From positions 1-64,000 of the forward strand of contig NZ_JAAITU010000016.1 in NCBI RefSeq assembly GCF_013304385.1: 64,000 nt of DNA, in the 5' to 3' direction. Positions 1 to 64,000 of the stretch are shown here, piece by piece. The stretch comes from Blautia glucerasea. GTDB lineage: Bacteria; Bacillota; Clostridia; Lachnospirales; Lachnospiraceae. The notes beneath the pieces were generated by a model. It ran no database searches, had not been told where the DNA came from, and saw only the letters and a list, made by a program, of their open reading frames with translations. The first letter of the stretch is position 1; every line of letters starts with the position of its first letter. A program made the position numbers and the translations under genes.

Positions 1-200
1 GAATGTCCGGGATGAATATGAACGGAGGAATGCAGCCGGGAATGTCCGGGATGAATATGAACGGAGGAATGCAGCCGGGAATGTCCGGGATGAACATGAA
101 TGGAGGAATGCAGCCGGAGGGTAGTTCGTGGAAATGCCAGTGTGGCGCAGAGAATACAGGAAGATTTTGTGAATACTGTGGTCTGCCGAGACCATTTTAA
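1..200 (+). CDS. Repeat-rich protein with C-terminal zinc ribbon (5' end outside window)
   Basis: Only the last 66 or so codons are in the window; the reading frame is open to the left edge, so the true start lies outside. The visible part is three perfect or near-perfect 13-residue repeats (MSGMNMNGGMQPG), then a short zinc-ribbon-like tail with four cysteines in two pairs (CQC and CEYC). The composition (Met, Gly, Asn, Pro) suggests a flexible linker rather than a folded domain. Lachnospiraceae often carry membrane or kinase-associated proteins ending in a zinc ribbon, but nothing here identifies a function. The frame and stop are certain; the role is unknown. Confidence 0.7.
   Translation, partial: MSGMNMNGGMQPGMSGMNMNGGMQPGMSGMNMNGGMQPEGSSWKCQCGAENTGRFCEYCGLPRPF
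3..119 (+). repeat. Three tandem 39-bp coding repeats
   Basis: Units begin at 3, 42 and 81. Each starts ATGTCCGGGATGAA and encodes 13 residues. Units one and two are identical; the third differs at a few bases (aacatgaatgg for aatatgaacgg). Because every unit begins with ATG, start prediction in this gene is unreliable. Confidence 0.95.
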
Positions 201-395
201 AAATATAAACAAAAGGGCTATGATAGGCCGTCCTGTTTATAGAATCTGGTTGAATAAAAAGTTTTTGTGGGAGTTTCTAATGCTTGCCAGCCTACCCGGT
301 GTGAACAGATAACCAATTTCTCTAAAAACTATATGCCAGTACATGGTTTTATAGTATACTTAGTACAAGAAAGTATTAATGAGAGAGGAATTTTC

Positions 396-2063
396 ATGAC
401 ATACAATAAAAAAAAGATGTTGTCGTGTGGAGTGATTTTGATTAGCGTGTTACTGGCTTATATCTGCAGACTGGTACGACCGGAAAATGCTTTTATGAGA
501 AACCTTGCAGACCAGTGCCGCAACTGTATTTATCTGGGAATCTACTGTGCCTGGGTGATTTACCTGGAAAAACATGTAGTACATAAGAAAATGCGCAGAT
601 GCCTCACTGCAATTGGCTGTCTGATGGTATTCTGGTTTTTTGTAAGGACAGTGAAATTTCATATTCTTTATGACCCTCTTGGAGAACACGTTTGTTGGTA
701 TCTGTATTATATTCCAATGATTTTGATCCCGGCTTTGGGTTTGGCAGCAGCCATGCTCTTTGGTGAAAAGGATGAAGAAAGAACAGTGAGAAGAATCAAA
801 ATTCTGTTGACTGTGGCGGTAATATTGATCGTAAGTGTTTTTACAAATGATTTGCATCAGATGGTGTTTCATTTTGCAAAACAGCCTCCGTTTTCAGATA
901 ATGATTACAGTTATGGCATTCTTTTTATGGTGATACAGGGATGGATGTTGATTTGCCTGACTGGGATGGAAATCATACTGATCAGAAAAAGCAGAATCCC
1001 GGGAAAGAAACAGTTCTGGCTGCCAATTATTCCGGGAATCCTGCTTCTGGGATGGAACATAGGAAATATATTCCGACTGCCTTTTATCCAAACCTTTGCA
1101 GGGGATATGACTGCAGTATGTTGTCTTTTAATGGCAGCAATTTATCAGGGCTGTATCTTATGCGGACTGATACAGACGAACAATCGTTATTTTGAATTAT
1201 TTCAGACTTCCGGAGGATTGGATGCAGAGATCACAGATCATTCTTTTCAGCGTTATTATCATTCCGGTGATTTTCCGCAGCTTTCGCCTGAATTGCGTTC
1301 AATGATCGTTAACAGATCATTTGTACAGGAACAGGGGATTCGGATCAATCACATTCCCATAAGAGGAGGGCATCTGTTTTGGTCGGAAGATATTTCGGTA
1401 TTGCTGGATCAATATCAGGATATTCGGGAACAGCAGGAAGAACTGACTGCCAGAAACAGGCTGTTGAAAAAAAACTATCAGAAAGAAGCGGAGCGAAGAA
1501 AGGCTGAAGAACAAAATCGGCTGTTAAATATGATACAGAGTCAGACCGCCGGCCAGCTGGAATTGTTGTCACAGCTGATGGATGAACTGGAAAAGACAGA
1601 GTCCAGGGATCGATATAATTGGATTCTTGGTAAAATTGTAGTTGTTGGTACGTATTTGAAGCGGAGAAAGAATCTGGTATTGACACAGCACACATCAGAT
1701 GGAAATCTGCTTACAATGGAAGATCTTAGACAAAGCATTGCAGAATCCTGTGATAGCTTAAAACTATGCAAGATTCGTGCTGCCTATTACGTTGAAAGCG
1801 GAGATGTGCAGCTGAATGCAGATGATATACTAAAATGCTATGATACTTTTGAATGGCTTGTGGAACAGTTATCTGATGTTATGCATTCTATATTTTACCG
1901 TGTATCGCAGATTGATGAGGATCTTCGAATTTCCGTTCATATTGTGTCAGAAGCGGATCTGCGTGACTTAGTGTCAGAAAGACCGGAATTAAAAGTACAG
2001 CAGGAAGATGAAAATGAATGGTTTGTTGGGTGTATCGTACTCAGAAAAGGAGGCAGCAGATGA
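396..2063 (+). CDS. Membrane sensor protein with degenerate kinase-like C-terminus
   Basis: A 555-residue protein. I chose ATG 396 over an upstream in-frame ATG at 267 because GAGAGAGG sits 6-7 bases before it. The N-terminal half holds about eight hydrophobic segments, resembling the 7TM-type sensory domain of histidine kinases. A charged coiled coil follows (around residues 345-400), then a region with the spacing of a LytS/DesK-type dimerisation helix, but I see no convincing phospho-accepting His or ATP-binding G box. Its stop overlaps the start of a true kinase gene (ATGA at 2060). The likely role is a sensory partner of that kinase; its ligand is unknown. Confidence 0.75.
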   Translation: MTYNKKKMLSCGVILISVLLAYICRLVRPENAFMRNLADQCRNCIYLGIYCAWVIYLEKHVVHKKMRRCLTAIGCLMVFWFFVRTVKFHILYDPLGEHVCWYLYYIPMILIPALGLAAAMLFGEKDEERTVRRIKILLTVAVILIVSVFTNDLHQMVFHFAKQPPFSDNDYSYGILFMVIQGWMLICLTGMEIILIRKSRIPGKKQFWLPIIPGILLLGWNIGNIFRLPFIQTFAGDMTAVCCLLMAAIYQGCILCGLIQTNNRYFELFQTSGGLDAEITDHSFQRYYHSGDFPQLSPELRSMIVNRSFVQEQGIRINHIPIRGGHLFWSEDISVLLDQYQDIREQQEELTARNRLLKKNYQKEAERRKAEEQNRLLNMIQSQTAGQLELLSQLMDELEKTESRDRYNWILGKIVVVGTYLKRRKNLVLTQHTSDGNLLTMEDLRQSIAESCDSLKLCKIRAAYYVESGDVQLNADDILKCYDTFEWLVEQLSDVMHSIFYRVSQIDEDLRISVHIVSEADLRDLVSERPELKVQQEDENEWFVGCIVLRKGGSR

Positions 2064-3400
2064 CCAGTTTTGGGGAATGCAGCATGGTAATGCAGAATTT
2101 TCTGATGATTCTCCTTGAGATATGCCTGATTCTGGAATTGATCCTTCTGATGGCAAGAATCACCGGTTTGTCCGGGAAAAAGAAAGTCATAACGGCAATG
2201 ACTGTTTTTGTAGTTTCTTTTATTCTTATGGGTTTTCTTATGAATGACCACAGGTATTGCCTGGGAGAAAGCGCATATCAGCCTATGCTTAGGTATCCGG
2301 TCAGCATTTTAATTGCAGTGGTAATTGTATTGACTTTGTATCTTTGCTCGGCGATCTGGAGGGAGAAACGCAGATATCAGCATTCTTTATCATACTGGTC
2401 TGTGAATGAAGCGGTGGATGATGTTCCCTGCGGAGTGTGCTTTTCAGATCCTCTGGGAAGGATTGTTTTATGTAATACCAAGATGCAGGAATTGTGCAGA
2501 ATGATGACAGGTTCCTATCTGCAGGATTATGAAACCTTGCGAAAAGTAATGAATGGCGAGCCTGTTTCCGAAGGTTTTTTCAGGTTGAGCAGCGACAGCA
2601 ATGTATTTTATTTTCCGGATGCTTCTGTTTGGATGTTTCAGGAATATCATCTGCAGGAACCGGATTGGGAAGGATACCTGCAGACAGTAGCTGTTAATGT
2701 GTCAGAAATATACTACAATAGTGAAAAGATCAGGGCAAACAATGAAGAATTGGCGATTCTGAACCGTAAGCTGGAGGAAATGTACGAAAAAATCGGAGAT
2801 AAGATCAGAGAACAGGAAACTCTTGCTTTGAAAATGCAGGTTCACGATAATTTTGGACGAAGCTTACTGTCAATACGCAGAATATTGGAAAGAAAAGAAA
2901 AACAGGATAAAATGGATAAACAGTTGTCCACATTGAAGCACCAGGTTTATATTCTTACTGGTTCAACAGTTGAAAATATGGAAGAGCTGTATGAGGACAC
3001 AGTGAAACATGCGGAAGAGCTTGGAATCTCCGTTCAGATCATTGGAAGCTTTCCGCAGCATCCTGCATATAGGCTGCTGGCAGACAGAGCAATTCGTGAA
3101 TGTGTGACAAACTGCGCCAGACATGCCCATGGCAGTATCGTTTTTGTGAAGATAGATAAATGCGCAGATGAATACAACATTCAGATCACCAATGATGGAG
3201 ATGCGCCTGAACAAAATGCAGAAGAAGGCGGTGGCTTGTCAGCACTGAGAAAAGCGGTTGAATCAGAGAAATGTATGATGCAGATTTCTTTTGCCCCTGA
3301 GTTTTGCCTGGTATTGAAAATGCCTATGACAGAAAGGATGAGATTCGATGGTACGGGTACTGATAGTAGAAGATCAGAAGATCATGCAGAAGTATTTTGA
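2060..3400 (+). CDS. Sensor histidine kinase, HisKA_3/LytS-like
   Basis: A 446-residue protein starting at ATG 2060, with AAAGGAGG about seven bases upstream and a 4-bp overlap with the sensor gene. Three membrane helices occupy roughly residues 10-110, followed by a PAS-like stretch and a coiled coil. The H box is MQVHDNFGRS with His near residue 265; the N box is RAIRECVTNCARH near 345; a G box (ITNDGD) and a GGGLSAL glycine loop follow. This is the NarX/DesK class, which pairs with LuxR-type regulators, and such a regulator overlaps its 3' end. It probably autophosphorylates on His265 and passes the phosphate to the next protein. Confidence 0.88.
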   Translation: MTSFGECSMVMQNFLMILLEICLILELILLMARITGLSGKKKVITAMTVFVVSFILMGFLMNDHRYCLGESAYQPMLRYPVSILIAVVIVLTLYLCSAIWREKRRYQHSLSYWSVNEAVDDVPCGVCFSDPLGRIVLCNTKMQELCRMMTGSYLQDYETLRKVMNGEPVSEGFFRLSSDSNVFYFPDASVWMFQEYHLQEPDWEGYLQTVAVNVSEIYYNSEKIRANNEELAILNRKLEEMYEKIGDKIREQETLALKMQVHDNFGRSLLSIRRILERKEKQDKMDKQLSTLKHQVYILTGSTVENMEELYEDTVKHAEELGISVQIIGSFPQHPAYRLLADRAIRECVTNCARHAHGSIVFVKIDKCADEYNIQITNDGDAPEQNAEEGGGLSALRKAVESEKCMMQISFAPEFCLVLKMPMTERMRFDGTGTDSRRSEDHAEVF

Positions 3401-3974
3401 ATATATGCTTATGCAGGATTCGGAATTACGACATGTCCAGACGATTTCGGATGCCCGTGAAGCTGTAAAGATCTGTGGTTATTCGGCAATAGATCTTGTG
3501 CTTATGGATGTGCAGACATTTCATAATCATGATGGATTAAGTGCCGGCAAAACGATCAGGGAAAAGTATCCACATACAAAGGTTTTGATTGTTACTTCCC
3601 TGATTGATCCCAAAGTGTTGGAAAGAGCCAAAAGCGGATGTGCAGACAGCCTTTGGTATAAGGATCATGGTGAAGAGGAAATACGGAATGTGATTTACAG
3701 AACTTTAAATGGTGAGCGTGTATTTCCGGATGTAACGCCGAAGGTGGAACTTAACTGGATCACAAGTGGAGATATCAGCCCAAGACAGCTGGAGATGCTG
3801 CGCCTGTATATTCATGGAATGTCATATTCAGAGATTGCCAAGAAAATGGAATGTTCCACCTCTGGGGTAAGATGGAATTTTCAGGAAATGATTGCCAAGG
3901 CAGGATATAGCTGCAAGGAAGACCTGATAGCAGCTGCACTGGAAAGTAAATTGATTGTGACTACACTAAAATAG
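3348..3974 (+). CDS. Response regulator, NarL/LuxR type
   Basis: A 208-residue protein starting at ATG 3348 inside the end of the kinase gene (53-bp overlap), so translation is probably coupled. The receiver domain shows the acidic pair Glu8-Asp9, the phosphoacceptor Asp54 (LVLMDV) and Lys105. The C-terminal part (ISPRQLEMLRLYIHGMSYSE and following) is a LuxR-type helix-turn-helix. Its targets are unknown; the adjacent secreted-protein genes at 4059-7463 are candidates by position only. Confidence 0.9.
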   Translation: MVRVLIVEDQKIMQKYFEYMLMQDSELRHVQTISDAREAVKICGYSAIDLVLMDVQTFHNHDGLSAGKTIREKYPHTKVLIVTSLIDPKVLERAKSGCADSLWYKDHGEEEIRNVIYRTLNGERVFPDVTPKVELNWITSGDISPRQLEMLRLYIHGMSYSEIAKKMECSTSGVRWNFQEMIAKAGYSCKEDLIAAALESKLIVTTLK

Positions 3975-4058
3975 AAAATCCGTAACTGTGAGGATACAGA
4001 ACAGTTATGAAAACACACAGAATGTAGAAACATATTATGACAGGAAGGAGATACGAGC

Positions 4059-4910
4059 ATGAAAAAATTTTCTGTTGTTGTATGTGTTTGTGCGGCACTG
4101 CTTTCTTTTGGTATTTATGGGAAATGTGTGAGAGAAGTGTCTGCCCAAATACCTGGGGCAGAAGAGAATCTGGCAATTTTAAGGGATATCATCAGGGAAA
4201 ATGAATGTCAGGTGGGAATGGCATTTCTTGGATATACCTATGAAACTGCAGAAGCGTCAGATATACTTGAATATACTAAAATGGAAGAAGTGGCAGCGGC
4301 TTATCCTTTCTTACAGGAGGGGACAGTTGTTGATGCAGGGGGATATGAAATTTATGCTATTGTTCCGGGATGCGATTGTAAGATCAGTGTTTATCCGACT
4401 CAGATTACGGAAGACGGGGAATATCTGGATGACCTGAACGCCCCATATTATATAGGGCAGGAGGACGAAATCATTATATTGCGATGCAATATGAGTGAGA
4501 TCCATTCCAATGTGATGGTTTCAGTGCAGAAGCAGAATATGAGTGTGCAATACCATCCTATGGTATCACTAAAGGATGGGCATCTTGCCACAGAAGCTTA
4601 CTGTTATGATTTTTCCATATATCATGATTGGGAGGAGTATCACTCGGAGGATGATTCATCATTGGATATAAATATTGCCCGGGAAGTGCTTTCACAAACT
4701 GACGAGGTGCGTTACTATCTGGGGCTTGGTATGTCATTGTGGTATACAGGTACAGAGGAATACATTGAAGGAAGAAATTGTCCGGTATTTGTACTTGGAA
4801 CAGATCATGAGGATCATTTTACAAAAGAAAATTATTATGCAGTAGGAGACAATGTGGTTTATTACTATGATGCGACAGGCGACGCATGGCTTCTGCTGGG
4901 AGCAGGCTGA
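4059..4910 (+). CDS. Secreted protein of unknown function
   Basis: A 283-residue protein with a clear N-terminal signal sequence (MKKFSVVVCVCAALLSFGIYG, then a likely cleavage site near SAQ). GAAGGAG precedes the ATG. The mature part is acidic and rich in Tyr and Asp, with no motif I recognise. It lies 84 bp after the two-component system and may be a target or accessory of it. It is well conserved in look (no low complexity), so I regard it as a real gene of unknown function. Confidence 0.75.
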   Translation: MKKFSVVVCVCAALLSFGIYGKCVREVSAQIPGAEENLAILRDIIRENECQVGMAFLGYTYETAEASDILEYTKMEEVAAAYPFLQEGTVVDAGGYEIYAIVPGCDCKISVYPTQITEDGEYLDDLNAPYYIGQEDEIIILRCNMSEIHSNVMVSVQKQNMSVQYHPMVSLKDGHLATEAYCYDFSIYHDWEEYHSEDDSSLDINIAREVLSQTDEVRYYLGLGMSLWYTGTEEYIEGRNCPVFVLGTDHEDHFTKENYYAVGDNVVYYYDATGDAWLLLGAG

Positions 4911-4990
4911 TAAAGGTATTTCGCAGGGACAGACAGAAGATTCACCAATATATCATTGCATTTGATTAACCAGAGAAAGAGGAAACAGAC

Positions 4991-5515
4991 ATGAGTGATT
5001 TTTTGACAGAAAAAAATAAAAAAGCAGGAGTTCTGGGGAAAATAAAATGGGTTCTTTGTGGCTTATGTATACTTTTGTCCCTGGGTGCTATTGGCGCCTC
5101 AGAAAAGTATATTGGTGAAAGACGATTGGGAATGGCAGCAACAGAGATATTACTGGGATTGTTGTTTCTGTATCCTACTTTCAGGGAAATTCAGAAAATA
5201 CGAAAGAAGAAACAAGCCAGTGAAATTGCCTGCTGGTTTGAATCTTATGCGCAGAGTACGCTCTCATTTGAAAAGTATGAGAAGGAGATGGGAAAAGGTG
5301 CAGTAAAAAAACTGGAAAAATATATTGCCAGAGGATATATTCGGAATATCCAGATAGACAGAGAAGGGGATTATATATTGATTACTGCACCAAACCGACG
5401 TGTGAATGAGAAGATTTATATTACAGTTACCTGTTCCAGCTGCGGTGCGAAGAATCAGGTCATAAAAGGCCGTCTGAGCAATTGTGAATACTGCGGACAG
5501 CGCCTCACCCCATGA
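4991..5515 (+). CDS. Small membrane protein with C-terminal zinc ribbon
   Basis: A 174-residue protein. Two hydrophobic segments lie near residues 18-37 and 46-65; a soluble domain follows, and the last 30 residues carry CSSCGA and CEYCGQ, a four-cysteine zinc ribbon. The start at 4991 has AAAGAGG about ten bases upstream. The zinc ribbon resembles the tail of the first gene in the window, so the two may belong to the same set of envelope proteins. The function is not recognised. Confidence 0.75.
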   Translation: MSDFLTEKNKKAGVLGKIKWVLCGLCILLSLGAIGASEKYIGERRLGMAATEILLGLLFLYPTFREIQKIRKKKQASEIACWFESYAQSTLSFEKYEKEMGKGAVKKLEKYIARGYIRNIQIDREGDYILITAPNRRVNEKIYITVTCSSCGAKNQVIKGRLSNCEYCGQRLTP

Positions 5516-5639
5516 CATAAGGTTTGAAAAGGGAGTAAAAGACTGTGTAGCTTACAGACATATCACCTGCCGACGACATCATTTAGTACAGCTATTTGCA
5601 GAATGCTGTACTATGAAAGATTTGGAAAGGAGAATAGAT

Positions 5640-7463
5640 GTGAAAAGCTTAAAAAGAATAATGCTTACGGCTGTATTTTTGTGTATGTTTCTTTTGTGTG
5701 CATGTGGAGAGAAGGAAGAATCCAAAGAAGCGGCTGCACCCACAGAGGCACCAGCCCCTACAGAGACACCAGCACCCACAAAAGCACCGGAACCGACAGT
5801 GACGCCAGAACCAACGGCCACACCAGCACCGACAGCGACACCTACACCGATTCCAGAGTATAAAGAGTATGATTATGCAGAAGGAAATCTTACGATTACT
5901 CTGCCCTATGAAGCGGAAGAACCAATAGAGCAGGAAGGCCAACTGGAATTTACAGATCCAAACGGGAAATGGACGATGACAATTGAGCCTATAACAGCAG
6001 GGCAGATTTCTAATTGTATTTTGAGTATAGAATCTGCACAGAAATACCGGGAAGAAGGCGCAAAGCAGGTCAAAACCGAAGAAACCAATATCTGCGGTAT
6101 GAATGCAATTGTATTTAGTTCCAATCTGGATGAATCTAAAAACGGACCAGATCAGACCGTAATATATCTGGGCACAGGAGAGTATGCTGCAATTCTCAAA
6201 TATGAGGATCATTATATAGGACCATGGGATGGCCTGCAGATTGAGGTAAAAACCACGGAACGTTTTGATGACATATATACAGTGATGGAAGATGAACTGA
6301 TACAGACGGTACTGAATGGAATCAAATTCCAGGAAGGAATCCAGTATGAAGAAGTAACTTCCAAAGGAATTACAGTGAAAATGCCGACTCGATGGCAGGG
6401 CAGAGAATTAGACGATTTCTTTGTAGGTGGAAAGATCCATTGTGCTTATGAGGGCCTCCTGAATATTCAGACTATCTCAGCTCCAGACGCAAAGGCACAG
6501 GCAGAATCAAGAGCAGACGGAGCCATAAAAGAAATAGACGTAGGTGACAGTCATTATTACGTGGCATGCAATAAGCAGGATTCGCACATAACCCTGCATA
6601 AGAACCTGACTGACCGGAAGAGTTTGTTGATACTTGTGAGTATTCCTGACTGCTCTGAAGAAGAGCTTTGGAAATTCCTGGACAGAGAAGAAATGAAAAC
6701 ATTATTGGAAAGTCTGGAGATCGATCAGGAATTGCTTGAAAATCCTGAAAAGGGACAGAAGAGTGGTACAGGGTATGAAAAGAATAATGGGGTGAAGGTA
6801 AGCGGTTATACGGGAGAAGAAACAGATCTTGTCTTACCTTCCAGTATCGATGGTACTGACATGAAGGGTGTTGCGGCAGTGGCATTTAAGGACAATACAA
6901 AGATTACTTCCGTTGAATGTCCGGCTGGAATGCTCTCGATTGATGACTCTGCTTTCGAGGGGTGTACCAGTCTGAAGAAAGTAATACTTCCGGATTCTCT
7001 GACATGGATCGGTCCGTATGCTTTTTCGGGCTGTACCAGTCTGGAAACTGTGGTTTTTGGAAATCGAGTCATGCAACTTCAGAACTCTGCATTTAGAAAC
7101 TGTACAGCCTTGAGAGATGTGGATCTGTCATTAAAGAATCATTTTCTTGCAGATTCAGTTTTTGATGGCGCAGGTGCCGGAGGATATATTCACATAGGAA
7201 AGGGTTCAAAAATAGGAAGCTGCTGCTTTAACAGTTCAGGATTTGAGGAAGCGGTATTTGGAGAAGAATGTGTTTTTGAAGGTTACGGAACGTTTTCCGG
7301 TTCAAAAATTAAAAAGATCACATTGGGTGAGGGTATAACGGAATTACCATCCATGTTTGCTTCTTTCTGTGAGAATCTGGAGCAGGTAGATATGCCGGAA
7401 AGTCTGACGAAAATACCGGACGACTGTTTTGATGCCAGTCCAAAGATGGAAAAAGAAGAATAA
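5640..7463 (+). CDS. Lipoprotein with Pro/Thr linker and BspA-type leucine-rich repeats
   Basis: I place the start at GTG 5640, giving 607 residues, because AAAGGAG ends six bases before it and the product then begins with a textbook lipoprotein signal (LLCACGEK, lipobox Cys near residue 23). Upstream in-frame starts would leave the signal internal. A Pro/Thr/Ala-rich linker (repeated PTxTPAPT) spans about residues 32-75. The middle is unassigned. From about residue 380 the repeats match LRR_5 (CTSLKKVILPDSLTWIGPYA, with repeated AFxxCTSL), typical of BspA-like surface adhesins of gut bacteria. It is anchored to the outer face of the membrane; the binding partner is unknown. Confidence 0.85.
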   Translation: MKSLKRIMLTAVFLCMFLLCACGEKEESKEAAAPTEAPAPTETPAPTKAPEPTVTPEPTATPAPTATPTPIPEYKEYDYAEGNLTITLPYEAEEPIEQEGQLEFTDPNGKWTMTIEPITAGQISNCILSIESAQKYREEGAKQVKTEETNICGMNAIVFSSNLDESKNGPDQTVIYLGTGEYAAILKYEDHYIGPWDGLQIEVKTTERFDDIYTVMEDELIQTVLNGIKFQEGIQYEEVTSKGITVKMPTRWQGRELDDFFVGGKIHCAYEGLLNIQTISAPDAKAQAESRADGAIKEIDVGDSHYYVACNKQDSHITLHKNLTDRKSLLILVSIPDCSEEELWKFLDREEMKTLLESLEIDQELLENPEKGQKSGTGYEKNNGVKVSGYTGEETDLVLPSSIDGTDMKGVAAVAFKDNTKITSVECPAGMLSIDDSAFEGCTSLKKVILPDSLTWIGPYAFSGCTSLETVVFGNRVMQLQNSAFRNCTALRDVDLSLKNHFLADSVFDGAGAGGYIHIGKGSKIGSCCFNSSGFEEAVFGEECVFEGYGTFSGSKIKKITLGEGITELPSMFASFCENLEQVDMPESLTKIPDDCFDASPKMEKEE

Positions 7464-7499
7464 AAAGAACAGTAAAAAGAACAGTAAAAAGAACAGTAA
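7461..7499 (+). repeat. Three copies of a 12-bp repeat just after the stop codon
   Basis: The unit AAAAAGAACAGT occurs three times immediately after the LRR gene's stop. In another frame it reads Lys-Asn-Ser-Lys repeats, so slippage here could lengthen or frameshift the C-terminus; the sequence itself shows a stop before the repeat. Confidence 0.7.
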
Positions 7500-7528
7500 G
7501 TTGATCATTGAACTGATGGGATTCATCA

Positions 7529-7560
7529 AAAACAGCGACAAGGCTCTGTCGCTGTTTTTG
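7529..7560 (+). terminator. Rho-independent terminator
   Basis: AAAACAGCGACA, loop AGGCTC, TGTCGCTGTTTTTG: a strong 12-bp stem with a T tract, ending the 5640-7463 transcript. On the other strand the A tract may also serve the convergent gene at 7584-8189. Confidence 0.9.
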
Positions 7561-7583
7561 TGATTCATTTCATGATCGTTAAC

Positions 7584-8189
7584 TTATGAATATTTTATGA
7601 TTTTACCATTTTTTGAATTAAAAACAATTTTGTGTGTTTTATCAGATGAATAATCATCAGGACTGCATTCATACAGAATGGTTATCTTATTTCGGGAAAC
7701 GGTTATTTTATAAGGCCAGTAATTACCGGTTTTGGATATGTTTGTTTTCCAGAGAATCTTGCCCTTTTTAGATACTTTGTAAACAGTTTGATCATAGTAG
7801 CCTGTTACATACAGGTTGCCATTTTTGTCAAATTTGCAAAGATGTCCTGCCGGACTGACTTTTTTTACCGTCCATAATTTTTTGCCGTCTTTTTTTCTAA
7901 GGACAACGATTTTGGAATTATCAAAAATATAAACCTTATCCTTGCGGATGATACATTTGGTTTTAGGAAGCTCTGTAGCCGTGTATTTCTTTGTAACATA
8001 TTTCCAGACCGCTTGCTTATTTGCGTCCAGCCCCCTTACGATCATGCGTTCTTTGGAATTTGTATAAGAGGTTTTGAACTTAACAGTTGTAGCTTCTGGA
8101 CCGGCAGCCTGAGCTGGAACAGATATGATCAGTATGGAGAACAAAAACAATAGTGACATTAAAAGGATTGGTTGGATTTTCTTTTTCAT
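7584..8189 (-). CDS. Secreted PQQ-like beta-propeller fragment protein
   Basis: A 201-residue protein. I chose the ATG at 8189 because AAAGGAG lies about eight bases upstream of it and the product then starts with a good signal peptide (MKKKIQPILLMSLLFLF, cleavage after AQA). The mature part has repeated blade-like strands (VVLRKKDGKKLWTV; VYKVSKKGKILWKT) as in PQQ/beta-propeller proteins, but far fewer blades than a full propeller. It is probably a small exported binding protein. It converges on the LRR lipoprotein and shares its terminator region. Confidence 0.75.
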   Translation of the reverse strand: MKKKIQPILLMSLLFLFSILIISVPAQAAGPEATTVKFKTSYTNSKERMIVRGLDANKQAVWKYVTKKYTATELPKTKCIIRKDKVYIFDNSKIVVLRKKDGKKLWTVKKVSPAGHLCKFDKNGNLYVTGYYDQTVYKVSKKGKILWKTNISKTGNYWPYKITVSRNKITILYECSPDDYSSDKTHKIVFNSKNGKIIKYS

Positions 8190-8415
8190 ATACACATGCT
8201 CCTTTCTGATAAATGAGTGGTTTAGGATTGGGCATAATATTATAAGCTCATCCTTGTAATCGCTGCACATCTTTTGATATTATTATCATACCATATTGAG
8301 AATAAAAATGTAAGCAGTTCAGTTACGGAAGATTGCTTCCTGTCTTGAGTTTTCATAGGATTTTTGGTATTTTATTCTACAGAATGAGTAATGGAATACA
8401 GAAAGGAATTTGAAA

Positions 8416-9141
8416 ATGAAATTAATGATCGTGCGGCATGGAGAGCCGGATTACTCCATAGATTCACTGACACCGAAGGGATGGCGAGAAGCAGAATTGC
8501 TTGCAAAGAGACTGAGCAAGCTGGATATAAAGGATTTTTATGTTTCACCACTGGGAAGGGCACAGGATACGGCGTCCTTTACATTAAAGAAAATGGGGCG
8601 GCAGGCAAAAGTGCTGCCCTGGCTGCATGAATTTGATGCACCTATGCGTAAACCGAATTATCCGGAAAAAGATACAGTGACCTGGGACTGGCTGCCTCAG
8701 GATTGGATGGCTGACGAACGCTTTTTCCATTATGACCAATGGCTTGAAAATGAATATATGCAGAAATATGGGGTAAAGGAGAAATATGATCAGGTCATCC
8801 AGAAATTTGATCAGTTTATGGAAGGATATGGTTATAAAAGAGAAGGTCATTTTTATCGGGTGGTAAAAGCAAATCACGACCTGGTAGTCCTTTTCTGTCA
8901 TTTTGGATTGGAATGCGTCCTTTTAAGCCATTTGTTGGGAGTATCACCTATGATTCTATGGCATAACACCTGCGTGCTGCCTTCAGCTGTAACGCTTTTG
9001 ATTTCTGAAGAGCGTAAAAAGGGAATCGGTGCTTTCCGTATGAACTATATGGGGGATATTTCCCACCTGTATGCCGGTAATGAAGAACCGTCTTTTGCTG
9101 TCCGTTTTTGTGAAACGTTTGAAGATGATACACGGCACTGA
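8416..9141 (+). CDS. Histidine phosphatase (phosphoglycerate mutase-like)
   Basis: A 241-residue protein. The signature LMIVRHGEPDYS sits at the N-terminus (catalytic His with RHG), with the second-half His in FCHFGLECV. GAAAGG precedes ATG 8416 by nine bases; upstream in-frame starts would add residues before the usual beginning of the family. The family hydrolyses phosphate esters through a phosphohistidine; the substrate cannot be told from sequence. The gene stands alone, with a decayed glycosyltransferase downstream. Confidence 0.88.
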   Translation: MKLMIVRHGEPDYSIDSLTPKGWREAELLAKRLSKLDIKDFYVSPLGRAQDTASFTLKKMGRQAKVLPWLHEFDAPMRKPNYPEKDTVTWDWLPQDWMADERFFHYDQWLENEYMQKYGVKEKYDQVIQKFDQFMEGYGYKREGHFYRVVKANHDLVVLFCHFGLECVLLSHLLGVSPMILWHNTCVLPSAVTLLISEERKKGIGAFRMNYMGDISHLYAGNEEPSFAVRFCETFEDDTRH

Positions 9142-9263
9142 CAAGTGGAATTATACTTTTTTTTACCAAGGCTTTATATGCTGGGGGAATGCAGAAAAAA
9201 GTTGGCGAATATCAAGTACCAGAATGATATGTAATTAATATTTTGCTGAAGGAGGCAGATAAT

Positions 9264-10745
9264 TTGGATAATGTAATTTCACGTTCAAATACTGGCTGTA
9301 AAAGGCTGCTTTTTTGGATACCGGTAACGATTGGTATTATGTTTTTTTAGCTGGTTCCTCTCCGTTTTTGAAATATATGGACGTAGACAGTTCCGTCTTT
9401 TATACAATGGGGCGTGCTATGGCTGATGGAAAAGTTCCTTACAGAGATTTGTTTGACCATAAGGGCTGGTATATTTATTTTTTTAACTGTCTTGGAGCGC
9501 TGATCAGTCCCAACAATACAGTCGGGCTCTTTGTAATAGAATGTTTGTTTATGCTGGCAAATGTGTATCTGATTTACATAATTGTCATGCTGATCAATGA
9601 TGATCTGTTGAGGATCAATCTGACGATGAGCTTTATGCTGTTTTTCCTTTTTAATTTCATTACATATCAGCATGGAAACATATGGGGTGACTTTTCAGCT
9701 CATTTCCATCTATTTTGTTGTAAAGTATTATTTAAGCCATGAAACTAAACATCCTCCAGTATATATGCTGATTCACGGTGTCTGTGTGGCTGTTATGCTG
9801 GGTCTGCGTGCGAATCTTGCAGCTATGTGGGTTCCCATTGCTGTCCTAATACTATGGGGACTGTTTGCGAACCGTAAGTTTAAGAATGCGAGGGCTAATA
9901 TTTTATCCGGGATGCTTGGCTTGATTCTTGGGTTTAGCCCAATGCTTCTTTATGGAGCGTACACCCATAGCTTAAAAGATATGTTTCAACAGTCTATTTT
10001 GTTTAATCTGGCATATGCCGATAGTGGAAAATTCCGGATTCTTTCACTATTTACATCTGTAAAGACATCCTGGGTGGTTTACCTGTCCATGATTTCTTTA
10101 TGCTTGGTTATTTTTTCCGGATATATATTGAAATTCAAGGTATTATATACAGCCTGCTTATTAATTTCACTGTATTCGGTTGCCCTTTCCGGAAGAAATT
10201 ACGGACATTATTATGAATATTTTGTTCCTTTTCTTCTGCCGGTCATATTTGCTGCTTCCAGGATATTTTCAAAAGTATTTTCCAAAAAGCTGCAATGTGC
10301 AGCAATCCCGCTAATATTGCTGTTGACGCTAATGGTCAGTTATCCATCTAAGCTGCATTCTTACTCCTACACGCAAATGCAGCGATATGCACAACCTGTG
10401 AATGAATTTTCCACACTGTATAAACAAAAGTACAGTAATAAAAAAGCCGTATTGGCTGTGAATAATAATGCAGTTATTTATAATAGTTTTGGTGTTATTC
10501 CCCAGGAAAAATATTTTTACATTCCATCCATCAGTTATAGTAAATTTCCGGAACCCATTGACAGTCAGGCAGAATCCATATTAAGCGGCAGAAACGAGAT
10601 CGTAGTGATCAAGTATAGGGATTATAAGAAAAAAAAGATTTTTCAAACGTCCAAGTATGATACACAGATAAAAACCTACTTAAAAAAGAATTATACATTA
10701 GTTGATGAAAATAAATATATGGAAATGTATATTAAGAAAGAGTAA
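9264..10745 (+). pseudogene. Membrane glycosyltransferase (GT39-like), two frameshifts
   Basis: A ribosome site (GAAGGAGG) precedes TTG 9264, which opens a frame ending at 9350 inside a run of seven Ts. One more T would join it to the next frame (MDVDSSVFYTMGRAM..., read to about 9690), which in turn runs into the wrong frame near 9683-9700 while the third frame continues (TFQLISIYFVVKYYL...) to the stop at 10743-10745. Put together the pieces give one multi-pass membrane protein of about 490 residues with the loop EGKVPYRDLFDHKGW-like signature (here DGKVPYRDLFDHKGW) typical of lipid-linked sugar transferases. As written it cannot make a full product. Sequencing error at homopolymers is possible for the first break but less likely for the second. 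Confidence 0.8.
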
Positions 10746-10844
10746 AACTATAATGACTGAAACGTTTGAAACTCCCTTTTTCAATGTTGCAGTTGTAGAA
10801 AGGGAGGATATTAGCTATAATATAAAAAAGGAGTAAGCTGTTGA

Positions 10845-11056
10845 AGAGAGCAACTGGTCTTGACCAGGGGAGCGAGTGAAGCAATCGTTTTCACGGATGA
10901 ATTAAAAGAGGATTTACTGCTGATGGATGAAGCAAAAGTAAGAAATGTATCAGTGCAGATGGACTTAGAATTATGGGAATCATAGGAATTCTTATGGCAA
11001 TATATAAGGAACATGAATGTCTGATGAAGGAAGTGATTGTATGCCGGAAAATGTAA
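10845..11056 (+). pseudogene. Remnant of a DUF3368 (PIN-like, VapC-type) toxin gene
   Basis: One frame from 10845 reads LTRGASEAIVFTDELKEDLL and on through LLMDEAKVRN before stopping at 10985. The frame starting at 10967 continues the family pattern (RIMGIIGILMAIYKEHECL) to a stop at 11054-11056. Joined, they match the C-terminal half of DUF3368 proteins (acidic ASEAI helix, LLLxDExxxR strand, GIIGIL motif). The 5' half and a start codon are missing. The end would overlap the MNT gene by 16 bp, suggesting it was once in the same operon. Confidence 0.6.
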
Positions 11057-11376
11057 GCAGCATTATATATAATTTTTCACGGGAAGTGAAGCGTTTGCTG
11101 GGAGAAAAACTGACAAAGGTTATTGTATATGGTTCGTACGCCAGAGGCGATTATCGAGATAATTCTGACGTAGATATTATGATACTGGTAAAAATGACTG
11201 ATGAAGAAATTCGGACTGTTAAAAACGATATTTATGATCTTGCTTTTGAGGTAGAGATGAACACAGGGATTGAAATATCTCCAGTTATCAAAAATGAAGA
11301 ACAGTATGAATATTGGGTAGATACGTTACCTTTTTATCGAAACGTGAGGGATGAGGGGATAGTAGTTAGTGAGTGA
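11041..11376 (+). CDS. MNT-type nucleotidyltransferase (probable antitoxin)
   Basis: A 111-residue protein starting at ATG 11041, preceded by GAAGGAAG. The minimal nucleotidyltransferase signature is intact: GSYARGDYRDNSDVDI, containing the GS motif and the metal-binding DxD, with a third acidic residue in EVEMNTGIEIS. MNT proteins paired with HEPN proteins are known toxin-antitoxin modules in which the MNT protein modifies or masks the HEPN RNase. The next gene overlaps by eight bases and is HEPN, supporting that pairing. Confidence 0.85.
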   Translation: MPENVSSIIYNFSREVKRLLGEKLTKVIVYGSYARGDYRDNSDVDIMILVKMTDEEIRTVKNDIYDLAFEVEMNTGIEISPVIKNEEQYEYWVDTLPFYRNVRDEGIVVSE

Positions 11377-11773
11377 AAAGAAAATAGATTTGTGTATATA
11401 TCGCATGAGAAGCGCAATTGAGACGTTGGGTGTATCTGCATTATGTCTGGAAAGCCAGCATTATAAGGATTCAATAAACCGTAGCTATTATGCTGCCTTT
11501 TATGCGGTGAAGGCGGTGTTGGCTTTAGAAGAGATAGATTTTAAGAGACATAAAGATGCTGTTGCACATTTTAATAAGACATATGTTGCAACAGATATTT
11601 TTCCAAGAGAGATTGGAAAAAAACTGGGAAGATTAAAACAAGAACGTGAAACTAGTGATTATGACGATTTTTATATTGCGTCCTCTACAGATGCTGAAGA
11701 ACAGTATGCAGCTGCAGAACTTATCATTGCTGAGGTAAAGAAGTATTTGGACAGGAAAAACATTCAATACTAA
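11369..11773 (+). CDS. HEPN-domain protein (probable toxin partner)
   Basis: A 134-residue protein with a GTG start at 11369 inside the end of the MNT gene. The core helix reads NRSYYAAFYAVKAVL, as in the COG1895-like HEPN family. In this copy the position where many HEPN RNases have the His of Rx4-6H is Tyr, so catalytic activity cannot be assumed. The RH dyad may be elsewhere (FKRHKD) or absent. The overlap with the MNT gene indicates coupled translation. Confidence 0.82.
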   Translation: MSEKKIDLCIYRMRSAIETLGVSALCLESQHYKDSINRSYYAAFYAVKAVLALEEIDFKRHKDAVAHFNKTYVATDIFPREIGKKLGRLKQERETSDYDDFYIASSTDAEEQYAAAELIIAEVKKYLDRKNIQY

Positions 11774-12226
11774 GGTTACTGGATATAATCTGGTGTTTGC
11801 AATGGGGGTGGCATGTTTATAATTGCTACCAGTTTTTTTATAAATTTTATAGATTTATTAGAAATAGGACAAAGTTTTCTCACATTTGTATTGTATGATA
11901 TATACATCTTAAGAGAAAGAACTCTTAAGACAAACTCTTTCCTTTCCCTAGAAAAATGTAAAACAAAAACATAAACCACCACCTTATATACAAGAACAGT
12001 TATAGGGTGGTGGTTTTGTATATGCTGATTCAAGAATGCCTCGGCATTCTTGCTGCGAGGTGCGCGTCATGCAATTGCATGACATACTTCTCCTGCGCAC
12101 CTCTGCAATCCTGCCGGAGGCTGTATCAGCTGGGGGATTGACTCCCATCACTGATATCAACTTGTTGCTCACCACCCTATAGAGGTGGGAGCCATCTCCC
12201 AGCTGATATATCAGTTTGTATGAAAC
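11774..12226. other. Intergenic stretch with hairpins and a structured repeat
   Basis: No convincing gene. The left part (11774-12000) is AT-rich. The right part holds a 10-bp perfect hairpin (12031-12052), a nested hairpin (12057-12103) and the core of a structured repeat (12123-12214), described separately. Confidence 0.6.
12031..12214 (-). repeat. Structured repeat family, copy 1
   Basis: Read on the minus strand it has an outer stem (CTGATATATCAGCTGGG pairing with CCCAGCTGATA), an inner stem (GGCTCCCA with TGGGAGTC) and a conserved inner segment resembling GTGAGYAACA..AAGTT. Next comes a second module: GAGGTGCGC pairing with GCGCACCTC and enclosing the palindrome GTCATGCAATTGCATGAC, then a hairpin CAAGAATGCC/GGCATTCTTG. 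The copy at 47961-48150 has the same order of stems with different bases in the outer arms, so the pairing is conserved although the sequence is not. No protein is encoded. A structured RNA or a transposon-derived end are both possible. Confidence 0.65.
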
Positions 12227-13948
12227 TCAGGGTCTGCGGCAGCGGTTAAAGCAGGAGTAGATTTCCTGGATCCTGGGGATGGCATAGCCACAAGAGGTAT
12301 AGCCGTCAAAGAAGAACGCAAGTCCTTCTTTTTCCAGATGGGAAGCAAGGAAAGCAATAATCTCATCAATTGTCCGTTTACCATCTATCAAATGTTCTGC
12401 TGCATATTTTAGAAGCAGACCAAGAGAGGCGGTTTGCTCACTGTCGATCAGCTGTTCAATATAACGCAGGTCTATTTCCTGTTTGCCAAGGGAAAATCCG
12501 TCACATCCGTGATTTTTGACTTTCAGCCGTTCAGGCTGATTTCTGGTGTTTCCATAATAATCTTTGTGTGTTTTTGCAGTGGGGGTTTTCGTCATAATCC
12601 GATGATTCTGTGGCAGTACAAAGGCTGGTGTGTCCGAAGCAGGAAGAGGAAAATCCCGGCAAAGCTTTTTGACTTTGGCGGTGATATCCACCGGAATATA
12701 GTTGTCCATCTGGATAACTGTATCTGCAATGTGGAAAAAAGCACCGGAGCTTCCTGCAACAAGAATAGTGGAAATCCCAGCTTTGGTATAAAGGTCCACA
12801 GCACGTTCCAAAAACGGGGTGATTGGCTCCTTTTCTCTAAGGATCACTTTTTGCATAAAAGCATCTCGAACCATAAAATTAGTAGCAGAAGTATCTTCAT
12901 CCAGAAGGAATAAGCGGCTGCCAGACTGTATACCCTCAATAATGGCAGCAGCCTGGGAGGTGCTGCCACTGGCATCCTCAGTACAGAAATTGCGGGTGTC
13001 TTTTTTATTGGGAAGATCATTGATGAACATGGAAATATCCACATCTTTTATAAAACGACCGTCTTCGGAACGGAGTTTTTGTGCGGAGATATCTGTGATC
13101 ACATATTCACGGCCATCCCCTGGAATATGATTATAGACTCCTAGCTCCAGCGCATTTAGAAGCGTGGATTTGCCATGGTATCCACCGCCCACGATCAAGG
13201 TAATGCCCCAGGGAATACCCATGCCTGTGATGGTTCCGTGATGAGGAAGAGCCATGGTAATGCGAAGACTTTCCGGAGAAGCAAAAGGCACACAATTCTT
13301 CATTGGTTTTGATGAAATTCCACTTTCTCGGGGAAGAATGGCATTGTCAGCAACAAAAGCACATAAGTGGCGGACTGGAAGCTGCTGGCGGATATATTCC
13401 TGATCCTGGGCTGTATGGATATGTTTTTCCAGCTCTTTGCTGTTAAGGTTTCTGTAAAAAAAGGATTTCTGAACGCATACCGGCAGGAATTCAAAGAGTA
13501 TTTTTTCAAGCTCTGCTGAATTGATTGTACGGCCGTTTGCCGGAAAGCCAATGAAAAAACGAACCACAATCTCCTGATCTGTAATCTGACAGGCAGTGCG
13601 GGAAAGAACCTCCTGTCCACAGTGCGTAACAAGGATCAGGCCGCTTTTTCCGGAGCCTTTTGCACGGAAGGTATATTGGCTGACCTGGCGCTCAAACTGT
13701 CTGGTAAGGAAGTCTGCAAGAGTAATTTTGGTAAGGGTATCCTGATAATATTCTGCAGGAATACGGCTGTCTGTGTGGCGGATCCGGATGCTTACGTGAG
13801 AGGGAGAGGCGAATGGATCGCCTTGTACATGGTCGATGGACAGGATATAGTTTTTAAATTGATAAGTTCCTTTTGTTGATTTATAAGCAGGATAGCTTTT
13901 TCGGTTAATGGAACGAAGAAGTTCCTGGAGTTGAGCCGCTGATTGCAT
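12227..13948 (-). CDS. ABC-class P-loop ATPase (PF09818 family)
   Basis: A 573-residue soluble protein; the start at 13948 has AAAGGAGG upstream. The Walker A is unusual (GGGYHGKST, around residue 250) and the Walker B is LFLLDEDTSATN, both typical of the predicted ABC-class ATPase family found in many Firmicutes. It has no membrane segment and no permease neighbour, so it is not a transporter. Family members are of unknown biochemical function. It stands alone between the structured repeat and the divergent aminopeptidase gene. Confidence 0.88.
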   Translation of the reverse strand: MQSAAQLQELLRSINRKSYPAYKSTKGTYQFKNYILSIDHVQGDPFASPSHVSIRIRHTDSRIPAEYYQDTLTKITLADFLTRQFERQVSQYTFRAKGSGKSGLILVTHCGQEVLSRTACQITDQEIVVRFFIGFPANGRTINSAELEKILFEFLPVCVQKSFFYRNLNSKELEKHIHTAQDQEYIRQQLPVRHLCAFVADNAILPRESGISSKPMKNCVPFASPESLRITMALPHHGTITGMGIPWGITLIVGGGYHGKSTLLNALELGVYNHIPGDGREYVITDISAQKLRSEDGRFIKDVDISMFINDLPNKKDTRNFCTEDASGSTSQAAAIIEGIQSGSRLFLLDEDTSATNFMVRDAFMQKVILREKEPITPFLERAVDLYTKAGISTILVAGSSGAFFHIADTVIQMDNYIPVDITAKVKKLCRDFPLPASDTPAFVLPQNHRIMTKTPTAKTHKDYYGNTRNQPERLKVKNHGCDGFSLGKQEIDLRYIEQLIDSEQTASLGLLLKYAAEHLIDGKRTIDEIIAFLASHLEKEGLAFFFDGYTSCGYAIPRIQEIYSCFNRCRRP

Positions 13949-14139
13949 AATATTTCCTCCTTTTGATCTTTTGATCCTGGGTTCTTATGATTACTGTATC
14001 ACAACTGTATTAAATAAAAAAGGATTTGTTCAGAGATAGGTGTTTTATCATACTGACATAATTCAGTGGAAAAAAAACGGATATTGGTTTATAATAAATA
14101 AAGATTTGTACGGTAAAAAAAGAAAGGCGGAACAAAAAT

Positions 14140-15534
14140 ATGGAACGTAGAAATGCATGGCTTGCTTATACAGAAGCAGAAGAAAAAGAACTGGAGGAAA
14201 CAGCAGCGAAATATCGTTATTTCCTGGATCAAGGCAAGACCGAGAGAGAATGTGTTACACAGATCATCCGTGAAGCTGAGGCAGCAGGATATGAGTCTCT
14301 TGAGAAAAAACTGGCAGAGGGAGGATCTGTAAAAGCAGGGGACAAAGTATACACAGTTGGCATGAAAAAGATCATTGCCCTTTATCATATCGGCCAGGAG
14401 CCTTTGGAAAAAGGTATGAATATCCTTTGCGCACACATTGATTCTCCAAGGCTGGATATCAAACAGAATCCTTTGTATGAGGACACAGACCTGGCTTATC
14501 TTGACACACATTATTATGGCGGAGTAAAGAAATACCAGTGGGTAGCCCTGCCTTTGGCAATGCATGGTGTAGTCGTAAGAAAAGACGGTACAGTTGTTGA
14601 CGTAAAGATTGGTGAGGATGAGTCAGATCCTGTGCTTTATATTACAGATCTGCTGATCCACCTTTCCGCAAAGCAGCTTCAGAAGACAGCTGCAGAAGTG
14701 ATCGAAGGGGAGAATCTTGATATCCTGATCGGCACCAAACCGTTGAAGGATCTGCCAGATGACAAGAAGAAAGAAGCTGTAAAAGAGAATGTGCTGAAGC
14801 TTCTCAATGAAAAATATGGGATTGATGAGGAAGATTTTCTTTCTGCAGAACTGGAGATCGTTCCGGCAGGAAAAGCAAGAGAAGGTGGACTTGATCGCAG
14901 CATGATCATTGCCTACGGGCAGGATGACAGAGTTTGTGCATATACTTCCCTGCTGGCACAGCTGGAGCTTGAGGACACACCGGTGCGTACCCATTGCTGC
15001 CTGCTGGTAGACAAGGAAGAGATCGGAAGTGTGGGTGCTACAGGTATGCAGTCCAGATTCTTTGAAAACAGTGTGGCAGAGCTTATGGAAGCACTTGGAC
15101 AGTACAGCGAGTTGAAGGTAAGACGGGCACTTTCCAGATCCAGCATGCTTTCATCTGATGTAAGTGCAGGATATGATCCGGCATATGCAGAGGCTTTTGA
15201 AAAAAAGAATTCCGCATATCTGGGAAGAGGAATCGTATTGAACAAATTTACAGGAGCAAGAGGAAAGTCCGGTTCTAATGATGCAAACGCAGAATATGTG
15301 GCAAGAGTGCGCAAGATTTTTGATGACCACAACGTTGCATTCCAGACAGCAGAGCTTGGAAAAGTAGATTTTGGTGGCGGCGGAACCATCGCTTATATTG
15401 CAGCTCTTTATGAGATGGAAGTAATTGACAGCGGAGTGGCTGTATTGAGCATGCATGCTCCATGGGAAGCTACAAGTAAGGCAGATGTATATGAGGCTAA
15501 GAAAGCATATAAAGCTTTTTTGCTTGATGCCTAA
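14140..15534 (+). CDS. M18 family zinc aminopeptidase
   Basis: A 464-residue protein; AAAGGCGG precedes ATG 14140. Metal-ligand motifs of the M18 (aspartyl aminopeptidase-like) family are all visible: CAHIDSPRLD (His, Asp), the bridging Asp in YGQDDRVCAY, Glu-Glu in DKEEIGSVG and the last His in SMHAPWEATSK. The length fits the family. It removes N-terminal residues from peptides in the cytoplasm. It is monocistronic, with no clear terminator before the tRNA promoter. Confidence 0.93.
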   Translation: MERRNAWLAYTEAEEKELEETAAKYRYFLDQGKTERECVTQIIREAEAAGYESLEKKLAEGGSVKAGDKVYTVGMKKIIALYHIGQEPLEKGMNILCAHIDSPRLDIKQNPLYEDTDLAYLDTHYYGGVKKYQWVALPLAMHGVVVRKDGTVVDVKIGEDESDPVLYITDLLIHLSAKQLQKTAAEVIEGENLDILIGTKPLKDLPDDKKKEAVKENVLKLLNEKYGIDEEDFLSAELEIVPAGKAREGGLDRSMIIAYGQDDRVCAYTSLLAQLELEDTPVRTHCCLLVDKEEIGSVGATGMQSRFFENSVAELMEALGQYSELKVRRALSRSSMLSSDVSAGYDPAYAEAFEKKNSAYLGRGIVLNKFTGARGKSGSNDANAEYVARVRKIFDDHNVAFQTAELGKVDFGGGGTIAYIAALYEMEVIDSGVAVLSMHAPWEATSKADVYEAKKAYKAFLLDA

Positions 15535-15719
15535 AGCTTGGGAGAGCTGGCTATGAGGAATTTATTTGTAACCGGCAGGAAGACTGCACCTGGTGAATAT
15601 GCTGATTCTTCCGGCTTTATATTTAGTGGGAGCCTTGAGAAATAAAAGCGCGGTAAAGCAGTGTTAAAAAGTGCTGTAAAGCAATGTGAAAAAATGCGAT
15701 AAAAAAATATAAAAAAGGC

Positions 15720-15748
15720 TTGACAAAAATGTCCGTATACGCTAATAT
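15720..15748 (+). promoter_or_regulatory. Promoter of tRNA-Arg
   Basis: TTGACA at 15720-15725, 17-bp spacer, TAATAT at 15743-15748; the tRNA begins 33 bp further on. Confidence 0.85.
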
Positions 15749-15780
15749 ATTCAGTGTTGCGAAACAAGTTCGCAAAAGAT

Positions 15781-15854
15781 GTGCGTTTAGCTCAGCTGGA
15801 TAGAGCGTTTGGCTACGGACCAAAAGGCCGGGGGTTCGAATCCTCTAACGCACG
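15781..15854 (+). tRNA. tRNA-Arg (anticodon ACG)
   Basis: The 74-nt sequence folds as a complete cloverleaf: acceptor GTGCGTT with AACGCAC, D stem GCTC/GAGC, anticodon stem TTTGG/CCAAA around loop CTACGGA, and a T arm with loop TTCGAAT. The anticodon at 15815-15817 is ACG, read as Arg (A34 is normally edited to inosine). No CCA is encoded. A consensus promoter and a strong terminator frame it as a single-gene transcript. Confidence 0.97.
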
Positions 15855-15868
15855 CTGATAAAAGAAAG

Positions 15869-15898
15869 GGACAGAGCATGAAGCTCTGTCCTTTTTTT
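15869..15898 (+). terminator. Terminator of tRNA-Arg
   Basis: GGACAGAGC, loop ATGAA, GCTCTGTCC followed by seven Ts. Confidence 0.93.
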
Positions 15899-16018
15899 AC
15901 GCGAGCAACGAGCCAAAGTCCGTGCTTGCACGAGACCTTGGCGACTGCCGCGATAACTTGAGAAACTCGCGGAGCGTGTTTCTCATAGTTTGAGTCATTG
16001 CTATCGGGGACAATTCAT
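15899..16018 (-). repeat. Possible divergent copy of the structured repeat family
   Basis: On the minus strand this stretch contains CGCTCCGCGAG and CGCCAAGGTCTCG, close to CGCTCCGCGAG and CGCGCCAAGTCTCG in the copy at 48051-48127. It also carries two self-complementary arms (GAGAAAC/GTTTCTC and GTGCTTGCAC). The central stem is missing or replaced, so I call it only as a possible relative. Confidence 0.4.
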
Positions 16019-16048
16019 ATTTTACACAATTCAATTTCGTGAAAAAAC

Positions 16049-16076
16049 TTGACTTCAAACATACTTTTGGTATGCT
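16049..16076 (+). promoter_or_regulatory. Promoter of the DUF362-HD-rsmJ operon
   Basis: TTGACT at 16049-16054, 16-bp spacer, TATGCT at 16071-16076. It leaves a leader of roughly 85 bases that contains ATGATCAC...GTGATCAT arms (about 16091-16132), which could form a hairpin. Confidence 0.7.
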
Positions 16077-16167
16077 ATTTAGTAGAGAATATGATCACTA
16101 TGTGGAAGATATGGGATGTTTGTGTGATCATATGTCTGGAATATTCTTTTCAGGAGGTTTGTATATT

Positions 16168-17292
16168 ATGGAAAAATCAACTGTTTATTTTACGGATTTT
16201 CGTTGCAAAGTGGGAACCAGCCAGTTAGATAAGCTGAGAAAGCTTTGCATTGCAGCAGGAATTAAAGACATTGACATGGATGGAAAATTTGTGGCAATCA
16301 AAATGCATTTTGGAGAACTGGGCAATATGGCCTTTCTTCGTCCAAACTACGCAAAGGTAGTGGCGGATCTGTGTAAGGAGCAGGGAGGAATGCCATTCCT
16401 TACAGACTGCAACACGCTTTATCCGGGAAGCAGGAAAAATGCACTGGAACATCTGGACTGTGCTAATATTAATGGATTTAATCCCATTACTACCGGATGT
16501 CAGATCCTGATCGGAGATGGCTTAAGAGGTACGGATGAAATCGAAGTACCTGTGGTAAACGGAGAATATTGCAAGACCGCAAGAATCGGACGTGCTATTA
16601 TGGATGCAGATATTTTTATTAGTCTTACCCATTTTAAAGGACATGAAGCTACCGGTTTTGGTGGAACCATGAAGAATATTGGAATGGGCTGTGGAAGCCG
16701 TGCAGGAAAGATGCAACAGCATGCCAGCGGGAAGCCGGCCATCAACGCAGAAGCCTGTCGTGGCTGCAAACGCTGTTCAAAGGAGTGCGGAAGCGATGCC
16801 ATTACATATGTTAATAAAAAGGCTGTGATCGATTATGATAAATGCAAAGGCTGTGGCCGCTGTATTGGAGCCTGCAGCTATGATGCAGTATACAATCCGA
16901 ATAGCTGTGCAAATGAACTTCTGGATCGTAAAATGGCAGAGTACGCACAGGCTGTCTGTTATGGACGTCCTTGTTTTCACGTTTCGCTGGTACAGGATAT
17001 CAGTCCCAACTGTGATTGCCATGGGGAGAATGACGCTCCAATCCTTCCAGATGTAGGAATGTTTGCAAGCTTTGACCCTGTAGCCCTGGATCAGGCATGT
17101 GCAGATGCATGTCTGAAAGAAACTCCTATCAGGAACAGTCAGCTGGGAGAGCATCTAGCAGAGCCGGGCTGGCATTGTCATCATGATCATTTCAAAGATT
17201 CCAATCCCAATATTGAGTGGAAGGCAACATTAGATCAGGCTGAGAAGGTGGGACTGGGTACCAGACAATATGAATTGAAAGTTGTGAAATAA
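16168..17292 (+). CDS. DUF362 protein with two 4Fe-4S clusters
   Basis: A 374-residue protein. CAGGAGG nine bases ahead of ATG 16168 sets the start; the longer open frame from 16039 runs through the promoter region and is rejected. The N-terminal two thirds is the DUF362 domain (ITHFKGHEATGFGGTMKNIG). Two ferredoxin motifs follow (CRGCKRCSKEC and CKGCGRCIGAC), each with the fourth Cys of a bacterial 8Fe-8S ferredoxin. Family members are cytoplasmic iron-sulfur proteins of unknown electron partner. The next gene starts on its last base, so the genes are co-translated. Confidence 0.88.
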   Translation: MEKSTVYFTDFRCKVGTSQLDKLRKLCIAAGIKDIDMDGKFVAIKMHFGELGNMAFLRPNYAKVVADLCKEQGGMPFLTDCNTLYPGSRKNALEHLDCANINGFNPITTGCQILIGDGLRGTDEIEVPVVNGEYCKTARIGRAIMDADIFISLTHFKGHEATGFGGTMKNIGMGCGSRAGKMQQHASGKPAINAEACRGCKRCSKECGSDAITYVNKKAVIDYDKCKGCGRCIGACSYDAVYNPNSCANELLDRKMAEYAQAVCYGRPCFHVSLVQDISPNCDCHGENDAPILPDVGMFASFDPVALDQACADACLKETPIRNSQLGEHLAEPGWHCHHDHFKDSNPNIEWKATLDQAEKVGLGTRQYELKVVK

Positions 17293-17849
17293 TGGGCGAT
17301 TATATTACAACTTTTACCGGGAAACATTTCTATCCTACAGATCCGGATCCTTCGGCAATCTGTATGGAAGATATTGCCCATGCGCTGCCTATGATATGCC
17401 GGGGAAATGGTCATGTACATTCCTTTTGGTCAGTGGCAGAGCACAGCATATGTTGTGCAAAGGAAGCACGTGCCAGAGGATTTTCAAATAAGATCATACT
17501 GGCATGTCTTTTACATGATGCAAGCGAATGCTATATGTCTGATGTACCACGGCCCTTTAAGAAAGAACTGGAAGCATATCAGGAGCAGGAAGATAAGCTT
17601 TTAAGCATGATTTTTAAGAAATTTCTTAATTCTGATCTGACAGAAACAGAGTGGGAAGCAGTGAAGACAATTGATAATGCTATGCTCTGGTATGATCTGG
17701 AAGAACTGCTGAATGAAAAACAACCTGGGGATCCGCCGGAAATCCATATTAAGCTGGATTATACTGTGCGGCCGTTTGAAGAGGTGGAAGAAGAATACAG
17801 ACGATTGTTTTATCTCAGCCGAGAAGACTCCCGTTTTTATAAAGGGTGA
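17292..17849 (+). CDS. HD-domain phosphohydrolase (YfbR-like)
   Basis: A 185-residue protein whose ATG overlaps the preceding TAA by one base. Metal-binding residues of the HD fold are present: HSFWSVAEHS, then LLHDASE, and a distal Asp (IDNAML). YfbR-type proteins are 5'-nucleotidases; the substrate here is unproven. The last dozen codons (LSREDSRFYKG) are encoded by sequence matching the structured repeat at 47961-47984, so the C-terminus may have been replaced by insertion of that element. Confidence 0.85.
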   Translation: MGDYITTFTGKHFYPTDPDPSAICMEDIAHALPMICRGNGHVHSFWSVAEHSICCAKEARARGFSNKIILACLLHDASECYMSDVPRPFKKELEAYQEQEDKLLSMIFKKFLNSDLTETEWEAVKTIDNAMLWYDLEELLNEKQPGDPPEIHIKLDYTVRPFEEVEEEYRRLFYLSREDSRFYKG

Positions 17850-17866
17850 GAGATAAGAATCCTGTT
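17809..17866 (+). repeat. Partial copy of the structured repeat, fused to the HD gene
   Basis: TTTATCTCAGCCGAGAAGAC, continuing TCCC, matches 47961-47984 with one difference in 24 bases. The next 30 bases align loosely (GGGTGAGAGATAAGAA against GGTAGTGAGTAACAGC). The 3' arm of the outer stem is not present. Confidence 0.65.
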
Positions 17867-17936
17867 GCTATATAGGCCGTATCATAATGCGTTCCACATG
17901 TATTTGACCGGAAATTCCTGAAAGTGATAAGATTGT

Positions 17937-18671
17937 ATGAATGATAATAAGTTTGTAATATGTGTTGAAAAAGGCGGTCAGCGTGACCAGGCAGAGTCGT
18001 TTGCCAGAAAGACTGGTAGCAGCATTGCCAGTCATCCTGGAAACGGTTTGACCGTGTTGTTTCATGCAAAAGGCGTTTCCCTTACAGGATATGGACTTGT
18101 ATATCAGGGGGATTTTGAAAACATGCTTCACCGTGTGACCAACGGAAGGCTTCAGCATGAAATGCTGGTGCGCGCAGCAAAATCTGACAAAGAGGGGCGA
18201 AAAGCCATCGATGCAACAGCTGGTATGGGTGAGGATGCGTTCCTTCTGGCTGCACAGGGATATGAAGTGACTTTGTATGAGCAGAATCCTGTGATTGCCG
18301 TACTTCTAAAAGACGCACTTCGTCGTGCACGAAAGCATCCTGTATTGAAGGAGATTGCTGCCAGGATGAAGCTGGTAGAGGGCAACAGTGTGGAATGCAT
18401 GAGAAAATTACTGGATCCTGTAGATGTGATCTATCTGGATCCTATGTTCCCAGCCAGGCAGAAATCAAGCCTGATCAATAAAAAGCTTCAGCTGATCCAG
18501 AAACTGGAACCTCCATGCTCAGCAGAAACGGATCTTTTTGATGCAGCGATTCAGGCAGACCCGGAGAAGATCATTGTAAAAAGACCGCTGAAAAGTGAAT
18601 TTCTTGCAGGCAGGAAACCTTCGTATACATTGAATGGAAAAGCAATTCGGTATGATTGTTATACCCAATGA
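17937..18671 (+). CDS. rsmJ: 16S rRNA (guanine1516-N2)-methyltransferase, RsmJ family
   Basis: A 244-residue protein with the SAM-binding motif DATAGMGEDAFLLA (residues about 89-102), the acidic LYEQNP strand and the catalytic-loop sequence YLDPMFPARQKS, which is characteristic of RsmJ. The ribosome site for ATG 17937 is weak. It methylates a guanine in helix 45 region of 16S rRNA. It is the third gene in a likely operon with the DUF362 and HD genes, 87 bp downstream of the latter. Confidence 0.9.
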   Translation: MNDNKFVICVEKGGQRDQAESFARKTGSSIASHPGNGLTVLFHAKGVSLTGYGLVYQGDFENMLHRVTNGRLQHEMLVRAAKSDKEGRKAIDATAGMGEDAFLLAAQGYEVTLYEQNPVIAVLLKDALRRARKHPVLKEIAARMKLVEGNSVECMRKLLDPVDVIYLDPMFPARQKSSLINKKLQLIQKLEPPCSAETDLFDAAIQADPEKIIVKRPLKSEFLAGRKPSYTLNGKAIRYDCYTQ

Positions 18672-18684
18672 GAAAGACCAACTT

Positions 18685-18771
18685 ACATTTATATAGTCTC
18701 CAGTACTCAGTTTACAAAAAGAGAGATAAATTCACATTTGATATAGTCTCCGGTATTTTAGAGTTCAAAAA
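18685..18771 (+). repeat. Two imperfect 37-bp direct repeats
   Basis: Units at 18685-18721 and 18734-18771 share ACATTT..ATATAGTCTCC and a closing run of As. They lie between rsmJ and the terminator; no role is apparent. Confidence 0.7.
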
Positions 18772-18813
18772 AGGCTGTGAGCTGCCTGAGAGGTGGCAGT
18801 TCACAGCCTTTTT
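18767..18813. terminator. Bidirectional terminator between rsmJ and the convergent gene
   Basis: AAAAAAGGCTGTGA and TCACAGCCTTTTT form a 13-bp stem with A and T tracts on both sides, with an inner GCTGCC/GGCAGT stem. Confidence 0.92.
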
Positions 18814-18823
18814 GCGGGTCTGA

Positions 18824-19372
18824 CTACTCAATTTCGTCGATATCCAGGGAGTACCCGAGAACTTCTCCAACATCGGTGCATTGTCCTTTCAGGGTAACAG
18901 TATCGCCTTTTTTCATATTGGAAATAGCATTGCGCTGTGCATCATCTGAAATATAACATTGCACACCGTAAATGGAAAAGTCAGAATTTACAGGGTCAAG
19001 ATTAATATACTTACCGGAAGAATCAATATTGGACAGTTTCCCTGTGATTTCCAGATAAGTGTCCTTGTAATGATCCGATGCATTCAGTGCGTTGTCTTCT
19101 AGTTCAGCTACCATATCATCTACGGATATAGATAAGTAAGTGATAGGCGTCACTGTTGTTTTTTCGCCAAAGGAGCCTGCTGATCTTGAACCTTTGGAAG
19201 ACTCCTTTTTACCTCCGGAAGCAGCACCTACAATCATAAGGATCACAAGCAGCAGAAAGATCCATTTCAGCTTTCCACCCTTCACCTTTTTACGACACTG
19301 CGGACAAATCCTGGCATCAGCAGGAATTTCTGATTTACAATATTTGCATTTCTTGGTTTTTTCATTGTTCAT
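18824..19372 (-). CDS. Zinc-ribbon membrane protein with OB-fold (tRNA_anti-like) domain
   Basis: A 182-residue protein starting at 19372, with GAGGGGG upstream. The order is zinc ribbon (CKYCKSEIPADARICPQCRK), one membrane helix (WIFLLLVILMIVGAAS), a Ser/Gly/Lys linker, and an outer domain with the strand pattern of the tRNA_anti-like OB fold (YLEITGKLSNIDSSGKYINL; GDTVTLKGQC). Such proteins are common in Firmicutes and of unknown function. It converges on rsmJ. Confidence 0.83.
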   Translation of the reverse strand: MNNEKTKKCKYCKSEIPADARICPQCRKKVKGGKLKWIFLLLVILMIVGAASGGKKESSKGSRSAGSFGEKTTVTPITYLSISVDDMVAELEDNALNASDHYKDTYLEITGKLSNIDSSGKYINLDPVNSDFSIYGVQCYISDDAQRNAISNMKKGDTVTLKGQCTDVGEVLGYSLDIDEIE

Positions 19373-19515
19373 ATGTATTTCCCCCTCGTTTTGCATAAAA
19401 GTATAGCATATTATTAGGGTTATGATTCTCCCTCTAGGGGTGGGAAATTACGAAAAAACTGTACTGTGAAAGTGCTGAACATTTATGAAAAAGTATGAAA
19501 AATTATAAGTATGTT

Positions 19516-19986
19516 CTATACAGATTCACTTTGCATGCCACTGGATTTAAGTGGTTCAAACTGGTAGCGGCAAAGCTGTTCATTAACCTGAATGATACTG
19601 CCGGGACGGTCATTAAAACAGATCATCAGCAGTGCATCCCGTGGAATTTTGGCGTAAAGCTGCGGCATTTCATATTTTTTCAAAGCCTGTTGTGTCTGAG
19701 CAAGCGTAAGCTTTCCGGCATAGCAGATCCTCAGGATCACATCTCTTTGCCGGGTCTTTTTTTCACCGGATAACAGTTTATACCCGTATCCTTCAGGAAT
19801 TTGTGCCTGGAGAAATGTCTGCTGCTGAGTGATATGATTATTTTTCAGACATTCTTTCAGATAAACACCAAAAGGATTGAGGGAAGGAAGCAGACTGTCC
19901 TCATAGGTACGGCAGTACTGGTCATATGTTCCGGTATGGGTGTTTTCTAAAATCTCCTCTAGTTCTCTGGTATTTTTTGTGCACAT
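19516..19986 (-). CDS. Putative HTH regulatory protein next to a Ser/Thr kinase
   Basis: A 156-residue soluble protein; AAGGAGG precedes the ATG at 19986. The middle (LKECLKNNHITQQQTFLQAQ, then a Lys/Arg-rich stretch and LTLAQTQQALKKYEM) has the shape of a lambda-repressor-like helix-turn-helix. It is divergent from the kinase gene with only 59 bp between starts, suggesting shared control and possibly that the kinase acts on it. This is inference from layout. Confidence 0.65.
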   Translation of the reverse strand: MCTKNTRELEEILENTHTGTYDQYCRTYEDSLLPSLNPFGVYLKECLKNNHITQQQTFLQAQIPEGYGYKLLSGEKKTRQRDVILRICYAGKLTLAQTQQALKKYEMPQLYAKIPRDALLMICFNDRPGSIIQVNEQLCRYQFEPLKSSGMQSESV

Positions 19987-20045
19987 AGAAACCTCCTTGT
20001 GATAAAATCATAGTACGTTGTAAGAAGAAAAGGAATGATAAGCTT

Positions 20046-21131
20046 ATGAATCTGGAAAATCAGCTAGTTCTTTCTTATTATCAGGAAATTGCAGTTTTGA
20101 ATGAAGAACATCATATTTCAGTCGTTCAGCATCGTGAAACGAAGAAGATATATGTAAAAAAGCTTCTGACCGTTTACAACGGTGAAGTTTACCGACGTTT
20201 GCAGCAGCTTAATTTGGAAGGGGTTCCAAGAATCAGGGAGTTTTTGGAAGGGGAAGGACAGGCGGTCCTTATTGAGGAATATATTTCAGGAGATACCCTT
20301 CAAGAAAAAATAGATACCTGCAGATTAACGGAAAAGGATATCCGTCGATATACAGGAGAACTGTGCAGGATCCTGAACAGTCTGCATCAGCAGGAGCCTC
20401 CGATGATCCATAGAGATATAAAGCCTTCTAACATCATTATAACACCAGAAGACCGGGTAGTGCTGATTGATTTTAATGCTGCGAAAAGTTATACTCCGGG
20501 AAAAGCAGAGGACACCATGCTGATTGGGACAAAAGGCTTTGCGGCTCCGGAGCAGTATGGTTTTGGAAGCTCATCCCCGCTTACGGATATTTACGGGATG
20601 GGGGTGTTGATCAGGGAACTGACAGGACGGATCCGTGTATATGAAAAGGTTCCGGAGATTTACGAAAAGGTGATCCAGCGGTGTACCCAGATGAACCCAG
20701 AGGATCGTTATCAATCCGTACAGGAACTTGCTGGTACTTTGGGGAATACTAAGGATTTCACTTACAGTGATGGCAAAAGCCAGGAACAGAAGGAAACTCA
20801 GTGGAGAAAATACTGCCCGCCGGGATTCCGCACACCTGTATTGTGGAAGAATTTTCTGGCATTTGCAGGCTATTTTGTGCTGCTTAGTGTATCTATGGGG
20901 ATTACTGTGGAAAAGACTTATGGGGCGTCACTTTGGATCAATCGGATTTGCTTTCTGCTTTGTGCTCTTGTATTGGTTTTTGTAGGCGGAAATTACCTTG
21001 GAATCCAGAAGCTGATGCCCCTATGCGGCAGTAAAAAGCGGAGCGTTCATTACCTTGGGATTGTTCTTCTGGATACGTGTCTGATCTTTTTATTGTTACT
21101 ACTGTTGGAGATGGTCCTCAGGTATTTTTGA
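20046..21131 (+). CDS. Membrane-bound Ser/Thr protein kinase (Hanks type)
   Basis: A 361-residue protein. The kinase domain covers roughly residues 10-235: the ATP-site Lys in KIYVKKLL, the catalytic loop IHRDIKPSN and the APE motif (FAAPEQYG). The metal-binding motif is DFN, not the usual DFG, a change also known in active bacterial kinases. The Gly-rich loop is poor. Three hydrophobic segments occupy the last 100 residues, so the kinase domain faces the cytoplasm. There are no PASTA repeats, so it is not the cell-wall-sensing PrkC type. Its substrate is unknown; the divergent HTH protein is a candidate. Confidence 0.87.
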   Translation: MNLENQLVLSYYQEIAVLNEEHHISVVQHRETKKIYVKKLLTVYNGEVYRRLQQLNLEGVPRIREFLEGEGQAVLIEEYISGDTLQEKIDTCRLTEKDIRRYTGELCRILNSLHQQEPPMIHRDIKPSNIIITPEDRVVLIDFNAAKSYTPGKAEDTMLIGTKGFAAPEQYGFGSSSPLTDIYGMGVLIRELTGRIRVYEKVPEIYEKVIQRCTQMNPEDRYQSVQELAGTLGNTKDFTYSDGKSQEQKETQWRKYCPPGFRTPVLWKNFLAFAGYFVLLSVSMGITVEKTYGASLWINRICFLLCALVLVFVGGNYLGIQKLMPLCGSKKRSVHYLGIVLLDTCLIFLLLLLLEMVLRYF

Positions 21132-21209
21132 GTAATCATTTTGTGTTTTACAAGCAATTCGGAAAGTGCTATGATATCTTCAGAAAAGAATAAAGGAGGA
21201 ATTTTGAGG

Positions 21210-21647
21210 ATGACTCTTGAAGGTTTAAGAAAAGACATGGTTGCAGCCATGAAAGCAAAAGATAAAACAACAAAGGATGCGGTATCATCTCTGGTTTCCG
21301 CTGTTAAAAAAGCTGCTATTGATGCAGGATGCAGGGAGGATGTTCCGGAGAGTATGGTAGACCAGGTGATTCTTAAGGAATTAAAAACAGTAAAAGAACA
21401 GCTGGATACCTGTCCAGAAAGCAGAGAAGACCTGCATGCAGAGTATCAGGCAAGATATGATGTGATCGCCAAATACGCACCGCAGCAGATGGGAGCAGAG
21501 GAGATCCGTGCATATCTGGAAGAGAAATTTGCTGATCTTCTTGCAACAAAGAATAAAGGCCAGATCATGAAAACTGTAATGGGTGATCTGAAAGGAAAAG
21601 CAGACGGCAAGCTGATCAACCAGGTGGTGGCTGATATTTGCAAATAA
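21210..21647 (+). CDS. GatB/YqeY domain protein
   Basis: A 145-residue protein. AAAGGAGG (21192-21199) sets ATG 21210. It matches the stand-alone YqeY family along its length (KDKTTKDAVSSLVSAVKKA; KYAPQQMGAEEIRAYLEEK; QIMKTVMGDLKGKADGKL). The domain is the tRNA-binding tail of the GatB amidotransferase subunit; the role of the free form is not firmly known. A terminator follows. Confidence 0.92.
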   Translation: MTLEGLRKDMVAAMKAKDKTTKDAVSSLVSAVKKAAIDAGCREDVPESMVDQVILKELKTVKEQLDTCPESREDLHAEYQARYDVIAKYAPQQMGAEEIRAYLEEKFADLLATKNKGQIMKTVMGDLKGKADGKLINQVVADICK

Positions 21648-21660
21648 AACCAGACAAAAC

Positions 21661-21693
21661 AACGAGGCCACGATTTGCGGCCTCGTTATATTA
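21661..21693. terminator. Terminator between yqeY and the convergent glycosyltransferase
   Basis: AACGAGGCC and GGCCTCGTT form a perfect 9-bp stem; the T tract is weak on the plus side, with an A/T-rich flank on both. Confidence 0.75.
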
Positions 21694-21713
21694 TTTCAAC
21701 AAATAAGAGCGAA

Positions 21714-22424
21714 TCACAGCTCTTTTTTTAATTGCCGGAAATCCCCAAGAGCCTTCCAGCCAATTTTCACAATCTTTTTAATGTTGATGGAATTAGTACC
21801 ACCCTGTCTTGGTTTAAAGGAAATTTCAATAAATTTCACATGCTTTTTGTAGTATACAAAATAAGTGGTAAGCATGATATTGGGAAGATTGAAATCAGCA
21901 GGCATCTTTTTGATGAATTCTGCGGTCTGGTTTGCTTTCATAAGACGAAAAGGAGCATTGGCATCAGAAACACGGATACCAAAGATCATCCGAAGAAGTA
22001 AACAAACAATATTTTCCACAAATTTCCTGGATTTGCCGTCGCCTCGTACACTGCGCTGGCCGATCACTGCATCATAGCTGTTACGAGCTGCCCAAAACTG
22101 ATGGAATTCCTCCGGGTTGGTCTGGCCGTCAGAATCTGTCTGGAAGATAAAATCAGCCCCATTTTTGATGGCGTAATCGTATCCGTAAAGCAAAGTAGGA
22201 CCATGTCCGCCGTTAGGCTTGGTAAGAGGGGTGAGAAGCGGGCGTGTCTTGGCGCAATCACACAGGATCTGGTAGGTATTGTCTTTACTGCCGTCATTGA
22301 TGATCACCAGTCTGGACTGTCCATCGCCGTTATATTTTTCTACAATCGGATACCATTCATCAATGGTACGCCGAATGTTGGTTTCTTCATTATAAGCCGG
22401 GATTACTATAAATAATTTATCCAT
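21714..22424 (-). CDS. Glycosyltransferase family 2
   Basis: A 236-residue protein; AAGGAG precedes the ATG at 22424. The GT-A fold is clear: FIVIPAYNEETNI at the N-terminus, VIINDGSKDNT, FQTDSDGQTNPEEF (the DxD), and VIGQRSVRGDG. It resembles dolichol-phosphate-mannose-synthase-like enzymes without the C-terminal membrane helices. It is likely to transfer a sugar to a lipid carrier or glycan; the acceptor is unknown. Confidence 0.9.
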   Translation of the reverse strand: MDKLFIVIPAYNEETNIRRTIDEWYPIVEKYNGDGQSRLVIINDGSKDNTYQILCDCAKTRPLLTPLTKPNGGHGPTLLYGYDYAIKNGADFIFQTDSDGQTNPEEFHQFWAARNSYDAVIGQRSVRGDGKSRKFVENIVCLLLRMIFGIRVSDANAPFRLMKANQTAEFIKKMPADFNLPNIMLTTYFVYYKKHVKFIEISFKPRQGGTNSINIKKIVKIGWKALGDFRQLKKEL

Positions 22425-22558
22425 GAAATTCTCCTTGTAATGTGTAGCGAAGCTGCCACCTGTTTTGATGCTTATAGGATACTATTTTCATGGCCGTTTG
22501 TAAATGCTGGTGAACTATGTAGCCAGCAGATGATATGCGGCAGTCTGCGTAGAGCAGA

Positions 22559-23050
22559 TTATGAATAAGAGACGGGGACTCTTTTTTGTACTTCATCTGT
22601 GAGCCATCCGATCAGCAGGCCTGTGATCACACCAGACACCAGAAGTGCAGGTGCATAATACAAAAGGCTGGTATTTTCCACAATGACCATGGCTACAAGC
22701 AGCTGTCCCACATTGTGGGTGACGCCTCCTGCTACGCTGATGACTGGAATGGAAAAATCTGAGAATTTTTTCATAAGTGTCATGACGATAAGACTGAGGG
22801 CTGCACCGGACAGGCTATAAAGAATGCTGAACATATTGCCAAAAAGAAAGCCGATCACCAGGATCCGCACTGCAGATACCAAGGTTGCTTCTTTTAATGA
22901 GTATCTTTCCAGAATAAAAAGAACACTTAAATTGGCCAGACCAAGCTTAATGCCCGGGATCCCGGCGAAAACCGGGATCAGTGTTTCTACGTAGCCAAAG
23001 ATAATGGCTACAGCTGTAAAAAGCCCCAGATAGGCTGTTTTTTGTTTCAT
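22559..23050 (-). CDS. Gx transporter family protein (HepSI/ECF S-like)
   Basis: A 163-residue, highly hydrophobic protein with about five membrane helices. GAAAGGAAG sets the start at 23050. The family motif PGIKLGLAN is present. It was once called heptaprenyl diphosphate synthase component I, but it resembles an ECF-type S subunit. In other Firmicutes it lies beside NusG-like, FMN-binding and ApbE genes. Here it is divergent from an FMN-binding gene, 184 bp away, which suggests a role in supplying flavin or a quinone precursor to the same electron-transfer system. Confidence 0.82.
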   Translation of the reverse strand: MKQKTAYLGLFTAVAIIFGYVETLIPVFAGIPGIKLGLANLSVLFILERYSLKEATLVSAVRILVIGFLFGNMFSILYSLSGAALSLIVMTLMKKFSDFSIPVISVAGGVTHNVGQLLVAMVIVENTSLLYYAPALLVSGVITGLLIGWLTDEVQKRVPVSYS

Positions 23051-23234
23051 AGATTGCTTCCTTTCATACAAAGAGAATCATAACATGGTCAAAAAGAAAA
23101 TGCAATGAAAAGTTAGAATACAAAAATATAAATTAGACATATGTAACAAAAGTTATGGACATATAAAATGAAAGATGATACAATTCACAAGTTGGAAACA
23201 TAATAGGTAAATAGCAAAAGGAGCAAACAGATTT

Positions 23235-23896
23235 ATGAAAAATCAAAATTTCTATATGCGGGTTCTTTGCCTGGTGGTGATCATTGGTGCAGTCCTTTTT
23301 TATAATTCAAGAACCCAGGAAAAGGAATATCAGACACAGAATGAGGAGCTGACCAAGCGGGTAGATGCACTGGAAAAGCAGCAGCAGGAAATCCTTACAG
23401 CACTTCAGGAAAACTTTGATGTACAGGAGAAGGCAAAGGCAGAAAGCGAAAAGCAGAAAACAGAAACGACAAAAAGCGAAGAAAATGCAGACAGTACAGA
23501 AAATACAGACAGTGCAGAAAATGCAGACAGCGCAGAAAATGCAGACAGCACAGAAAATGCAGACAGCACAGAAAATGCAGACAACACAGAAACTGCAACC
23601 AGCACAGACACAGCAGATCCGGTATATAAGGATGGAACTTATACAGGAGATGGTCAGGGATTTGGCGGCAATATCCAGGTACAGATCACCATTGCGGATG
23701 ATACCTTAACGGATATTCAGGTAGTCAGTGCAGAGAAAGAAGACAGTGCGTATCTTTCTCAGGGAAAAGCAGTGATTGACCCCGTATCTTGGAAGCCCAG
23801 AGCACAGATGTAGATACCGTATCCGGTGCTACTTTCAGCTCTACCGGTATTTTGATGGCAGTAGAGGATGCCCTGGGAAAGGCGGAAAATCAATGA
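23235..23896 (+). pseudogene. Membrane-anchored FMN-binding protein, frameshifted before the flavinylation site
   Basis: The open frame (192 residues, stop at 23813) has an N-terminal membrane anchor, a coiled coil, an Asn/Ser/Glu repeat linker and the first two thirds of an FMN_bind domain (DGTYTGDGQGFGGNIQVQIT). Just after VIDPV it goes wrong. Another frame from about 23790 continues the domain (LEAQSTDVDTVSGATFSSTG) to TGA 23894-23896, which overlaps the next ATG. The SGAT site that carries covalent FMN is therefore lost from the written product. One missing base near 23788 explains it. It may be a real mutation, phase variation or a sequencing error. Confidence 0.8.
23481..23590 (+). repeat. 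18-bp tandem repeats coding an Asn/Asp/Ser/Glu linker
   Basis: About six units of GAAAATGCAGACAGCACA with small changes, encoding ENADST-like hexapeptides. They form the flexible tether between membrane anchor and FMN domain and are prone to length change. Confidence 0.9.
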
Positions 23897-24657
23897 AAAA
23901 GCGAATAAGAAAAACCCGGCTGATCAGGGCCGGGATACAGCTTTTGTTCTTTATCCTGGCGCCTTCTCTTTTTTCTACTGCATTTGCAGGAGTCAGATCC
24001 ATTTTCGATTCCATCTCGCAGGGAACACCGGTAGAATGGAATTCTTTTCTTGATATCACAGGGATCCTGGTGCTTGCAACGATTTTATTCGGGCGTCATT
24101 TCTGTGGTTATGCCTGTGCTTTTGGAAGTCTTGGGGATGCTTTATATGAGACCTTTTCCTGGTTCTGGATCAAAGTCCTGCACAGGAAAAAGAAACCGGC
24201 TTATCCGGAAAAAGCGGTTTATTTTATGCAGAAGATCAAATATGTGATCCTGGCAGCTATTTTGCTGGCCTGTGCCACCGGAACATACGGAAAGCTTCAG
24301 GGTACCAGTCCCTGGGATGTATTTTCCATGCTTCGTGCAGGAAGACTGCCGGGAGCGTCTTATAAGGTCGGAGTCCTCCTTCTTGTTCTGATCATGATAG
24401 GAATGTGTACCCAGGAACGGTTCTTCTGCCAGTTCTTTTGTCCTATGGGAGCTGTTTTTGCTATTCTTCCCATTGTGCCCGGAGCACTTCTGAAAAGAGA
24501 CAGGGCGAATTGTCCCCAGAAATGTGGAGCCTGTAAAAAAAGATGTCCTGCGCATCTGGATATTGACGGTGATACGTCCAGATCAGGGGAATGCATCTGC
24601 TGTCATGCCTGCCAGGCTATTTGTCCCAAGCAGAACATCCATACAGGCGATGCATAA
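23893..24657 (+). CDS. NosR/YccM-like 4Fe-4S membrane protein
   Basis: A 254-residue protein starting at ATG 23893, which overlaps the end of the FMN-binding gene by four bases. It has four or five membrane helices with paired Cys motifs at their ends (CGYACAFG; CQFFCPMG) as in NosR and NapH. Two clusters follow at the C-terminus (CPQKCGACKKRCP and CICCHACQAICP). Such proteins pass electrons across the membrane to extracytoplasmic flavin or other carriers. In this setting it is the likely electron gate feeding the FMN-binding proteins. Confidence 0.88.
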   Translation: MKKRIRKTRLIRAGIQLLFFILAPSLFSTAFAGVRSIFDSISQGTPVEWNSFLDITGILVLATILFGRHFCGYACAFGSLGDALYETFSWFWIKVLHRKKKPAYPEKAVYFMQKIKYVILAAILLACATGTYGKLQGTSPWDVFSMLRAGRLPGASYKVGVLLLVLIMIGMCTQERFFCQFFCPMGAVFAILPIVPGALLKRDRANCPQKCGACKKRCPAHLDIDGDTSRSGECICCHACQAICPKQNIHTGDA

Positions 24658-24771
24658 GGGATGTTAATATTTGTAAAATACTATGATGACATGGAACTAA
24701 AGCATGAGTCGAGGGTAATTCTATGTCCAATGGTTAGAACAAACTTATTTACGTTTTAAATGATAAAAAAA

Positions 24772-24787
24772 GTTAGATAAGACTGAT
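24772..24787 (+). promoter_or_regulatory. Weak match to the RTTAG-N6-CTAAY operator
   Basis: GTTAG ATAAGA CTGAT, one base off in the right arm. It lies just upstream of the -35 of the apbE promoter, so it could hold a second dimer. Confidence 0.4.
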
Positions 24788-24796
24788 TGAAAAGAA

Positions 24797-24826
24797 TTGA
24801 CATTTTTTTCTATACAATATTATACT
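24797..24826 (+). promoter_or_regulatory. Promoter of the apbE operon
   Basis: TTGACA at 24797-24802, 18-bp spacer, TATACT at 24821-24826. Confidence 0.75.
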
Positions 24827-24837
24827 AACTAAGCACG

Positions 24838-24853
24838 GTTAGATGATACTAAT
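24838..24853 (+). promoter_or_regulatory. Operator candidate, RTTAG-N6-CTAAY site 1
   Basis: GTTAGATGATACTAAT, 12 bp after the -10 and so at the start of transcription. A further half-site CTAAC lies at 24824-24828. The same motif recurs at the promoters of the ABC transporter, feoA, feoB and DUF3793-flavodoxin. Confidence 0.7.
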
Positions 24854-24885
24854 AGATAGATCAGAAACAAATGAGAAAGAAATAA

Positions 24886-25983
24886 ATGAGAAAGAGACAA
24901 ATAAAAAAAGAAATAAATAAAAAAGAAATAAACCGAAAAGCAAATCCATATGGGAAATTCTTGCTTGCGGCAGTATGTGCAGCCGGGACAATCGCCCTCT
25001 GTCAGGCTGCATATGCCGCAGAGCCTGAATTATATACAGCAACAGATCTTGCCATGGATACGGTAGTTACAGAAAGTATTTACACCACCGGGGAAGATGT
25101 GACCGGAGAGATTGGCACCCTGCTTCGGAAGATAGAAAGCGATTGGCTTTCCTGGACTCAGGAGGATTCTATGATCGCCAGGATCAACGCAAGTGAAGGG
25201 CAGACCATGGAAGTACCGGATCAGCTGGCTTCTTATCTGGAGAAAGTAATGCAGTTAAGTGAAAACAGTAACGGTGCATTGGATCCTACTCTTGGACAGG
25301 TAATTCGTTTGTGGGATATTGGCGGCGAAAATCCTCACATTCCGGATGAAGATGAACTGAAACAGCTTCTGGCACTAACCGGTTATGAGAAAGTTCATCT
25401 GGAGGGAAACAAGATCACTTTGGATGAAGGCTGTACTCTGGATCTTGGGGCAGTTGGAAAAGGAATCGGCTGTGCAGAGGTTACAGATTATCTGCAGAAG
25501 CAGCAAAAGATCACGGCCGGACTTGTAAATCTTGGAGGCAGCAGCGTGCTGACTTACGGTACAAAGCCAGATGGAAGTAAATGGCAGATCGCTATCACGG
25601 ATCCAAGGGAAACAGAAGGGGATTATCTGGGAGCAGTTGCCCTTGACGGTGGAGAATTTCTTTCCACATCCGGAGATTATGAAAAGTATTTTATGGAAGA
25701 CGGGGTCAGATATCATCACATTCTGGATCCTGAAACTGGATATCCTGCAAATAGCGGTGTGTGTTCTGTAACCGTTGTGTGTGATGATGCAGTGGCAGCA
25801 GACGGCCTTTCCACAGCCTGTTTTATACTGGGCAGGGAAAAGTCACAGTCACTTCTGGAAAAATACAATGCAGAAGCACTTTTTGTAGATGAAGACCATC
25901 ATGTGACTATGACCGATGGGATGAAAGAACGGTTTCGTCTTTTAAAGGACAGCTACACAGTAAAAGCATTACAGACCGATTAA
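24886..25983 (+). CDS. apbE: FAD:protein FMN transferase (ApbE)
   Basis: A 365-residue exported protein: basic N-terminus, a signal segment (FLLAAVCAAGTIALCQAAYA), then the ApbE domain. Conserved blocks are visible (MDTVV near the mature start; SNGALDPTLGQVIRLWDIGG; LDLGAVGKGIGC; VNLGGSSV; HHILDPETGYPA; DGLSTACFILG). The enzyme uses FAD to attach FMN covalently to Ser/Thr in the SGAT motif of FMN_bind proteins. Four such motifs occur nearby, one in the frameshifted gene upstream and three at 29298-30776, so its clients are evident. It lies downstream of a putative metal-dependent operator. Confidence 0.95.
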   Translation: MRKRQIKKEINKKEINRKANPYGKFLLAAVCAAGTIALCQAAYAAEPELYTATDLAMDTVVTESIYTTGEDVTGEIGTLLRKIESDWLSWTQEDSMIARINASEGQTMEVPDQLASYLEKVMQLSENSNGALDPTLGQVIRLWDIGGENPHIPDEDELKQLLALTGYEKVHLEGNKITLDEGCTLDLGAVGKGIGCAEVTDYLQKQQKITAGLVNLGGSSVLTYGTKPDGSKWQIAITDPRETEGDYLGAVALDGGEFLSTSGDYEKYFMEDGVRYHHILDPETGYPANSGVCSVTVVCDDAVAADGLSTACFILGREKSQSLLEKYNAEALFVDEDHHVTMTDGMKERFRLLKDSYTVKALQTD

Positions 25984-26065
25984 AGAAATGATAGATGATT
26001 CCCAAAACATTTTTGGACGGGATATCTATAGATGAAAAATTATAAACTCAGAGAGGAGAGAGGTT

Positions 26066-29000
26066 ATGCATAAGTGGAATGTATTGAAAAAAACAGCACC
26101 GGTTTTCTTAAGCCTGGCAGTGGCAGCAACCAGCATGCCAACCACAATCCTGGCAGCAGATGCATTTGGTGATGGTACCGTTGTAGAAACAGAGGATGTT
26201 TCCGCAGAAGAAGTGTCAGAGGATGTTTTGGCAGAAGAAGCACCAACGGATGCCAGCGTAGAAGAGGTGCCGGAGGACACTGCAGATGTGCCTGAAGAGG
26301 TAACAGAGGATGCAGCTTCTGAGGAGGATTCATTATTTACATCTGAAGAAGAGACTGTAGAGACCGATACTTTAGAGGCAGAGGATGTTGCTGATAGAGG
26401 TGAGGTTCAGGTTGCCGGTTACACCTATCCATGGACAAAGGTTGCAGATGGCTCCACTGCTCCGACAGGATACAATAAGATTGGTGATTCAAACGTTTAC
26501 TATAAAGTAGATGAAAGCAACACTTATTTTTCATGGCGTTTTTATTATGGTAAGACAACTTTAAGTTATACAGATTTTTATAAAACAGGGCCATTTGACT
26601 CCACGGTTTATGATTCAGTAACTTCGGCAACAACGAAAAAGAATCAGCTTTTTGCAAATGCAGATGCAACTACACCTGATGAAAATGGATATAAGATCAA
26701 TGGTGTAAAAAATGTAAGTGTTAAGGTTGGGGATAAGGATTATGTAGAGGCAAAGATCCTTGAAGCAGCAGGGGAACTGCCCTCTGATGGTGTATATGCA
26801 AAAGCGGCAGGGATCGTATTGAATGAAAGTCCTTCAGATGAAGTGGTTCAGTATAAAGTCTTAAGCTCCAGCGGCTCATATGGAAAATGGCAGATAGCAG
26901 ATGCTGCGCAGACAAAGGTAACGGATGCAACAGCAACACTGGAAACCTCTTCACGCTGGGGAGATTATGTGATCAAGGTCAATGAGACAAGCACAAAGTA
27001 TCTCCGCAATTCCAGAGAAGGAGATTTTGCGGTAGCTGCCAACGTACAGGGTGTGATCCTGAAAACAAAGAGCGGCAAGACAGTAGGCCTTCGCCATTTG
27101 CAGGAAATCTGGGTACAGCCATATGAACTGGCATTTTCCAAAGATGCAGGTCTTCAGGGAGAAACGATTACAGAGATTACTTACATTATTCCAGAAGGAA
27201 GATATGTATACTCTTTTGCAAATGGAATCTATGTAAAGAAACAGGCTACAGATGCTATGAAACAGGCTGTAACAGCATCTTTTGAAAACAAGAATACTGT
27301 CAAAGTAACAGGCCTGGACAAATTTAAAAATCCAAAGGTTTCTGTTTACTATGTAACAGGTTCCGGAAGAAATTCCAAGACGACCTACATGGCAGAGGAA
27401 ACAGCAGTTACAATCGGTGAGGATGGATCTGCAGCAGTAACATTTGCAGATGAGAAGGTGGCACAGGCTGGCAAAGAGTACACCGTAAAGGTGACCAGTG
27501 ATGATTATGCTGACCTTACCACTACAGCCGTAAGGTCTGAATCAGATGAATGGAGCTATATGTATGTAGGCCTTACCTGGTCTGAGTATTGGGCAAACGA
27601 AGGCGTATACATGGCAGGAAGCACAGAGGCAAATGCTGAGACTGACGACAGGGATGAACATGACAAAGGTGCATTTGATACAGTTACAAGAGCTACTGTG
27701 AATCACGGACTTCAAAGAGGAAGCTTCCAGTGTACTACAGTTATTTATACAACAGACGGAAAAACATTCCCGGTTCAGAGCTGGAGCGCAGATGGCGGCA
27801 CTATGATCCTTACAGATGGAAGCACGGCTGCTTATAAAAGAGGCGTTATCACCGATGCTGAAGGTTCACATGTCCTGAAAGAGTATGATGTATATGGGCT
27901 GAAATATGTGCCTGTAAAAGTCAACAATGAGGATCTGGAAGCTTTTAAAGCAGCTTACGGAAGCAAGATCGTAGAGAATGGCGCAGCCATGAGCGGCGGC
28001 TACGGAGAACAGAAACTGAGTGCTTACACAGCAACTGCAACTGTTACTGAGAATACAAATGGTTTAAAGACAGCTGTATTACAGGAGAACGGAAGCTTTG
28101 CATTCAGTGCAAGAAACAATGCAGGTACAGAGTCCGGGCTTCAGGATCAGGCGTTAAAGACAGCGGATGGACTGGTCGTAACTGTAAAACCGGCAGATGG
28201 AAGCTACGGAGAATTTTTAAGAGTTGATCTTACCGGCAATTATGGTGATCTTGGTGCACATATGCAGGCAGTACGCTGGGATTACTATGGCACAGGTGAA
28301 ACGGTTCTCGCATCTTATGGAACAAAATTCGCAGCAGATAACTGGATGCACAAAACAAACGGAATCCAGCTTGGACTGACAAATTCTCTTCGCTGCCAGC
28401 TTCCGGAAGGAACAGACGGAACCGGAAAATGGGTGATTACCGTTTATGCACTTGGATATGCAGATACACAGGTTATTGTTAATGCAGCAGAGGAAAATAT
28501 AGTTAAGGCTATGGCCAATGCTACAGAAGAGGAAATTGCATCCGCAACATCTGCAGTAAATGCAGCAGAAGCATTGAAAGAAAGTGACTATACCGCAGAG
28601 TCCTGGGCTGCTATGCAGACAGAATTAGGCGAACTGAAAGATGCACTTAAAAAAGCAAAACCTAAGGCACCAGTATTAAATGAAGGGATCCAGCACTTAA
28701 ATGCAGCAATCGCAGCACTTGTAAAGGCACCTGTCCCTACTGCAGTGCCGGCACAGCCAACTGCCACACCAACGCCTTCTGCAGAACCAACCGTAACGCC
28801 AACACCTTCCGTAGAGCCAACAAAGACACCGGCACCGGAAGTGAAACCTTCTCTTACTGTTAAGAAAGCTGTACTTAACCTGAAGACCAGAAAGTCCGCA
28901 GCTATCGTACCGGTACTTACCGGAATCAGCGGAAATGTAACTTATAAATCAAGCAACAAAAAGGTTGCTGCTGTTAATTCCAAGGGTAAAGTTACAGCGA

Positions 29001-29296
29001 AGAAAACAGGTAAAGCTGTGATTACTGTGAAATGCGGAAATTACAAAACAAAGGTAGCTGTTTATGTAAATGAGAAGCTGAAGCTGAAGAAGTCTTCCGC
29101 AGTGATCAAGGTAAAAGGAAAAACTTCTATCAAAGCAACTACAAATATTTCCGGTAAGCTCACATATACTTCCAGCAATAAGAAGATCGCAACCGTTACA
29201 TCCAAGGGTGTTGTAAAGGGCGTAAAAAAAGGAAAAGCAACCATTACAGTAAAATGCAATGGTGTATCTAAGAAATTTAAGGTGACAGTAAAATAA
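26066..29296 (+). CDS. Giant surface protein with Tp47-like domains and Ig-like (Big_2) repeats
   Basis: 1076 residues with a signal peptide (cleavage near LAA, residue 32) and an acidic Glu/Val linker (to about 115). A large core matches the Treponema pallidum 47-kDa lipoprotein (Tp47): WSEYWANEGVY, then DKGAFDTVTRAT, VTENTNGLKTAVL and VRWDYYGTGET..ASYGTK. Next come a helical stretch, a Pro/Thr linker (about 890-925) and two Big_2 Ig-like domains (YKSSNKKVAAVNSKGKVTAK; YTSSNKKIATVTSKGVVKG). There is no sortase motif or membrane tail. Tp47 is best known as a penicillin-binding antigen; here its place between apbE and an FMN-domain protein suggests a redox or metal-binding surface role, which is inference. 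Confidence 0.87.
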   Translation: MHKWNVLKKTAPVFLSLAVAATSMPTTILAADAFGDGTVVETEDVSAEEVSEDVLAEEAPTDASVEEVPEDTADVPEEVTEDAASEEDSLFTSEEETVETDTLEAEDVADRGEVQVAGYTYPWTKVADGSTAPTGYNKIGDSNVYYKVDESNTYFSWRFYYGKTTLSYTDFYKTGPFDSTVYDSVTSATTKKNQLFANADATTPDENGYKINGVKNVSVKVGDKDYVEAKILEAAGELPSDGVYAKAAGIVLNESPSDEVVQYKVLSSSGSYGKWQIADAAQTKVTDATATLETSSRWGDYVIKVNETSTKYLRNSREGDFAVAANVQGVILKTKSGKTVGLRHLQEIWVQPYELAFSKDAGLQGETITEITYIIPEGRYVYSFANGIYVKKQATDAMKQAVTASFENKNTVKVTGLDKFKNPKVSVYYVTGSGRNSKTTYMAEETAVTIGEDGSAAVTFADEKVAQAGKEYTVKVTSDDYADLTTTAVRSESDEWSYMYVGLTWSEYWANEGVYMAGSTEANAETDDRDEHDKGAFDTVTRATVNHGLQRGSFQCTTVIYTTDGKTFPVQSWSADGGTMILTDGSTAAYKRGVITDAEGSHVLKEYDVYGLKYVPVKVNNEDLEAFKAAYGSKIVENGAAMSGGYGEQKLSAYTATATVTENTNGLKTAVLQENGSFAFSARNNAGTESGLQDQALKTADGLVVTVKPADGSYGEFLRVDLTGNYGDLGAHMQAVRWDYYGTGETVLASYGTKFAADNWMHKTNGIQLGLTNSLRCQLPEGTDGTGKWVITVYALGYADTQVIVNAAEENIVKAMANATEEEIASATSAVNAAEALKESDYTAESWAAMQTELGELKDALKKAKPKAPVLNEGIQHLNAAIAALVKAPVPTAVPAQPTATPTPSAEPTVTPTPSVEPTKTPAPEVKPSLTVKKAVLNLKTRKSAAIVPVLTGISGNVTYKSSNKKVAAVNSKGKVTAKKTGKAVITVKCGNYKTKVAVYVNEKLKLKKSSAVIKVKGKTSIKATTNISGKLTYTSSNKKIATVTSKGVVKGVKKGKATITVKCNGVSKKFKVTVK

Positions 29297-29297
29297 T

Positions 29298-30776
29298 ATG
29301 AGTAAAAAATACAGCCATTGGGGAAAGCTTGCACCAGCGGCGGTTGTAATAGCAGCCATTCTTGTATCCGGAAAGGGCGATGAAGTCCTTTCCGGGCAGG
29401 AAATTGCACAGACACAGATCGTGAAGGCTTCCCAGTTGGCAATCTGGAAAACGGAATCCGTTTCTGAAACGGAAAATACAAAGAGCCAGACAGGTACAAA
29501 AAGTCAGACAGGCACAAAAAGCCGGTCTGACAAAACAAGTAATAAGAGGAATAGTATTAAGAAGGCCAGTCATACAAGACCGGCCTCTTCCTCTTCCGGG
29601 GCAGCAGTTGGAGGCGGAATGGGAACTACCCATACGCCTACCACAGCAGTTCCGTCAGACGGTTATCGGGACGGTACCTATACAGGAAGCGGCACCGGCT
29701 TTGGAGGACAGATTTCCGTACAGGTTATAGTTGCAGGAGGAAAGATCACAGCTGTGAATATTGTAAGTGCATCCGGAGAGACAGGAAGCTATCTTTCCAA
29801 AGCGCAGGGCGTGATCAGTAAGATTCTTTCTGCTCAGAATCCAAATGTGGATGCAGTAAGCGGAGCCACTTATTCTTCCAACGGGATCATTTCTGCTGTT
29901 CAGAATGCCCTTTCCAAAGCAGGGAAAAGCAGCTCCAGTACAGATGATGCCGCACAGGAAGAAGAACATCTAAGTGAAAAGGAAATGAAAAAGAATCTGT
30001 CACAGATGCTGTCCGGGCTTGATGAGGGAGCATCAGACGGTTATGAAGACGGAACATATCAGGGAAGCTCTCAGGGCTTTAACGGGATCGTTACGGTAAC
30101 GGTTACTATTGCAGATGGCAGGATCACCCAGATCACTTCCAGTCACAAGGATACCCCAAGATTCTTCCAGAAGGCATGGGAGGGTATCCAGCCCAAGATC
30201 CTGGCAAATCAGTCTCTGGAGGGAGTGGATGCAGTAAGCGGAGCCACCTATTCTTCCGCCGGAATCATGGGCGCAATAAACGAAGCTCTTAGTAAAGCAA
30301 GGAAAAGCGTGGAGATTCCCTCACAGCCGATAACAGTACCGGAGGACGTTCCACTTACCCAGCCGGATCAGGATGATCCGGAACCCACAGCTGTACCAGC
30401 GCCTACAGCCACACCAATACCGTCAGAAACACCGATGCCAACGCCTGCCCCGGAGCCAGAAAATCCGGAGGTTACACCAGGAGCGGAAACTACGCCTACA
30501 CCTTCTGTTCTCTATAAGGATGGTACCTATACAGGACAGTCCTATGGATACAGCGGTATTGTCACAGTAACGGTAACGGTTTCTGGAGGCAGGATCACAG
30601 CTATAAACCAGACTAACAGTGATTCCATAGAATATTTTGGTGATGCATGGGAAAGCATTTACCCACAGATCCTGGCAAAACAGGAAGCGGAAGGAATCGA
30701 TACAGTCAGTGGGGCAACTTTTTCATCAGAAGGTATTCTGGATGCTGTTAAGACAGCTCTTGTCCAGGCAAAATAA
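29298..30776 (+). CDS. Exported protein with three FMN-binding domains
   Basis: 492 residues starting one base after the previous stop, so co-translated. After an N-terminal hydrophobic segment and a Lys/Thr/Ser linker come three FMN_bind domains, each opening with DGTY and closing with the flavinylation motif: VDAVSGATYSS (about residue 188), VDAVSGATYSS (about 314) and IDTVSGATFSS (about 471). A Pro/Thr linker separates the second and third. Each SGAT is the known target for covalent FMN by ApbE, encoded three genes upstream. It probably acts as a three-flavin extracellular electron wire. Confidence 0.92.
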   Translation: MSKKYSHWGKLAPAAVVIAAILVSGKGDEVLSGQEIAQTQIVKASQLAIWKTESVSETENTKSQTGTKSQTGTKSRSDKTSNKRNSIKKASHTRPASSSSGAAVGGGMGTTHTPTTAVPSDGYRDGTYTGSGTGFGGQISVQVIVAGGKITAVNIVSASGETGSYLSKAQGVISKILSAQNPNVDAVSGATYSSNGIISAVQNALSKAGKSSSSTDDAAQEEEHLSEKEMKKNLSQMLSGLDEGASDGYEDGTYQGSSQGFNGIVTVTVTIADGRITQITSSHKDTPRFFQKAWEGIQPKILANQSLEGVDAVSGATYSSAGIMGAINEALSKARKSVEIPSQPITVPEDVPLTQPDQDDPEPTAVPAPTATPIPSETPMPTPAPEPENPEVTPGAETTPTPSVLYKDGTYTGQSYGYSGIVTVTVTVSGGRITAINQTNSDSIEYFGDAWESIYPQILAKQEAEGIDTVSGATFSSEGILDAVKTALVQAK

Positions 30777-30897
30777 AATAAAGAGGACTTTTGCCCCTCC
30801 CAACATCTTTTTATAACTGTTTTTTCACCTTGATTATTCGGACAAAAGTATTTACAATTAATTCGGATATACTTTTGGGGGAAAAGGAGTTGTTACA
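30777..30897 (+). other. Short gap with possible promoter
   Basis: 121 bp; A/T-rich with TTCGGA repeats and no clear terminator. It ends in AAAAGGAG, the ribosome site of the next gene. Confidence 0.45.
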
Positions 30898-31818
30898 ATG
30901 AGAGTCACTGTAAACATGAAGAAGACAGCAATGTGGCTTCTGGCGACAGCGTCTGTGTGGTTTTTTGCAGGTCTGCCATTGCAGGCGCAGGCACAGATCC
31001 AGGAAGGAACTGTTCAGAATGAGGCGGATACAGCAGCACCGGTCTTAGTTCAGAAAAAACAAGGCTTGGTTCGGGAAGGCAGGAATTACTGTTATTATGT
31101 AAAAGGCCAGAAGGTACGCCGGGTATGGAAGAAGATCCGTGGTCGGAAATATTACTTTGGAAATAATGGCAATGCAGCAACCGGATCTGTACAGATCAAG
31201 GGTACCTACTATATTTTCAACGAAAAGGGTCAGCTTCTGGCACCAAGGCGTAATGCCATTATGAAGGTAAAGAACGCATACTATTATGTAAAGCCTTCAG
31301 GAACCCCTGTTACCGGATGGAATGTGGTAAAGGGAAAACTGTATTATTCCTACAGGAATGGTAAATGTGCAGCCGGCAGGAAGGTTGGGGAGATCCGTTT
31401 CACCAGGAACGGATATGCCAGGGATGATATTAATACCAGGCTGAAGATCAAATGTATGGAAGTAATTAATAAAGTGACTACGCCTTCTGCTTCAACCAAT
31501 ACAAAGCTAAGGCAGTGTTGGTATTACCTGAATACGATCCGTTTCCAGTCAAATAAATTTCCTATTACCAGTCAGAAGAACTGGCCAAAATACTGTGCCT
31601 ACGACCTTCTGGATACCATGTGCGGCAACTGCTACGGGTTCGCTAATGCATTTGCAGCACTTGCAAAGGAACTGGGATACAAGCCTTATGTGATTGAGCT
31701 GCCTATGACTCATTGTTGGGTTCTGATCAATGGCGGATACTGGGATAACATGGGAAATAAAATGGGTGTACCTAATTCCCCTAACCGATATAATTCCGAT
31801 CAGATTTATAAATTCTAA
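30898..31818 (+). CDS. Exported transglutaminase-like protein with wall-binding repeats
   Basis: 306 residues; AAAAGGAG lies seven bases ahead of ATG 30898. It has a signal peptide (to about residue 32, LQAQA), then Tyr/Gly/Lys repeats like glucan- or choline-binding modules (GRKYYFGNNGNAATGSV; GTYYIFNEKGQLL). The C-terminal domain has a transglutaminase-like triad: Cys in GNCYGFANAFAALAKELGY, His in MTHCWVLI, Asp in YWDNMG. It may crosslink or cut surface proteins; its position after the FMN proteins suggests it acts on, or with, them. Confidence 0.82.
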   Translation: MRVTVNMKKTAMWLLATASVWFFAGLPLQAQAQIQEGTVQNEADTAAPVLVQKKQGLVREGRNYCYYVKGQKVRRVWKKIRGRKYYFGNNGNAATGSVQIKGTYYIFNEKGQLLAPRRNAIMKVKNAYYYVKPSGTPVTGWNVVKGKLYYSYRNGKCAAGRKVGEIRFTRNGYARDDINTRLKIKCMEVINKVTTPSASTNTKLRQCWYYLNTIRFQSNKFPITSQKNWPKYCAYDLLDTMCGNCYGFANAFAALAKELGYKPYVIELPMTHCWVLINGGYWDNMGNKMGVPNSPNRYNSDQIYKF

Positions 31819-31822
31819 AGAA

Positions 31823-31870
31823 AAATGGCACTAATTGAGAAAAATAACTCAATTGGTGCCATTTCCTTTT
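31823..31870 (+). terminator. Terminator after the surface-protein operon
   Basis: AAATGGCACTAATTGAG and CTCAATTGGTGCCATTT pair over 17 bases with one mismatch; a short T run follows. Confidence 0.8.
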
Positions 31871-31897
31871 GGAGAGAAAAGCAGTAGAATAATTGGA

Positions 31898-31913
31898 GTT
31901 AGATGATACTAAC
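31898..31913 (+). promoter_or_regulatory. Operator candidate, RTTAG-N6-CTAAY site 2
   Basis: GTTAGATGATACTAAC, a perfect 5-6-5 inverted repeat. It lies eight bases after a TAGAAT (31885-31890) that could be a -10, although the -35 is weak. An ATG at 31903 falls inside the site and is therefore an unlikely start. Confidence 0.75.
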
Positions 31914-31956
31914 AAAAAAGGAGGAAGGAGATTCCCAAAGGGAAGAAAAAGAAGTT

Positions 31957-32655
31957 ATGTTTTTGGAAATACATAATCTGAAAAAAAGCTATGGAGATGG
32001 AGAGAGCAGGACAGAGGTTCTTCGCGGAATTGATTTTTCTGTTGCAAAAGGGGAAATCTGTGTGTTGCTTGGGCCATCCGGATCAGGAAAGTCAACACTG
32101 TTGAATATCATCGGTGGAATCGATGATGCAGATGAGGGGTATATTTCTATTGAAGGCGAAAAGACTGCAGATATGAATGAAAAGACCCTTACAAAATACA
32201 GAAGAAAGCATCTGGGTTATGTGTTTCAGATGTACAATCTGATCCCGAACCTGAATGTAAAGGAAAATGTGGAGGTAGGGGCCTACTTAAGCGATAAGGC
32301 ATTGGATATAGATGATCTTCTGAAAACACTGGGGCTTTATGAACACAGACACAAGCTGCCAAATCAGCTTTCCGGTGGACAGCAGCAAAGGACTGCTATT
32401 GGAAGAGCTATTGTAAAAAATCCGGATATCCTGCTTTGTGACGAGCCCACCGGTGCCTTGGATTATAATACATCCAAGGAGATCCTGAAGCTGATCCAGG
32501 AGGTGAACCGTAAATATGGCAATACAGTGATCATGGTAACACATAATGATGCCATTAAGAATATGGCAGACCGTGTGATCAAGCTGAGGGATGGTCAGAT
32601 CCGGAAAAACTATGTGAATGAAACCAAGATCTCGGCGGAAGATCTTGACTGGTAA
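31957..32655 (+). CDS. ABC transporter ATP-binding protein (MacB/LolD type)
   Basis: 232 residues from ATG 31957; the reading frame is open further up to 31903 but that ATG lies in the operator. Motifs are complete: Walker A GPSGSGKST, signature LSGGQQQR, Walker B ILLCDEPTGALD, His in VTHND. The permease gene follows nine bases later. The family moves lipoproteins, peptides or signals out of the membrane rather than importing nutrients; the operator suggests metal control. Confidence 0.9.
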   Translation: MFLEIHNLKKSYGDGESRTEVLRGIDFSVAKGEICVLLGPSGSGKSTLLNIIGGIDDADEGYISIEGEKTADMNEKTLTKYRRKHLGYVFQMYNLIPNLNVKENVEVGAYLSDKALDIDDLLKTLGLYEHRHKLPNQLSGGQQQRTAIGRAIVKNPDILLCDEPTGALDYNTSKEILKLIQEVNRKYGNTVIMVTHNDAIKNMADRVIKLRDGQIRKNYVNETKISAEDLDW

Positions 32656-32664
32656 GGCGGTGAA

Positions 32665-35022
32665 ATGATGAAAAATCCATTATTGAAACGTCTTCCAAAA
32701 GAATTAAAGACAGATCTGGGGAAATACCTGGTGATCTTTCTTTTTATGACACTGACCATTGGCTTTGTATCAGGATTTCTGGTGGCTGGATCCAGCATGT
32801 CAGCTGCCTACGATGAAAGCTTTGAAAAATATAATATAGAAGATGGTAATTTTACACTGTCTTCAAAGGCTTCGCAGGCACAACTGGAAAGGCTGGAAAA
32901 GGAAGGAGTCAGGATTGAAGAAAACTTCTTTGTGGAAGAAGATGCAGACGCAGATTCTGACGGGAAGACAGACGGAACCATGAGAATTTACAAGAACCGG
33001 ACAGGCATGAATCTGATCTGTGTGATGAAAGGAGAGCTTCCAGAGGCAGAGGATGAGATCGCCATTGACCGTATGTATGCGGATAATAACCATTTGTCTG
33101 TTGGGGATTCCATGAAGATCGCTGATAAGGATATGAAGATCACAGGGCTGGTGGCCTTGTCCGATTACAGCTGTCTTTTTTCTGATAACAGCGATATGAT
33201 GTTTGACGCTGTAAAGTTCGGGGTTGCTATTATGACAGATCCCGGTTTTGACAGTCTGGGAACTGCTCATCTCAGCTACCGGTATTCCTGGCAGTATGAT
33301 AAGGCTCCAAAGAACGAAACAGAAGAAAAAAATATGTCTGAGGATTTTATGAAGGTCCTTGCCAGAAATGTTTCTCTTACAGACTATATCCCACAGTATT
33401 CCAATCAGGCGATCCATTTTGCAGGGGATGATATTGGGGGGGACCAGACCATGATGGAGGTTCTTCTGTATATCCTGATCGTGATCATGGCCTTTGTATT
33501 TGCTGTCACTACTAATAATACGATCACAAAAGAGGCTTCTGTGATCGGTACTTTAAGAGCTTCAGGATATACCAGAGGAGAACTGCTGAGGCACTATATT
33601 GCACTGCCTATTCTTGTAACACTGGCAGCTGCTGTGATCGGAAATATATTAGGCTATACTTATTTAAAAGATATCTGTGCAGATATGTATTACGGAAGCT
33701 ACAGCCTTCCTACTTATGTGACACGGTGGAATGGAAAGGCATTTGTGCTTACTACAGTAGTGCCTATTGTGCTGATGCTGGTGATCAATATTATGCTGAT
33801 CTACCGAAAGCTGACTCTCTCCCCGCTTAAATTTCTCCGCAGGGATTTAAGCAGATCCAAAAAGAAAAAGGCAGTACGCCTGCCGGCATTCAGTTTTATG
33901 AACCGGTTTCGTATCCGCATTATCTTACAGAATAAATCAGGCTATATTACCTTATTTATTGGAATTCTGTTTGCCAATATCCTGCTTCTGTTTGGTATGA
34001 TGATGACTCCGCTTCTGTCAAATTATCAGAAGAAGATCATGGATAACATGATCGCAAAGTATCAGTACATGTTAAATGTACCGGAGGACGAAGAGGATGA
34101 AGAAGCGGACGCAGATTCAGAAGAAAATAAGCTTACATTGATGGGAATCCTGGAGAAAATGCTTATACCGTCTCTTGATACGAAGACAGAAGGAGCTGAG
34201 AAATTCTGTGCTTATTCCTTGAAAAACATGCCGAAGAATCGTGATGGAGAGAGCATTACCGTATACGGTATCCAGGACGACAGCCAGTATGTAGACCTTG
34301 ATTTTAAGGATGAAGGGGTATATCTGTCTGACGGATTGGCTGAAAAATACAATATCCATATCGGGGATGAATTAACATTAAAAGAGCCTTATGCAGACGA
34401 TACTTATACATTTCAGGTGGCAGGAACCTATGATTATCCGGCTGCTCTGGCAGTGTTCATGCCTATCCAGGAGTACAGGAATACCTTTGACAAGGCAGAG
34501 GATTATTTTAACGGATACTTCTCAAATGAAGAAATTAAAGATATTGATGAACAGTATATTGCCACAACCATTACAGAGGATGATCTGACTAAGGTATCCA
34601 GACAGCTGACTGTGTCCATGGGAAGCATGTTTTACCTGGTCAATATGTTTGCAATTATACTTTTTGCAATCCTGATCTATCTGTTGACAAAACTGATCAT
34701 AGAGAAAAACAGTGCATCCATATCCATGGTAAAGATCCTGGGTTATGAGAATAAAGAGATCATAAGTCTGTATCTTACATCAACTACCTGGGTGGTCATA
34801 TTTTCCATAATTCTCAGTCTGGCAGCTGCTTCCTGGATCATGACTGCCATTTATAAGGTGATCATGATGGATTTCAGTGGGTGGCTGACATTGTATCTGG
34901 ATCCTGTGATCTATCCGGAAATGGTAGCAATGGGGCTTGGTGTTTATGGTTTTGTGGCTGCAATGCAGTATAGGAAAATTAAGAAGATCCCAATGGATCA
35001 GGCATTAAAGAATGTGGAATAA
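32665..35022 (+). CDS. ABC transporter permease (FtsX/MacB type)
   Basis: 785 residues. It has an N-terminal helix, a large outer domain, three helices near residues 265-380 with the FtsX-type sequence ITKEASVIGTLRASGYTRGE, then a second half with an outer domain and three further helices (IIEKNSASISMVKILGYENKE). This is the two-repeat FtsX layout. It contains Asp/Glu-rich patches (EDEEDEEADADSEE), which could bind cations. It forms a transporter with the ATPase encoded just upstream; the cargo is unknown. Confidence 0.9.
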   Translation: MMKNPLLKRLPKELKTDLGKYLVIFLFMTLTIGFVSGFLVAGSSMSAAYDESFEKYNIEDGNFTLSSKASQAQLERLEKEGVRIEENFFVEEDADADSDGKTDGTMRIYKNRTGMNLICVMKGELPEAEDEIAIDRMYADNNHLSVGDSMKIADKDMKITGLVALSDYSCLFSDNSDMMFDAVKFGVAIMTDPGFDSLGTAHLSYRYSWQYDKAPKNETEEKNMSEDFMKVLARNVSLTDYIPQYSNQAIHFAGDDIGGDQTMMEVLLYILIVIMAFVFAVTTNNTITKEASVIGTLRASGYTRGELLRHYIALPILVTLAAAVIGNILGYTYLKDICADMYYGSYSLPTYVTRWNGKAFVLTTVVPIVLMLVINIMLIYRKLTLSPLKFLRRDLSRSKKKKAVRLPAFSFMNRFRIRIILQNKSGYITLFIGILFANILLLFGMMMTPLLSNYQKKIMDNMIAKYQYMLNVPEDEEDEEADADSEENKLTLMGILEKMLIPSLDTKTEGAEKFCAYSLKNMPKNRDGESITVYGIQDDSQYVDLDFKDEGVYLSDGLAEKYNIHIGDELTLKEPYADDTYTFQVAGTYDYPAALAVFMPIQEYRNTFDKAEDYFNGYFSNEEIKDIDEQYIATTITEDDLTKVSRQLTVSMGSMFYLVNMFAIILFAILIYLLTKLIIEKNSASISMVKILGYENKEIISLYLTSTTWVVIFSIILSLAAASWIMTAIYKVIMMDFSGWLTLYLDPVIYPEMVAMGLGVYGFVAAMQYRKIKKIPMDQALKNVE

Positions 35023-35046
35023 ATTAAACAGAAAAGAGAAAAGAAT

Positions 35047-35307
35047 ATGATACAGATTACTATTAAAATCGACGGTATGCAGTGTGGGATGTGTGAGTCC
35101 CATGTCAATGATTCTATCCGCAGGGCTTTTCCTGTGAAAAAGGTTACATCCTCTCACACAAAAGGAGAAACTGTGATCCTTACAGAAGAGGATATTCCGG
35201 AAGACAGACTGCAGGCTGTGATCAAAGAAACTGGCTATGAGTATAAGGGGATGGAAAAGGCTCATTATGAGAAGAAAGGGTTCTTTTCAAGATTACGGAA
35301 GAAATAA
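35047..35307 (+). CDS. Heavy-metal-associated (HMA) domain protein
   Basis: 86 residues with the ferredoxin-like HMA fold and the metal-binding MQCGMCESHV (CxxC, residues 13-16). It ends in a basic tail (FFSRLRKK). Proteins like this carry Cu(I) or other soft metals to P-type ATPases. It starts 24 bp after the permease gene, so it is probably the third gene of that operon. The ribosome site is weak. Confidence 0.85.
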   Translation: MIQITIKIDGMQCGMCESHVNDSIRRAFPVKKVTSSHTKGETVILTEEDIPEDRLQAVIKETGYEYKGMEKAHYEKKGFFSRLRKK

Positions 35308-35418
35308 AAATGAGAGTGAAAGAAATAAGCCTTTGTTTGGCTTGACAGGAAAGGGGGAATAGTGTTACCTTTATCCCGTTGAATGAATTAAATACGGAAG
35401 CTGACGAGGTGTAAAAAA

Positions 35419-36291
35419 ATGCAGGAAATGAAGCCAATCAAAGAAGGTAAAGTACGTGAGATCTACGACAATGGAGACAGCCTGATCATGGTTGCCACAG
35501 ACCGTATCAGTTGCTTTGATGTGATCCTTAATAATGAAGTTACCAATAAGGGCAAGGTGCTTACTCAGATGTCCAAATTCTGGTTTGACCTTACCAAGGA
35601 TATTCTTCCAAATCACATGATCTCTACAGATGTGAATGATATGCCTGAATTTTTCAGACAGGAGAAATACGACGGTAAGAGCATGATGTGCAAGAAGCTG
35701 GAAATGCTTCCATTGGAGTGCATTGTCCGGGGTTATATTACAGGAAGCGGCTGGGCAAGCTATAAGGAGAACGGCAAGGTTTGCGGGATCAGCCTGCCGG
35801 AAGGACTGAAAGAGTCTGACAAGCTGCCTGAGCCTATTTATACACCATCTACAAAAGCTGAGATCGGTGATCATGATGAGAATATTTCTTTTGAACAGAG
35901 TATTGACCATCTGGAGAAATATTATCCTGGTAAAGGTAAGGAGTATGCAGAGAAACTTCGTGACCTGACCATCGCACTTTATAAGAAATGTGCAGAGTAT
36001 GCACTGAAAAAAGGGATCATCATTGCAGATACCAAGTTTGAGTTCGGGCTTGATGAGAATGGCAATATTACCATTGGCGATGAAATGCTTACACCTGACA
36101 GTTCCCGTTTCTGGCCTGCAGATGTATATGAACCGGGACATGGACAGCCGTCCTTTGACAAGCAGTTTGCCCGTGACTGGCTGAAGGCAAATCCGGACAA
36201 CAACTGGACTTTGCCCCAGGAGATCGTGGATAAGACTATTCAGAAATATCTGCAGAGCTATAAAATGCTTACAGGCAAAGAACTGGACTGA
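35419..36291 (+). CDS. purC: Phosphoribosylaminoimidazole-succinocarboxamide synthase
   Basis: 290 residues, the length of the long (yeast-like) PurC form. Conserved parts: KEGKVREIYDNGDSLIMVAT, DRISCFDVILNNEV, VRGYITGSGWASYKENG, and LADTKFEFG (here IADTKFEFG). It joins aspartate to CAIR using ATP in purine synthesis. A possible promoter (TTGACA, 17 bp, TTACCT) precedes it; no purine riboswitch is visible. It has no functional link with its neighbours. Confidence 0.95.
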   Translation: MQEMKPIKEGKVREIYDNGDSLIMVATDRISCFDVILNNEVTNKGKVLTQMSKFWFDLTKDILPNHMISTDVNDMPEFFRQEKYDGKSMMCKKLEMLPLECIVRGYITGSGWASYKENGKVCGISLPEGLKESDKLPEPIYTPSTKAEIGDHDENISFEQSIDHLEKYYPGKGKEYAEKLRDLTIALYKKCAEYALKKGIIIADTKFEFGLDENGNITIGDEMLTPDSSRFWPADVYEPGHGQPSFDKQFARDWLKANPDNNWTLPQEIVDKTIQKYLQSYKMLTGKELD

Positions 36292-36373
36292 TCTTTAAAA
36301 CACCGGCATAAGTGGGGATATCCGGTGGATCATTTACTGTCGTTTGATTAAATAAAAGAGAGGGATGAATGAA

Positions 36374-37549
36374 ATGGATTATGCGAAAGAATCGTTGAAG
36401 ATGCACTATGACCTGAAAGGAAAGCTGGAGATCAAATGCCGCGCAGCAGTAGACTCCAAGGATGCATTAAGTCTTGCCTATACACCAGGGGTAGCACAGC
36501 CTTGTCTGGAGATCCAGAAGGATATTAATAAAAGCTATGAGCTGACCAGACGCTGGAATACGGTTGCTGTTGTGACAGATGGTACCGCAGTTTTAGGCCT
36601 TGGAGATATCGGACCAGAGGCTGGTATGCCGGTTATGGAAGGTAAATGTGTTCTGTTTAAGGCTTTTGGCGATGTAGATGCCATTCCATTATGTGTACGC
36701 AGCAAGAATGTGGATGATATTGTTGAGACTGTACGCCTTCTGGCAGGCAGCTTTGGCGGTGTAAACCTTGAGGATATTTCTGCACCAAGATGCTTTGAGA
36801 TCGAGAAGAAGCTGAAAGAGTGCTGCGATATTCCGATTTTCCATGATGATCAGCATGGAACTGCAGTGATCACTTTGGCTGGTGTGATCAATGCACTGAA
36901 AGTAGTTGGCAAAAAGATGGAAGATATTAAGATCGTTACATCAGGTGCCGGTGCAGCAGGGATTGCTATTATCAGGCTTTTGATCTCCATGGGTCTTAAG
37001 AATGTGATCATGACTGACCGTAAAGGTGCTATCTATGAGGGCAGAGAGGGTCTGAATCCAATCAAGGAAGAAATGGCTAAGATCACAAATAAAGCTCATG
37101 AAAAAGGTACTCTTGCAGAGGTGATCAAAGGCGCAGATGTATTTATCGGTGTATCTGCTCCGGGAACACTTACTCAGGATATGGTACGTACCATGGCAAA
37201 GGATCCGATCATTTTTGCATGTGCTAACCCTACACCAGAGATCTTCCCGGATGAAGCGAAGGCAGCAGGTGCAGCTGTGGTTTCCACAGGAAGATCCGAC
37301 TATCCTAATCAGGTAAATAACGTACTTTGCTTCCCTGGTATTTTCCGTGGAGCACTGGATGTACGTGCATCTGATATCAATGATGAGATGAAGATCGCTG
37401 CAGCCTATGCTATTGCAGGACTGGTAAGTGATGAAGAATTGAATCCGGATTACATCCTTCCGGCTGCTTTTGATCCAAGGGTAAAAGATGCGGTTGCAAA
37501 GGCAACTGCAGAAGCTGCCATCAAGAGCGGTGTTGCAAGGATTAAATAA
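36374..37549 (+). CDS. NAD(P)-dependent malic enzyme (oxaloacetate-decarboxylating)
   Basis: 391 residues. GAGAGGG lies too close to ATG 36365 and well placed for ATG 36374, so I use the latter. Conserved: YTPGVAQPCLEI, DGTAVLGLGDIGPEAGMPVMEGK, FHDDQHGTAV, GAGAAGIAI (NAD-binding), and CANPTPEI. It converts malate to pyruvate and CO2. It ends with a good terminator, so it is a single-gene transcript. Confidence 0.95.
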   Translation: MDYAKESLKMHYDLKGKLEIKCRAAVDSKDALSLAYTPGVAQPCLEIQKDINKSYELTRRWNTVAVVTDGTAVLGLGDIGPEAGMPVMEGKCVLFKAFGDVDAIPLCVRSKNVDDIVETVRLLAGSFGGVNLEDISAPRCFEIEKKLKECCDIPIFHDDQHGTAVITLAGVINALKVVGKKMEDIKIVTSGAGAAGIAIIRLLISMGLKNVIMTDRKGAIYEGREGLNPIKEEMAKITNKAHEKGTLAEVIKGADVFIGVSAPGTLTQDMVRTMAKDPIIFACANPTPEIFPDEAKAAGAAVVSTGRSDYPNQVNNVLCFPGIFRGALDVRASDINDEMKIAAAYAIAGLVSDEELNPDYILPAAFDPRVKDAVAKATAEAAIKSGVARIK

Positions 37550-37577
37550 GCTTTTTAAAATAGTAAAATGATTTACT

Positions 37578-37613
37578 AAGGACTGTCGCATTCGTTTGCG
37601 GCAGCCTTTTTTG
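37578..37613 (+). terminator. Terminator of the malic enzyme gene
   Basis: GGACTGTCGCA and TGCGGCAGCC pair with one bulge, followed by TTTTTT. Confidence 0.85.
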
Positions 37614-37662
37614 ATTGAGATAAATGCTGCTAATCATTGTGAGAAAAAAATAAAAAAAGTAG

Positions 37663-37691
37663 TTGACTACTAAAAGATATTAGAATATACT
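37663..37691 (+). promoter_or_regulatory. Promoter of feoA (first copy)
   Basis: TTGACT at 37663-37668, 17-bp spacer, TATACT at 37686-37691. The -10 lies inside the operator candidate at 37679-37694, an arrangement expected for a repressor. Confidence 0.85.
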
Positions 37692-37694
37692 AAT
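37679..37694 (+). promoter_or_regulatory. Operator candidate, RTTAG-N6-CTAAY site 3 (feoA)
   Basis: ATTAGAATATACTAAT, a perfect palindrome of the same 5-6-5 layout, over the -10 box. Confidence 0.8.
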
Positions 37695-37755
37695 TAACGT
37701 AAGCGAGAAACAATATTTAATAGATATAGCTATGACAACGTGAAGGGAGAGTGTA

Positions 37756-37968
37756 ATGATGCCTTTGTCTATGGTTAATGAAGGGGAGCCGAACGTGATC
37801 CGGAAAGTCGGTGGAAAAGAAGAGATACGCAAATTCCTGGAAAACCTTGGCTTTGTTGTAGGAGGTACAGTGACCGTTGTTTCTGAGAATGACGGTAATC
37901 TGATCGTAAATGTAAAAGATTCACGTGTGGCGATTGGTAAGGACATGGCCAATAAGATTATGGTGTAA
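37756..37968 (+). CDS. feoA: FeoA, ferrous iron transport accessory protein (copy 1)
   Basis: 70 residues, an SH3-like FeoA domain (SMVNEGEPNVIRKVGGKEEI; ENLGFVVGGTVTVVSE; VNVKDSRVAIGKDMANKIMV). AAGGGAGA precedes ATG 37756. FeoA works in the cytoplasm with the FeoB pore. Its promoter overlaps a metal-type operator. Confidence 0.93.
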   Translation: MMPLSMVNEGEPNVIRKVGGKEEIRKFLENLGFVVGGTVTVVSENDGNLIVNVKDSRVAIGKDMANKIMV

Positions 37969-37995
37969 ACAGCATCTTATATCCTTGGAGATTTT

Positions 37996-38026
37996 CAGCC
38001 TCCGACAGACATGAGAGTCTGTCGGG
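37996..38026 (+). other. Hairpin between the two feoA genes
   Basis: CCGACAGAC, loop ATGAGA, GTCTGTCGG: a 9-bp perfect stem without a T tract. It may set mRNA stability or be a leaky terminator. Confidence 0.6.
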
Positions 38027-38075
38027 GATTGTGAATTAATAAAAAGTTACATATTTTCATGAAAAGGAGTTTGTT

Positions 38076-38297
38076 ATGAAAACATTACGTCAAGTTGCCG
38101 TTGGCCAGACAGTTACTGTTAAAAGGCTCCACGGCGAAGGGCCTGTAAAAAGGCGTATTATGGACATGGGAATCACAAAGGGCGTAGGGATTTATGTGAG
38201 AAAAGTTGCACCCCTTGGAGATCCGGTGGAAGTAACAGTGAGAGATTATGAGCTGTCCTTAAGAAAAGCGGATGCTGAGATGATCGAAGTGGAATGA
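38076..38297 (+). CDS. feoA: FeoA, ferrous iron transport accessory protein (copy 2)
   Basis: 73 residues (MKTLRQVAVGQTVTVKRLHG; RRIMDMGITKGVGIYVRKVA; PVEVTVRDYELSLRKADAEM), a second FeoA distinct in sequence from the first. AAAAGGAG precedes ATG 38076. Two FeoA genes before FeoB are common in Clostridia. Confidence 0.93.
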   Translation: MKTLRQVAVGQTVTVKRLHGEGPVKRRIMDMGITKGVGIYVRKVAPLGDPVEVTVRDYELSLRKADAEMIEVE

Positions 38298-38313
38298 TTT
38301 TTTTTACACGGCT

Positions 38314-38329
38314 GTTAGTGATTGCTAAT
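38314..38329 (+). promoter_or_regulatory. Operator candidate, RTTAG-N6-CTAAY site 4 (feoB)
   Basis: GTTAGTGATTGCTAAT, between the second feoA and feoB. A possible -10 (TATATT, 38339-38344) follows, but no clear -35, so an internal promoter is only possible. Confidence 0.65.
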
Positions 38330-38404
38330 TAACAACTGTATATTCTAACAAATGGAAGAAGCTTAAAACGAAATTAAATCAGGAAAGAAAGAGGAGGCAT
38401 GAAA

Positions 38405-40552
38405 ATGTCGATTAAGATTGCGCTTGCAGGCAACCCGAACTGCGGCAAAACAACATTGTTCAATGCGTTGACAGGATCTAACCAGTTTGTTGGTAACTGG
38501 CCTGGCGTAACCGTTGAGAAAAAAGAAGGTCGTTTAAAAGGACACAAAGATGTGATCATTATGGACCTTCCTGGTATTTATTCCCTTTCCCCATATACAC
38601 TGGAGGAAGTAGTTGCCAGAAATTACCTGATCAATGAAAGACCGGATGCAATCATCAATATCGTTGATGGTACAAACCTGGAAAGAAACCTGTATCTGTC
38701 CACTCAGATCATGGAGCTTGGCATTCCGGTAGTTATGGCTGTCAACATGATGGATCTGGTTCAGAAGACAGGGAATAAAATCTATATTGACAAATTAAGC
38801 AAAAAGCTTGGCTGCGAAGTAGTTGAGATTTCTGCTTTAAAGGGAACTGGCATCAGTAAAGCTGCTGAAAGAGCTATTGCGGCAGCCCAGAAGAAAAGCA
38901 GCGTAACACCTGTTCATGAGTTTGCTCAGGAAGTTGAGGATGTGATCAAGACTGTTGAGACAAAGCTTACAGGTATTGTTGCTGAGGAGCAGAAGCGTTT
39001 CTTTGCTATCAAGCTTCTGGAGAAAGACAGCAAGATCACAGAACAGATGAAAAGCGTGCCGGATGTATCTATTGAGGTTAAGGCTCTTGAAGATAAATTT
39101 GATGATGATACAGAGAGTATTATCACCAATGAACGTTATGTATACATTTCTTCCATTATCGGACAGTGCTATTCAAAATCCGCAAAAGGAAAGAAACTTA
39201 CAACATCTGACAAGATTGACCGTATCGTGACAAACCGCTGGCTTGCACTTCCAATCTTTGCAGTTGTAATGTTTGTTGTTTATTATGTATCAGTAACTAC
39301 GGTTGGTACGATTGTAACGGAGTGGACAAATGATGTTCTCTTTGGCGAGATCATCCCTCCTGCGATTGAATCTGCACTGGAGGCTGTTCACTGTGCTGCA
39401 TGGCTGCAGGGACTGATCCTGGATGGTATTGTTGCTGGTGTTGGCGCTGTACTTGGTTTCGTACCGCAGATGCTGGTTCTGTTCTTCTTCCTTGCATTCC
39501 TTGAGTCCTGCGGTTACATGGCTCGTGTTGCATTTATTATGGACAGAATCTTCCGCAAATTTGGTCTGTCCGGTAAATCCTTCATTCCTATGCTGATCGC
39601 ATCCGGATGTGGTGTTCCTGGTGTTATGGCTTCCCGTACCATCGAGAATGACAGAGACCGTAAGATGACTATCATGACAACTACCTTTGTTCCTTGTGGC
39701 GCAAAGCTTCCGATCATCGCCATGATCGCAGGCGCATTCTTCGGCAACAGTGGATGGGTGGCTACAAGTTGCTACTTTGTAGGCATTGCGGCAATCATCT
39801 GCTCTGGTATTATCTTAAAGAAAACAAAGATGTTTGCAGGTGATCCGGCACCATTCGTTATGGAGCTTCCTGCATACCATTGGCCAACCGCCGGAAATAT
39901 TTTAAGAAGCATGTGGGAGAGAGGCTGGTCCTTTATCAAAAAGGCCGGTACGATCATCCTTCTTTCAACCATCGTTCTGTGGTTCTTAATGGGCTTTGGA
40001 TGGGAAGGCGGTTCCTTTGGAATGGTCGAGGAACTGAACAACAGTATCCTTGCAAAGATCGGTTCTGCAATTGCCTGGATCTTTGGACCTTTGGGCTGGA
40101 CAAAAGCCGGCGAAGGCTGGAAGATGGCTGTTGCTGCTGTAACTGGTCTGATCGCAAAAGAAAACGTAGTAGCTACCTTTGGTATGCTGTTTGGCTTTGC
40201 TGAAGTTGCAGAAGACGGCGCTGAGATCTGGGGTAACCTGGCACAGGTTATGACACCTATCGCAGCATATGGATTCCTGGTATTCAACCTTCTTTGTGCA
40301 CCTTGCTTCGCAGCAATGGGCGCCATCAAGAGAGAGATGAACAACAAAAAATGGTTCTGGTTTGCAATCGGATATCAGTGCGGTCTTGCTTATGTGGTTT
40401 CACTTTGTATCTATCAGATCGGTACACTGATCACTACTGGAACTTTCGGTATTGGCACAGTGGTTGCTTTCATACTGGTTGCATGCTTTATTTATCTGTT
40501 ATTCAGACCATACAAAGAGAGCAATACATTAAAAGTAAGTGTAAAAGCCTGA
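38405..40552 (+). CDS. feoB: FeoB, ferrous iron transport GTPase/permease
   Basis: 715 residues. GAGGAGG (38391-38397) is seven bases ahead of ATG 38405, better than the ATG at 38399. The G domain shows GNPNCGKT (G1), DLPGIYS (G3) and NMMD (G4). A GDI-like helical part follows, then about eleven membrane helices with the gate motifs GCGVPGVMASRTIEN and CGAKLPII. It imports Fe(II). It lies downstream of both feoA genes and upstream of a Fur-family gene. Confidence 0.97.
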   Translation: MSIKIALAGNPNCGKTTLFNALTGSNQFVGNWPGVTVEKKEGRLKGHKDVIIMDLPGIYSLSPYTLEEVVARNYLINERPDAIINIVDGTNLERNLYLSTQIMELGIPVVMAVNMMDLVQKTGNKIYIDKLSKKLGCEVVEISALKGTGISKAAERAIAAAQKKSSVTPVHEFAQEVEDVIKTVETKLTGIVAEEQKRFFAIKLLEKDSKITEQMKSVPDVSIEVKALEDKFDDDTESIITNERYVYISSIIGQCYSKSAKGKKLTTSDKIDRIVTNRWLALPIFAVVMFVVYYVSVTTVGTIVTEWTNDVLFGEIIPPAIESALEAVHCAAWLQGLILDGIVAGVGAVLGFVPQMLVLFFFLAFLESCGYMARVAFIMDRIFRKFGLSGKSFIPMLIASGCGVPGVMASRTIENDRDRKMTIMTTTFVPCGAKLPIIAMIAGAFFGNSGWVATSCYFVGIAAIICSGIILKKTKMFAGDPAPFVMELPAYHWPTAGNILRSMWERGWSFIKKAGTIILLSTIVLWFLMGFGWEGGSFGMVEELNNSILAKIGSAIAWIFGPLGWTKAGEGWKMAVAAVTGLIAKENVVATFGMLFGFAEVAEDGAEIWGNLAQVMTPIAAYGFLVFNLLCAPCFAAMGAIKREMNNKKWFWFAIGYQCGLAYVVSLCIYQIGTLITTGTFGIGTVVAFILVACFIYLLFRPYKESNTLKVSVKA

Positions 40553-40569
40553 TAAAGACAGGCACTTTT

Positions 40570-40599
40570 ACAGCCTGCATCCAACAGGGTGCAGGCTGT
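40570..40599 (+). other. Hairpin after feoB
   Basis: CAGCCTGCATCC, loop AACA, GGGTGCAGGCTG: a strong stem with no T run, so perhaps a processing signal or weak terminator; the Fur gene lies close downstream. Confidence 0.65.
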
Positions 40600-40633
40600 T
40601 ACTGCATCAGCCCAGAGCAACAGGAGGTGAGTT

Positions 40634-41104
40634 TTGGTGGGAGAACGAAAGGAAGAAGCAGCAAGGGAGTCTCAGTCATATGAGCGGACGAAAATGCAGA
40701 AAACCATGGTGATCCAGAAGCTTCGTGAGCAAGGATGCAGGATCACCAGACAACGAAGGACGATCCTGGATATTATTTTGGCAGAGGAGTGCTCCTGCTG
40801 TAAAGAGATTTATTTTAAAGTTCAGAAAAAAGATAAGAATATTGGTCCTGCAACGATTTACCGTATGGTGAACGTGCTTGAGAATATTGGAGCCATCAGC
40901 CGGAAAAACATGTATAAGATCGCAGACTGCAGTACCTGTTGTGAAGAAAAATCCTGTTATGTAAAATTAAGTGACGATACAATATGCAGGCTTTCTCCCG
41001 GAATGTGGCGGGAAGTAATGAAGGCAGGCATGAAAGAATGCGGATATATAAAGGAACAGGAAATCGCCAGTATTGAAATGAAGGCTTGCAAATGCGAAGC
41101 CTGA
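40634..41104 (+). CDS. Fur-family metal regulator
   Basis: 156 residues; CAGGAGG precedes TTG 40634 (GTG 40637 is equally possible). The winged helix is clear (EQGCRITRQRRTILDIILAE; IGPATIYRMVNVLENIGAIS). The C-terminal dimer domain is short and Cys-rich (CSTCCEEKSC, CKCEA) and lacks the usual HHDH metal motif of Fur, so its sensing chemistry may differ. It is most likely an iron regulator given feoB next door. Confidence 0.88.
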   Translation: MVGERKEEAARESQSYERTKMQKTMVIQKLREQGCRITRQRRTILDIILAEECSCCKEIYFKVQKKDKNIGPATIYRMVNVLENIGAISRKNMYKIADCSTCCEEKSCYVKLSDDTICRLSPGMWREVMKAGMKECGYIKEQEIASIEMKACKCEA

Positions 41105-41170
41105 AAGCAGGCAGGGTAATTACAGGATATGGGAATGCATTTTACCTCTTGGCTGTGAGAATATTAAATA

Positions 41171-41189
41171 ATTGAGAATGTTTCTCGAT
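41171..41189 (+). promoter_or_regulatory. Fur-box-like inverted repeat
   Basis: ATTGAGAA TGT TTCTCGAT, 7 of 8 paired bases, upstream of the DUF6110/P-type ATPase genes. It resembles the Fur core TGANAATNATTNTCA. Confidence 0.5.
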
Positions 41190-41305
41190 TAAGAAAAAGT
41201 TTCTGGACAAGTAAAAATACGAATGCTATACTGACTTTTAAACTTTTATAAAGGAAGAAAAGCAGCAGAGATTATCTGACTGCAAAATATAAGGAGGAAT
41301 CTATT

Positions 41306-41641
41306 ATGGCAGATTTGAACTGGAAAAAATCAGGATTATTTGCAGCAGGAGTTTTATTTGGCACGGCAGGCATCAAAGCACTGTCCAGTAAGGACGCAAA
41401 GAAGCTGTATACCAACTGCACAGCAGCTGTTCTTCGCGCAAAGGATTGCGTTATGAAGACAGTTACTACAGTTCAGGAAAACTGCGGTGACATTTATGAG
41501 GGGGCAAAGCAGATCAACGAAGACCGTGCTGCTGCTGAGGAGACTTTTGAGGATACGGCAGACGAGGAAGTAAAGACAGACCAGGAAGTCAAGGCAGAAG
41601 AGGATAAAACAGAAGAGGATACATTCAAAGAGGCAGAATAA
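41306..41641 (+). CDS. DUF6110 family protein
   Basis: 111 residues. An N-terminal hydrophobic segment (SGLFAAGVLFGTAGIKAL) is followed by a Cys-containing helix (CTAAVLRAKDCVMKTVTTVQ) and a very acidic tail of Glu/Asp/Thr (from about residue 75). The family is found next to P-type ATPases in Lachnospiraceae. The ATPase gene starts two bases after its stop, so they are co-translated. It may be a metal-binding partner of the pump; the function is unknown. Confidence 0.8.
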   Translation: MADLNWKKSGLFAAGVLFGTAGIKALSSKDAKKLYTNCTAAVLRAKDCVMKTVTTVQENCGDIYEGAKQINEDRAAAEETFEDTADEEVKTDQEVKAEEDKTEEDTFKEAE

Positions 41642-41643
41642 AG

Positions 41644-43725
41644 ATGCGTTTTAATATTAAACATGAGATCCGGGGAAGAATCAGGATCCATATTTTCCAG
41701 AAACGGATGACTTATCAGCAGGCAGATATCCTGCAGTATTATCTGGAAAATACTGACGGAGTGATAACGGCAAATGTTTATGATAAAACCTGTGATGCCA
41801 CCATCAGTTACAAAGGCGACAGGAAGGAGCTTCTTGGCAAGTTGCAGTGCTTCCGCTATGAGAATGTGAAAGTTCCGGCAGCTGTGCTGGATAGCTCCGG
41901 CAGGGAATTAAATGAACAGTATAAAGAGAAGCTTGTTAATAAAGTGATCTTTCATTACGCAAGGAAGTTTATGCTTCCAATGCCATTTTCAGCCATCTAT
42001 ACAGGTGTGGTATCTGCAAAATATATCTGGAAAGGCCTGAAGACTTTATGGCAGCGCAAGATCGAGGTACCGGTACTGGATGCGACTGCTATCAGTGTTT
42101 CTATGATCCGGGGAGATTTTGGAACTGCCGGTTCTGTAATGTTCCTTTTGGGAGTAGGTGAACTGCTGGAGGAGTGGACCCATAAGAAATCAGTAGGCGA
42201 TCTGGCTCGTACCATGTCCCTGAATGTGGGCAAGGTATGGCTGCGCACAGAAGATGAACAAGAAGTACTAACTGATGCAGATGTGATAAAGCCAGGTGAC
42301 TGTGTGGTTGTGCATATGGGCAATGTGATCCCGTTTGATGGTACAGTCCTTGAAGGTGAGGCTATGGTGAACCAGGCTTCTCTTACAGGTGAGTCTGTAC
42401 CAGTACGTCGTGTATCCGGCAACACCGTGTATGCAGGCACAGTTGTAGAAGAAGGAGAAGTGGTCTTTACTGTTTCCTCAGTAGGAGGCAGCAGCCGGTA
42501 TGAAAAGATCGCTGCTATGATCGAAGATACCGAGAAACTGAAATCCGGACTGGAGAGCAAAGCAGAACATCTGGCAGACCGTCTGGTTCCATATACTCTT
42601 GGCGGCACGGGTCTGGTGTATCTTCTCACAAGAAATGCTACAAAGGCACTTGCAGTGCTGATGGTTGATTTTTCATGCGCCTTGAAGCTGGCAATGCCTA
42701 TTTCCGTATTGTCTGCGATCCGTGAGGCTAACCGGTATAAGATCACAGTTAAGGGAGGCAAATTCCTGGAGGCTGTAGCTGAAGCAGATACCATTGTATT
42801 TGACAAGACAGGCACTCTTACCAAGGCAAAACCAACCGTAGCAAAGGTGATTTCTTTTGGCAGATACAGTGAAGATGAAATGCTTCGTCTGGCTGCGTGT
42901 ATGGAAGAGCATTTCCCTCATTCCATGGCAAAAGCTGTAGTAAATGCGGCAAAGCAGAAAGGGCTGGACCATGAGGAGATGCATTCCAAGGTAGAGTATA
43001 TTGTGGCCCATGGCATTTCCACATTTGTAAACGATCACAAAACTGTGATCGGAAGCTCTCATTTTGTATTTGAGGATGAGAAATGCAAGATCCCGCAGGG
43101 AATGGAAGAGAAGTTTGAACAGATTCCAGAAGAGTATTCCCACCTTTACCTTGCTATAGACGGTGAACTGGCTGCAGTGATCTGCATTGAGGATCCGCTG
43201 CGGGAGGAAGCACCGGAGGTGATCCGCAGGCTGAAAGACGCCGGATTTACCAAGGTGGTGATGATGACCGGGGATAGTGAGCGTACAGCAGCTGCAGTTG
43301 CCAAAAGGGTTGGGGTAGATGAATATTATTCAGAAGTCCTTCCTGGAGATAAAGCCAGATTCGTAGACAAGGAAAAAGCCGCAGGACGTAAGGTAGTGAT
43401 GCTTGGAGATGGCATCAATGATTCGCCTGCACTTTCGGCGGCTGACGCAGGTATAGCTGTCAGTGAAGGTGCACAGATCGCAAGAGAAGTGGCAGATATT
43501 ACCATTGGTATTGATGATCTGTATAGCCTTCTTGCACTGAAATACATTAGTGATGAACTAATGAAGAGAATCAGATGCAACTACAGAACCATTGTAGGCT
43601 TTAATACAGGACTGATCATTCTGGGGGTGGCTGGTATCCTGCAGCCTACTACTTCAGCACTTCTTCATAATACCTCCACACTGCTGATCGGGATGAGGAG
43701 TATGAAGAATCTTCTTCCGGAATAA
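41644..43725 (+). CDS. P1B-like metal-transporting P-type ATPase with an SCA motif
   Basis: 693 residues. An HMA-like N-terminal domain lacks CxxC. The core has the phosphorylation site FDKTGTLTKAK (Asp near 386), TGES in the actuator domain and GDGINDSPAL in the P domain. The transmembrane metal motif reads DFSCALKLAMP, where most P1B pumps have CPC, SPC or TPC: the proline is missing. The nucleotide domain has HFPHSMAKA where SEHPLA is usual. It may export iron or another divalent cation. It is linked to DUF6110 and sits in an iron-related cluster. Confidence 0.88.
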   Translation: MRFNIKHEIRGRIRIHIFQKRMTYQQADILQYYLENTDGVITANVYDKTCDATISYKGDRKELLGKLQCFRYENVKVPAAVLDSSGRELNEQYKEKLVNKVIFHYARKFMLPMPFSAIYTGVVSAKYIWKGLKTLWQRKIEVPVLDATAISVSMIRGDFGTAGSVMFLLGVGELLEEWTHKKSVGDLARTMSLNVGKVWLRTEDEQEVLTDADVIKPGDCVVVHMGNVIPFDGTVLEGEAMVNQASLTGESVPVRRVSGNTVYAGTVVEEGEVVFTVSSVGGSSRYEKIAAMIEDTEKLKSGLESKAEHLADRLVPYTLGGTGLVYLLTRNATKALAVLMVDFSCALKLAMPISVLSAIREANRYKITVKGGKFLEAVAEADTIVFDKTGTLTKAKPTVAKVISFGRYSEDEMLRLAACMEEHFPHSMAKAVVNAAKQKGLDHEEMHSKVEYIVAHGISTFVNDHKTVIGSSHFVFEDEKCKIPQGMEEKFEQIPEEYSHLYLAIDGELAAVICIEDPLREEAPEVIRRLKDAGFTKVVMMTGDSERTAAAVAKRVGVDEYYSEVLPGDKARFVDKEKAAGRKVVMLGDGINDSPALSAADAGIAVSEGAQIAREVADITIGIDDLYSLLALKYISDELMKRIRCNYRTIVGFNTGLIILGVAGILQPTTSALLHNTSTLLIGMRSMKNLLPE

Positions 43726-43843
43726 ACAGAGGTTTGTATGGGCGAAAATCTGGTTATTATGAGGACTAATTAGTACAGTTAAAATCAGGTAAGTCAATAT
43801 GGCGGTTACTTAATATTCACTGTACCAGTCACTGACATCATAA

Positions 43844-43858
43844 TGAGAATTATTATAC
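43844..43858 (+). promoter_or_regulatory. Fur-box-like site
   Basis: TGAGAATTATTATAC matches the Fur core TGATAATNATTATCA at 11 of 14 defined positions; it lies 22 bp upstream of the -35. Confidence 0.6.
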
Positions 43859-43879
43859 AAATAAGGGAGTCATCATCTA

Positions 43880-43908
43880 TTGACAAAAAAGCATAGATAA
43901 AGTAATCT
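43880..43908 (+). promoter_or_regulatory. Promoter of DUF3793-flavodoxin
   Basis: TTGACA at 43880-43885, 17-bp spacer, TAATCT at 43903-43908. Confidence 0.8.
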
Positions 43909-43917
43909 ATCTATGTG

Positions 43918-43933
43918 GTTAGCAAATGCTAAC
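43918..43933 (+). promoter_or_regulatory. Operator candidate, RTTAG-N6-CTAAY site 5
   Basis: GTTAGCAAATGCTAAC, perfect arms, starting ten bases after the -10 and so covering the transcription start. Confidence 0.75.
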
Positions 43934-44044
43934 TACCAATAGGTGATGACCTTATTTTTTTTAAATGACGGTTAGATGTAACTTATATGTATTGCAAATA
44001 ACTAATTACCTATCATTAAATGAATACAAGAAGGAGGATTCATT

Positions 44045-44614
44045 TTGGCGGAAAACATAGAAAGATATCTGATTGAACATTGTTCCCCTACGCTGGCGTC
44101 TGTAAAGGCGGCCAATCTGTTTAATGCAGTGATAGAAGATGACCAGGAATTGGCTGAACAAGTCAAACAGTGGAATCGCCTGATGAATCCAAAGGGAGTT
44201 AAGCTTCTGGTTTTGCGTAATCATGGACGACGAGCACTTGTATATGTATATCGTGAGAAAAAGCTGCAGGAAAAGCTGGACGAATCCGGTGTTGCAGGTT
44301 TTCTGGAAAAGTACGGGTATACATCCACAGATGCAGGGTATGCATTGAACCGCCTTGTGGAACGGTTTTCCAGGCAGGAGGAATTTCCTCATGAAATTGG
44401 GATTTTTTTAGATTATCCACTTGGGGATGTGATTGGTTTTATCAAAAACAGCGGACAGAATTATAAGTGTGCAGGCTGTTGGAAAGTATACTGTAATGAA
44501 TGTGAAACTATGAAGCTGTTTCATAAGTACCGGAAGTGCAGGAATATTTACCGCAGTCTGTGGCAAAATGGAAGAAGTGTTGTGCAGCTGACAGTAGCCG
44601 GTGCCAGTGCATGA
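44045..44614 (+). CDS. DUF3793 family protein
   Basis: 189 residues with a TTG start at 44045; GGAGG lies six bases upstream. It matches DUF3793 over its length (CSPTLASVKAANLFN; HEIGIFLDYPLGDVIGFIKN; KVYCNECETMKLFHKYRKCR), with a Cys-rich C-terminal part (C..C...CNEC) that may bind metal. It is normally found beside flavodoxin, as here. Its function is unknown. Confidence 0.88.
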   Translation: MAENIERYLIEHCSPTLASVKAANLFNAVIEDDQELAEQVKQWNRLMNPKGVKLLVLRNHGRRALVYVYREKKLQEKLDESGVAGFLEKYGYTSTDAGYALNRLVERFSRQEEFPHEIGIFLDYPLGDVIGFIKNSGQNYKCAGCWKVYCNECETMKLFHKYRKCRNIYRSLWQNGRSVVQLTVAGASA

Positions 44615-44680
44615 TGGGCTGACCTGGTGAAAAGTTTGCTTAACATAAAATTTAATATGAATGAAAGGGGTATTTATATT

Positions 44681-45103
44681 ATGAGTAAAGTTGCAGTTGT
44701 TTTCTGGAGCGGAACTGGCAATACAGAGGCTATGGCAGATAAAGTAGCGGAAGGCGCAAAAGAAGCAGGCGCTGAGGTTTCTGTTTTTAGTGCAGAGGAT
44801 TTCTCTGCTGACAAAGTGGAGGAGTTTGACGGACTGGCATTCGGCTGCCCTGCTATGGGGGATGAAGAACTGGAAGATACTATTTTTGAGCCGATGTATG
44901 CGGCGTGTGAGCCAAAGCTTGCAGGTAAAAAAGTAGGTCTTTTCGGATCCTATGGATGGGGAGACGGAGAGTGGATGCGTACCTGGGAAGAAAATGCAAA
45001 AGGTGCAGGTGTATCACTTGTCGCTGATCCTGTGCTTTGCAACGAGGAGCCGGATGATGATGCACAGGCAGCTTGCCAGGATCTTGGAAAAGCACTTGCC
45101 TGA
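44681..45103 (+). CDS. Flavodoxin
   Basis: 140 residues from ATG 44681, preceded by GAAAGGGG. The FMN phosphate loop is WSGTGNTEAMA; the flavin-stacking region is SYGWGDGEWMRTW. This is a short-chain flavodoxin. It replaces ferredoxin as an electron carrier when iron is scarce, which fits the two kinds of iron-type operator upstream of the DUF3793 gene. Confidence 0.95.
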   Translation: MSKVAVVFWSGTGNTEAMADKVAEGAKEAGAEVSVFSAEDFSADKVEEFDGLAFGCPAMGDEELEDTIFEPMYAACEPKLAGKKVGLFGSYGWGDGEWMRTWEENAKGAGVSLVADPVLCNEEPDDDAQAACQDLGKALA

Positions 45104-45140
45104 AAATATTATGGGATATTTCTTTGAAAATGTCTAAAAA

Positions 45141-45184
45141 TATTATAGCACCCTATTGACAAAAAGGTCTAGGGTGCTATAATA
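45141..45184. promoter_or_regulatory. 15-bp perfect inverted repeat straddling a promoter
   Basis: TATTATAGCACCCTA (45141-45155) pairs with TAGGGTGCTATAATA (45170-45184). The -35 TTGACA (45156-45161) starts right after the left arm; the -10 TATAAT (45178-45183) lies in the right arm, with a 16-bp spacer. It could terminate the flavodoxin transcript, act as an operator, or both. Confidence 0.75.
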
Positions 45185-45192
45185 ATATCAAA

Positions 45193-45214
45193 CATATGAA
45201 TAAATGTTCATATG
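45193..45214. promoter_or_regulatory. ArsR/SmtB-type operator
   Basis: CATATGAATAAATGTTCATATG: arms CATATGAATA and TGTTCATATG around AA, nearly symmetric, in the 10-2-10 layout typical of CadC/SmtB sites. It lies just after the -10 and in front of genes that include an ArsR/SmtB regulator. Confidence 0.8.
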
Positions 45215-45284
45215 ATAAAACGAAATTATGAAAGACCTTAGGCAGGATCGTAAGCAGCCGGTGAAGGTAGAAAAGGAGTAGACC

Positions 45285-45503
45285 ATGAAAAAAACTTACA
45301 AAATCGACGTTGATTGTGCAAACTGTGCAAATAAGATGGAGGACGCTGCCAAGCATACCCCAGGAGTTAAGGATGCTACTGTAAACTTTATGACACTGAA
45401 GATGATCGTTGAGTTTGAAGATGGCCAGGATCCTAAGGCTGTTATGCAGGATGTATTGAAGAACTGCAAGAAAGTTGAGGATGATTGCGAGATTTTTCTT
45501 TAA
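45285..45503 (+). CDS. Small HMA-domain metal chaperone
   Basis: 72 residues with the metal site VDCANCANKMEDAA (CxxC) at the start of the HMA fold and an acidic C-terminus ending in DDCEIFL, which adds a further Cys. It lies in front of the pump gene, 35 bp away, and probably hands metal to it. AAAAGGAG precedes ATG 45285. Confidence 0.9.
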   Translation: MKKTYKIDVDCANCANKMEDAAKHTPGVKDATVNFMTLKMIVEFEDGQDPKAVMQDVLKNCKKVEDDCEIFL

Positions 45504-45538
45504 GCTTTAGAGAGGCAGATTTACAGGAGGCATGAATT

Positions 45539-47407
45539 GTGAATAAGAAACAGAAAAAAATGTTCATTAGGATTATTATTTCCACTGCCCTGATTATTAT
45601 TCTGTCATTACTTCCGGTAGAAGGATACGTGCAGTTCGCTTTGTTTATGATTCCTTATCTGGTGATCGGATATGATATTCTGAAAAAAGCATGGAAGGGA
45701 ATCCTGAATAGACAGGCATTTGATGAGAATTTTCTTATGGCAGTGGCAACCATCGGTGCGATCGCCCTGAAGGATTACAAAGAAGGCGTAGCTGTTATGC
45801 TGTTCTATCAGATCGGGGAGCTTTTCCAGAGCTATGCAGTGGGTAAGAGCAGGAAGAATATCAGTGAGCTGATGGATATCCGACCGGATTATGCCAATGT
45901 GGAAAAGAATGGTACCCTTTGCCAGGTAGATCCGGACGAGGTGGAAGTAGGAACTGTGATCGTTGTACAGCCTGGCGAGAAGGTGCCCATTGATGGTGTG
46001 GTAGTGGAAGGACAATCCACACTGAATACCAGTGCACTTACAGGAGAGAGCCTTCCGAGAGAGGTTGGATGTGATGACGAGATCATCAGCGGATGCATCA
46101 ATCTGAATGGTGTGTTGAAGATCCGTACCACCAGGGAGTTTGGTGAGTCTACTGTTTCCAAGATTCTGGATCTGGTAGAGAATTCCAGCTCCAAAAAGTC
46201 AAGATCTGAGAATTTTATTTCCAAATTTGCCAAATATTACACACCTGCAGTATGCTACTCTGCGCTGGCACTGGTGATCATTCCTCCGATTGTAAGGATG
46301 GCTGTTATGGGCCTTTCTCCGGAGTGGGGGGACTGGATCTACAGAGCACTTACTTTCCTTGTAATCAGTTGTCCGTGTGCCCTTGTGATCAGTATTCCGC
46401 TAAGCTTTTTTGCAGGGATCGGCGGAGCCAGTAATCAGGGAATCCTTGTAAAAGGATCCAATTATCTTGAAACATTGTCCCAGACAAAGTACGTTGTATT
46501 TGACAAAACAGGCACTATGACAAAAGGTGTGTTTGAGGTTGCAGGCATCCATCACAGTGACATGAGTGATGACAAGCTTCTGGAGTATGCAGCACTTGCA
46601 GAGTGTGCATCTTCCCATCCGATCAGCAAAAGCCTGAAAAAGGCTTATGGCAAAGCGATAGACAGAAGTCGTGTGACAGATATTGAAGAGATCAGCGGCA
46701 ATGGTGTGATTGCCAAGGTTGACGGAATATCCGTAGCAGCTGGAAATACCAAGCTGATGGATCATTTGGGCATTAAATATATTGATTGTCATCATGTGGG
46801 CACAATTGTTCACATGGCTGTTGACGGTAAATATGCGGGACACATCCTCATTGCAGATATTATCAAACCCCATGCAAAAGAAGCAATCCAGGCGCTGAAA
46901 AAGGCTGGAGTCAGGAAAACGGTCATGCTTACCGGAGACACTAAGAAAGTGGCTGATCAGGTTGCAGACGAGCTGGCAATTGATGAGGTTTACAGTGAAT
47001 TGCTTCCGGCAGATAAGGTAACTAAAGTAGAAGAACTTCTTTCTACAAAAGGTCAAAAAGAGAAACTGGCATTTGTAGGTGATGGTATTAATGATGCCCC
47101 TGTTTTGTCCAGAGCCGACATCGGTATTGCCATGGGAGCGCTTGGCTCTGACGCTGCGATTGAGGCAGCGGATGTGGTGCTGATGGATGATGACCCTCTG
47201 AAAATCTCAAAGGCGATCAGGATTTCCAGAAAGTGTCTTAGGATCGTTTATGAGAATATCTGGTTTGCTCTTGGTATCAAAGGGATTTGCTTGCTCCTTG
47301 GTGCTCTCGGTATTGCAAATATGTGGATGGCAATTTTTGCAGATGTGGGAGTTATGGTGATCGCCGTACTGAATGCAACAAGAGCTTTGTTTGTAAAGAA
47401 TCTTTAA
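45539..47407 (+). CDS. Heavy-metal P-type ATPase (CadA/ZntA-like)
   Basis: 622 residues with a GTG start at 45539, nine bases after AGGAGG; the ATG at 45532 is out of frame. No N-terminal HMA domain; the separate protein upstream probably fills that role. It has ISCPCALVIS (CPC), TGES, FDKTGTMTKGV, SSHPIS and GDGINDAPVL. The order and the ArsR gene downstream suggest a P1B-2 pump exporting Zn(II), Cd(II) or Pb(II). Confidence 0.93.
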   Translation: MNKKQKKMFIRIIISTALIIILSLLPVEGYVQFALFMIPYLVIGYDILKKAWKGILNRQAFDENFLMAVATIGAIALKDYKEGVAVMLFYQIGELFQSYAVGKSRKNISELMDIRPDYANVEKNGTLCQVDPDEVEVGTVIVVQPGEKVPIDGVVVEGQSTLNTSALTGESLPREVGCDDEIISGCINLNGVLKIRTTREFGESTVSKILDLVENSSSKKSRSENFISKFAKYYTPAVCYSALALVIIPPIVRMAVMGLSPEWGDWIYRALTFLVISCPCALVISIPLSFFAGIGGASNQGILVKGSNYLETLSQTKYVVFDKTGTMTKGVFEVAGIHHSDMSDDKLLEYAALAECASSHPISKSLKKAYGKAIDRSRVTDIEEISGNGVIAKVDGISVAAGNTKLMDHLGIKYIDCHHVGTIVHMAVDGKYAGHILIADIIKPHAKEAIQALKKAGVRKTVMLTGDTKKVADQVADELAIDEVYSELLPADKVTKVEELLSTKGQKEKLAFVGDGINDAPVLSRADIGIAMGALGSDAAIEAADVVLMDDDPLKISKAIRISRKCLRIVYENIWFALGIKGICLLLGALGIANMWMAIFADVGVMVIAVLNATRALFVKNL

Positions 47408-47434
47408 ATTCAAAAGAAAGAGAGGAGAAACCGT

Positions 47435-47803
47435 ATGGAGGAAAAGGGTCTTGAGGTGTGTGATTGTTTTGAAGTACATGAGGATCTTCTGAAGACCGTG
47501 AATGATACCATGCCGGAAGAAACAGAGTTATATGATCTGGCAGAGCTATTTAAGGTATTTGGGGATTCCACCAGAATACGGATTCTGTTTGTCCTTTTTG
47601 AAGCAGAGGTGTGTGTCTGCGATCTGGCCAGGGTATTGAATATGAATCAGTCTGCTATTTCCCATCAGCTTCGGATCCTGAAGCAGAATAAGCTGGTAAA
47701 GAGCCGCAGGGAAGGAAAATCCATTTTTTATTCCCTTGCAGATGAGCATGTGCGGACCATCATCGACCAGGGCCGGGATCATATAGAGGAAGATCGACCG
47801 TAA
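47435..47803 (+). CDS. ArsR/SmtB-family metal-responsive repressor
   Basis: 122 residues. The helix-turn-helix is VCDLARVLNMNQSAISHQLR; the metal motif EVCVCDL (alpha-3 type) is intact, and an N-terminal CDCFEVHE stretch resembles that of CadC. It should release the operator at 45193 when Cd, Pb or Zn rises. It is the last gene of the operon, so it controls itself as well. Confidence 0.92.
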   Translation: MEEKGLEVCDCFEVHEDLLKTVNDTMPEETELYDLAELFKVFGDSTRIRILFVLFEAEVCVCDLARVLNMNQSAISHQLRILKQNKLVKSRREGKSIFYSLADEHVRTIIDQGRDHIEEDRP

Positions 47804-47864
47804 TCATAATCTGTAAATAAGCAGGCCTGCGTAATCAGGTATTGCCAGAATTGATATAAAATAT

Positions 47865-47914
47865 AAGCTGCTGTATATGCTGGTTGGAAGAACCGGAGAT
47901 ACAGCAGCTTTTGT
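47865..47914 (+). terminator. Terminator of the metal-efflux operon
   Basis: AAGCTGCTGTAT and ATACAGCAGCTT form a perfect 12-bp stem with a longer loop, then TTTTG. Confidence 0.75.
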
Positions 47915-47960
47915 CTTGTGTAGTACGAAATACTTCGCAGCGTTTCTATTACAAAAAGGG

Positions 47961-48150
47961 TTTATCTCAGTCGAGAAGACTCCCACCTCTTTCAGGTAGT
48001 GAGTAACAGCAAGTTCGTTTCAGTGGGAGTCCAATCTCCGACTGAGATAAACGCTCCGCGAGGATGCGCAGTGATTCTGTAAAGAATATGTCAGCTTACG
48101 CTGACCAGAATCACGCGCCAAGTCTCGCGACTGTTCGACTTGAAGCTGTA
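47961..48150 (+). repeat. Structured repeat family, copy 2
   Basis: Outer stem TTTATCTCAGTCG (47961-47973) with CGACTGAGATAAA (48039-48051), a perfect 13 bp. The inner stem is GACTCCCAC (47978) with GTGGGAGTC (48023). A second module has GTGATTCTG/CAGAATCAC (48071, 48106) around the hairpin GTCAGC-TTAC-GCTGAC. Copy 1 on the minus strand at 12031-12214 has the same order. The CTCGCG and GCGC flanks are also shared. It encodes no protein and follows the terminator of the metal operon. Confidence 0.75.
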
Positions 48151-48169
48151 AAAGTAAAATAGCAAAAAA

Positions 48170-49195
48170 TCAGAGAAGCTCTTTTGTGATAATTTGGATA
48201 GGAATTTCATAAAAGTAATCTGCAGGCTTCTGGGCAAGCATCAGGTACTCGAAAAGCTGCTTCACGATCTGATATCCCTGTTCCTGGGCATTTTGTGTGA
48301 TCACAAAATCCAGGCAGCCATCCTGTAGCATCTGGACAGACTCCGGAACCAGGTCATGGCAGATCATCTTTACAGGGTGGGAAATATTGGCAATAGACAG
48401 TGCCTGTTGTACACCACGGCATCCATTACCGGACAGGTAAAAGCCCATCAGATCAGGATGACGGTTCAGGTAACTTAAGGCAATACGGAAGGCATCTTCC
48501 TGTTTGTCCTGATTCTCCTCTGTGCCAATGATCTGGATCCCGTTAGGACGCTGGGACAGGCGGCTGCAAAATCCATCCAGACGTTCTGTATGACAGGTAA
48601 GGGAATGGGAACTAATGATCACACCGATCTTCCCACCCTGAGGGAGCAGCTTCTCCATAAGACCGGCGGCAACAGTACCAGCTTTCTTATGATCCTGTCC
48701 TACATAGCAGAATCCATTCAATTCTTTAATAGGGGAATTGAATGTAAGAATATGGATACCATTTTGCTCCATTTGGTTGATTTTCTTGATCACCTGAGGA
48801 TCATCAATAGGAATCATTGCCAGGCCGTTTACATTTTCGGCTTCCATTTGGAGAAGCAGCCCCATAAACTCCACAGGCTCCAGGGAGGTAAGCATCTTAA
48901 CTACTACTTCAAATCCAAAAGGAGCATACTCTGCCTGGGCTTTGTGGATTCCTTTCAGAAGAACCTGAATAAAAGCATTATAATCCGGTGGAAGGATGAT
49001 TCCGATCTTCATAGGATTCTTACTGTGCACAAGTGCTTTTCCAAGAAGATTGGGACGATAATCCATATTTTTTAATATAAATTCTACCCGCTCCCGTGTT
49101 TCTTTCTTAACACCGGGACGGTGATGTATTACTTTATCTACAGTTGCCCTGGATACATTTGCCAGCTGGGCAATCTCATTAATGGTAACAGCCAT
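48170..49195 (-). CDS. LacI-family transcriptional regulator
   Basis: 341 residues. The start at 49195 has AGAGGTG upstream and gives the usual N-terminus (MAVTINEIAQLANVSRATVD). The DNA-binding helix is followed by a hinge (RPNLLGKALV) and a periplasmic-binding-like sugar domain (IGIILPPDYNAFIQVLLKGI). It is divergent from the sugar operon and most likely represses it until the sugar or a derivative binds. Confidence 0.93.
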   Translation of the reverse strand: MAVTINEIAQLANVSRATVDKVIHHRPGVKKETRERVEFILKNMDYRPNLLGKALVHSKNPMKIGIILPPDYNAFIQVLLKGIHKAQAEYAPFGFEVVVKMLTSLEPVEFMGLLLQMEAENVNGLAMIPIDDPQVIKKINQMEQNGIHILTFNSPIKELNGFCYVGQDHKKAGTVAAGLMEKLLPQGGKIGVIISSHSLTCHTERLDGFCSRLSQRPNGIQIIGTEENQDKQEDAFRIALSYLNRHPDLMGFYLSGNGCRGVQQALSIANISHPVKMICHDLVPESVQMLQDGCLDFVITQNAQEQGYQIVKQLFEYLMLAQKPADYFYEIPIQIITKELL

Positions 49196-49341
49196 TGATC
49201 TTATCACCTCTTGCTTCTACGGTACATATCCTGTGCTGCGGTCTTTGTAATGAGTTATGTTCCCGCTTGATATTAGAAAAATTTTAACACAAAACAGTCT
49301 GACAGGCAATAGCGTATGCTGGGAAAATTATAAAATATCGT

Positions 49342-49359
49342 ATTGAGCACGAGCACAAT
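49342..49359 (+). promoter_or_regulatory. LacI-type operator O1
   Basis: ATTGAGCAC-GAGCACAAT: an 18-bp near-palindrome with the central CG usual for LacI-family sites (7 of 9 pairs). It is 218 bp upstream of O2 and 147 bp from the lacI start. Confidence 0.65.
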
Positions 49360-49527
49360 ATGCGTAAGAGAATAATAAAAAATGGTTTCTTTGAGAAAGG
49401 CGCTTATGGTAAAAAGTGTGGAAAACAACAAAAACAATTGTGCAAAAAGCAATAAAACACATATTTAAATAAAAGCAAATAGTGAAAATAGATAAAAAAC
49501 AGAATTGCTATTTATGATAATTGGATA

Positions 49528-49556
49528 TTGCACACAAATATAATGTATGCTATATT
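49528..49556 (+). promoter_or_regulatory. Promoter of the sugar operon
   Basis: TTGCAC at 49528-49533, 17-bp spacer, TATATT at 49551-49556. Confidence 0.7.
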
Positions 49557-49559
49557 GAA

Positions 49560-49577
49560 ATTATGCACGAGCACAAT
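49560..49577 (+). promoter_or_regulatory. LacI-type operator O2
   Basis: ATTATGCAC-GAGCACAAT, sharing GCACGAGCACAAT with O1. It starts three bases after the -10 and covers the transcription start, as expected for repression. Confidence 0.75.
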
Positions 49578-49660
49578 AAAATACACATACAAAACAAATG
49601 TTTGTGAATGTAACATAACCTATAAATGTAATAAAAATAAGCAAAATGGAGGGCTTAAAA

Positions 49661-50428
49661 ATGGATTACAGGAATTTTGACATTAACTTTGGCGCTGACG
49701 GAAAGACAGTTCTGGTAACTGGTGCAGCAGAGGGGATCGGACAGGCAACTGCAATCATGTTTGCAAGAAAAGGAGCAAATATTGTGTGCTTTGACCTGAA
49801 AGAAGGAGAGCATACGAAAGAAGAAGTTGAGAAGCTTGGACGCAGATTTGTAAGTGTTGTTGGTGACATTACAAAGGATGAAGATATTAAACGAGCAGTA
49901 GATACAGCAATCCGGGAATTTGGAAAAATCGATGTGCTCATTAATTGTGCAGGCATCGGTATTCTTGAAAAGGTAGAAGAAGTAACAGATTCTATCTGGC
50001 AGAAAACTTTTGATGTAAATCTGACCGGAAGCTTTAAGATGACAAGAGAAGTGGGGAAAACCATGCTGAAGAACGGCGGTGGAAAAATTGTCTGCATTGC
50101 GTCTCAGGCCGGTGTAGTAGCTCTTGACAAGCATGTGGCATATGGCTGTACGAAAGCAGGTATCATCCAGCTTGTAAAACAGTGTGCACTTGAGTGGGCA
50201 AGATATAACATCAACATCAATGCAATTTCACCTACTGTTATCCTTACCGCTTTAGGTGAGATGAACTGGAATAATGCAGCTGGAGAAGCTTTTAAGCAGA
50301 CCATTCCTGCAAGACGTTTCGGATATCCGGAGGAAGTGGCAGCGTGTGCTGTTTATCTGGCAAGTGATGCAGCAAGCCTGATCAATGGCGCAAATATTGT
50401 AATTGACGGTGGATTTACCATCGGCTAA
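49661..50428 (+). CDS. Short-chain dehydrogenase/reductase (SDR) 1
   Basis: 255 residues from ATG 49661, seven bases after GGAGGG. It has a Rossmann glycine motif TGAAEGIG, NNAG equivalent NCAGIG, a catalytic Ser in IASQAG and YGCTK (Tyr-x3-Lys), and INAISPT. Classical NAD(P)-dependent SDR. In this operon it probably oxidises a sugar or polyol hydroxyl as the first step of breakdown. Confidence 0.92.
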   Translation: MDYRNFDINFGADGKTVLVTGAAEGIGQATAIMFARKGANIVCFDLKEGEHTKEEVEKLGRRFVSVVGDITKDEDIKRAVDTAIREFGKIDVLINCAGIGILEKVEEVTDSIWQKTFDVNLTGSFKMTREVGKTMLKNGGGKIVCIASQAGVVALDKHVAYGCTKAGIIQLVKQCALEWARYNININAISPTVILTALGEMNWNNAAGEAFKQTIPARRFGYPEEVAACAVYLASDAASLINGANIVIDGGFTIG

Positions 50429-50446
50429 ATAAGGGGGAAGAAAATC

Positions 50447-51229
50447 ATGACAGAAAAGAGAGTAGCTATCGTTACAGGCGGTACAAGAGGTATGGGACAT
50501 GCAATGAGTGTGGCTCTTGCAAAAGCTGGATACATTGTAAATGCTGTATATCATTCTAACCAGGAAAGCGCATTAAAAACTGAGAAGGAACTGCAGGAGA
50601 TTCAGCCTGAATGCCAGGTGATCTGCGGAGATGTTTCCAGCCAGAAAGCAGCAGAGACTATTGTTGCTCAGGTTACAGACAAATGGGGCAGAGTGGATGT
50701 TCTTGTAAATAATGCGGGGATTTTTGATTTCTGCTATATCGAAGATATGACAGAGGAGTACCTGGATCGTATTCTTGGGATTAACTTTAAGAGCCAGTTC
50801 TTTATGGTAAAAGCAGTTATTCCGTGGATGAAGAAAAATAAATACGGACGTATTGTGAATGCATCTTCTATTTCAGGACATTTTGCGGACTGCGGCCTTG
50901 TAGGTTATGGAGCCAGCAAGGCAGCGGTAGATATGCTGACAAAGATTGGAGCAGGAGAACTTGGACCTTATGGAATCACGGTAAATGCATATGCACCTGG
51001 AATCATCCATACGGATATGACACATGCAATGATCACAGAACGTGGGGATGAACAGGTACAGGATTTGTGCCTTCAGAGATTTGGAACACCGGAAGATGCA
51101 GCTGCACTTGTAAGTTTCCTTGTATCTGATGCAGCTGGTTATATTACCGGTGAGATCATTGGTGTAGACGGTGGTATGTTTAAGGTACAGAACGCATATC
51201 TGGCGTATAAGCGTGCTAAAACCGAATAA
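50447..51229 (+). CDS. Short-chain dehydrogenase/reductase (SDR) 2
   Basis: 260 residues, 18 bp after SDR 1. Motifs are TGGTRGMG, NNAGIF, ASSISG and YGASK, with VDGGM near the end. It resembles FabG-type 3-ketoacyl reductases in outline, but position and context favour a sugar or sugar-acid substrate. Two SDRs in a row suggest an oxidation-reduction pair that inverts or moves a keto group. Confidence 0.92.
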   Translation: MTEKRVAIVTGGTRGMGHAMSVALAKAGYIVNAVYHSNQESALKTEKELQEIQPECQVICGDVSSQKAAETIVAQVTDKWGRVDVLVNNAGIFDFCYIEDMTEEYLDRILGINFKSQFFMVKAVIPWMKKNKYGRIVNASSISGHFADCGLVGYGASKAAVDMLTKIGAGELGPYGITVNAYAPGIIHTDMTHAMITERGDEQVQDLCLQRFGTPEDAAALVSFLVSDAAGYITGEIIGVDGGMFKVQNAYLAYKRAKTE

Positions 51230-51330
51230 AAGAGTATAACCAATATTAGAGTAAAACGAGAAGAAAACGTTAATATTGCACAAATATATATAATAAATAC
51301 TGTGCAAAAAGTAAAAAATGCTAAAGGGTA

Positions 51331-51359
51331 TTTACAAGCGATAACAAATTGGTTATAAT
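51331..51359 (+). promoter_or_regulatory. Internal promoter of the ABC transporter genes
   Basis: TTTACA at 51331-51336, 17-bp spacer, TATAAT at 51354-51359, in a 200-bp gap between SDR 2 and the permease. Confidence 0.75.
51333..51346 (+). promoter_or_regulatory. cre-like site (CcpA)
   Basis: TACAAGCGATAACA fits the cre pattern TGWAANCGNTNWCA at all but two positions and overlaps the -35. It suggests catabolite repression of uptake. Confidence 0.55.
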
Positions 51360-51431
51360 CAATTTAACAAAAACGCAAAGCGCACAAACCAGCGGAGGCG
51401 AAAAACAAAACACCATGAAAGGGGAAACGAC

Positions 51432-52424
51432 ATGAATGTAAAAGCAAAAAATAAGCCGGGAGGTGCTGGCAAGCTGAAAGAGCTTCTGGCGCATCAGGAA
51501 ATGGTAGTGGTATTGGTAATCATTTTGCTGGCAATCTACTTATCTATTGTGAGGCCGGATTCATTCCCCACAACCATTAATATCTTCAATGTACTTAGAC
51601 AGGCTTCACATTACGCAGTCCTTGCAGTAGGAATGGGGTTCGTAATCATCACAGGAGGAGTTGATCTGTCTGTTGGTGCAGTGATCGCCTGCTCCATATG
51701 TGTGGCAACATACGCAAACCTGAATACAGAGAATGGAGTTAATCCTTTCCTGGTTCTTCTGATCATCCTTGCAGTAGGACTTGTATTTGGTCTTCTCAAT
51801 GGTGTTCTTGTAGCAAAGATCGGACTTCCACCGTTTATCGCAACAATGGGTGTTTTGAAAATAGGAAATGGTATCGCACTTCTTGTTTCTAACGGATCTC
51901 CGATTAAGTATGGAGAGTCCTGGATCAGTGTATTCGGTGGTTCTTATATCGGATCTATTCCGGTTTCCGTAATCTTTATGATCGTTGTTGTAGTACTGGC
52001 CTGGATGTTTGCGAAATATACAGTGCTTGGACGTAATATTTACGCTGTAGGATGTAATGAGAGGGCTGCAAAGCTTTCCGGTATTAATACTGAAAACGTA
52101 ACGATTTTTGCGTACGCAGTCAGCGGACTGATGAGCGCTTTTGTAGGTCTTCTGATGCTTGGGCAGCTGAAACAGGCTGGCCCTTCCTATGGCGATGGTT
52201 ATGAGTTGGATGCAATCGCAGCCTGTGTAATCGGTGGTATTTCCATGACAGGTGGTGAAGGAAACATCTTTGGTGTTATCCTCGGCGCCACATTGATGTC
52301 TCTGCTGAAGAACCTGTTCGTACAGGTGGCAGTGCCAGGATACTGGCAGACAGTTGTTCTTGGTATTGTTATCATCTTCTCTGTAGCAATTGATTGCTGC
52401 AGAAAGAAACGGGAAGCAAGATAA
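51432..52424 (+). CDS. Sugar ABC transporter permease (RbsC-like)
   Basis: 330 residues with about nine or ten membrane helices. The family signature is VGMGFVIITGGVDLSVGAVI and GLNGVLVAKIGLPPFIATMG-like sequence (GLLNGVLVAKIGLPPFIATM); the cytoplasmic EAA-like loop is GCNERAAKLSGIN. It forms the channel of a ribose-type importer. Confidence 0.93.
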   Translation: MNVKAKNKPGGAGKLKELLAHQEMVVVLVIILLAIYLSIVRPDSFPTTINIFNVLRQASHYAVLAVGMGFVIITGGVDLSVGAVIACSICVATYANLNTENGVNPFLVLLIILAVGLVFGLLNGVLVAKIGLPPFIATMGVLKIGNGIALLVSNGSPIKYGESWISVFGGSYIGSIPVSVIFMIVVVVLAWMFAKYTVLGRNIYAVGCNERAAKLSGINTENVTIFAYAVSGLMSAFVGLLMLGQLKQAGPSYGDGYELDAIAACVIGGISMTGGEGNIFGVILGATLMSLLKNLFVQVAVPGYWQTVVLGIVIIFSVAIDCCRKKREAR

Positions 52425-52440
52425 GAGCTTCAAGTGAAAA

Positions 52441-52498
52441 CAAAAACTAATAAAGCAAAAACTAATAAAGCAAAAACTAAAACAATAAAAACTAAATA
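52441..52498 (+). repeat. 15-bp tandem repeats between permease and binding-protein genes
   Basis: CAAAAACTAATAAAG occurs twice exactly, followed by shortened copies. Confidence 0.85.
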
Positions 52499-52590
52499 AT
52501 GTAAGGTTTTTACATCAGTGGATGTTCAAAAACAATACAAAGAAAAGGGTGGGAAAAGCCCAACCCCAAAGTCGAAAGGAGAAGGGACTT

Positions 52591-53610
52591 ATGAAGAAAA
52601 AAATGATGGCAATGCTGATGGCAGGTATGATGGCAGTAGCTGGTACGGGGGTAACAGCTATGGCAGACGACTTTGTGAAAGCAGCAGATCTTGAGGTACC
52701 GGCAGGAAAAACATTAAGAACACTTCCTGTTGACCAGGTAGCAGAAGACCCGATCAAAATTGCTTCAATTTGTGTTCAGACCAATCCATGGGGCGCAGCT
52801 GTTATGGTAGGACAGAACTACGCAAAAGAGGTTCTTGCTGACCGTAACTGTACAGTAGATGTTATCTCTGTAGAAAATTTTGAAGCTATGAACTGGACAT
52901 CCACAATTGAGAACTGTATCGCTGCTAACTACAATGCGATTTGTATCTTTGGTGTATCTGATGAACTTGATCCTGTTGTTAATCAGGCAACAGAGGCCGG
53001 AATCCTTGTATACTGCTTCAATGGTGACCTTCCGGACACAGACCGTACTGCATGGTTCGGAATGGATGATTATCAGGCAGGTGAGACTGCTGGTAGCGCA
53101 ATCAAAGATGCTATGCCAGATGGTGGAAAATATGCAATCATCACAGGCAGCTTCTCTGTAACAGGTCACGAGAAACGTCGTACAGGATGCCGCTCCATTA
53201 CAGATGAAGTGGAAGGACTGGAACTTGTTGGTGAGTATGAGAACAATGATGATGCAAATACAGCATACAGCCTTACAACAGACCTTATCACAGCGAACCC
53301 GGATATCAAAGCCATCTATGTAACAGCTGGTGGTCCTTCAGGTGCAGCTCAGGCTCTGAAAGATGCTGGTATGGACGGCAAGGTTACACTGGTATGCCAC
53401 GATGTTCTTGATGCAGTTGCTGATTATATCGCAGATGGAACAATCTCTGTTGCAATCGATCAGGATCCATTTAACCAGGGCTATCAGCCGGTTGTATGTG
53501 CATTCAATAAACTGGTTGCTGATCAGGACTGTGACGAAATTAATACCTATGATGCAGTTATCGCAACTCCGGATACAGTAAAAGATCAGTTCCCAGAATT
53601 ATTTGAATAA
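52591..53610 (+). CDS. Sugar-binding protein of the ABC transporter
   Basis: 339 residues from ATG 52591, preceded by AAAGGAGAAG. Signal sequence MKKKMMAMLMAGMMAVAGTG, cleavage near AMA, but no lipobox Cys at that point, which is unusual for a Gram-positive binding protein. The rest is type I periplasmic binding fold (VQTNPWGAAVMVGQNYAKEV; GAAQALKDAGMDGKVTLVCH). It captures the substrate outside the cell. Confidence 0.92.
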   Translation: MKKKMMAMLMAGMMAVAGTGVTAMADDFVKAADLEVPAGKTLRTLPVDQVAEDPIKIASICVQTNPWGAAVMVGQNYAKEVLADRNCTVDVISVENFEAMNWTSTIENCIAANYNAICIFGVSDELDPVVNQATEAGILVYCFNGDLPDTDRTAWFGMDDYQAGETAGSAIKDAMPDGGKYAIITGSFSVTGHEKRRTGCRSITDEVEGLELVGEYENNDDANTAYSLTTDLITANPDIKAIYVTAGGPSGAAQALKDAGMDGKVTLVCHDVLDAVADYIADGTISVAIDQDPFNQGYQPVVCAFNKLVADQDCDEINTYDAVIATPDTVKDQFPELFE

Positions 53611-53694
53611 AAACTGAGATATACATGGGGTGGGCGCTTCCTATTTCGGGATTGCTTAAGCGCCCGCCCTTATTTTAACAGACGGAGGCAGGAT

Positions 53695-55266
53695 ATGGAG
53701 CGAGAGATTATCTGTAAGATAGAAAATATTACAAAAGAATTTCCAGGTACGAAAGCCCTGGATCAGGTTTCTTTTGATATAGCAAAAGGAGAAATTCATG
53801 CGATTGTTGGTGAGAATGGTGCTGGAAAGTCTACCCTGATGAATATTCTTTCAGGTGTATATCATCCGGAAGGAGGACGGGTTATTTTTGAAGGCCAGGA
53901 ATGCCATTTCGCAAGTACAAACGAGGCGAGACAGGCGGGAATTGCAATGATCCATCAGGAATTATCCCTTGCATCCCAGATGACTGCCGCCGAAAATGTG
54001 TTTATCAATCGTATGCCAAAAAACAGGTTCGGGTTCATTGATTATAAGAAGATGAACAATGACTGTATGGAATACCTGAAACGATTGAATGTAAGCTATA
54101 TTTCACCAAAAACAAAGGCAAAGAATCTTAGTATTTCCGAGCAGCAGCTTCTGGAAATATCAAAAGCAATCTCTCTGAATGCACGAATGATCATTATGGA
54201 TGAGCCGACATCCTCCCTTACAAGCTCTGAAGTTGAATTCCTTCTGCAGGTTGTTATGCAGCTAAGAGAACAGGGAGTAGCTATTCTTTATATTTCCCAT
54301 AAGCTGGAAGAAATCCGGAGAATTGCAGATACCATTACCGTGCTTCGTGACGGTCAGCACATCATCACAAAGCCGGCATCCCAGATGACGGAGCAGCAAA
54401 TGGTGAATTACATGGTAGGGCGTGAATTCCAGGGCGTTGGGAAACGTGATTTTATAAGAAATTATGAAGGACGTAAACCCATTCTATCTGTGCGAAATCT
54501 TTATGATATGGCAGGGAAAGTGAAAAATGTTTCCTTTGACTTGTATCCGGGCGAGGTTTTAGGACTGACAGGTCTGGTGGGAGCAGGACGTACAGAAGTG
54601 CTTCAGTGTATTTTCGGAGCTAATAAAATGAAGTCCGGACAGATTTTCTGGAATGGGGAAGAGGTTCACATCAATGACTGTAATGATGCGATCAAGCTGG
54701 GAATTGGACTGATCCCGGAAGGCCGCAAGATTCAGGGACTTTTCCTGAAAATGTCTGTAAAAGAGAACGAGATGATCGTTTATGAGAAACAGAAAGCAAA
54801 AATGGGGATCCGAAATGTGAAGGAGAGTAACAGCATTGCCCAGGCTTACAGGGAAAAGCTGAGAGTAAAAACCCCTACATTGGATACACCTGTTTCCAGT
54901 CTTTCAGGAGGAAACCAGCAGAAGACCATTGTTGCCAGATGGCTGATGAATGAGCCGAAAGTGCTATTTATGGATGAACCTACCCATGGAATTGATATTG
55001 GCGCAAAAAATGAGATTTACAAGATTATTGATGATCTTGCAAAAGAAGGAGTAGCAGTTATCCTTCTGTCTTCTGAAATGCCGGAGATCCTTTCCCTGGC
55101 AGACCGTATCATGGTTATGCATCACGGATACAAGCGTGGCGAGCTGATGAATGATGAGGCAGATCAGGTTAAGATTCTTTCCTATACATTGGAAGATGCA
55201 GTGACACAGGACGAGCTGGATGACAGAAAACGTTCAGCTGAAGAATATGAGGAGGCAAGACACTAA
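53695..55266 (+). CDS. Sugar ABC transporter ATPase (RbsA-like, two domains)
   Basis: 523 residues with two ATPase domains. The first has GENGAGKST (Walker A), ISEQQLLEISKA and MDEPTSSL; the second has a degenerate Walker A (GLVGAGRTE), LSGGNQQKT and MDEPTHGID, the classical RbsA/MglA layout. It energises import by the permease and binding protein upstream. Confidence 0.95.
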   Translation: MEREIICKIENITKEFPGTKALDQVSFDIAKGEIHAIVGENGAGKSTLMNILSGVYHPEGGRVIFEGQECHFASTNEARQAGIAMIHQELSLASQMTAAENVFINRMPKNRFGFIDYKKMNNDCMEYLKRLNVSYISPKTKAKNLSISEQQLLEISKAISLNARMIIMDEPTSSLTSSEVEFLLQVVMQLREQGVAILYISHKLEEIRRIADTITVLRDGQHIITKPASQMTEQQMVNYMVGREFQGVGKRDFIRNYEGRKPILSVRNLYDMAGKVKNVSFDLYPGEVLGLTGLVGAGRTEVLQCIFGANKMKSGQIFWNGEEVHINDCNDAIKLGIGLIPEGRKIQGLFLKMSVKENEMIVYEKQKAKMGIRNVKESNSIAQAYREKLRVKTPTLDTPVSSLSGGNQQKTIVARWLMNEPKVLFMDEPTHGIDIGAKNEIYKIIDDLAKEGVAVILLSSEMPEILSLADRIMVMHHGYKRGELMNDEADQVKILSYTLEDAVTQDELDDRKRSAEEYEEARH

Positions 55267-55267
55267 C

Positions 55268-55975
55268 ATGAATAAAAAAATTACAGTACAGGATGTAGCA
55301 GATACTATTGACCATTCTCTGTTAAGACCGGACATTACAGTTGAAGGTTTGAAAGAAGGCTGTGAACTGGCTGCAAAGTATCATTGCATTTCTGTATGCG
55401 TCAGGCCATCTGATGTGGAAATCGCAGATAAAGAATTAAAAGGTACAGGCGTTCTTGTTACTACAGTTATCGGCTTTCCTCATGGTACCTGTACAAAGGA
55501 GACAAAGGTGTTTGAAACAAAAGACGCTGTTGCAAAGGGCGCAGTGGAAGTAGATATGGTTATGAACATAGGCAGATTTCTTTCTGGAGAATATGACTAT
55601 GTGGAGAACGAGATCACAGAGGTTGCAGCCGCTGCTCATGAAGGTGGCGCACTTCTGAAAGTAATCTTTGAAAATTACTACCTTACAGAAGATCAGATTG
55701 TGAAAGCCTGCCAGCTTGCTAAAAATGCAGGGGCAGATTTTATCAAATCTTCTACCGGGTATGCAGGCGGCGGTGCAGTGCTTTCGGACATGCAGGTGAT
55801 GGTTGATCATGCACAGGGGATGAAGGTTAAGGCAGCAGGCGGTATCCGCACACTGGATGACTGTCTGGCACTGATGTCTATCGGAGTAGTACGTTGCGGA
55901 ACCAGAGCTTCAGAGAAAATCCTTGGGGAAGCAAAAGAAAGAGAAGAAACAGGAACTCTTTATTTAACTATTTAA
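55268..55975 (+). CDS. deoC: Deoxyribose-phosphate aldolase family protein 1
   Basis: 235 residues. It has the class I aldolase features of DeoC: Asp in VEVDMVMNIG, the Schiff-base Lys in DFIKSSTGYAGGG and the second Lys in VKAAGGIRT. In the family the enzyme splits a 2-deoxy-aldose phosphate into acetaldehyde and an aldehyde phosphate. It starts just after the ATPase stop. With two more paralogues in the operon the substrate may not be deoxyribose 5-phosphate. Confidence 0.92.
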   Translation: MNKKITVQDVADTIDHSLLRPDITVEGLKEGCELAAKYHCISVCVRPSDVEIADKELKGTGVLVTTVIGFPHGTCTKETKVFETKDAVAKGAVEVDMVMNIGRFLSGEYDYVENEITEVAAAAHEGGALLKVIFENYYLTEDQIVKACQLAKNAGADFIKSSTGYAGGGAVLSDMQVMVDHAQGMKVKAAGGIRTLDDCLALMSIGVVRCGTRASEKILGEAKEREETGTLYLTI

Positions 55976-56020
55976 AAATATAAAAATCCAGAGAGTTATA
56001 TGCCGGAAAAGGAGGCTGTC

Positions 56021-57553
56021 ATGGGGAAAAAAATTATTGCATGGGATCTTGGAACCGGAGGGAATAAAGCATCATTGTATGATGAAGAAGGAAATTGCCT
56101 TGCGTCTGATTTTACTTCATATAATACCTATTATCCTGCTCATGGATGGCATGAGCAGCGCCCGGAGGACTGGTGGAATGCGGTTGTGCAAAGTACAGCA
56201 AAGCTTCTGAAGCGGTCAGGGGTGGATCCGGAAGAGATCATAGCCTGTGGAATTTCCGGGCATTCTCTTGGAACAGTACCCATTGGAGAAGATGGGGATC
56301 TTCTTCGGGAGTATACCCCCATCTGGTCTGATGGAAGAGCAATCAAAGAAGCTGATGATTTTTTTAAGACCTATGATGAGAAAAAATGGTATCAGATGAC
56401 AGGAAATGGTTTCACAGCAGGATTTTATACTGCATTTAAGATGATGTGGTACAGAAACCATGAACCTGAAATGTTTAAAAAAACAAAGAAAATTATCGGA
56501 ACAAAAGATTATATCAACTATAAACTGACTGGCAGGATCTGTACAGATCCGTCTTATGCATCCGGATGCGGAGTTTGGAATCTTCTGAAATGGGATTATT
56601 CAGAAGAATTGATGGACGCAATGGGATTTGGCAGAGATCTTTTCCCGGAGGTGATCAAATCCACAGATGTGGTTGGCCTGATGTCAGAAGAAGCGGCAAG
56701 ATGCCTTGGGCTGAAAGCTGGCGTAAAGGTTGTCTGCGGTGGTGTGGATAATTCCTGTATGGCACTTGGAGCAAAAGCTTTTAAAGAAGGACGGGCTTAC
56801 AATTCCCTTGGCTCTTCCTCCTGGATCGCCGTATCCTCTACAGAACCATTATTAGATGTAAATACAAGACCATATGTATTTACTCACGTAGTACCTGGCT
56901 TTTACGCATCTGCACTATGTGTAACGGCAGGGGGAACAGCATTCCGCTGGTTCAGAGATCAGTTGGCACACGAATTTACAGCGGCTGCAAAAGAGACTGG
57001 GGAGGATGAATACGATTATATGACACGTGAGGCATCCAAATCCCCGGTAGGAGCCAACAGACTGATCTTTAACCCCAGTCTTGGCGGCGGAATGCCTATG
57101 AATAAAAGCTATAATTTAAGAGGATCTTATATTGGTTTGGATTTGATTCATACAAGGGCAGATGTGATCCGGGCAACCATGGAAGGCATCACTATGGGAC
57201 TTCGTTCCTGTCTGGATGAGATTCGTAAGCTGACCAGTGTGGGAGATGAGATGCTTCTTGTGGGAGGCGGTTCCAAGTCTTCCTTGTGGAGACAGATCTA
57301 TGCAGATATTTATGGAATGAATGTGGTGAAGACAAATATTGATCAGCAGGCAGCAGCTCTTGGCGCAGCAGCATGTGCAGCAGTTGGAGCTGGCATATGG
57401 AAAGATTTTGAGCGGATCGATGCTCTTCATCAGGTAGAAGAATACGTAAAACCTATTCCTGAAAATATGGAATTTTATAATAAAGAGATGGATCTTTATA
57501 ATCAGTTTACTGACATGCTTTGTGACATGGGAGACCAGCTTGCTAAGCTTTAA
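56021..57553 (+). CDS. FGGY-family carbohydrate kinase 1
   Basis: 510 residues from ATG 56021, six bases after AAGGAGG. FGGY hallmarks: IAWDLGTGGNKASLYDEEGN (phosphate 1), GISGHSLGTV, IWSDGRA, CGGVDNSCMALGA, and LVGGGSKSSLW near the C-terminus. It transfers phosphate from ATP to a sugar or keto-sugar. Paralogue of kinase 2 at 60086. Confidence 0.93.
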   Translation: MGKKIIAWDLGTGGNKASLYDEEGNCLASDFTSYNTYYPAHGWHEQRPEDWWNAVVQSTAKLLKRSGVDPEEIIACGISGHSLGTVPIGEDGDLLREYTPIWSDGRAIKEADDFFKTYDEKKWYQMTGNGFTAGFYTAFKMMWYRNHEPEMFKKTKKIIGTKDYINYKLTGRICTDPSYASGCGVWNLLKWDYSEELMDAMGFGRDLFPEVIKSTDVVGLMSEEAARCLGLKAGVKVVCGGVDNSCMALGAKAFKEGRAYNSLGSSSWIAVSSTEPLLDVNTRPYVFTHVVPGFYASALCVTAGGTAFRWFRDQLAHEFTAAAKETGEDEYDYMTREASKSPVGANRLIFNPSLGGGMPMNKSYNLRGSYIGLDLIHTRADVIRATMEGITMGLRSCLDEIRKLTSVGDEMLLVGGGSKSSLWRQIYADIYGMNVVKTNIDQQAAALGAAACAAVGAGIWKDFERIDALHQVEEYVKPIPENMEFYNKEMDLYNQFTDMLCDMGDQLAKL

Positions 57554-57564
57554 GGAGGATGTAA

Positions 57565-58593
57565 ATGGAATTATATGGAAAGAAATTGACAAAAGAGGAA
57601 TTTATGAAATATGTGGGTGATCCTTCACAGGTTGCTGATGCAAGGCCCTGTGTACTTTCAGAGGGAAAGGCGGATGGTGTTCGTGCTATTGAAGTGAAAA
57701 CCGGAGGAGGACTGCATTTTACAGTCCTTCCAACAAGAGGCATGGATATTGCATGGGCAGAGTATAATGGAAAAGCACTTTCCTTTATCAGTAAAACAGG
57801 AGTAACACATCCGGCATATTTTGAAAAAGACGGATTATCCTTCCTGCGCGGATTCTTTTGCGGACTTGTCACAACATGCGGATTAACTTATTTTGGGGCA
57901 CCTTGCGAGGATGATGGACAGTCTCTTGGGCTTCATGGAAGGATTAGTAATACACCGGCAGATGGTGTTTGCATTGAAAAATACTGGGACGGGGATGAGT
58001 ATATCCTGAAGATCCGTGGACAGGTAAGAGAAAGCAGTGTGTTTGGCGAGAATATTGTTCTTATAAGAGAGATTGAGACAAAACTGGGAGGCAAAAGTCT
58101 GAAGATCACAGACAAGATCCAGAATCAGGGCTTTAACCAGCAGCCGTTTATGCTTCTTTATCACTGTAATTTTGGGTACCCGATCGTTAGTGAAAACACT
58201 ATTTTGATAGAACCTAAAGGAACTGTAGTGACAGCAAGAGATAGTGAGGGCGTGGTTGAGAAATGCTTTGAATTTCAGAAGCCTACCCATGATTATGCAG
58301 AGCAGGTATTTTATCATAAGCTGCCAGGTAAGGAGACGAAAGCCGTCCTTTATAATCCGGATGTAAATCTGGGTGCATATGTAGCCTTTTCAACGGAACA
58401 GTTTTCTCATTTCGGAGAATGGAAGATGATGGGAGAAGGGGACTATGTAGTAGGGCTGGAACCGTCCAATGCGATTCCGGAAGGAAGAGACGTTGTGCGC
58501 AGACGTGGAGAGCTGGAATACATACAGCCTGGTGAGGAAAAATTATTTGAACTGGAAATCGGTGTAGTGGAGAAAGCACCGGAACAATTATGA
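57565..58593 (+). CDS. DUF4432 family aldose 1-epimerase-like protein
   Basis: 342 residues; TAAGGAGG precedes ATG 57565. It is a galactose-mutarotase-like beta-sandwich protein (LPTRGMDIAWAEYNGKALSF; GLVTTCGLTYFGAP; LHGRISNTPA; LLYHCNFGYPI). It probably interconverts the sugar's anomers or acts as a hydrolase/isomerase of the operon's own substrate. The exact activity is not known for most members. Confidence 0.87.
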   Translation: MELYGKKLTKEEFMKYVGDPSQVADARPCVLSEGKADGVRAIEVKTGGGLHFTVLPTRGMDIAWAEYNGKALSFISKTGVTHPAYFEKDGLSFLRGFFCGLVTTCGLTYFGAPCEDDGQSLGLHGRISNTPADGVCIEKYWDGDEYILKIRGQVRESSVFGENIVLIREIETKLGGKSLKITDKIQNQGFNQQPFMLLYHCNFGYPIVSENTILIEPKGTVVTARDSEGVVEKCFEFQKPTHDYAEQVFYHKLPGKETKAVLYNPDVNLGAYVAFSTEQFSHFGEWKMMGEGDYVVGLEPSNAIPEGRDVVRRRGELEYIQPGEEKLFELEIGVVEKAPEQL

Positions 58594-58609
58594 AAAAGGA
58601 GTGTTGAGA

Positions 58610-59278
58610 ATGAACGCATATGAAGCAGCTAGATTGATTGACATCAGTGCAGTCAGAACCCACCATGGACTGAAGGATATTCAGGAAGTGGTGGACATTG
58701 CAAAAAAATATAAGTTTATTAATGTACATGCTCTTCCAAGCTGGACCAAAACAGTAGCGGAACTGCTGAAGGATGAACCGGATATTTATGTTGGAGGTCC
58801 AGCAGGTTTCCCAGGTGGTGGTCATTGTACAGAGATTAAAGTAATGGAAGCGAAAAGACTGGTAGAAGATGGGGCCCAGGAGATCGACGTGGTCATGAAT
58901 GTTGGAAAGCTGAAAAGCGGCGAGTACGACTATGTGAAAAACGAGCTGAAAGAAGTGCTCAGTGTGATCCCTTCCAATATTCTGACAAAGGTAATCATTG
59001 AGATCAACTGTCTTACAGATGAAGAAATGCTGAAAGCATGTGAGCTTGTGATCGCATCTGGAGCAGACTTTGTGAAAACAGGTACAGGCTGGGTACCAGC
59101 ACCACTGGATCTGGAAAGAATCCGCAAGATCAAAGACTTTACAAGAGGAAAGATCAAATTGAAAGTGGCCGGCGGTATCCGTACAAAAGAGGATTTCCTT
59201 GCAATGGTTGATATGGGTGTGGAGCGTTTCGGCATTGGAACAAAATCAGCACTTGAGATCGTACAAAGTTTTGAATAA
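58610..59278 (+). CDS. Deoxyribose-phosphate aldolase family protein 2
   Basis: 222 residues from ATG 58610, eight bases after AAAAAGGAG. DeoC hallmarks are kept (EIDVVMNVG; DFVKTGTGWVPAP; LKVAGGIRT), but the residues after the Schiff-base Lys (GTGWVPAP) differ from those of copies 1 and 3 (STGYAGGG, STGFGTSG), so its substrate may differ. GGPAGFPGGGHCT also departs from the usual IGFPHG. Confidence 0.88.
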   Translation: MNAYEAARLIDISAVRTHHGLKDIQEVVDIAKKYKFINVHALPSWTKTVAELLKDEPDIYVGGPAGFPGGGHCTEIKVMEAKRLVEDGAQEIDVVMNVGKLKSGEYDYVKNELKEVLSVIPSNILTKVIIEINCLTDEEMLKACELVIASGADFVKTGTGWVPAPLDLERIRKIKDFTRGKIKLKVAGGIRTKEDFLAMVDMGVERFGIGTKSALEIVQSFE

Positions 59279-59377
59279 AATTGAAATACAAATTCCGTGA
59301 TATAAACATATATAAAATTAAAATGACAAAAACAGAAAATGACAGAAAATGACAGATAAAATCAGGAGGATGAAAAA

Positions 59378-60061
59378 ATGAACAGTAATGAGATTACAAG
59401 AGAGCAGCTGGCAGGTATGATCGACCATACATTTTTGAAAGCATATGCAACAAAGAAAGATTTTGAGAAGCTGTGTGGTGAGGCAAGAGAAAATGGATTT
59501 GCAATGGTAGCGATCAATTCTTATCCTGTTAAAATGTGTAAGGAACTTCTGGAAGGCTGTAAAGTACATGTTGGTGCTGCAATTTCTTTCCCTTTGGGAC
59601 AGACTACCATTGATACAAAGGCTTTTGAAACAGAGCAGGCCATCAAAGAAGGTGCAGATGAGATCGATTACGTGCTGAATATCGGCAAGCTGAAAATGGG
59701 TGATGATGAGTACATTAAAAAAGAAATGGAAACTATCGTGGGAATCTGCCGTAAAGCAGGAGTTCTCTCTAAAGTAATCTTTGAGAATTGCTATCTGACA
59801 AAAGAAGAGATTAAGCGAGCTGCTCTGATCGCAAAAGAAGTAAAACCTGATTTTATTAAGACAAGTACAGGATTCGGTACTTCAGGAGCAACACCTGAAG
59901 ATGTAAAACTGATGAAGGATACTGTTGGAGATGAAGTAAAGGTAAAAGCTGCCGGCGGTATCCGTGACTGGGAAACCTGTAAAAAGATGATCGATGCAGG
60001 CGCAGAGCGTATTGGCACCAGTAATGGCGTAACAATCTGTGAAGAATTTTCCAGACAATAA
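59378..60061 (+). CDS. deoC: Deoxyribose-phosphate aldolase family protein 3
   Basis: 227 residues starting at 59378, with AGGAGG upstream. Closest of the three to typical DeoC: IDHTFLKAYATKKDFEKLCG, AISFPLGQT, EIDYVLNIG, DFIKTSTGFGTSG, VKAAGGIRD. It splits a 2-deoxy sugar phosphate. It lies between DeoC 2 and kinase 2. Confidence 0.92.
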   Translation: MNSNEITREQLAGMIDHTFLKAYATKKDFEKLCGEARENGFAMVAINSYPVKMCKELLEGCKVHVGAAISFPLGQTTIDTKAFETEQAIKEGADEIDYVLNIGKLKMGDDEYIKKEMETIVGICRKAGVLSKVIFENCYLTKEEIKRAALIAKEVKPDFIKTSTGFGTSGATPEDVKLMKDTVGDEVKVKAAGGIRDWETCKKMIDAGAERIGTSNGVTICEEFSRQ

Positions 60062-60085
60062 TATAGCAAAAGTGTGGTGATGGGA

Positions 60086-61606
60086 ATGAAGAAGTTTATT
60101 TCATATGATCTTGGAACAGGCGGTGTAAAGGCAAGTCTTTTTGATGAACAGCTGGGTGTACTTGCAAATTCATTTATTGAATATGGGACAAAATATACTG
60201 GTGGGAACTTTCATGAGCAGGCTCCCCAGGACTGGTGGAATGGAGTGGCAAAAAGCACAAGAAAGCTGCTGGAAGAAACAGGAACAGATCCGGCAGAGAT
60301 CGTAAGTCTTGCACTTAGTGGCCACAGTCTGGTGACGGTTCCTATGGATAAAGATGGCAATATGCTTCTTCAGATGGTTCCCATCTGGTCTGACACCAGG
60401 GCAGAAGCAGAATCAAAGGAGTTTTTTGAGAGCTTCAGTGAAGAAGACTGGTATATGCGGACCGGAAACGGATTTCCGGCACCATGCTATTCCATTTTTA
60501 AGTTGATGTGGATGAAGAAGAATCAGCCTCAGGTTTATGAAAAAACCTGGAAGGTGCTGGGATCTAAAGATTTTATTAACTATAAGCTTACGGGAAAGAT
60601 GTATATGGATGATTCCTATGCATCCGGTACAGGAGCTTTTGACCTGAAAAAAAGAAAAATGTCTGATGAGATCCTTGCTGTGGCAGGAATCAGTAAAGAA
60701 ATCTTTCCGGAGATCATCCCTTCTCATGGAATTGTGGGAGAGGTTACTGAAGAAGCTGCTGCACAAACCGGTCTTGCTCCCGGAACAAAGGTAGCCTGTG
60801 GCGGTGTGGACAATGCCTGCATGGCTTTGGGGAGCGTAGGCGGAAGGGAAGGGAGAGTCTATACCTCTCTTGGCTCCTCTTCCTGGATCGCTGTAAATAC
60901 AAAAGAGCCGGTACTGGATTTTAAGACAAAGCCATATGTATTCGCACATATTCAGGAGAATATGTATACATCCGCCTTCTCTATCTTTGCAGGAGGAAGC
61001 TCTTTTAGGTGGGTGCGGGATACCCTGTGCAAGGATCTTCTTGAAAAAGAAGATCCATACAGAGTAATGACCGAGGAAATCAGAGAGCTTCCGCCTGGAT
61101 CCAATGGAGTGATCTTTAATCCCAGTCTTGCAGGAGGTACTTCACAGGATAAATCCGTAAATATCCGAGGGGCTTTCCTGGGGCTGAATCTGGGAACAGG
61201 AAGAGCAGAGCTGGTACATGCAGCCATGGAAGGGATTGCCATGAATCTGAAGCTGTCTTTAGATGAATTGGAGAGACATGCAGACCTGGAAAAAGGGATT
61301 CAGTTTTGTGGCGGCGGAGCCAGAAACCCATATTGGATGCAGATGTTTGCAGATGTATTTAACAGACCGATCATTAAAACAAATATTGACCAGAATGCTG
61401 CGTCTATCGGTGCAGCTGCTATTGCTGCAAAAGCAGTGGGGGTTCTTAAGGATTACAGTATTATCGAGAAGCTTCATATAAAAGAACTGGAATGTAATCC
61501 AGAGCAGGAAAAAGCAGAGAAATATGAGAAACTTATGAAGGTATTTTCTTATACAAGCCAGGTGCTATCTGATGTGGGAGATTACATGAAAGAAAATATG
61601 ATTTAA
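60086..61606 (+). CDS. FGGY-family carbohydrate kinase 2
   Basis: 506 residues. ATG 60086 aligns with the start of kinase 1; in-frame GTG 60074 and ATG 60080 are also possible. It keeps ISYDLGTGGVKASLFDEQ, LSGHSLVTV, IWSDTRA, CGGVDNACMALGS and FCGGGARNPYW. Plainly a diverged duplicate of kinase 1, probably acting on a related sugar or at a second step. Confidence 0.92.
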   Translation: MKKFISYDLGTGGVKASLFDEQLGVLANSFIEYGTKYTGGNFHEQAPQDWWNGVAKSTRKLLEETGTDPAEIVSLALSGHSLVTVPMDKDGNMLLQMVPIWSDTRAEAESKEFFESFSEEDWYMRTGNGFPAPCYSIFKLMWMKKNQPQVYEKTWKVLGSKDFINYKLTGKMYMDDSYASGTGAFDLKKRKMSDEILAVAGISKEIFPEIIPSHGIVGEVTEEAAAQTGLAPGTKVACGGVDNACMALGSVGGREGRVYTSLGSSSWIAVNTKEPVLDFKTKPYVFAHIQENMYTSAFSIFAGGSSFRWVRDTLCKDLLEKEDPYRVMTEEIRELPPGSNGVIFNPSLAGGTSQDKSVNIRGAFLGLNLGTGRAELVHAAMEGIAMNLKLSLDELERHADLEKGIQFCGGGARNPYWMQMFADVFNRPIIKTNIDQNAASIGAAAIAAKAVGVLKDYSIIEKLHIKELECNPEQEKAEKYEKLMKVFSYTSQVLSDVGDYMKENMI

Positions 61607-61721
61607 AGGGTTACTGTTGAGGTGCTTTGACGCTTATGTGTTTACATTATCTGAAAAATGGGATAATATAGAAATAAATAGTATAAATTACACTTCAGAT
61701 TAAAAGGATTACGGAGAAAAT

Positions 61722-62441
61722 ATGCAAAAGGTAACAGCTTACATGACGGTTTATTTAAGCATTAAAAAGCTGATCAAGGAAGGCGCCTACAAACCGGGGA
61801 TGCTTCTTCCTACAGAACGTGACCTGGAGAAAATTTATGCTGTGAGCAGGATCACTGTGCGGCGAGCTATCGCCATGCTTTCGGATGAAGGTTATGTAAA
61901 AGTGGTCCAAGGTAAAGGCACGGAAGTACGGGACATCTCAACAACTCAGCAGCTGAATACAGTCACTTCTATTACGGAAACATTAAAAAGAAAAGGATAT
62001 AATATCAAAGTAGAAGGGGTAAATATCCAACTGGTGCAACCACCGGAGATTGTGCGAGAGAAGCTGAAACTGGAACCTGAGGTAACGGTTTATCTGATCC
62101 AGAGGATTTTATATGCTGATGATAAGCCCATTGCTCTTATGAATAATTACCTTGTGAAGGACCAGATCCCTGGTTTTGAACAATATGCAGGCAAATTTGT
62201 AGGCTTATATAATTTCCTGGAACACACATATGGGGTGGTGGTGACAGAAGCAGATGATACATTCTCAGCGGTGAATGCGGACTATCTGGAGGCCCAGGTG
62301 CTTCATTTGAAACAGGGGGCAGCCCTGCTGCGAAGCCGAAGGATTGGATATACTGAGAAAGGTCCTTTCGAATATGTTGATAATAAGCTGGTTGGCGATC
62401 GGTACGAATTCAGCATCCATATGACTGGTCGGATCAGATAA
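61722..62441 (+). CDS. GntR-family regulator with UTRA domain
   Basis: 239 residues. The winged helix (PGMLLPTERDLEKIYAVSRI, then TVRRAIAMLSDEGYVKVVQG) is followed by a UTRA ligand-binding domain (LIQRILYADDKPIALMNNYL). It closes the sugar locus, 116 bp after kinase 2, and probably senses a phosphorylated sugar of the pathway. Confidence 0.92.
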   Translation: MQKVTAYMTVYLSIKKLIKEGAYKPGMLLPTERDLEKIYAVSRITVRRAIAMLSDEGYVKVVQGKGTEVRDISTTQQLNTVTSITETLKRKGYNIKVEGVNIQLVQPPEIVREKLKLEPEVTVYLIQRILYADDKPIALMNNYLVKDQIPGFEQYAGKFVGLYNFLEHTYGVVVTEADDTFSAVNADYLEAQVLHLKQGAALLRSRRIGYTEKGPFEYVDNKLVGDRYEFSIHMTGRIR

Positions 62442-62458
62442 AAGAACAGCTGGGGCGA

Positions 62459-62737
62459 TCATTCGTCCCAGCCTTCATAAAATCGGATATTTACAGAGAT
62501 GTTGCGGACGATCTCTCCTTCTTTAAGGTCAAGATCGCTTTCGTCTGAGATAGGGGGCATTGCAGGTTCATCTTCTGCAAGCTCCAGTGTGATCCAGTCA
62601 TAAGCTGCCGCATTGGCACTTTCTATGGCTTCATCCAGGGTATCCCCGTCTCCGTAGCAGCTTTCCAGGTCCGGAAAGTAGCCGTGGTATGTGCCGTTTT
62701 CTGTCTTTTTAAAAACCGCAGGATAAATAAATTTCAT
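62459..62737 (-). CDS. HicB-like protein (orphan antitoxin?)
   Basis: 92 residues from ATG 62737, with TTGGAGG upstream. The HicB partial RNase H-like fold is clear (YPAVFKKTENGTYHGYFPDL; ESCYGDGDTLDEAIESANAA). No HicA gene lies on either side, and there is no C-terminal DNA-binding domain. It is convergent with the GntR gene, only 17 bp apart. Confidence 0.87.
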   Translation of the reverse strand: MKFIYPAVFKKTENGTYHGYFPDLESCYGDGDTLDEAIESANAAAYDWITLELAEDEPAMPPISDESDLDLKEGEIVRNISVNIRFYEGWDE

Positions 62738-62830
62738 AACAGCCTCCAATAAAAAAGATGATTGCAGGAGTGCGAAGCACAAAGCAATACTAAGCTTTAT
62801 TATAGGTAATTTCCTGTGGAAAGACAATAG

Positions 62831-62942
62831 GTGATTTTTGAAATTACTAAATGAGTGATTTGTGAAATTACTAAATGAGTGATTTGCGAAATTACTAAAT
62901 GGGTGATTTACAGAATTGCTAAATGTGATTTGCAAACTTGCG
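62831..62942 (+). repeat. 24-bp tandem repeats
   Basis: Units of GTGATTTTTGAAATTACTAA(ATGA) begin at 62831, 62855, 62879 and 62903, with a truncated fifth at 62925; they drift towards the right. They lie in front of the AraC gene and could affect its expression. Confidence 0.9.
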
Positions 62943-62970
62943 AAAGAAGGTATAATAGAAGGTATAATAT

Positions 62971-63828
62971 ATGGAATTTCAGCATGAACTGATCATCCCA
63001 AATGAAGGGGTGCCTTTTAAACTATTTATATTTGAAGGAATGAATGGGAATTATGCAAGAGAAAAGCACTGGCATACCTCTGTGGAGATTTTTGCTGTGC
63101 AGGAAGGGCATCTTTCCCTTTTTTTAAATGATCAGGAGTATCCATTGGAGGCCGGTGAGCTGATCATTATCAATTCCAATGAGGTTCATTCAGTGCAGGC
63201 TCCACACAAGAACCGGACCATTGTGCTGCAGATCCCTTTGAAGCAGTTCCAGGATTATTTTACTGCCCAAAGGTTTATCCGGTTTAAAAGTGCTGCCCGT
63301 ATGAGTGGGCACCAGGATGAGAAGATCCCGGACAACCGGAAGCTGGCCTTTTTTGTGGAAGAGCTTTACAATGTGTATCATCAGGAAGGAGACGGATACG
63401 AGTTCCGGACTATGGCATTGTATTACAATATTCTGTTTCTTATGATCCGTGATTATCGTGAATCAGAAGCTGCCAGACAGGAAATCCACGCCAGCCGCAG
63501 GCTTGATGCACTGTCAAAGATCACTTCTTATATGAGGGAGCATTACAGGGAAGATTTAAAGCTTTCAGAAATGGCAGCCCTTTTTGGCTATTCGGAGGCT
63601 TATTTGTCACGAATGTTCAAAAAATATGCAAAAGTCAATTTTAAGTCATATCTTCAGGATATCCGAATGGCATATGCATACAGAGAACTGATGAATACTG
63701 ACCATACAATCAGTCAGATTGCACTGGATAACGGATTTGCCAGCAACAGATCATTTGCCAAGGAATTCCAAAAAAGATACCAGATCCTGCCCAGTGCAGT
63801 GGAAAGAGAAAAAAGGTCAAAAAAGTGA
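62971..63828 (+). CDS. AraC-family regulator with cupin domain
   Basis: 285 residues. The N-terminal cupin (EKHWHTSVEIFAVQEGHLSL; EAGELIIINSNEVHSVQAP) is followed by two helix-turn-helix units (LKLSEMAALFGYSEAYLSRM; HTISQIALDNGFASNRSFAK). A regulator of sugar use by family; its target is probably the gene that starts at 63924. A terminator follows. Confidence 0.92.
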   Translation: MEFQHELIIPNEGVPFKLFIFEGMNGNYAREKHWHTSVEIFAVQEGHLSLFLNDQEYPLEAGELIIINSNEVHSVQAPHKNRTIVLQIPLKQFQDYFTAQRFIRFKSAARMSGHQDEKIPDNRKLAFFVEELYNVYHQEGDGYEFRTMALYYNILFLMIRDYRESEAARQEIHASRRLDALSKITSYMREHYREDLKLSEMAALFGYSEAYLSRMFKKYAKVNFKSYLQDIRMAYAYRELMNTDHTISQIALDNGFASNRSFAKEFQKRYQILPSAVEREKRSKK

Positions 63829-63853
63829 CATGGAATAGACAATAAAAAAGACG

Positions 63854-63886
63854 AAAAGCATACCTGTTTATGGTATGCTTTTTTTA
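63854..63886 (+). terminator. Terminator after the AraC gene
   Basis: AAAAGCATACC, loop TGTTTAT, GGTATGC then TTTTTTT. Confidence 0.92.
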
Positions 63887-63923
63887 TCGATAAACAAAAA
63901 ACTTATGGCAAGGAGGTAAAGAG

Positions 63924-64000
63924 GTGAAGATTCAAAATGTAACAGCTGACTCTTTCCGCAAATATGGGAAGGTTCTGGAGGGGTATGATTTTACAGCACT
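63924..64000 (+). CDS. Start of a DUF4867-like (cupin) protein, 3' end outside window
   Basis: GTG 63924 lies seven bases after AAGGAGG. The visible 25 codons read VKIQNVTADSFRKYGKVLEG, then YDFTA, resembling the start of DUF4867 / ureidoglycolate-lyase-like cupin proteins found in sugar loci of Lachnospiraceae. Too little is visible to be sure. Confidence 0.6.
   Translation, partial: MKIQNVTADSFRKYGKVLEGYDFTA

Follow-up and report, generated by a model that had tools for sequence, protein, structure and literature searches.

A flavinylation gene cassette encoding a Tp47-family surface protein shares operator-like sites with ferrous iron uptake genes in Blautia glucerasea

Introduction

The closest described relatives of the locus reported here are the NapH-like ApbE flavinylation systems (Meheust et al. 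2021, PMC8238504), with which it shares a PF12801 membrane Fe-S protein, a separate FMN_bind gene, ApbE and a multi-flavinylated protein. The characterised NapH-like systems of that paper serve organohalide and nitrous oxide reduction, and its text terms the multi-flavinylated gene clusters 'generally unclear'. A second relative is the FLEET system of Listeria (PMC9973259, PMC9864754), with its FAD exporter EetB (PF07456, an FAD-binding ECF-S protein according to PMC9973259), an ApbE/FmnB-type transferase and a flavinylated surface protein, all of which have counterparts here. What defines FLEET is that the cluster of flavinylation genes also encodes a membrane NADH dehydrogenase (PMC8238504). 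The same paper also describes PepSY/MsrQ assimilatory flavin reductases, where, as here, a flavinylated reductase is proposed to act in iron uptake.

The locus differs from each of these. Unlike the NapH-like systems of PMC8238504, its recurrent partner is a protein built from Tp47 modules, and it shares a palindrome with feo and flavodoxin genes; the main text of that paper contains none of the terms 'Tp47', 'PF14889' and 'penicillin-binding'. It combines a NapH-like conduit with the Tp47 protein where Listeria uses PplA, and from the PepSY/MsrQ type it is distinguished by another membrane conduit and by a Feo regulon in place of the transporter VIT1 (PMC8238504). Our initial annotation knew of no description of the combination with Tp47 domains and a transglutaminase, and none of the Tp47 combination was found in open-access main texts.

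Results

Gene content of the locus

The window analysed is a stretch of 64,000 nucleotides of Blautia glucerasea, in which 20 ORFs were searched with Pfam profiles. The first gene, on the minus strand, encodes an EetB-like (PF07456) ECF-S family membrane protein (22559..23071, Pfam 3.5e-39); judged by its family it is probably an FAD exporter feeding ApbE. All genes that follow lie on the plus strand. The single-FMN_bind gene at 23235..23813 does encode the domain, but it is broken: one part of the domain (23658-23804) is read in another frame than the second (23789-23875), and the 192-aa ORF at 23235 taken alone gave no FMN_bind match in Pfam. Unbroken counterparts in loci L031, L033 and L054 are 197, 201 and 211 aa long. 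The adjacent NapH/NosR-like membrane 4Fe-4S protein (PF12801, Fer4_5; 23893..24657) probably starts at 23893 rather than at 23776, and is a probable transmembrane electron conduit; its L031 counterpart is matched by the NapH and NosR models, at scores below the model cut-offs. There follow the ApbE flavin transferase (24886..25983, Pfam 7.1e-79), the Tp47-family surface protein (26066..29296) and a multi-flavinylated protein (29298..30776, Pfam 4.3e-43 in three stretches), whose three FMN_bind domains carry SGAT motifs in the alignment.

Further downstream lie a protein with choline-binding repeats and a weak transglutaminase core (30898..31818; 25.3 bits against a cut-off of 23), a MacB/LolD-type ABC ATPase (31957..32655), an FtsX/MacB-type permease (32665..35022) and a small HMA metal-binding protein (35047..35307). 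Since a palindrome overlaps the start of its longest ORF, the ATPase gene probably starts near 31957. Two housekeeping genes, purC (SAICAR synthetase, 35419..36291) and that of malic enzyme (36365..37549), separate this flavin block from the feo block, which consists of feoA1 (37756..37968), feoA2 (38076..38297), the ferrous iron transporter gene feoB (38399..40552) and a Fur-family regulator (40634..41104). A small DUF6110 protein (41306..41641), a P1B ATPase (41644..43725), DUF3793 (44045..44614) and flavodoxin (44627..45103) complete the region. Pfam confirmed the families named in the initial gene list, which had overlooked purC, malic enzyme and DUF6110. No NADH dehydrogenase or quinone gene was found among the 20 window proteins, so that the NADH dehydrogenase of FLEET is missing from this set while its EetB is represented by Pfam family, with export predicted.

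The DUF6110 and P1B genes form a pair (41306-43725) in which the ATPase is possibly FezB-like and the DUF6110 protein possibly FezA-like. Ferrosome formation requires the FezA membrane protein together with the FezB transporter (PMC12574912).

Tp47 genes accompany the flavin cassette across genera

One profile scan of genome contigs with a Tp47 query yielded 49 loci, and the association counts are conditional on that query. FMN_bind ORFs were present in 43 of the 49, Fer4_5 (PF12801) in 41, ApbE in 35 and PF07456 in 24, so that PF12801 membrane proteins are encoded with FMN_bind and ApbE genes as in NapH-like systems. The co-location spans several genera, Coriobacteria included, and in 13 of 51 Tp47 proteins FMN_bind is even fused into the same polypeptide (E <= 0.001). 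Six loci lack FMN_bind; the genomes of four of them (L059, L064, L081 and L098) were searched, and all four have FMN_bind genes elsewhere. The distant apbE-FMN pair of the L081 genome also carries the palindrome upstream (L146), and in L098 DUF3793 and flavodoxin adjoin Tp47. A NusG_II gene, of the family to which EetA belongs, sits next to the EetB gene in congeners (L031 by Pfam, L033 by eye), a further likeness to the Listeria system. These data support the ApbE/FMN electron-transfer cassette proposed initially.

The proposed gene order held in part: Tp47 stays with flavin genes in the 43 loci, while feo adjoins the cassette only in the window and in L054, which argues against a physical 'island' with feo. 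L054 alone shares the arrangement of feo, malic enzyme and cassette, and the idea of one unit was dropped. Nor does the transglutaminase belong to the cassette as first thought (1 of 49 loci; in genome G110 another lies at a distance of about 3 kb from Tp47), and FtsX was likewise rejected (4 of 49 loci). The purC gene is present in L069 and L081 as well. There were no spirochaetes among the 49 loci of the contig scan, and a search of the plasmid collection turned up no Tp47 either. A G019 match to PF14889 (25.4 bits, one internal stop) was discarded, since the 13 kb of sequence analysed there contained neither a Tp47 nor a flavin homologue.

Tp47 modules carry a motif resembling the flavinylation site

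The window Tp47 protein contains the Pfam Tp47 domains a and C (PF14889 and PF14888) and matches the 1o75 fold in structure searches. It differs from Treponema pallidum Tp47 (TP0574, PDB 1o75) in having two modules, which span residues of about 112-480 and 494-815, as well as Big_2 repeats and what by eye looks like a Sec signal.

Each module carries D-x-V-T-[S/R]-A-T, which resembles, and departs from, the ApbE substrate motif D-x-x-[S/T]-G-A-[S/T]. The Gly position is Arg in 48/48 canonical Tp47 modules, homologous sequences that are not independent events, and Ser in 29/29 second-type modules (those scoring at least 150 bits). In the FMN_bind ORFs of the same loci, Arg occupies this position in 8 motifs versus Gly in 153. 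The background for the motif count comprised ORFs of at least 150 aa, Tp47 and FMN ORFs excluded. Of the 51 Tp47 ORFs, 47 had a long enough core and were kept (two L068 pieces, one L084 ORF and L102 were dropped); in a further Tp47 set the window protein was included and the L102 piece of 73 aa left out.

As far as these comparisons go, the similarity is confined to the motif. An hhalign comparison of Tp47 domain a with FMN_bind aligned just 10 columns, at a probability of 11.9 (0.05-5.2 for six control pairs), and on this ground the motif similarity was retained and homology set aside; the second-type module likewise matched FMN_bind in the motif alone (probability 3.1). The structure searches singled out 1o75, and no FMN_bind chain was among the 50 matches listed. 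It is a tentative and rather doubtful proposal that the Tp47 modules are redox modules in which ApbE puts FMN on the Thr that is invariant in D-x-V-[S/T]-[R/S]-A-T. Tp47 would then represent a fold class new among ApbE substrates (or else mimic the FMN_bind motif for docking), and the syphilis antigen would in reality serve to transfer electrons for acquiring metal, and not to bind penicillin.

A shared palindrome links the cassette to metal uptake genes

The pattern RTTAG-N6-CTAAY occurs 15 times in the 3.99 Mb genome (reversed control, 7). Pattern search placed five of these sites in the window, where a uniform distribution would give about 0.07 in the 19 kb concerned: upstream of apbE (24838..24853), ahead of the ABC operon (31898..31913), overlapping the predicted -10 of feoA1 (37679..37694), upstream of feoB (38314..38329) and upstream of the DUF3793-flavodoxin pair (43918..43933). 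As the motif was first noticed in the window, the independent test is provided by other genomes. The 49 Tp47 loci contain 79 palindromes in 941 kb versus 3 reversed controls. A palindrome lies within 400 bp of 29 of 47 Tp47 genes (control, 0), counting the first Tp47 ORF per locus and leaving aside L091 and L098, which have no upstream sequence. Of the 79, 64 fall in windows upstream of ORFs for Tp47, FMN_bind, ApbE or Fer4_5, against 8.0 expected from the 10.1% of the sequence that these windows make up, and they are spread over 38 of the 49 loci.

The sites are placed like promoter switches. A sigma70 match scoring at least 10 was found at 41 of 84 sites, compared with 11.7% of 420 mononucleotide shuffles, and in 41 of the 59 sites scoring at least 9 the -10 ends about 5-15 bp before the site. 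A test for palindromic character in the spacer of the operator gave a negative result. The exact palindrome is absent from nine of the 49 loci, namely the G+C-rich Actinobacteria L070, L080 and L086, the contigs cut at Tp47 (L091 and L098), and L062, L067, L088 and L100; the regulation is therefore not universal. It is also absent from the promoter of the broken FMN_bind gene in the window, and these two defects together mean that the local chain may be impaired.

The regulon was followed in the own genome and in G173, G269 and G110, picked because they contain Tp47. All four carry the palindrome on feoA and on DUF3793-flavodoxin, bearing out the sites initially seen to be common to the flavin part, feo and flavodoxin, also where feo and flavodoxin lie apart from the cassette. 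In at least one of the four, ZIP, Nramp, Trep_Strep ECF and ABC operons carry it as well, including an ABC-FtsX pair in G110 (L113). In G110 the pattern barely exceeds its control (14 versus 9), and each genome has several sites with no evident metal gene alongside (e.g. L008, L010 and L016; about half in G173). The sites resemble, we presume, DtxR/MntR boxes. Three DtxR-family (PF02742) proteins are encoded in the genome, and two of their genes terminate operons headed by the same palindrome; Fur is thus not supported as the protein likely to bind the operator. The presence of ZIP and Nramp allows for a manganese or general divalent-metal signal.

Discussion

From the gene content, the Tp47-flavin association, the shared operator-like sites and the promoter placement established above at the sequence level, we are inclined, with moderate confidence, to regard the cassette as an electron-transfer chain of the cell surface that is induced by metal starvation and serves iron assimilation. 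The EetB-like transporter would export FAD, from which ApbE would flavinylate the FMN_bind proteins. The NapH-like Fe-S protein of the membrane would send electrons outward, with the membrane FMN_bind protein as first acceptor, followed by the multi-flavin protein and the large surface protein built of Tp47 modules. At the latter, Fe(III) (alternatively an iron chelate or haem) would be reduced, and the resulting Fe(II) imported by FeoB; Fe(III) reduction by flavin proteins is what we infer. When metal is plentiful, a DtxR-family repressor on RTTAG-N6-CTAAY would shut cassette, feo and flavodoxin together.

It is unlikely, in our judgement, that the cassette instead performs dissimilatory extracellular electron transfer, dumping fermentation electrons on an extracellular acceptor, with the shared operator only saving iron as flavins replace Fe-S carriers. 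The EetB homologue (Pfam; PMC9973259), the NapH-like and multi-flavin proteins, which recall respiratory systems (PMC8238504), and the flavodoxin in the same regulon would suit such a role, whereas a palindrome common to Feo, ZIP, Nramp and ECF operons fits acquisition, and the 20 window proteins scanned by Pfam include no NADH dehydrogenase. Quite improbable is a substrate other than free Fe(III), namely host haem, haemoproteins or ferric siderophores, bound by Tp47 modules and reduced by the flavins so that iron is released. The surface proteins are indeed large and modular, and 16 of the 51 Tp47 proteins have Shr-like_HID (haemoglobin-interacting) domains (E <= 0.001), but Pfam finds none in the other 35 or in the window protein, and PF07550 is a family name only, its binding putative. 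That Tp47 is a penicillin-binding or cell-wall protein merely sharing surface and regulon with the flavin genes, as both domains' Pfam name 'Penicillin-binding protein Tp47' and reportedly a 2002 description would have it, is very improbable given that Tp47 genes lie with flavin genes in several genera, Coriobacteria included, and given the FMN_bind fusions, the same palindrome on Tp47 genes and the invariant flavinylation-like motif.

Taken together, the presence of Tp47 relatives in a conserved flavin gene set whose promoter switch recurs at iron-uptake genes suggests a place for Tp47-type proteins in an electron chain that reduces iron. To our knowledge, the function of Tp47, a dominant syphilis antigen, is an open question, which becomes testable through relatives that in gut commensals adjoin a flavin cassette, are fused with it and seem to be under common control with it. 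The iron-assimilation reading also offers a candidate role for multi-flavinylated proteins, and suggests a route by which fermenting gut bacteria may reduce iron and import it when the host restricts its supply.

Gene content of the window and conservation of the cassette

Pfam searches of 20 window ORFs upheld nearly all the gene names of the initial annotation. It overlooked purC (35419–36291) and a malic enzyme gene (36365–37549), which separate the flavin genes from feoA; a DUF6110 gene at 41306 was likewise missing from the list. The first FMN_bind gene is broken, its domain falling into two pieces in different frames, while intact counterparts occur in the relatives' loci L031, L033 and L054. 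A repetitive Asn-Ala-Asp-Ser-Thr-Glu-like linker is found in the broken protein (23470–23620). Elsewhere the same genome carries a second ApbE and a further FMN_bind gene (contig C98, locus L023, rnf-like neighbours by eye). The genes beyond flavodoxin (45285–47803) encode, by eye, a P-type ATPase preceded by a small HMA-like protein and followed by an ArsR-like regulator, perhaps a separate metal-efflux unit.

The two congeners G173 and G269 have the same cassette, consisting of EetB-like, NusG_II (Pfam-tested in L031), FMN_bind, Fer4_5, ApbE, Tp47 and triple FMN_bind genes. In both, its neighbours are unrelated genes and feo is not adjacent. A single search of genome contigs with a four-sequence Tp47 alignment gave 115 pattern matches, 50 of them confirmed, and 49 loci, on whose ORFs the cassette partners were called using iterated profiles. 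FMN_bind was found in 43 of the 49 loci, Fer4_5 in 41, ApbE in 35 and PF07456 in 24, with the first three together in 32; because Tp47 was the query that found the loci, these counts are frequencies given Tp47. Rarer partners were ABC (13/49), P1B (7/49), FtsX (4/49), purC and DUF6110 (3/49 each) and HMA (2/49), with feoA, malic enzyme, transglutaminase, DUF3793 and flavodoxin in one locus each. FMN_bind was missing from six loci, and all four such genomes searched have FMN_bind genes outside the examined stretch. PF14889 was matched in 5 of 295 sampled genomes of the order, one weakly, and the system is therefore sporadic.

In an uncultured Lachnospiraceae MAG (RUG14105, L098 2–3260), the Tp47 gene is followed by DUF3793 and flavodoxin. 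In [Ruminococcus] faecis (L068), the apbE and Tp47 genes, at 4214–5297 and 10082–13152, each appear as two ORFs, reflecting either broken genes or assembly errors.

The cassette carries an operator-like palindrome

The palindrome RTTAG-N6-CTAAY was first spotted in the window and tested elsewhere afterwards. It occurs at 15 places in the window's own genome, against 7 for the reversed control, and five of the 15 fall in the window. Both congeners show a clear excess over the control (G173, 11 versus 3; G269, 19 versus 5), and the further Tp47-bearing genome G110 a weak one (14 versus 9). The 49 loci contain 79 palindromes against 3 controls, and for 29 of 47 Tp47 genes the distance to an upstream palindrome is at most 400 bp (control 0). 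Of the 79, 64 fall in the windows upstream of cassette genes (expected 8.0), across 38 loci. In the cassette loci of G173, G269 and G110, exact sites lie upstream of the single-FMN_bind gene in L031, once in L033, and both at apbE and upstream of Tp47 in L029; the adjoining stretches L030, L032 and L034 had no exact palindrome. Neither did 9 of the 49 loci, of which three belong to G+C-rich Actinobacteria and two are on contigs that break off at Tp47, the others being L062, L067, L088 and L100.

That feo and flavodoxin share this operator-like site, as claimed earlier, is borne out by nearest-ORF inspection, with sites on feoA and DUF3793-flavodoxin in each of the four genomes (window; L109, L105; L133, L131; L119) and on feoB in the window and L119. 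The palindrome also heads ZIP, Nramp, Trep_Strep ECF, ABC and DUF2325 genes; in the own genome, DUF2325 is preceded by a pair of palindromes spaced 117 bp from each other (L012/L013, Pfam), and DUF2325 with an upstream palindrome recurs in G173 and G269 (L110 and L122, by eye). Several sites lack an evident metal gene as neighbour (own genome L008, L010, L016; in G173, for example, L103, L104, L106, L111, L112). An enolase-like ORF (by eye), itself no obvious metal gene, lies downstream of the palindrome in three genomes (L107, L135, L117).

A sigma70-like promoter score of ⩾10 was reached at 41 of 84 sites against 11.7% of 420 mononucleotide shuffles, and of ⩾9 at 59 of 84 against 50.7%; this surplus fits repression. 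The own genome has three DtxR-family genes, two of them the last gene of a site-headed operon, and TTAG-N6-CTAA presumably resembles DtxR/MntR boxes.

Proposed links to Treponema and to metal handling

TPASS_0572 is listed as FMN-binding in the corrected table of PMC5951579 (rows were misaligned in the uncorrected one), and TPANIC_0574 is equated with Tp47 in PMC5956850. From these published locus tags, the Tp47–flavin gene pairing probably reaches a third phylum. In PMC5956850, Tp47 and flavin words both occur, apart and with no link drawn, and the open-access main texts searched yielded no description linking Tp47 with flavin, flavinylation or Lachnospiraceae.

The DUF6110–P1B ATPase pair adjoining feo (41306–43725), its ATPase bearing a DFSCALKLAMP motif, recurs in Faecalibacterium, where it adjoins the Tp47 cassette at three loci (L078, L079, L082), and could possibly represent the ferrosome genes FezA/FezB.

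PF07456 corresponds to EetB, an FAD-binding ECF-S subunit required for PplA flavinylation in Listeria, according to PMC9973259. From its gene content and sites, we take the cassette to be a NapH-like flavinylation system that would be induced by metal starvation, with the Tp47 protein as its putative surface end. Its most likely role would be assimilatory Fe(III) reduction, feeding Feo.
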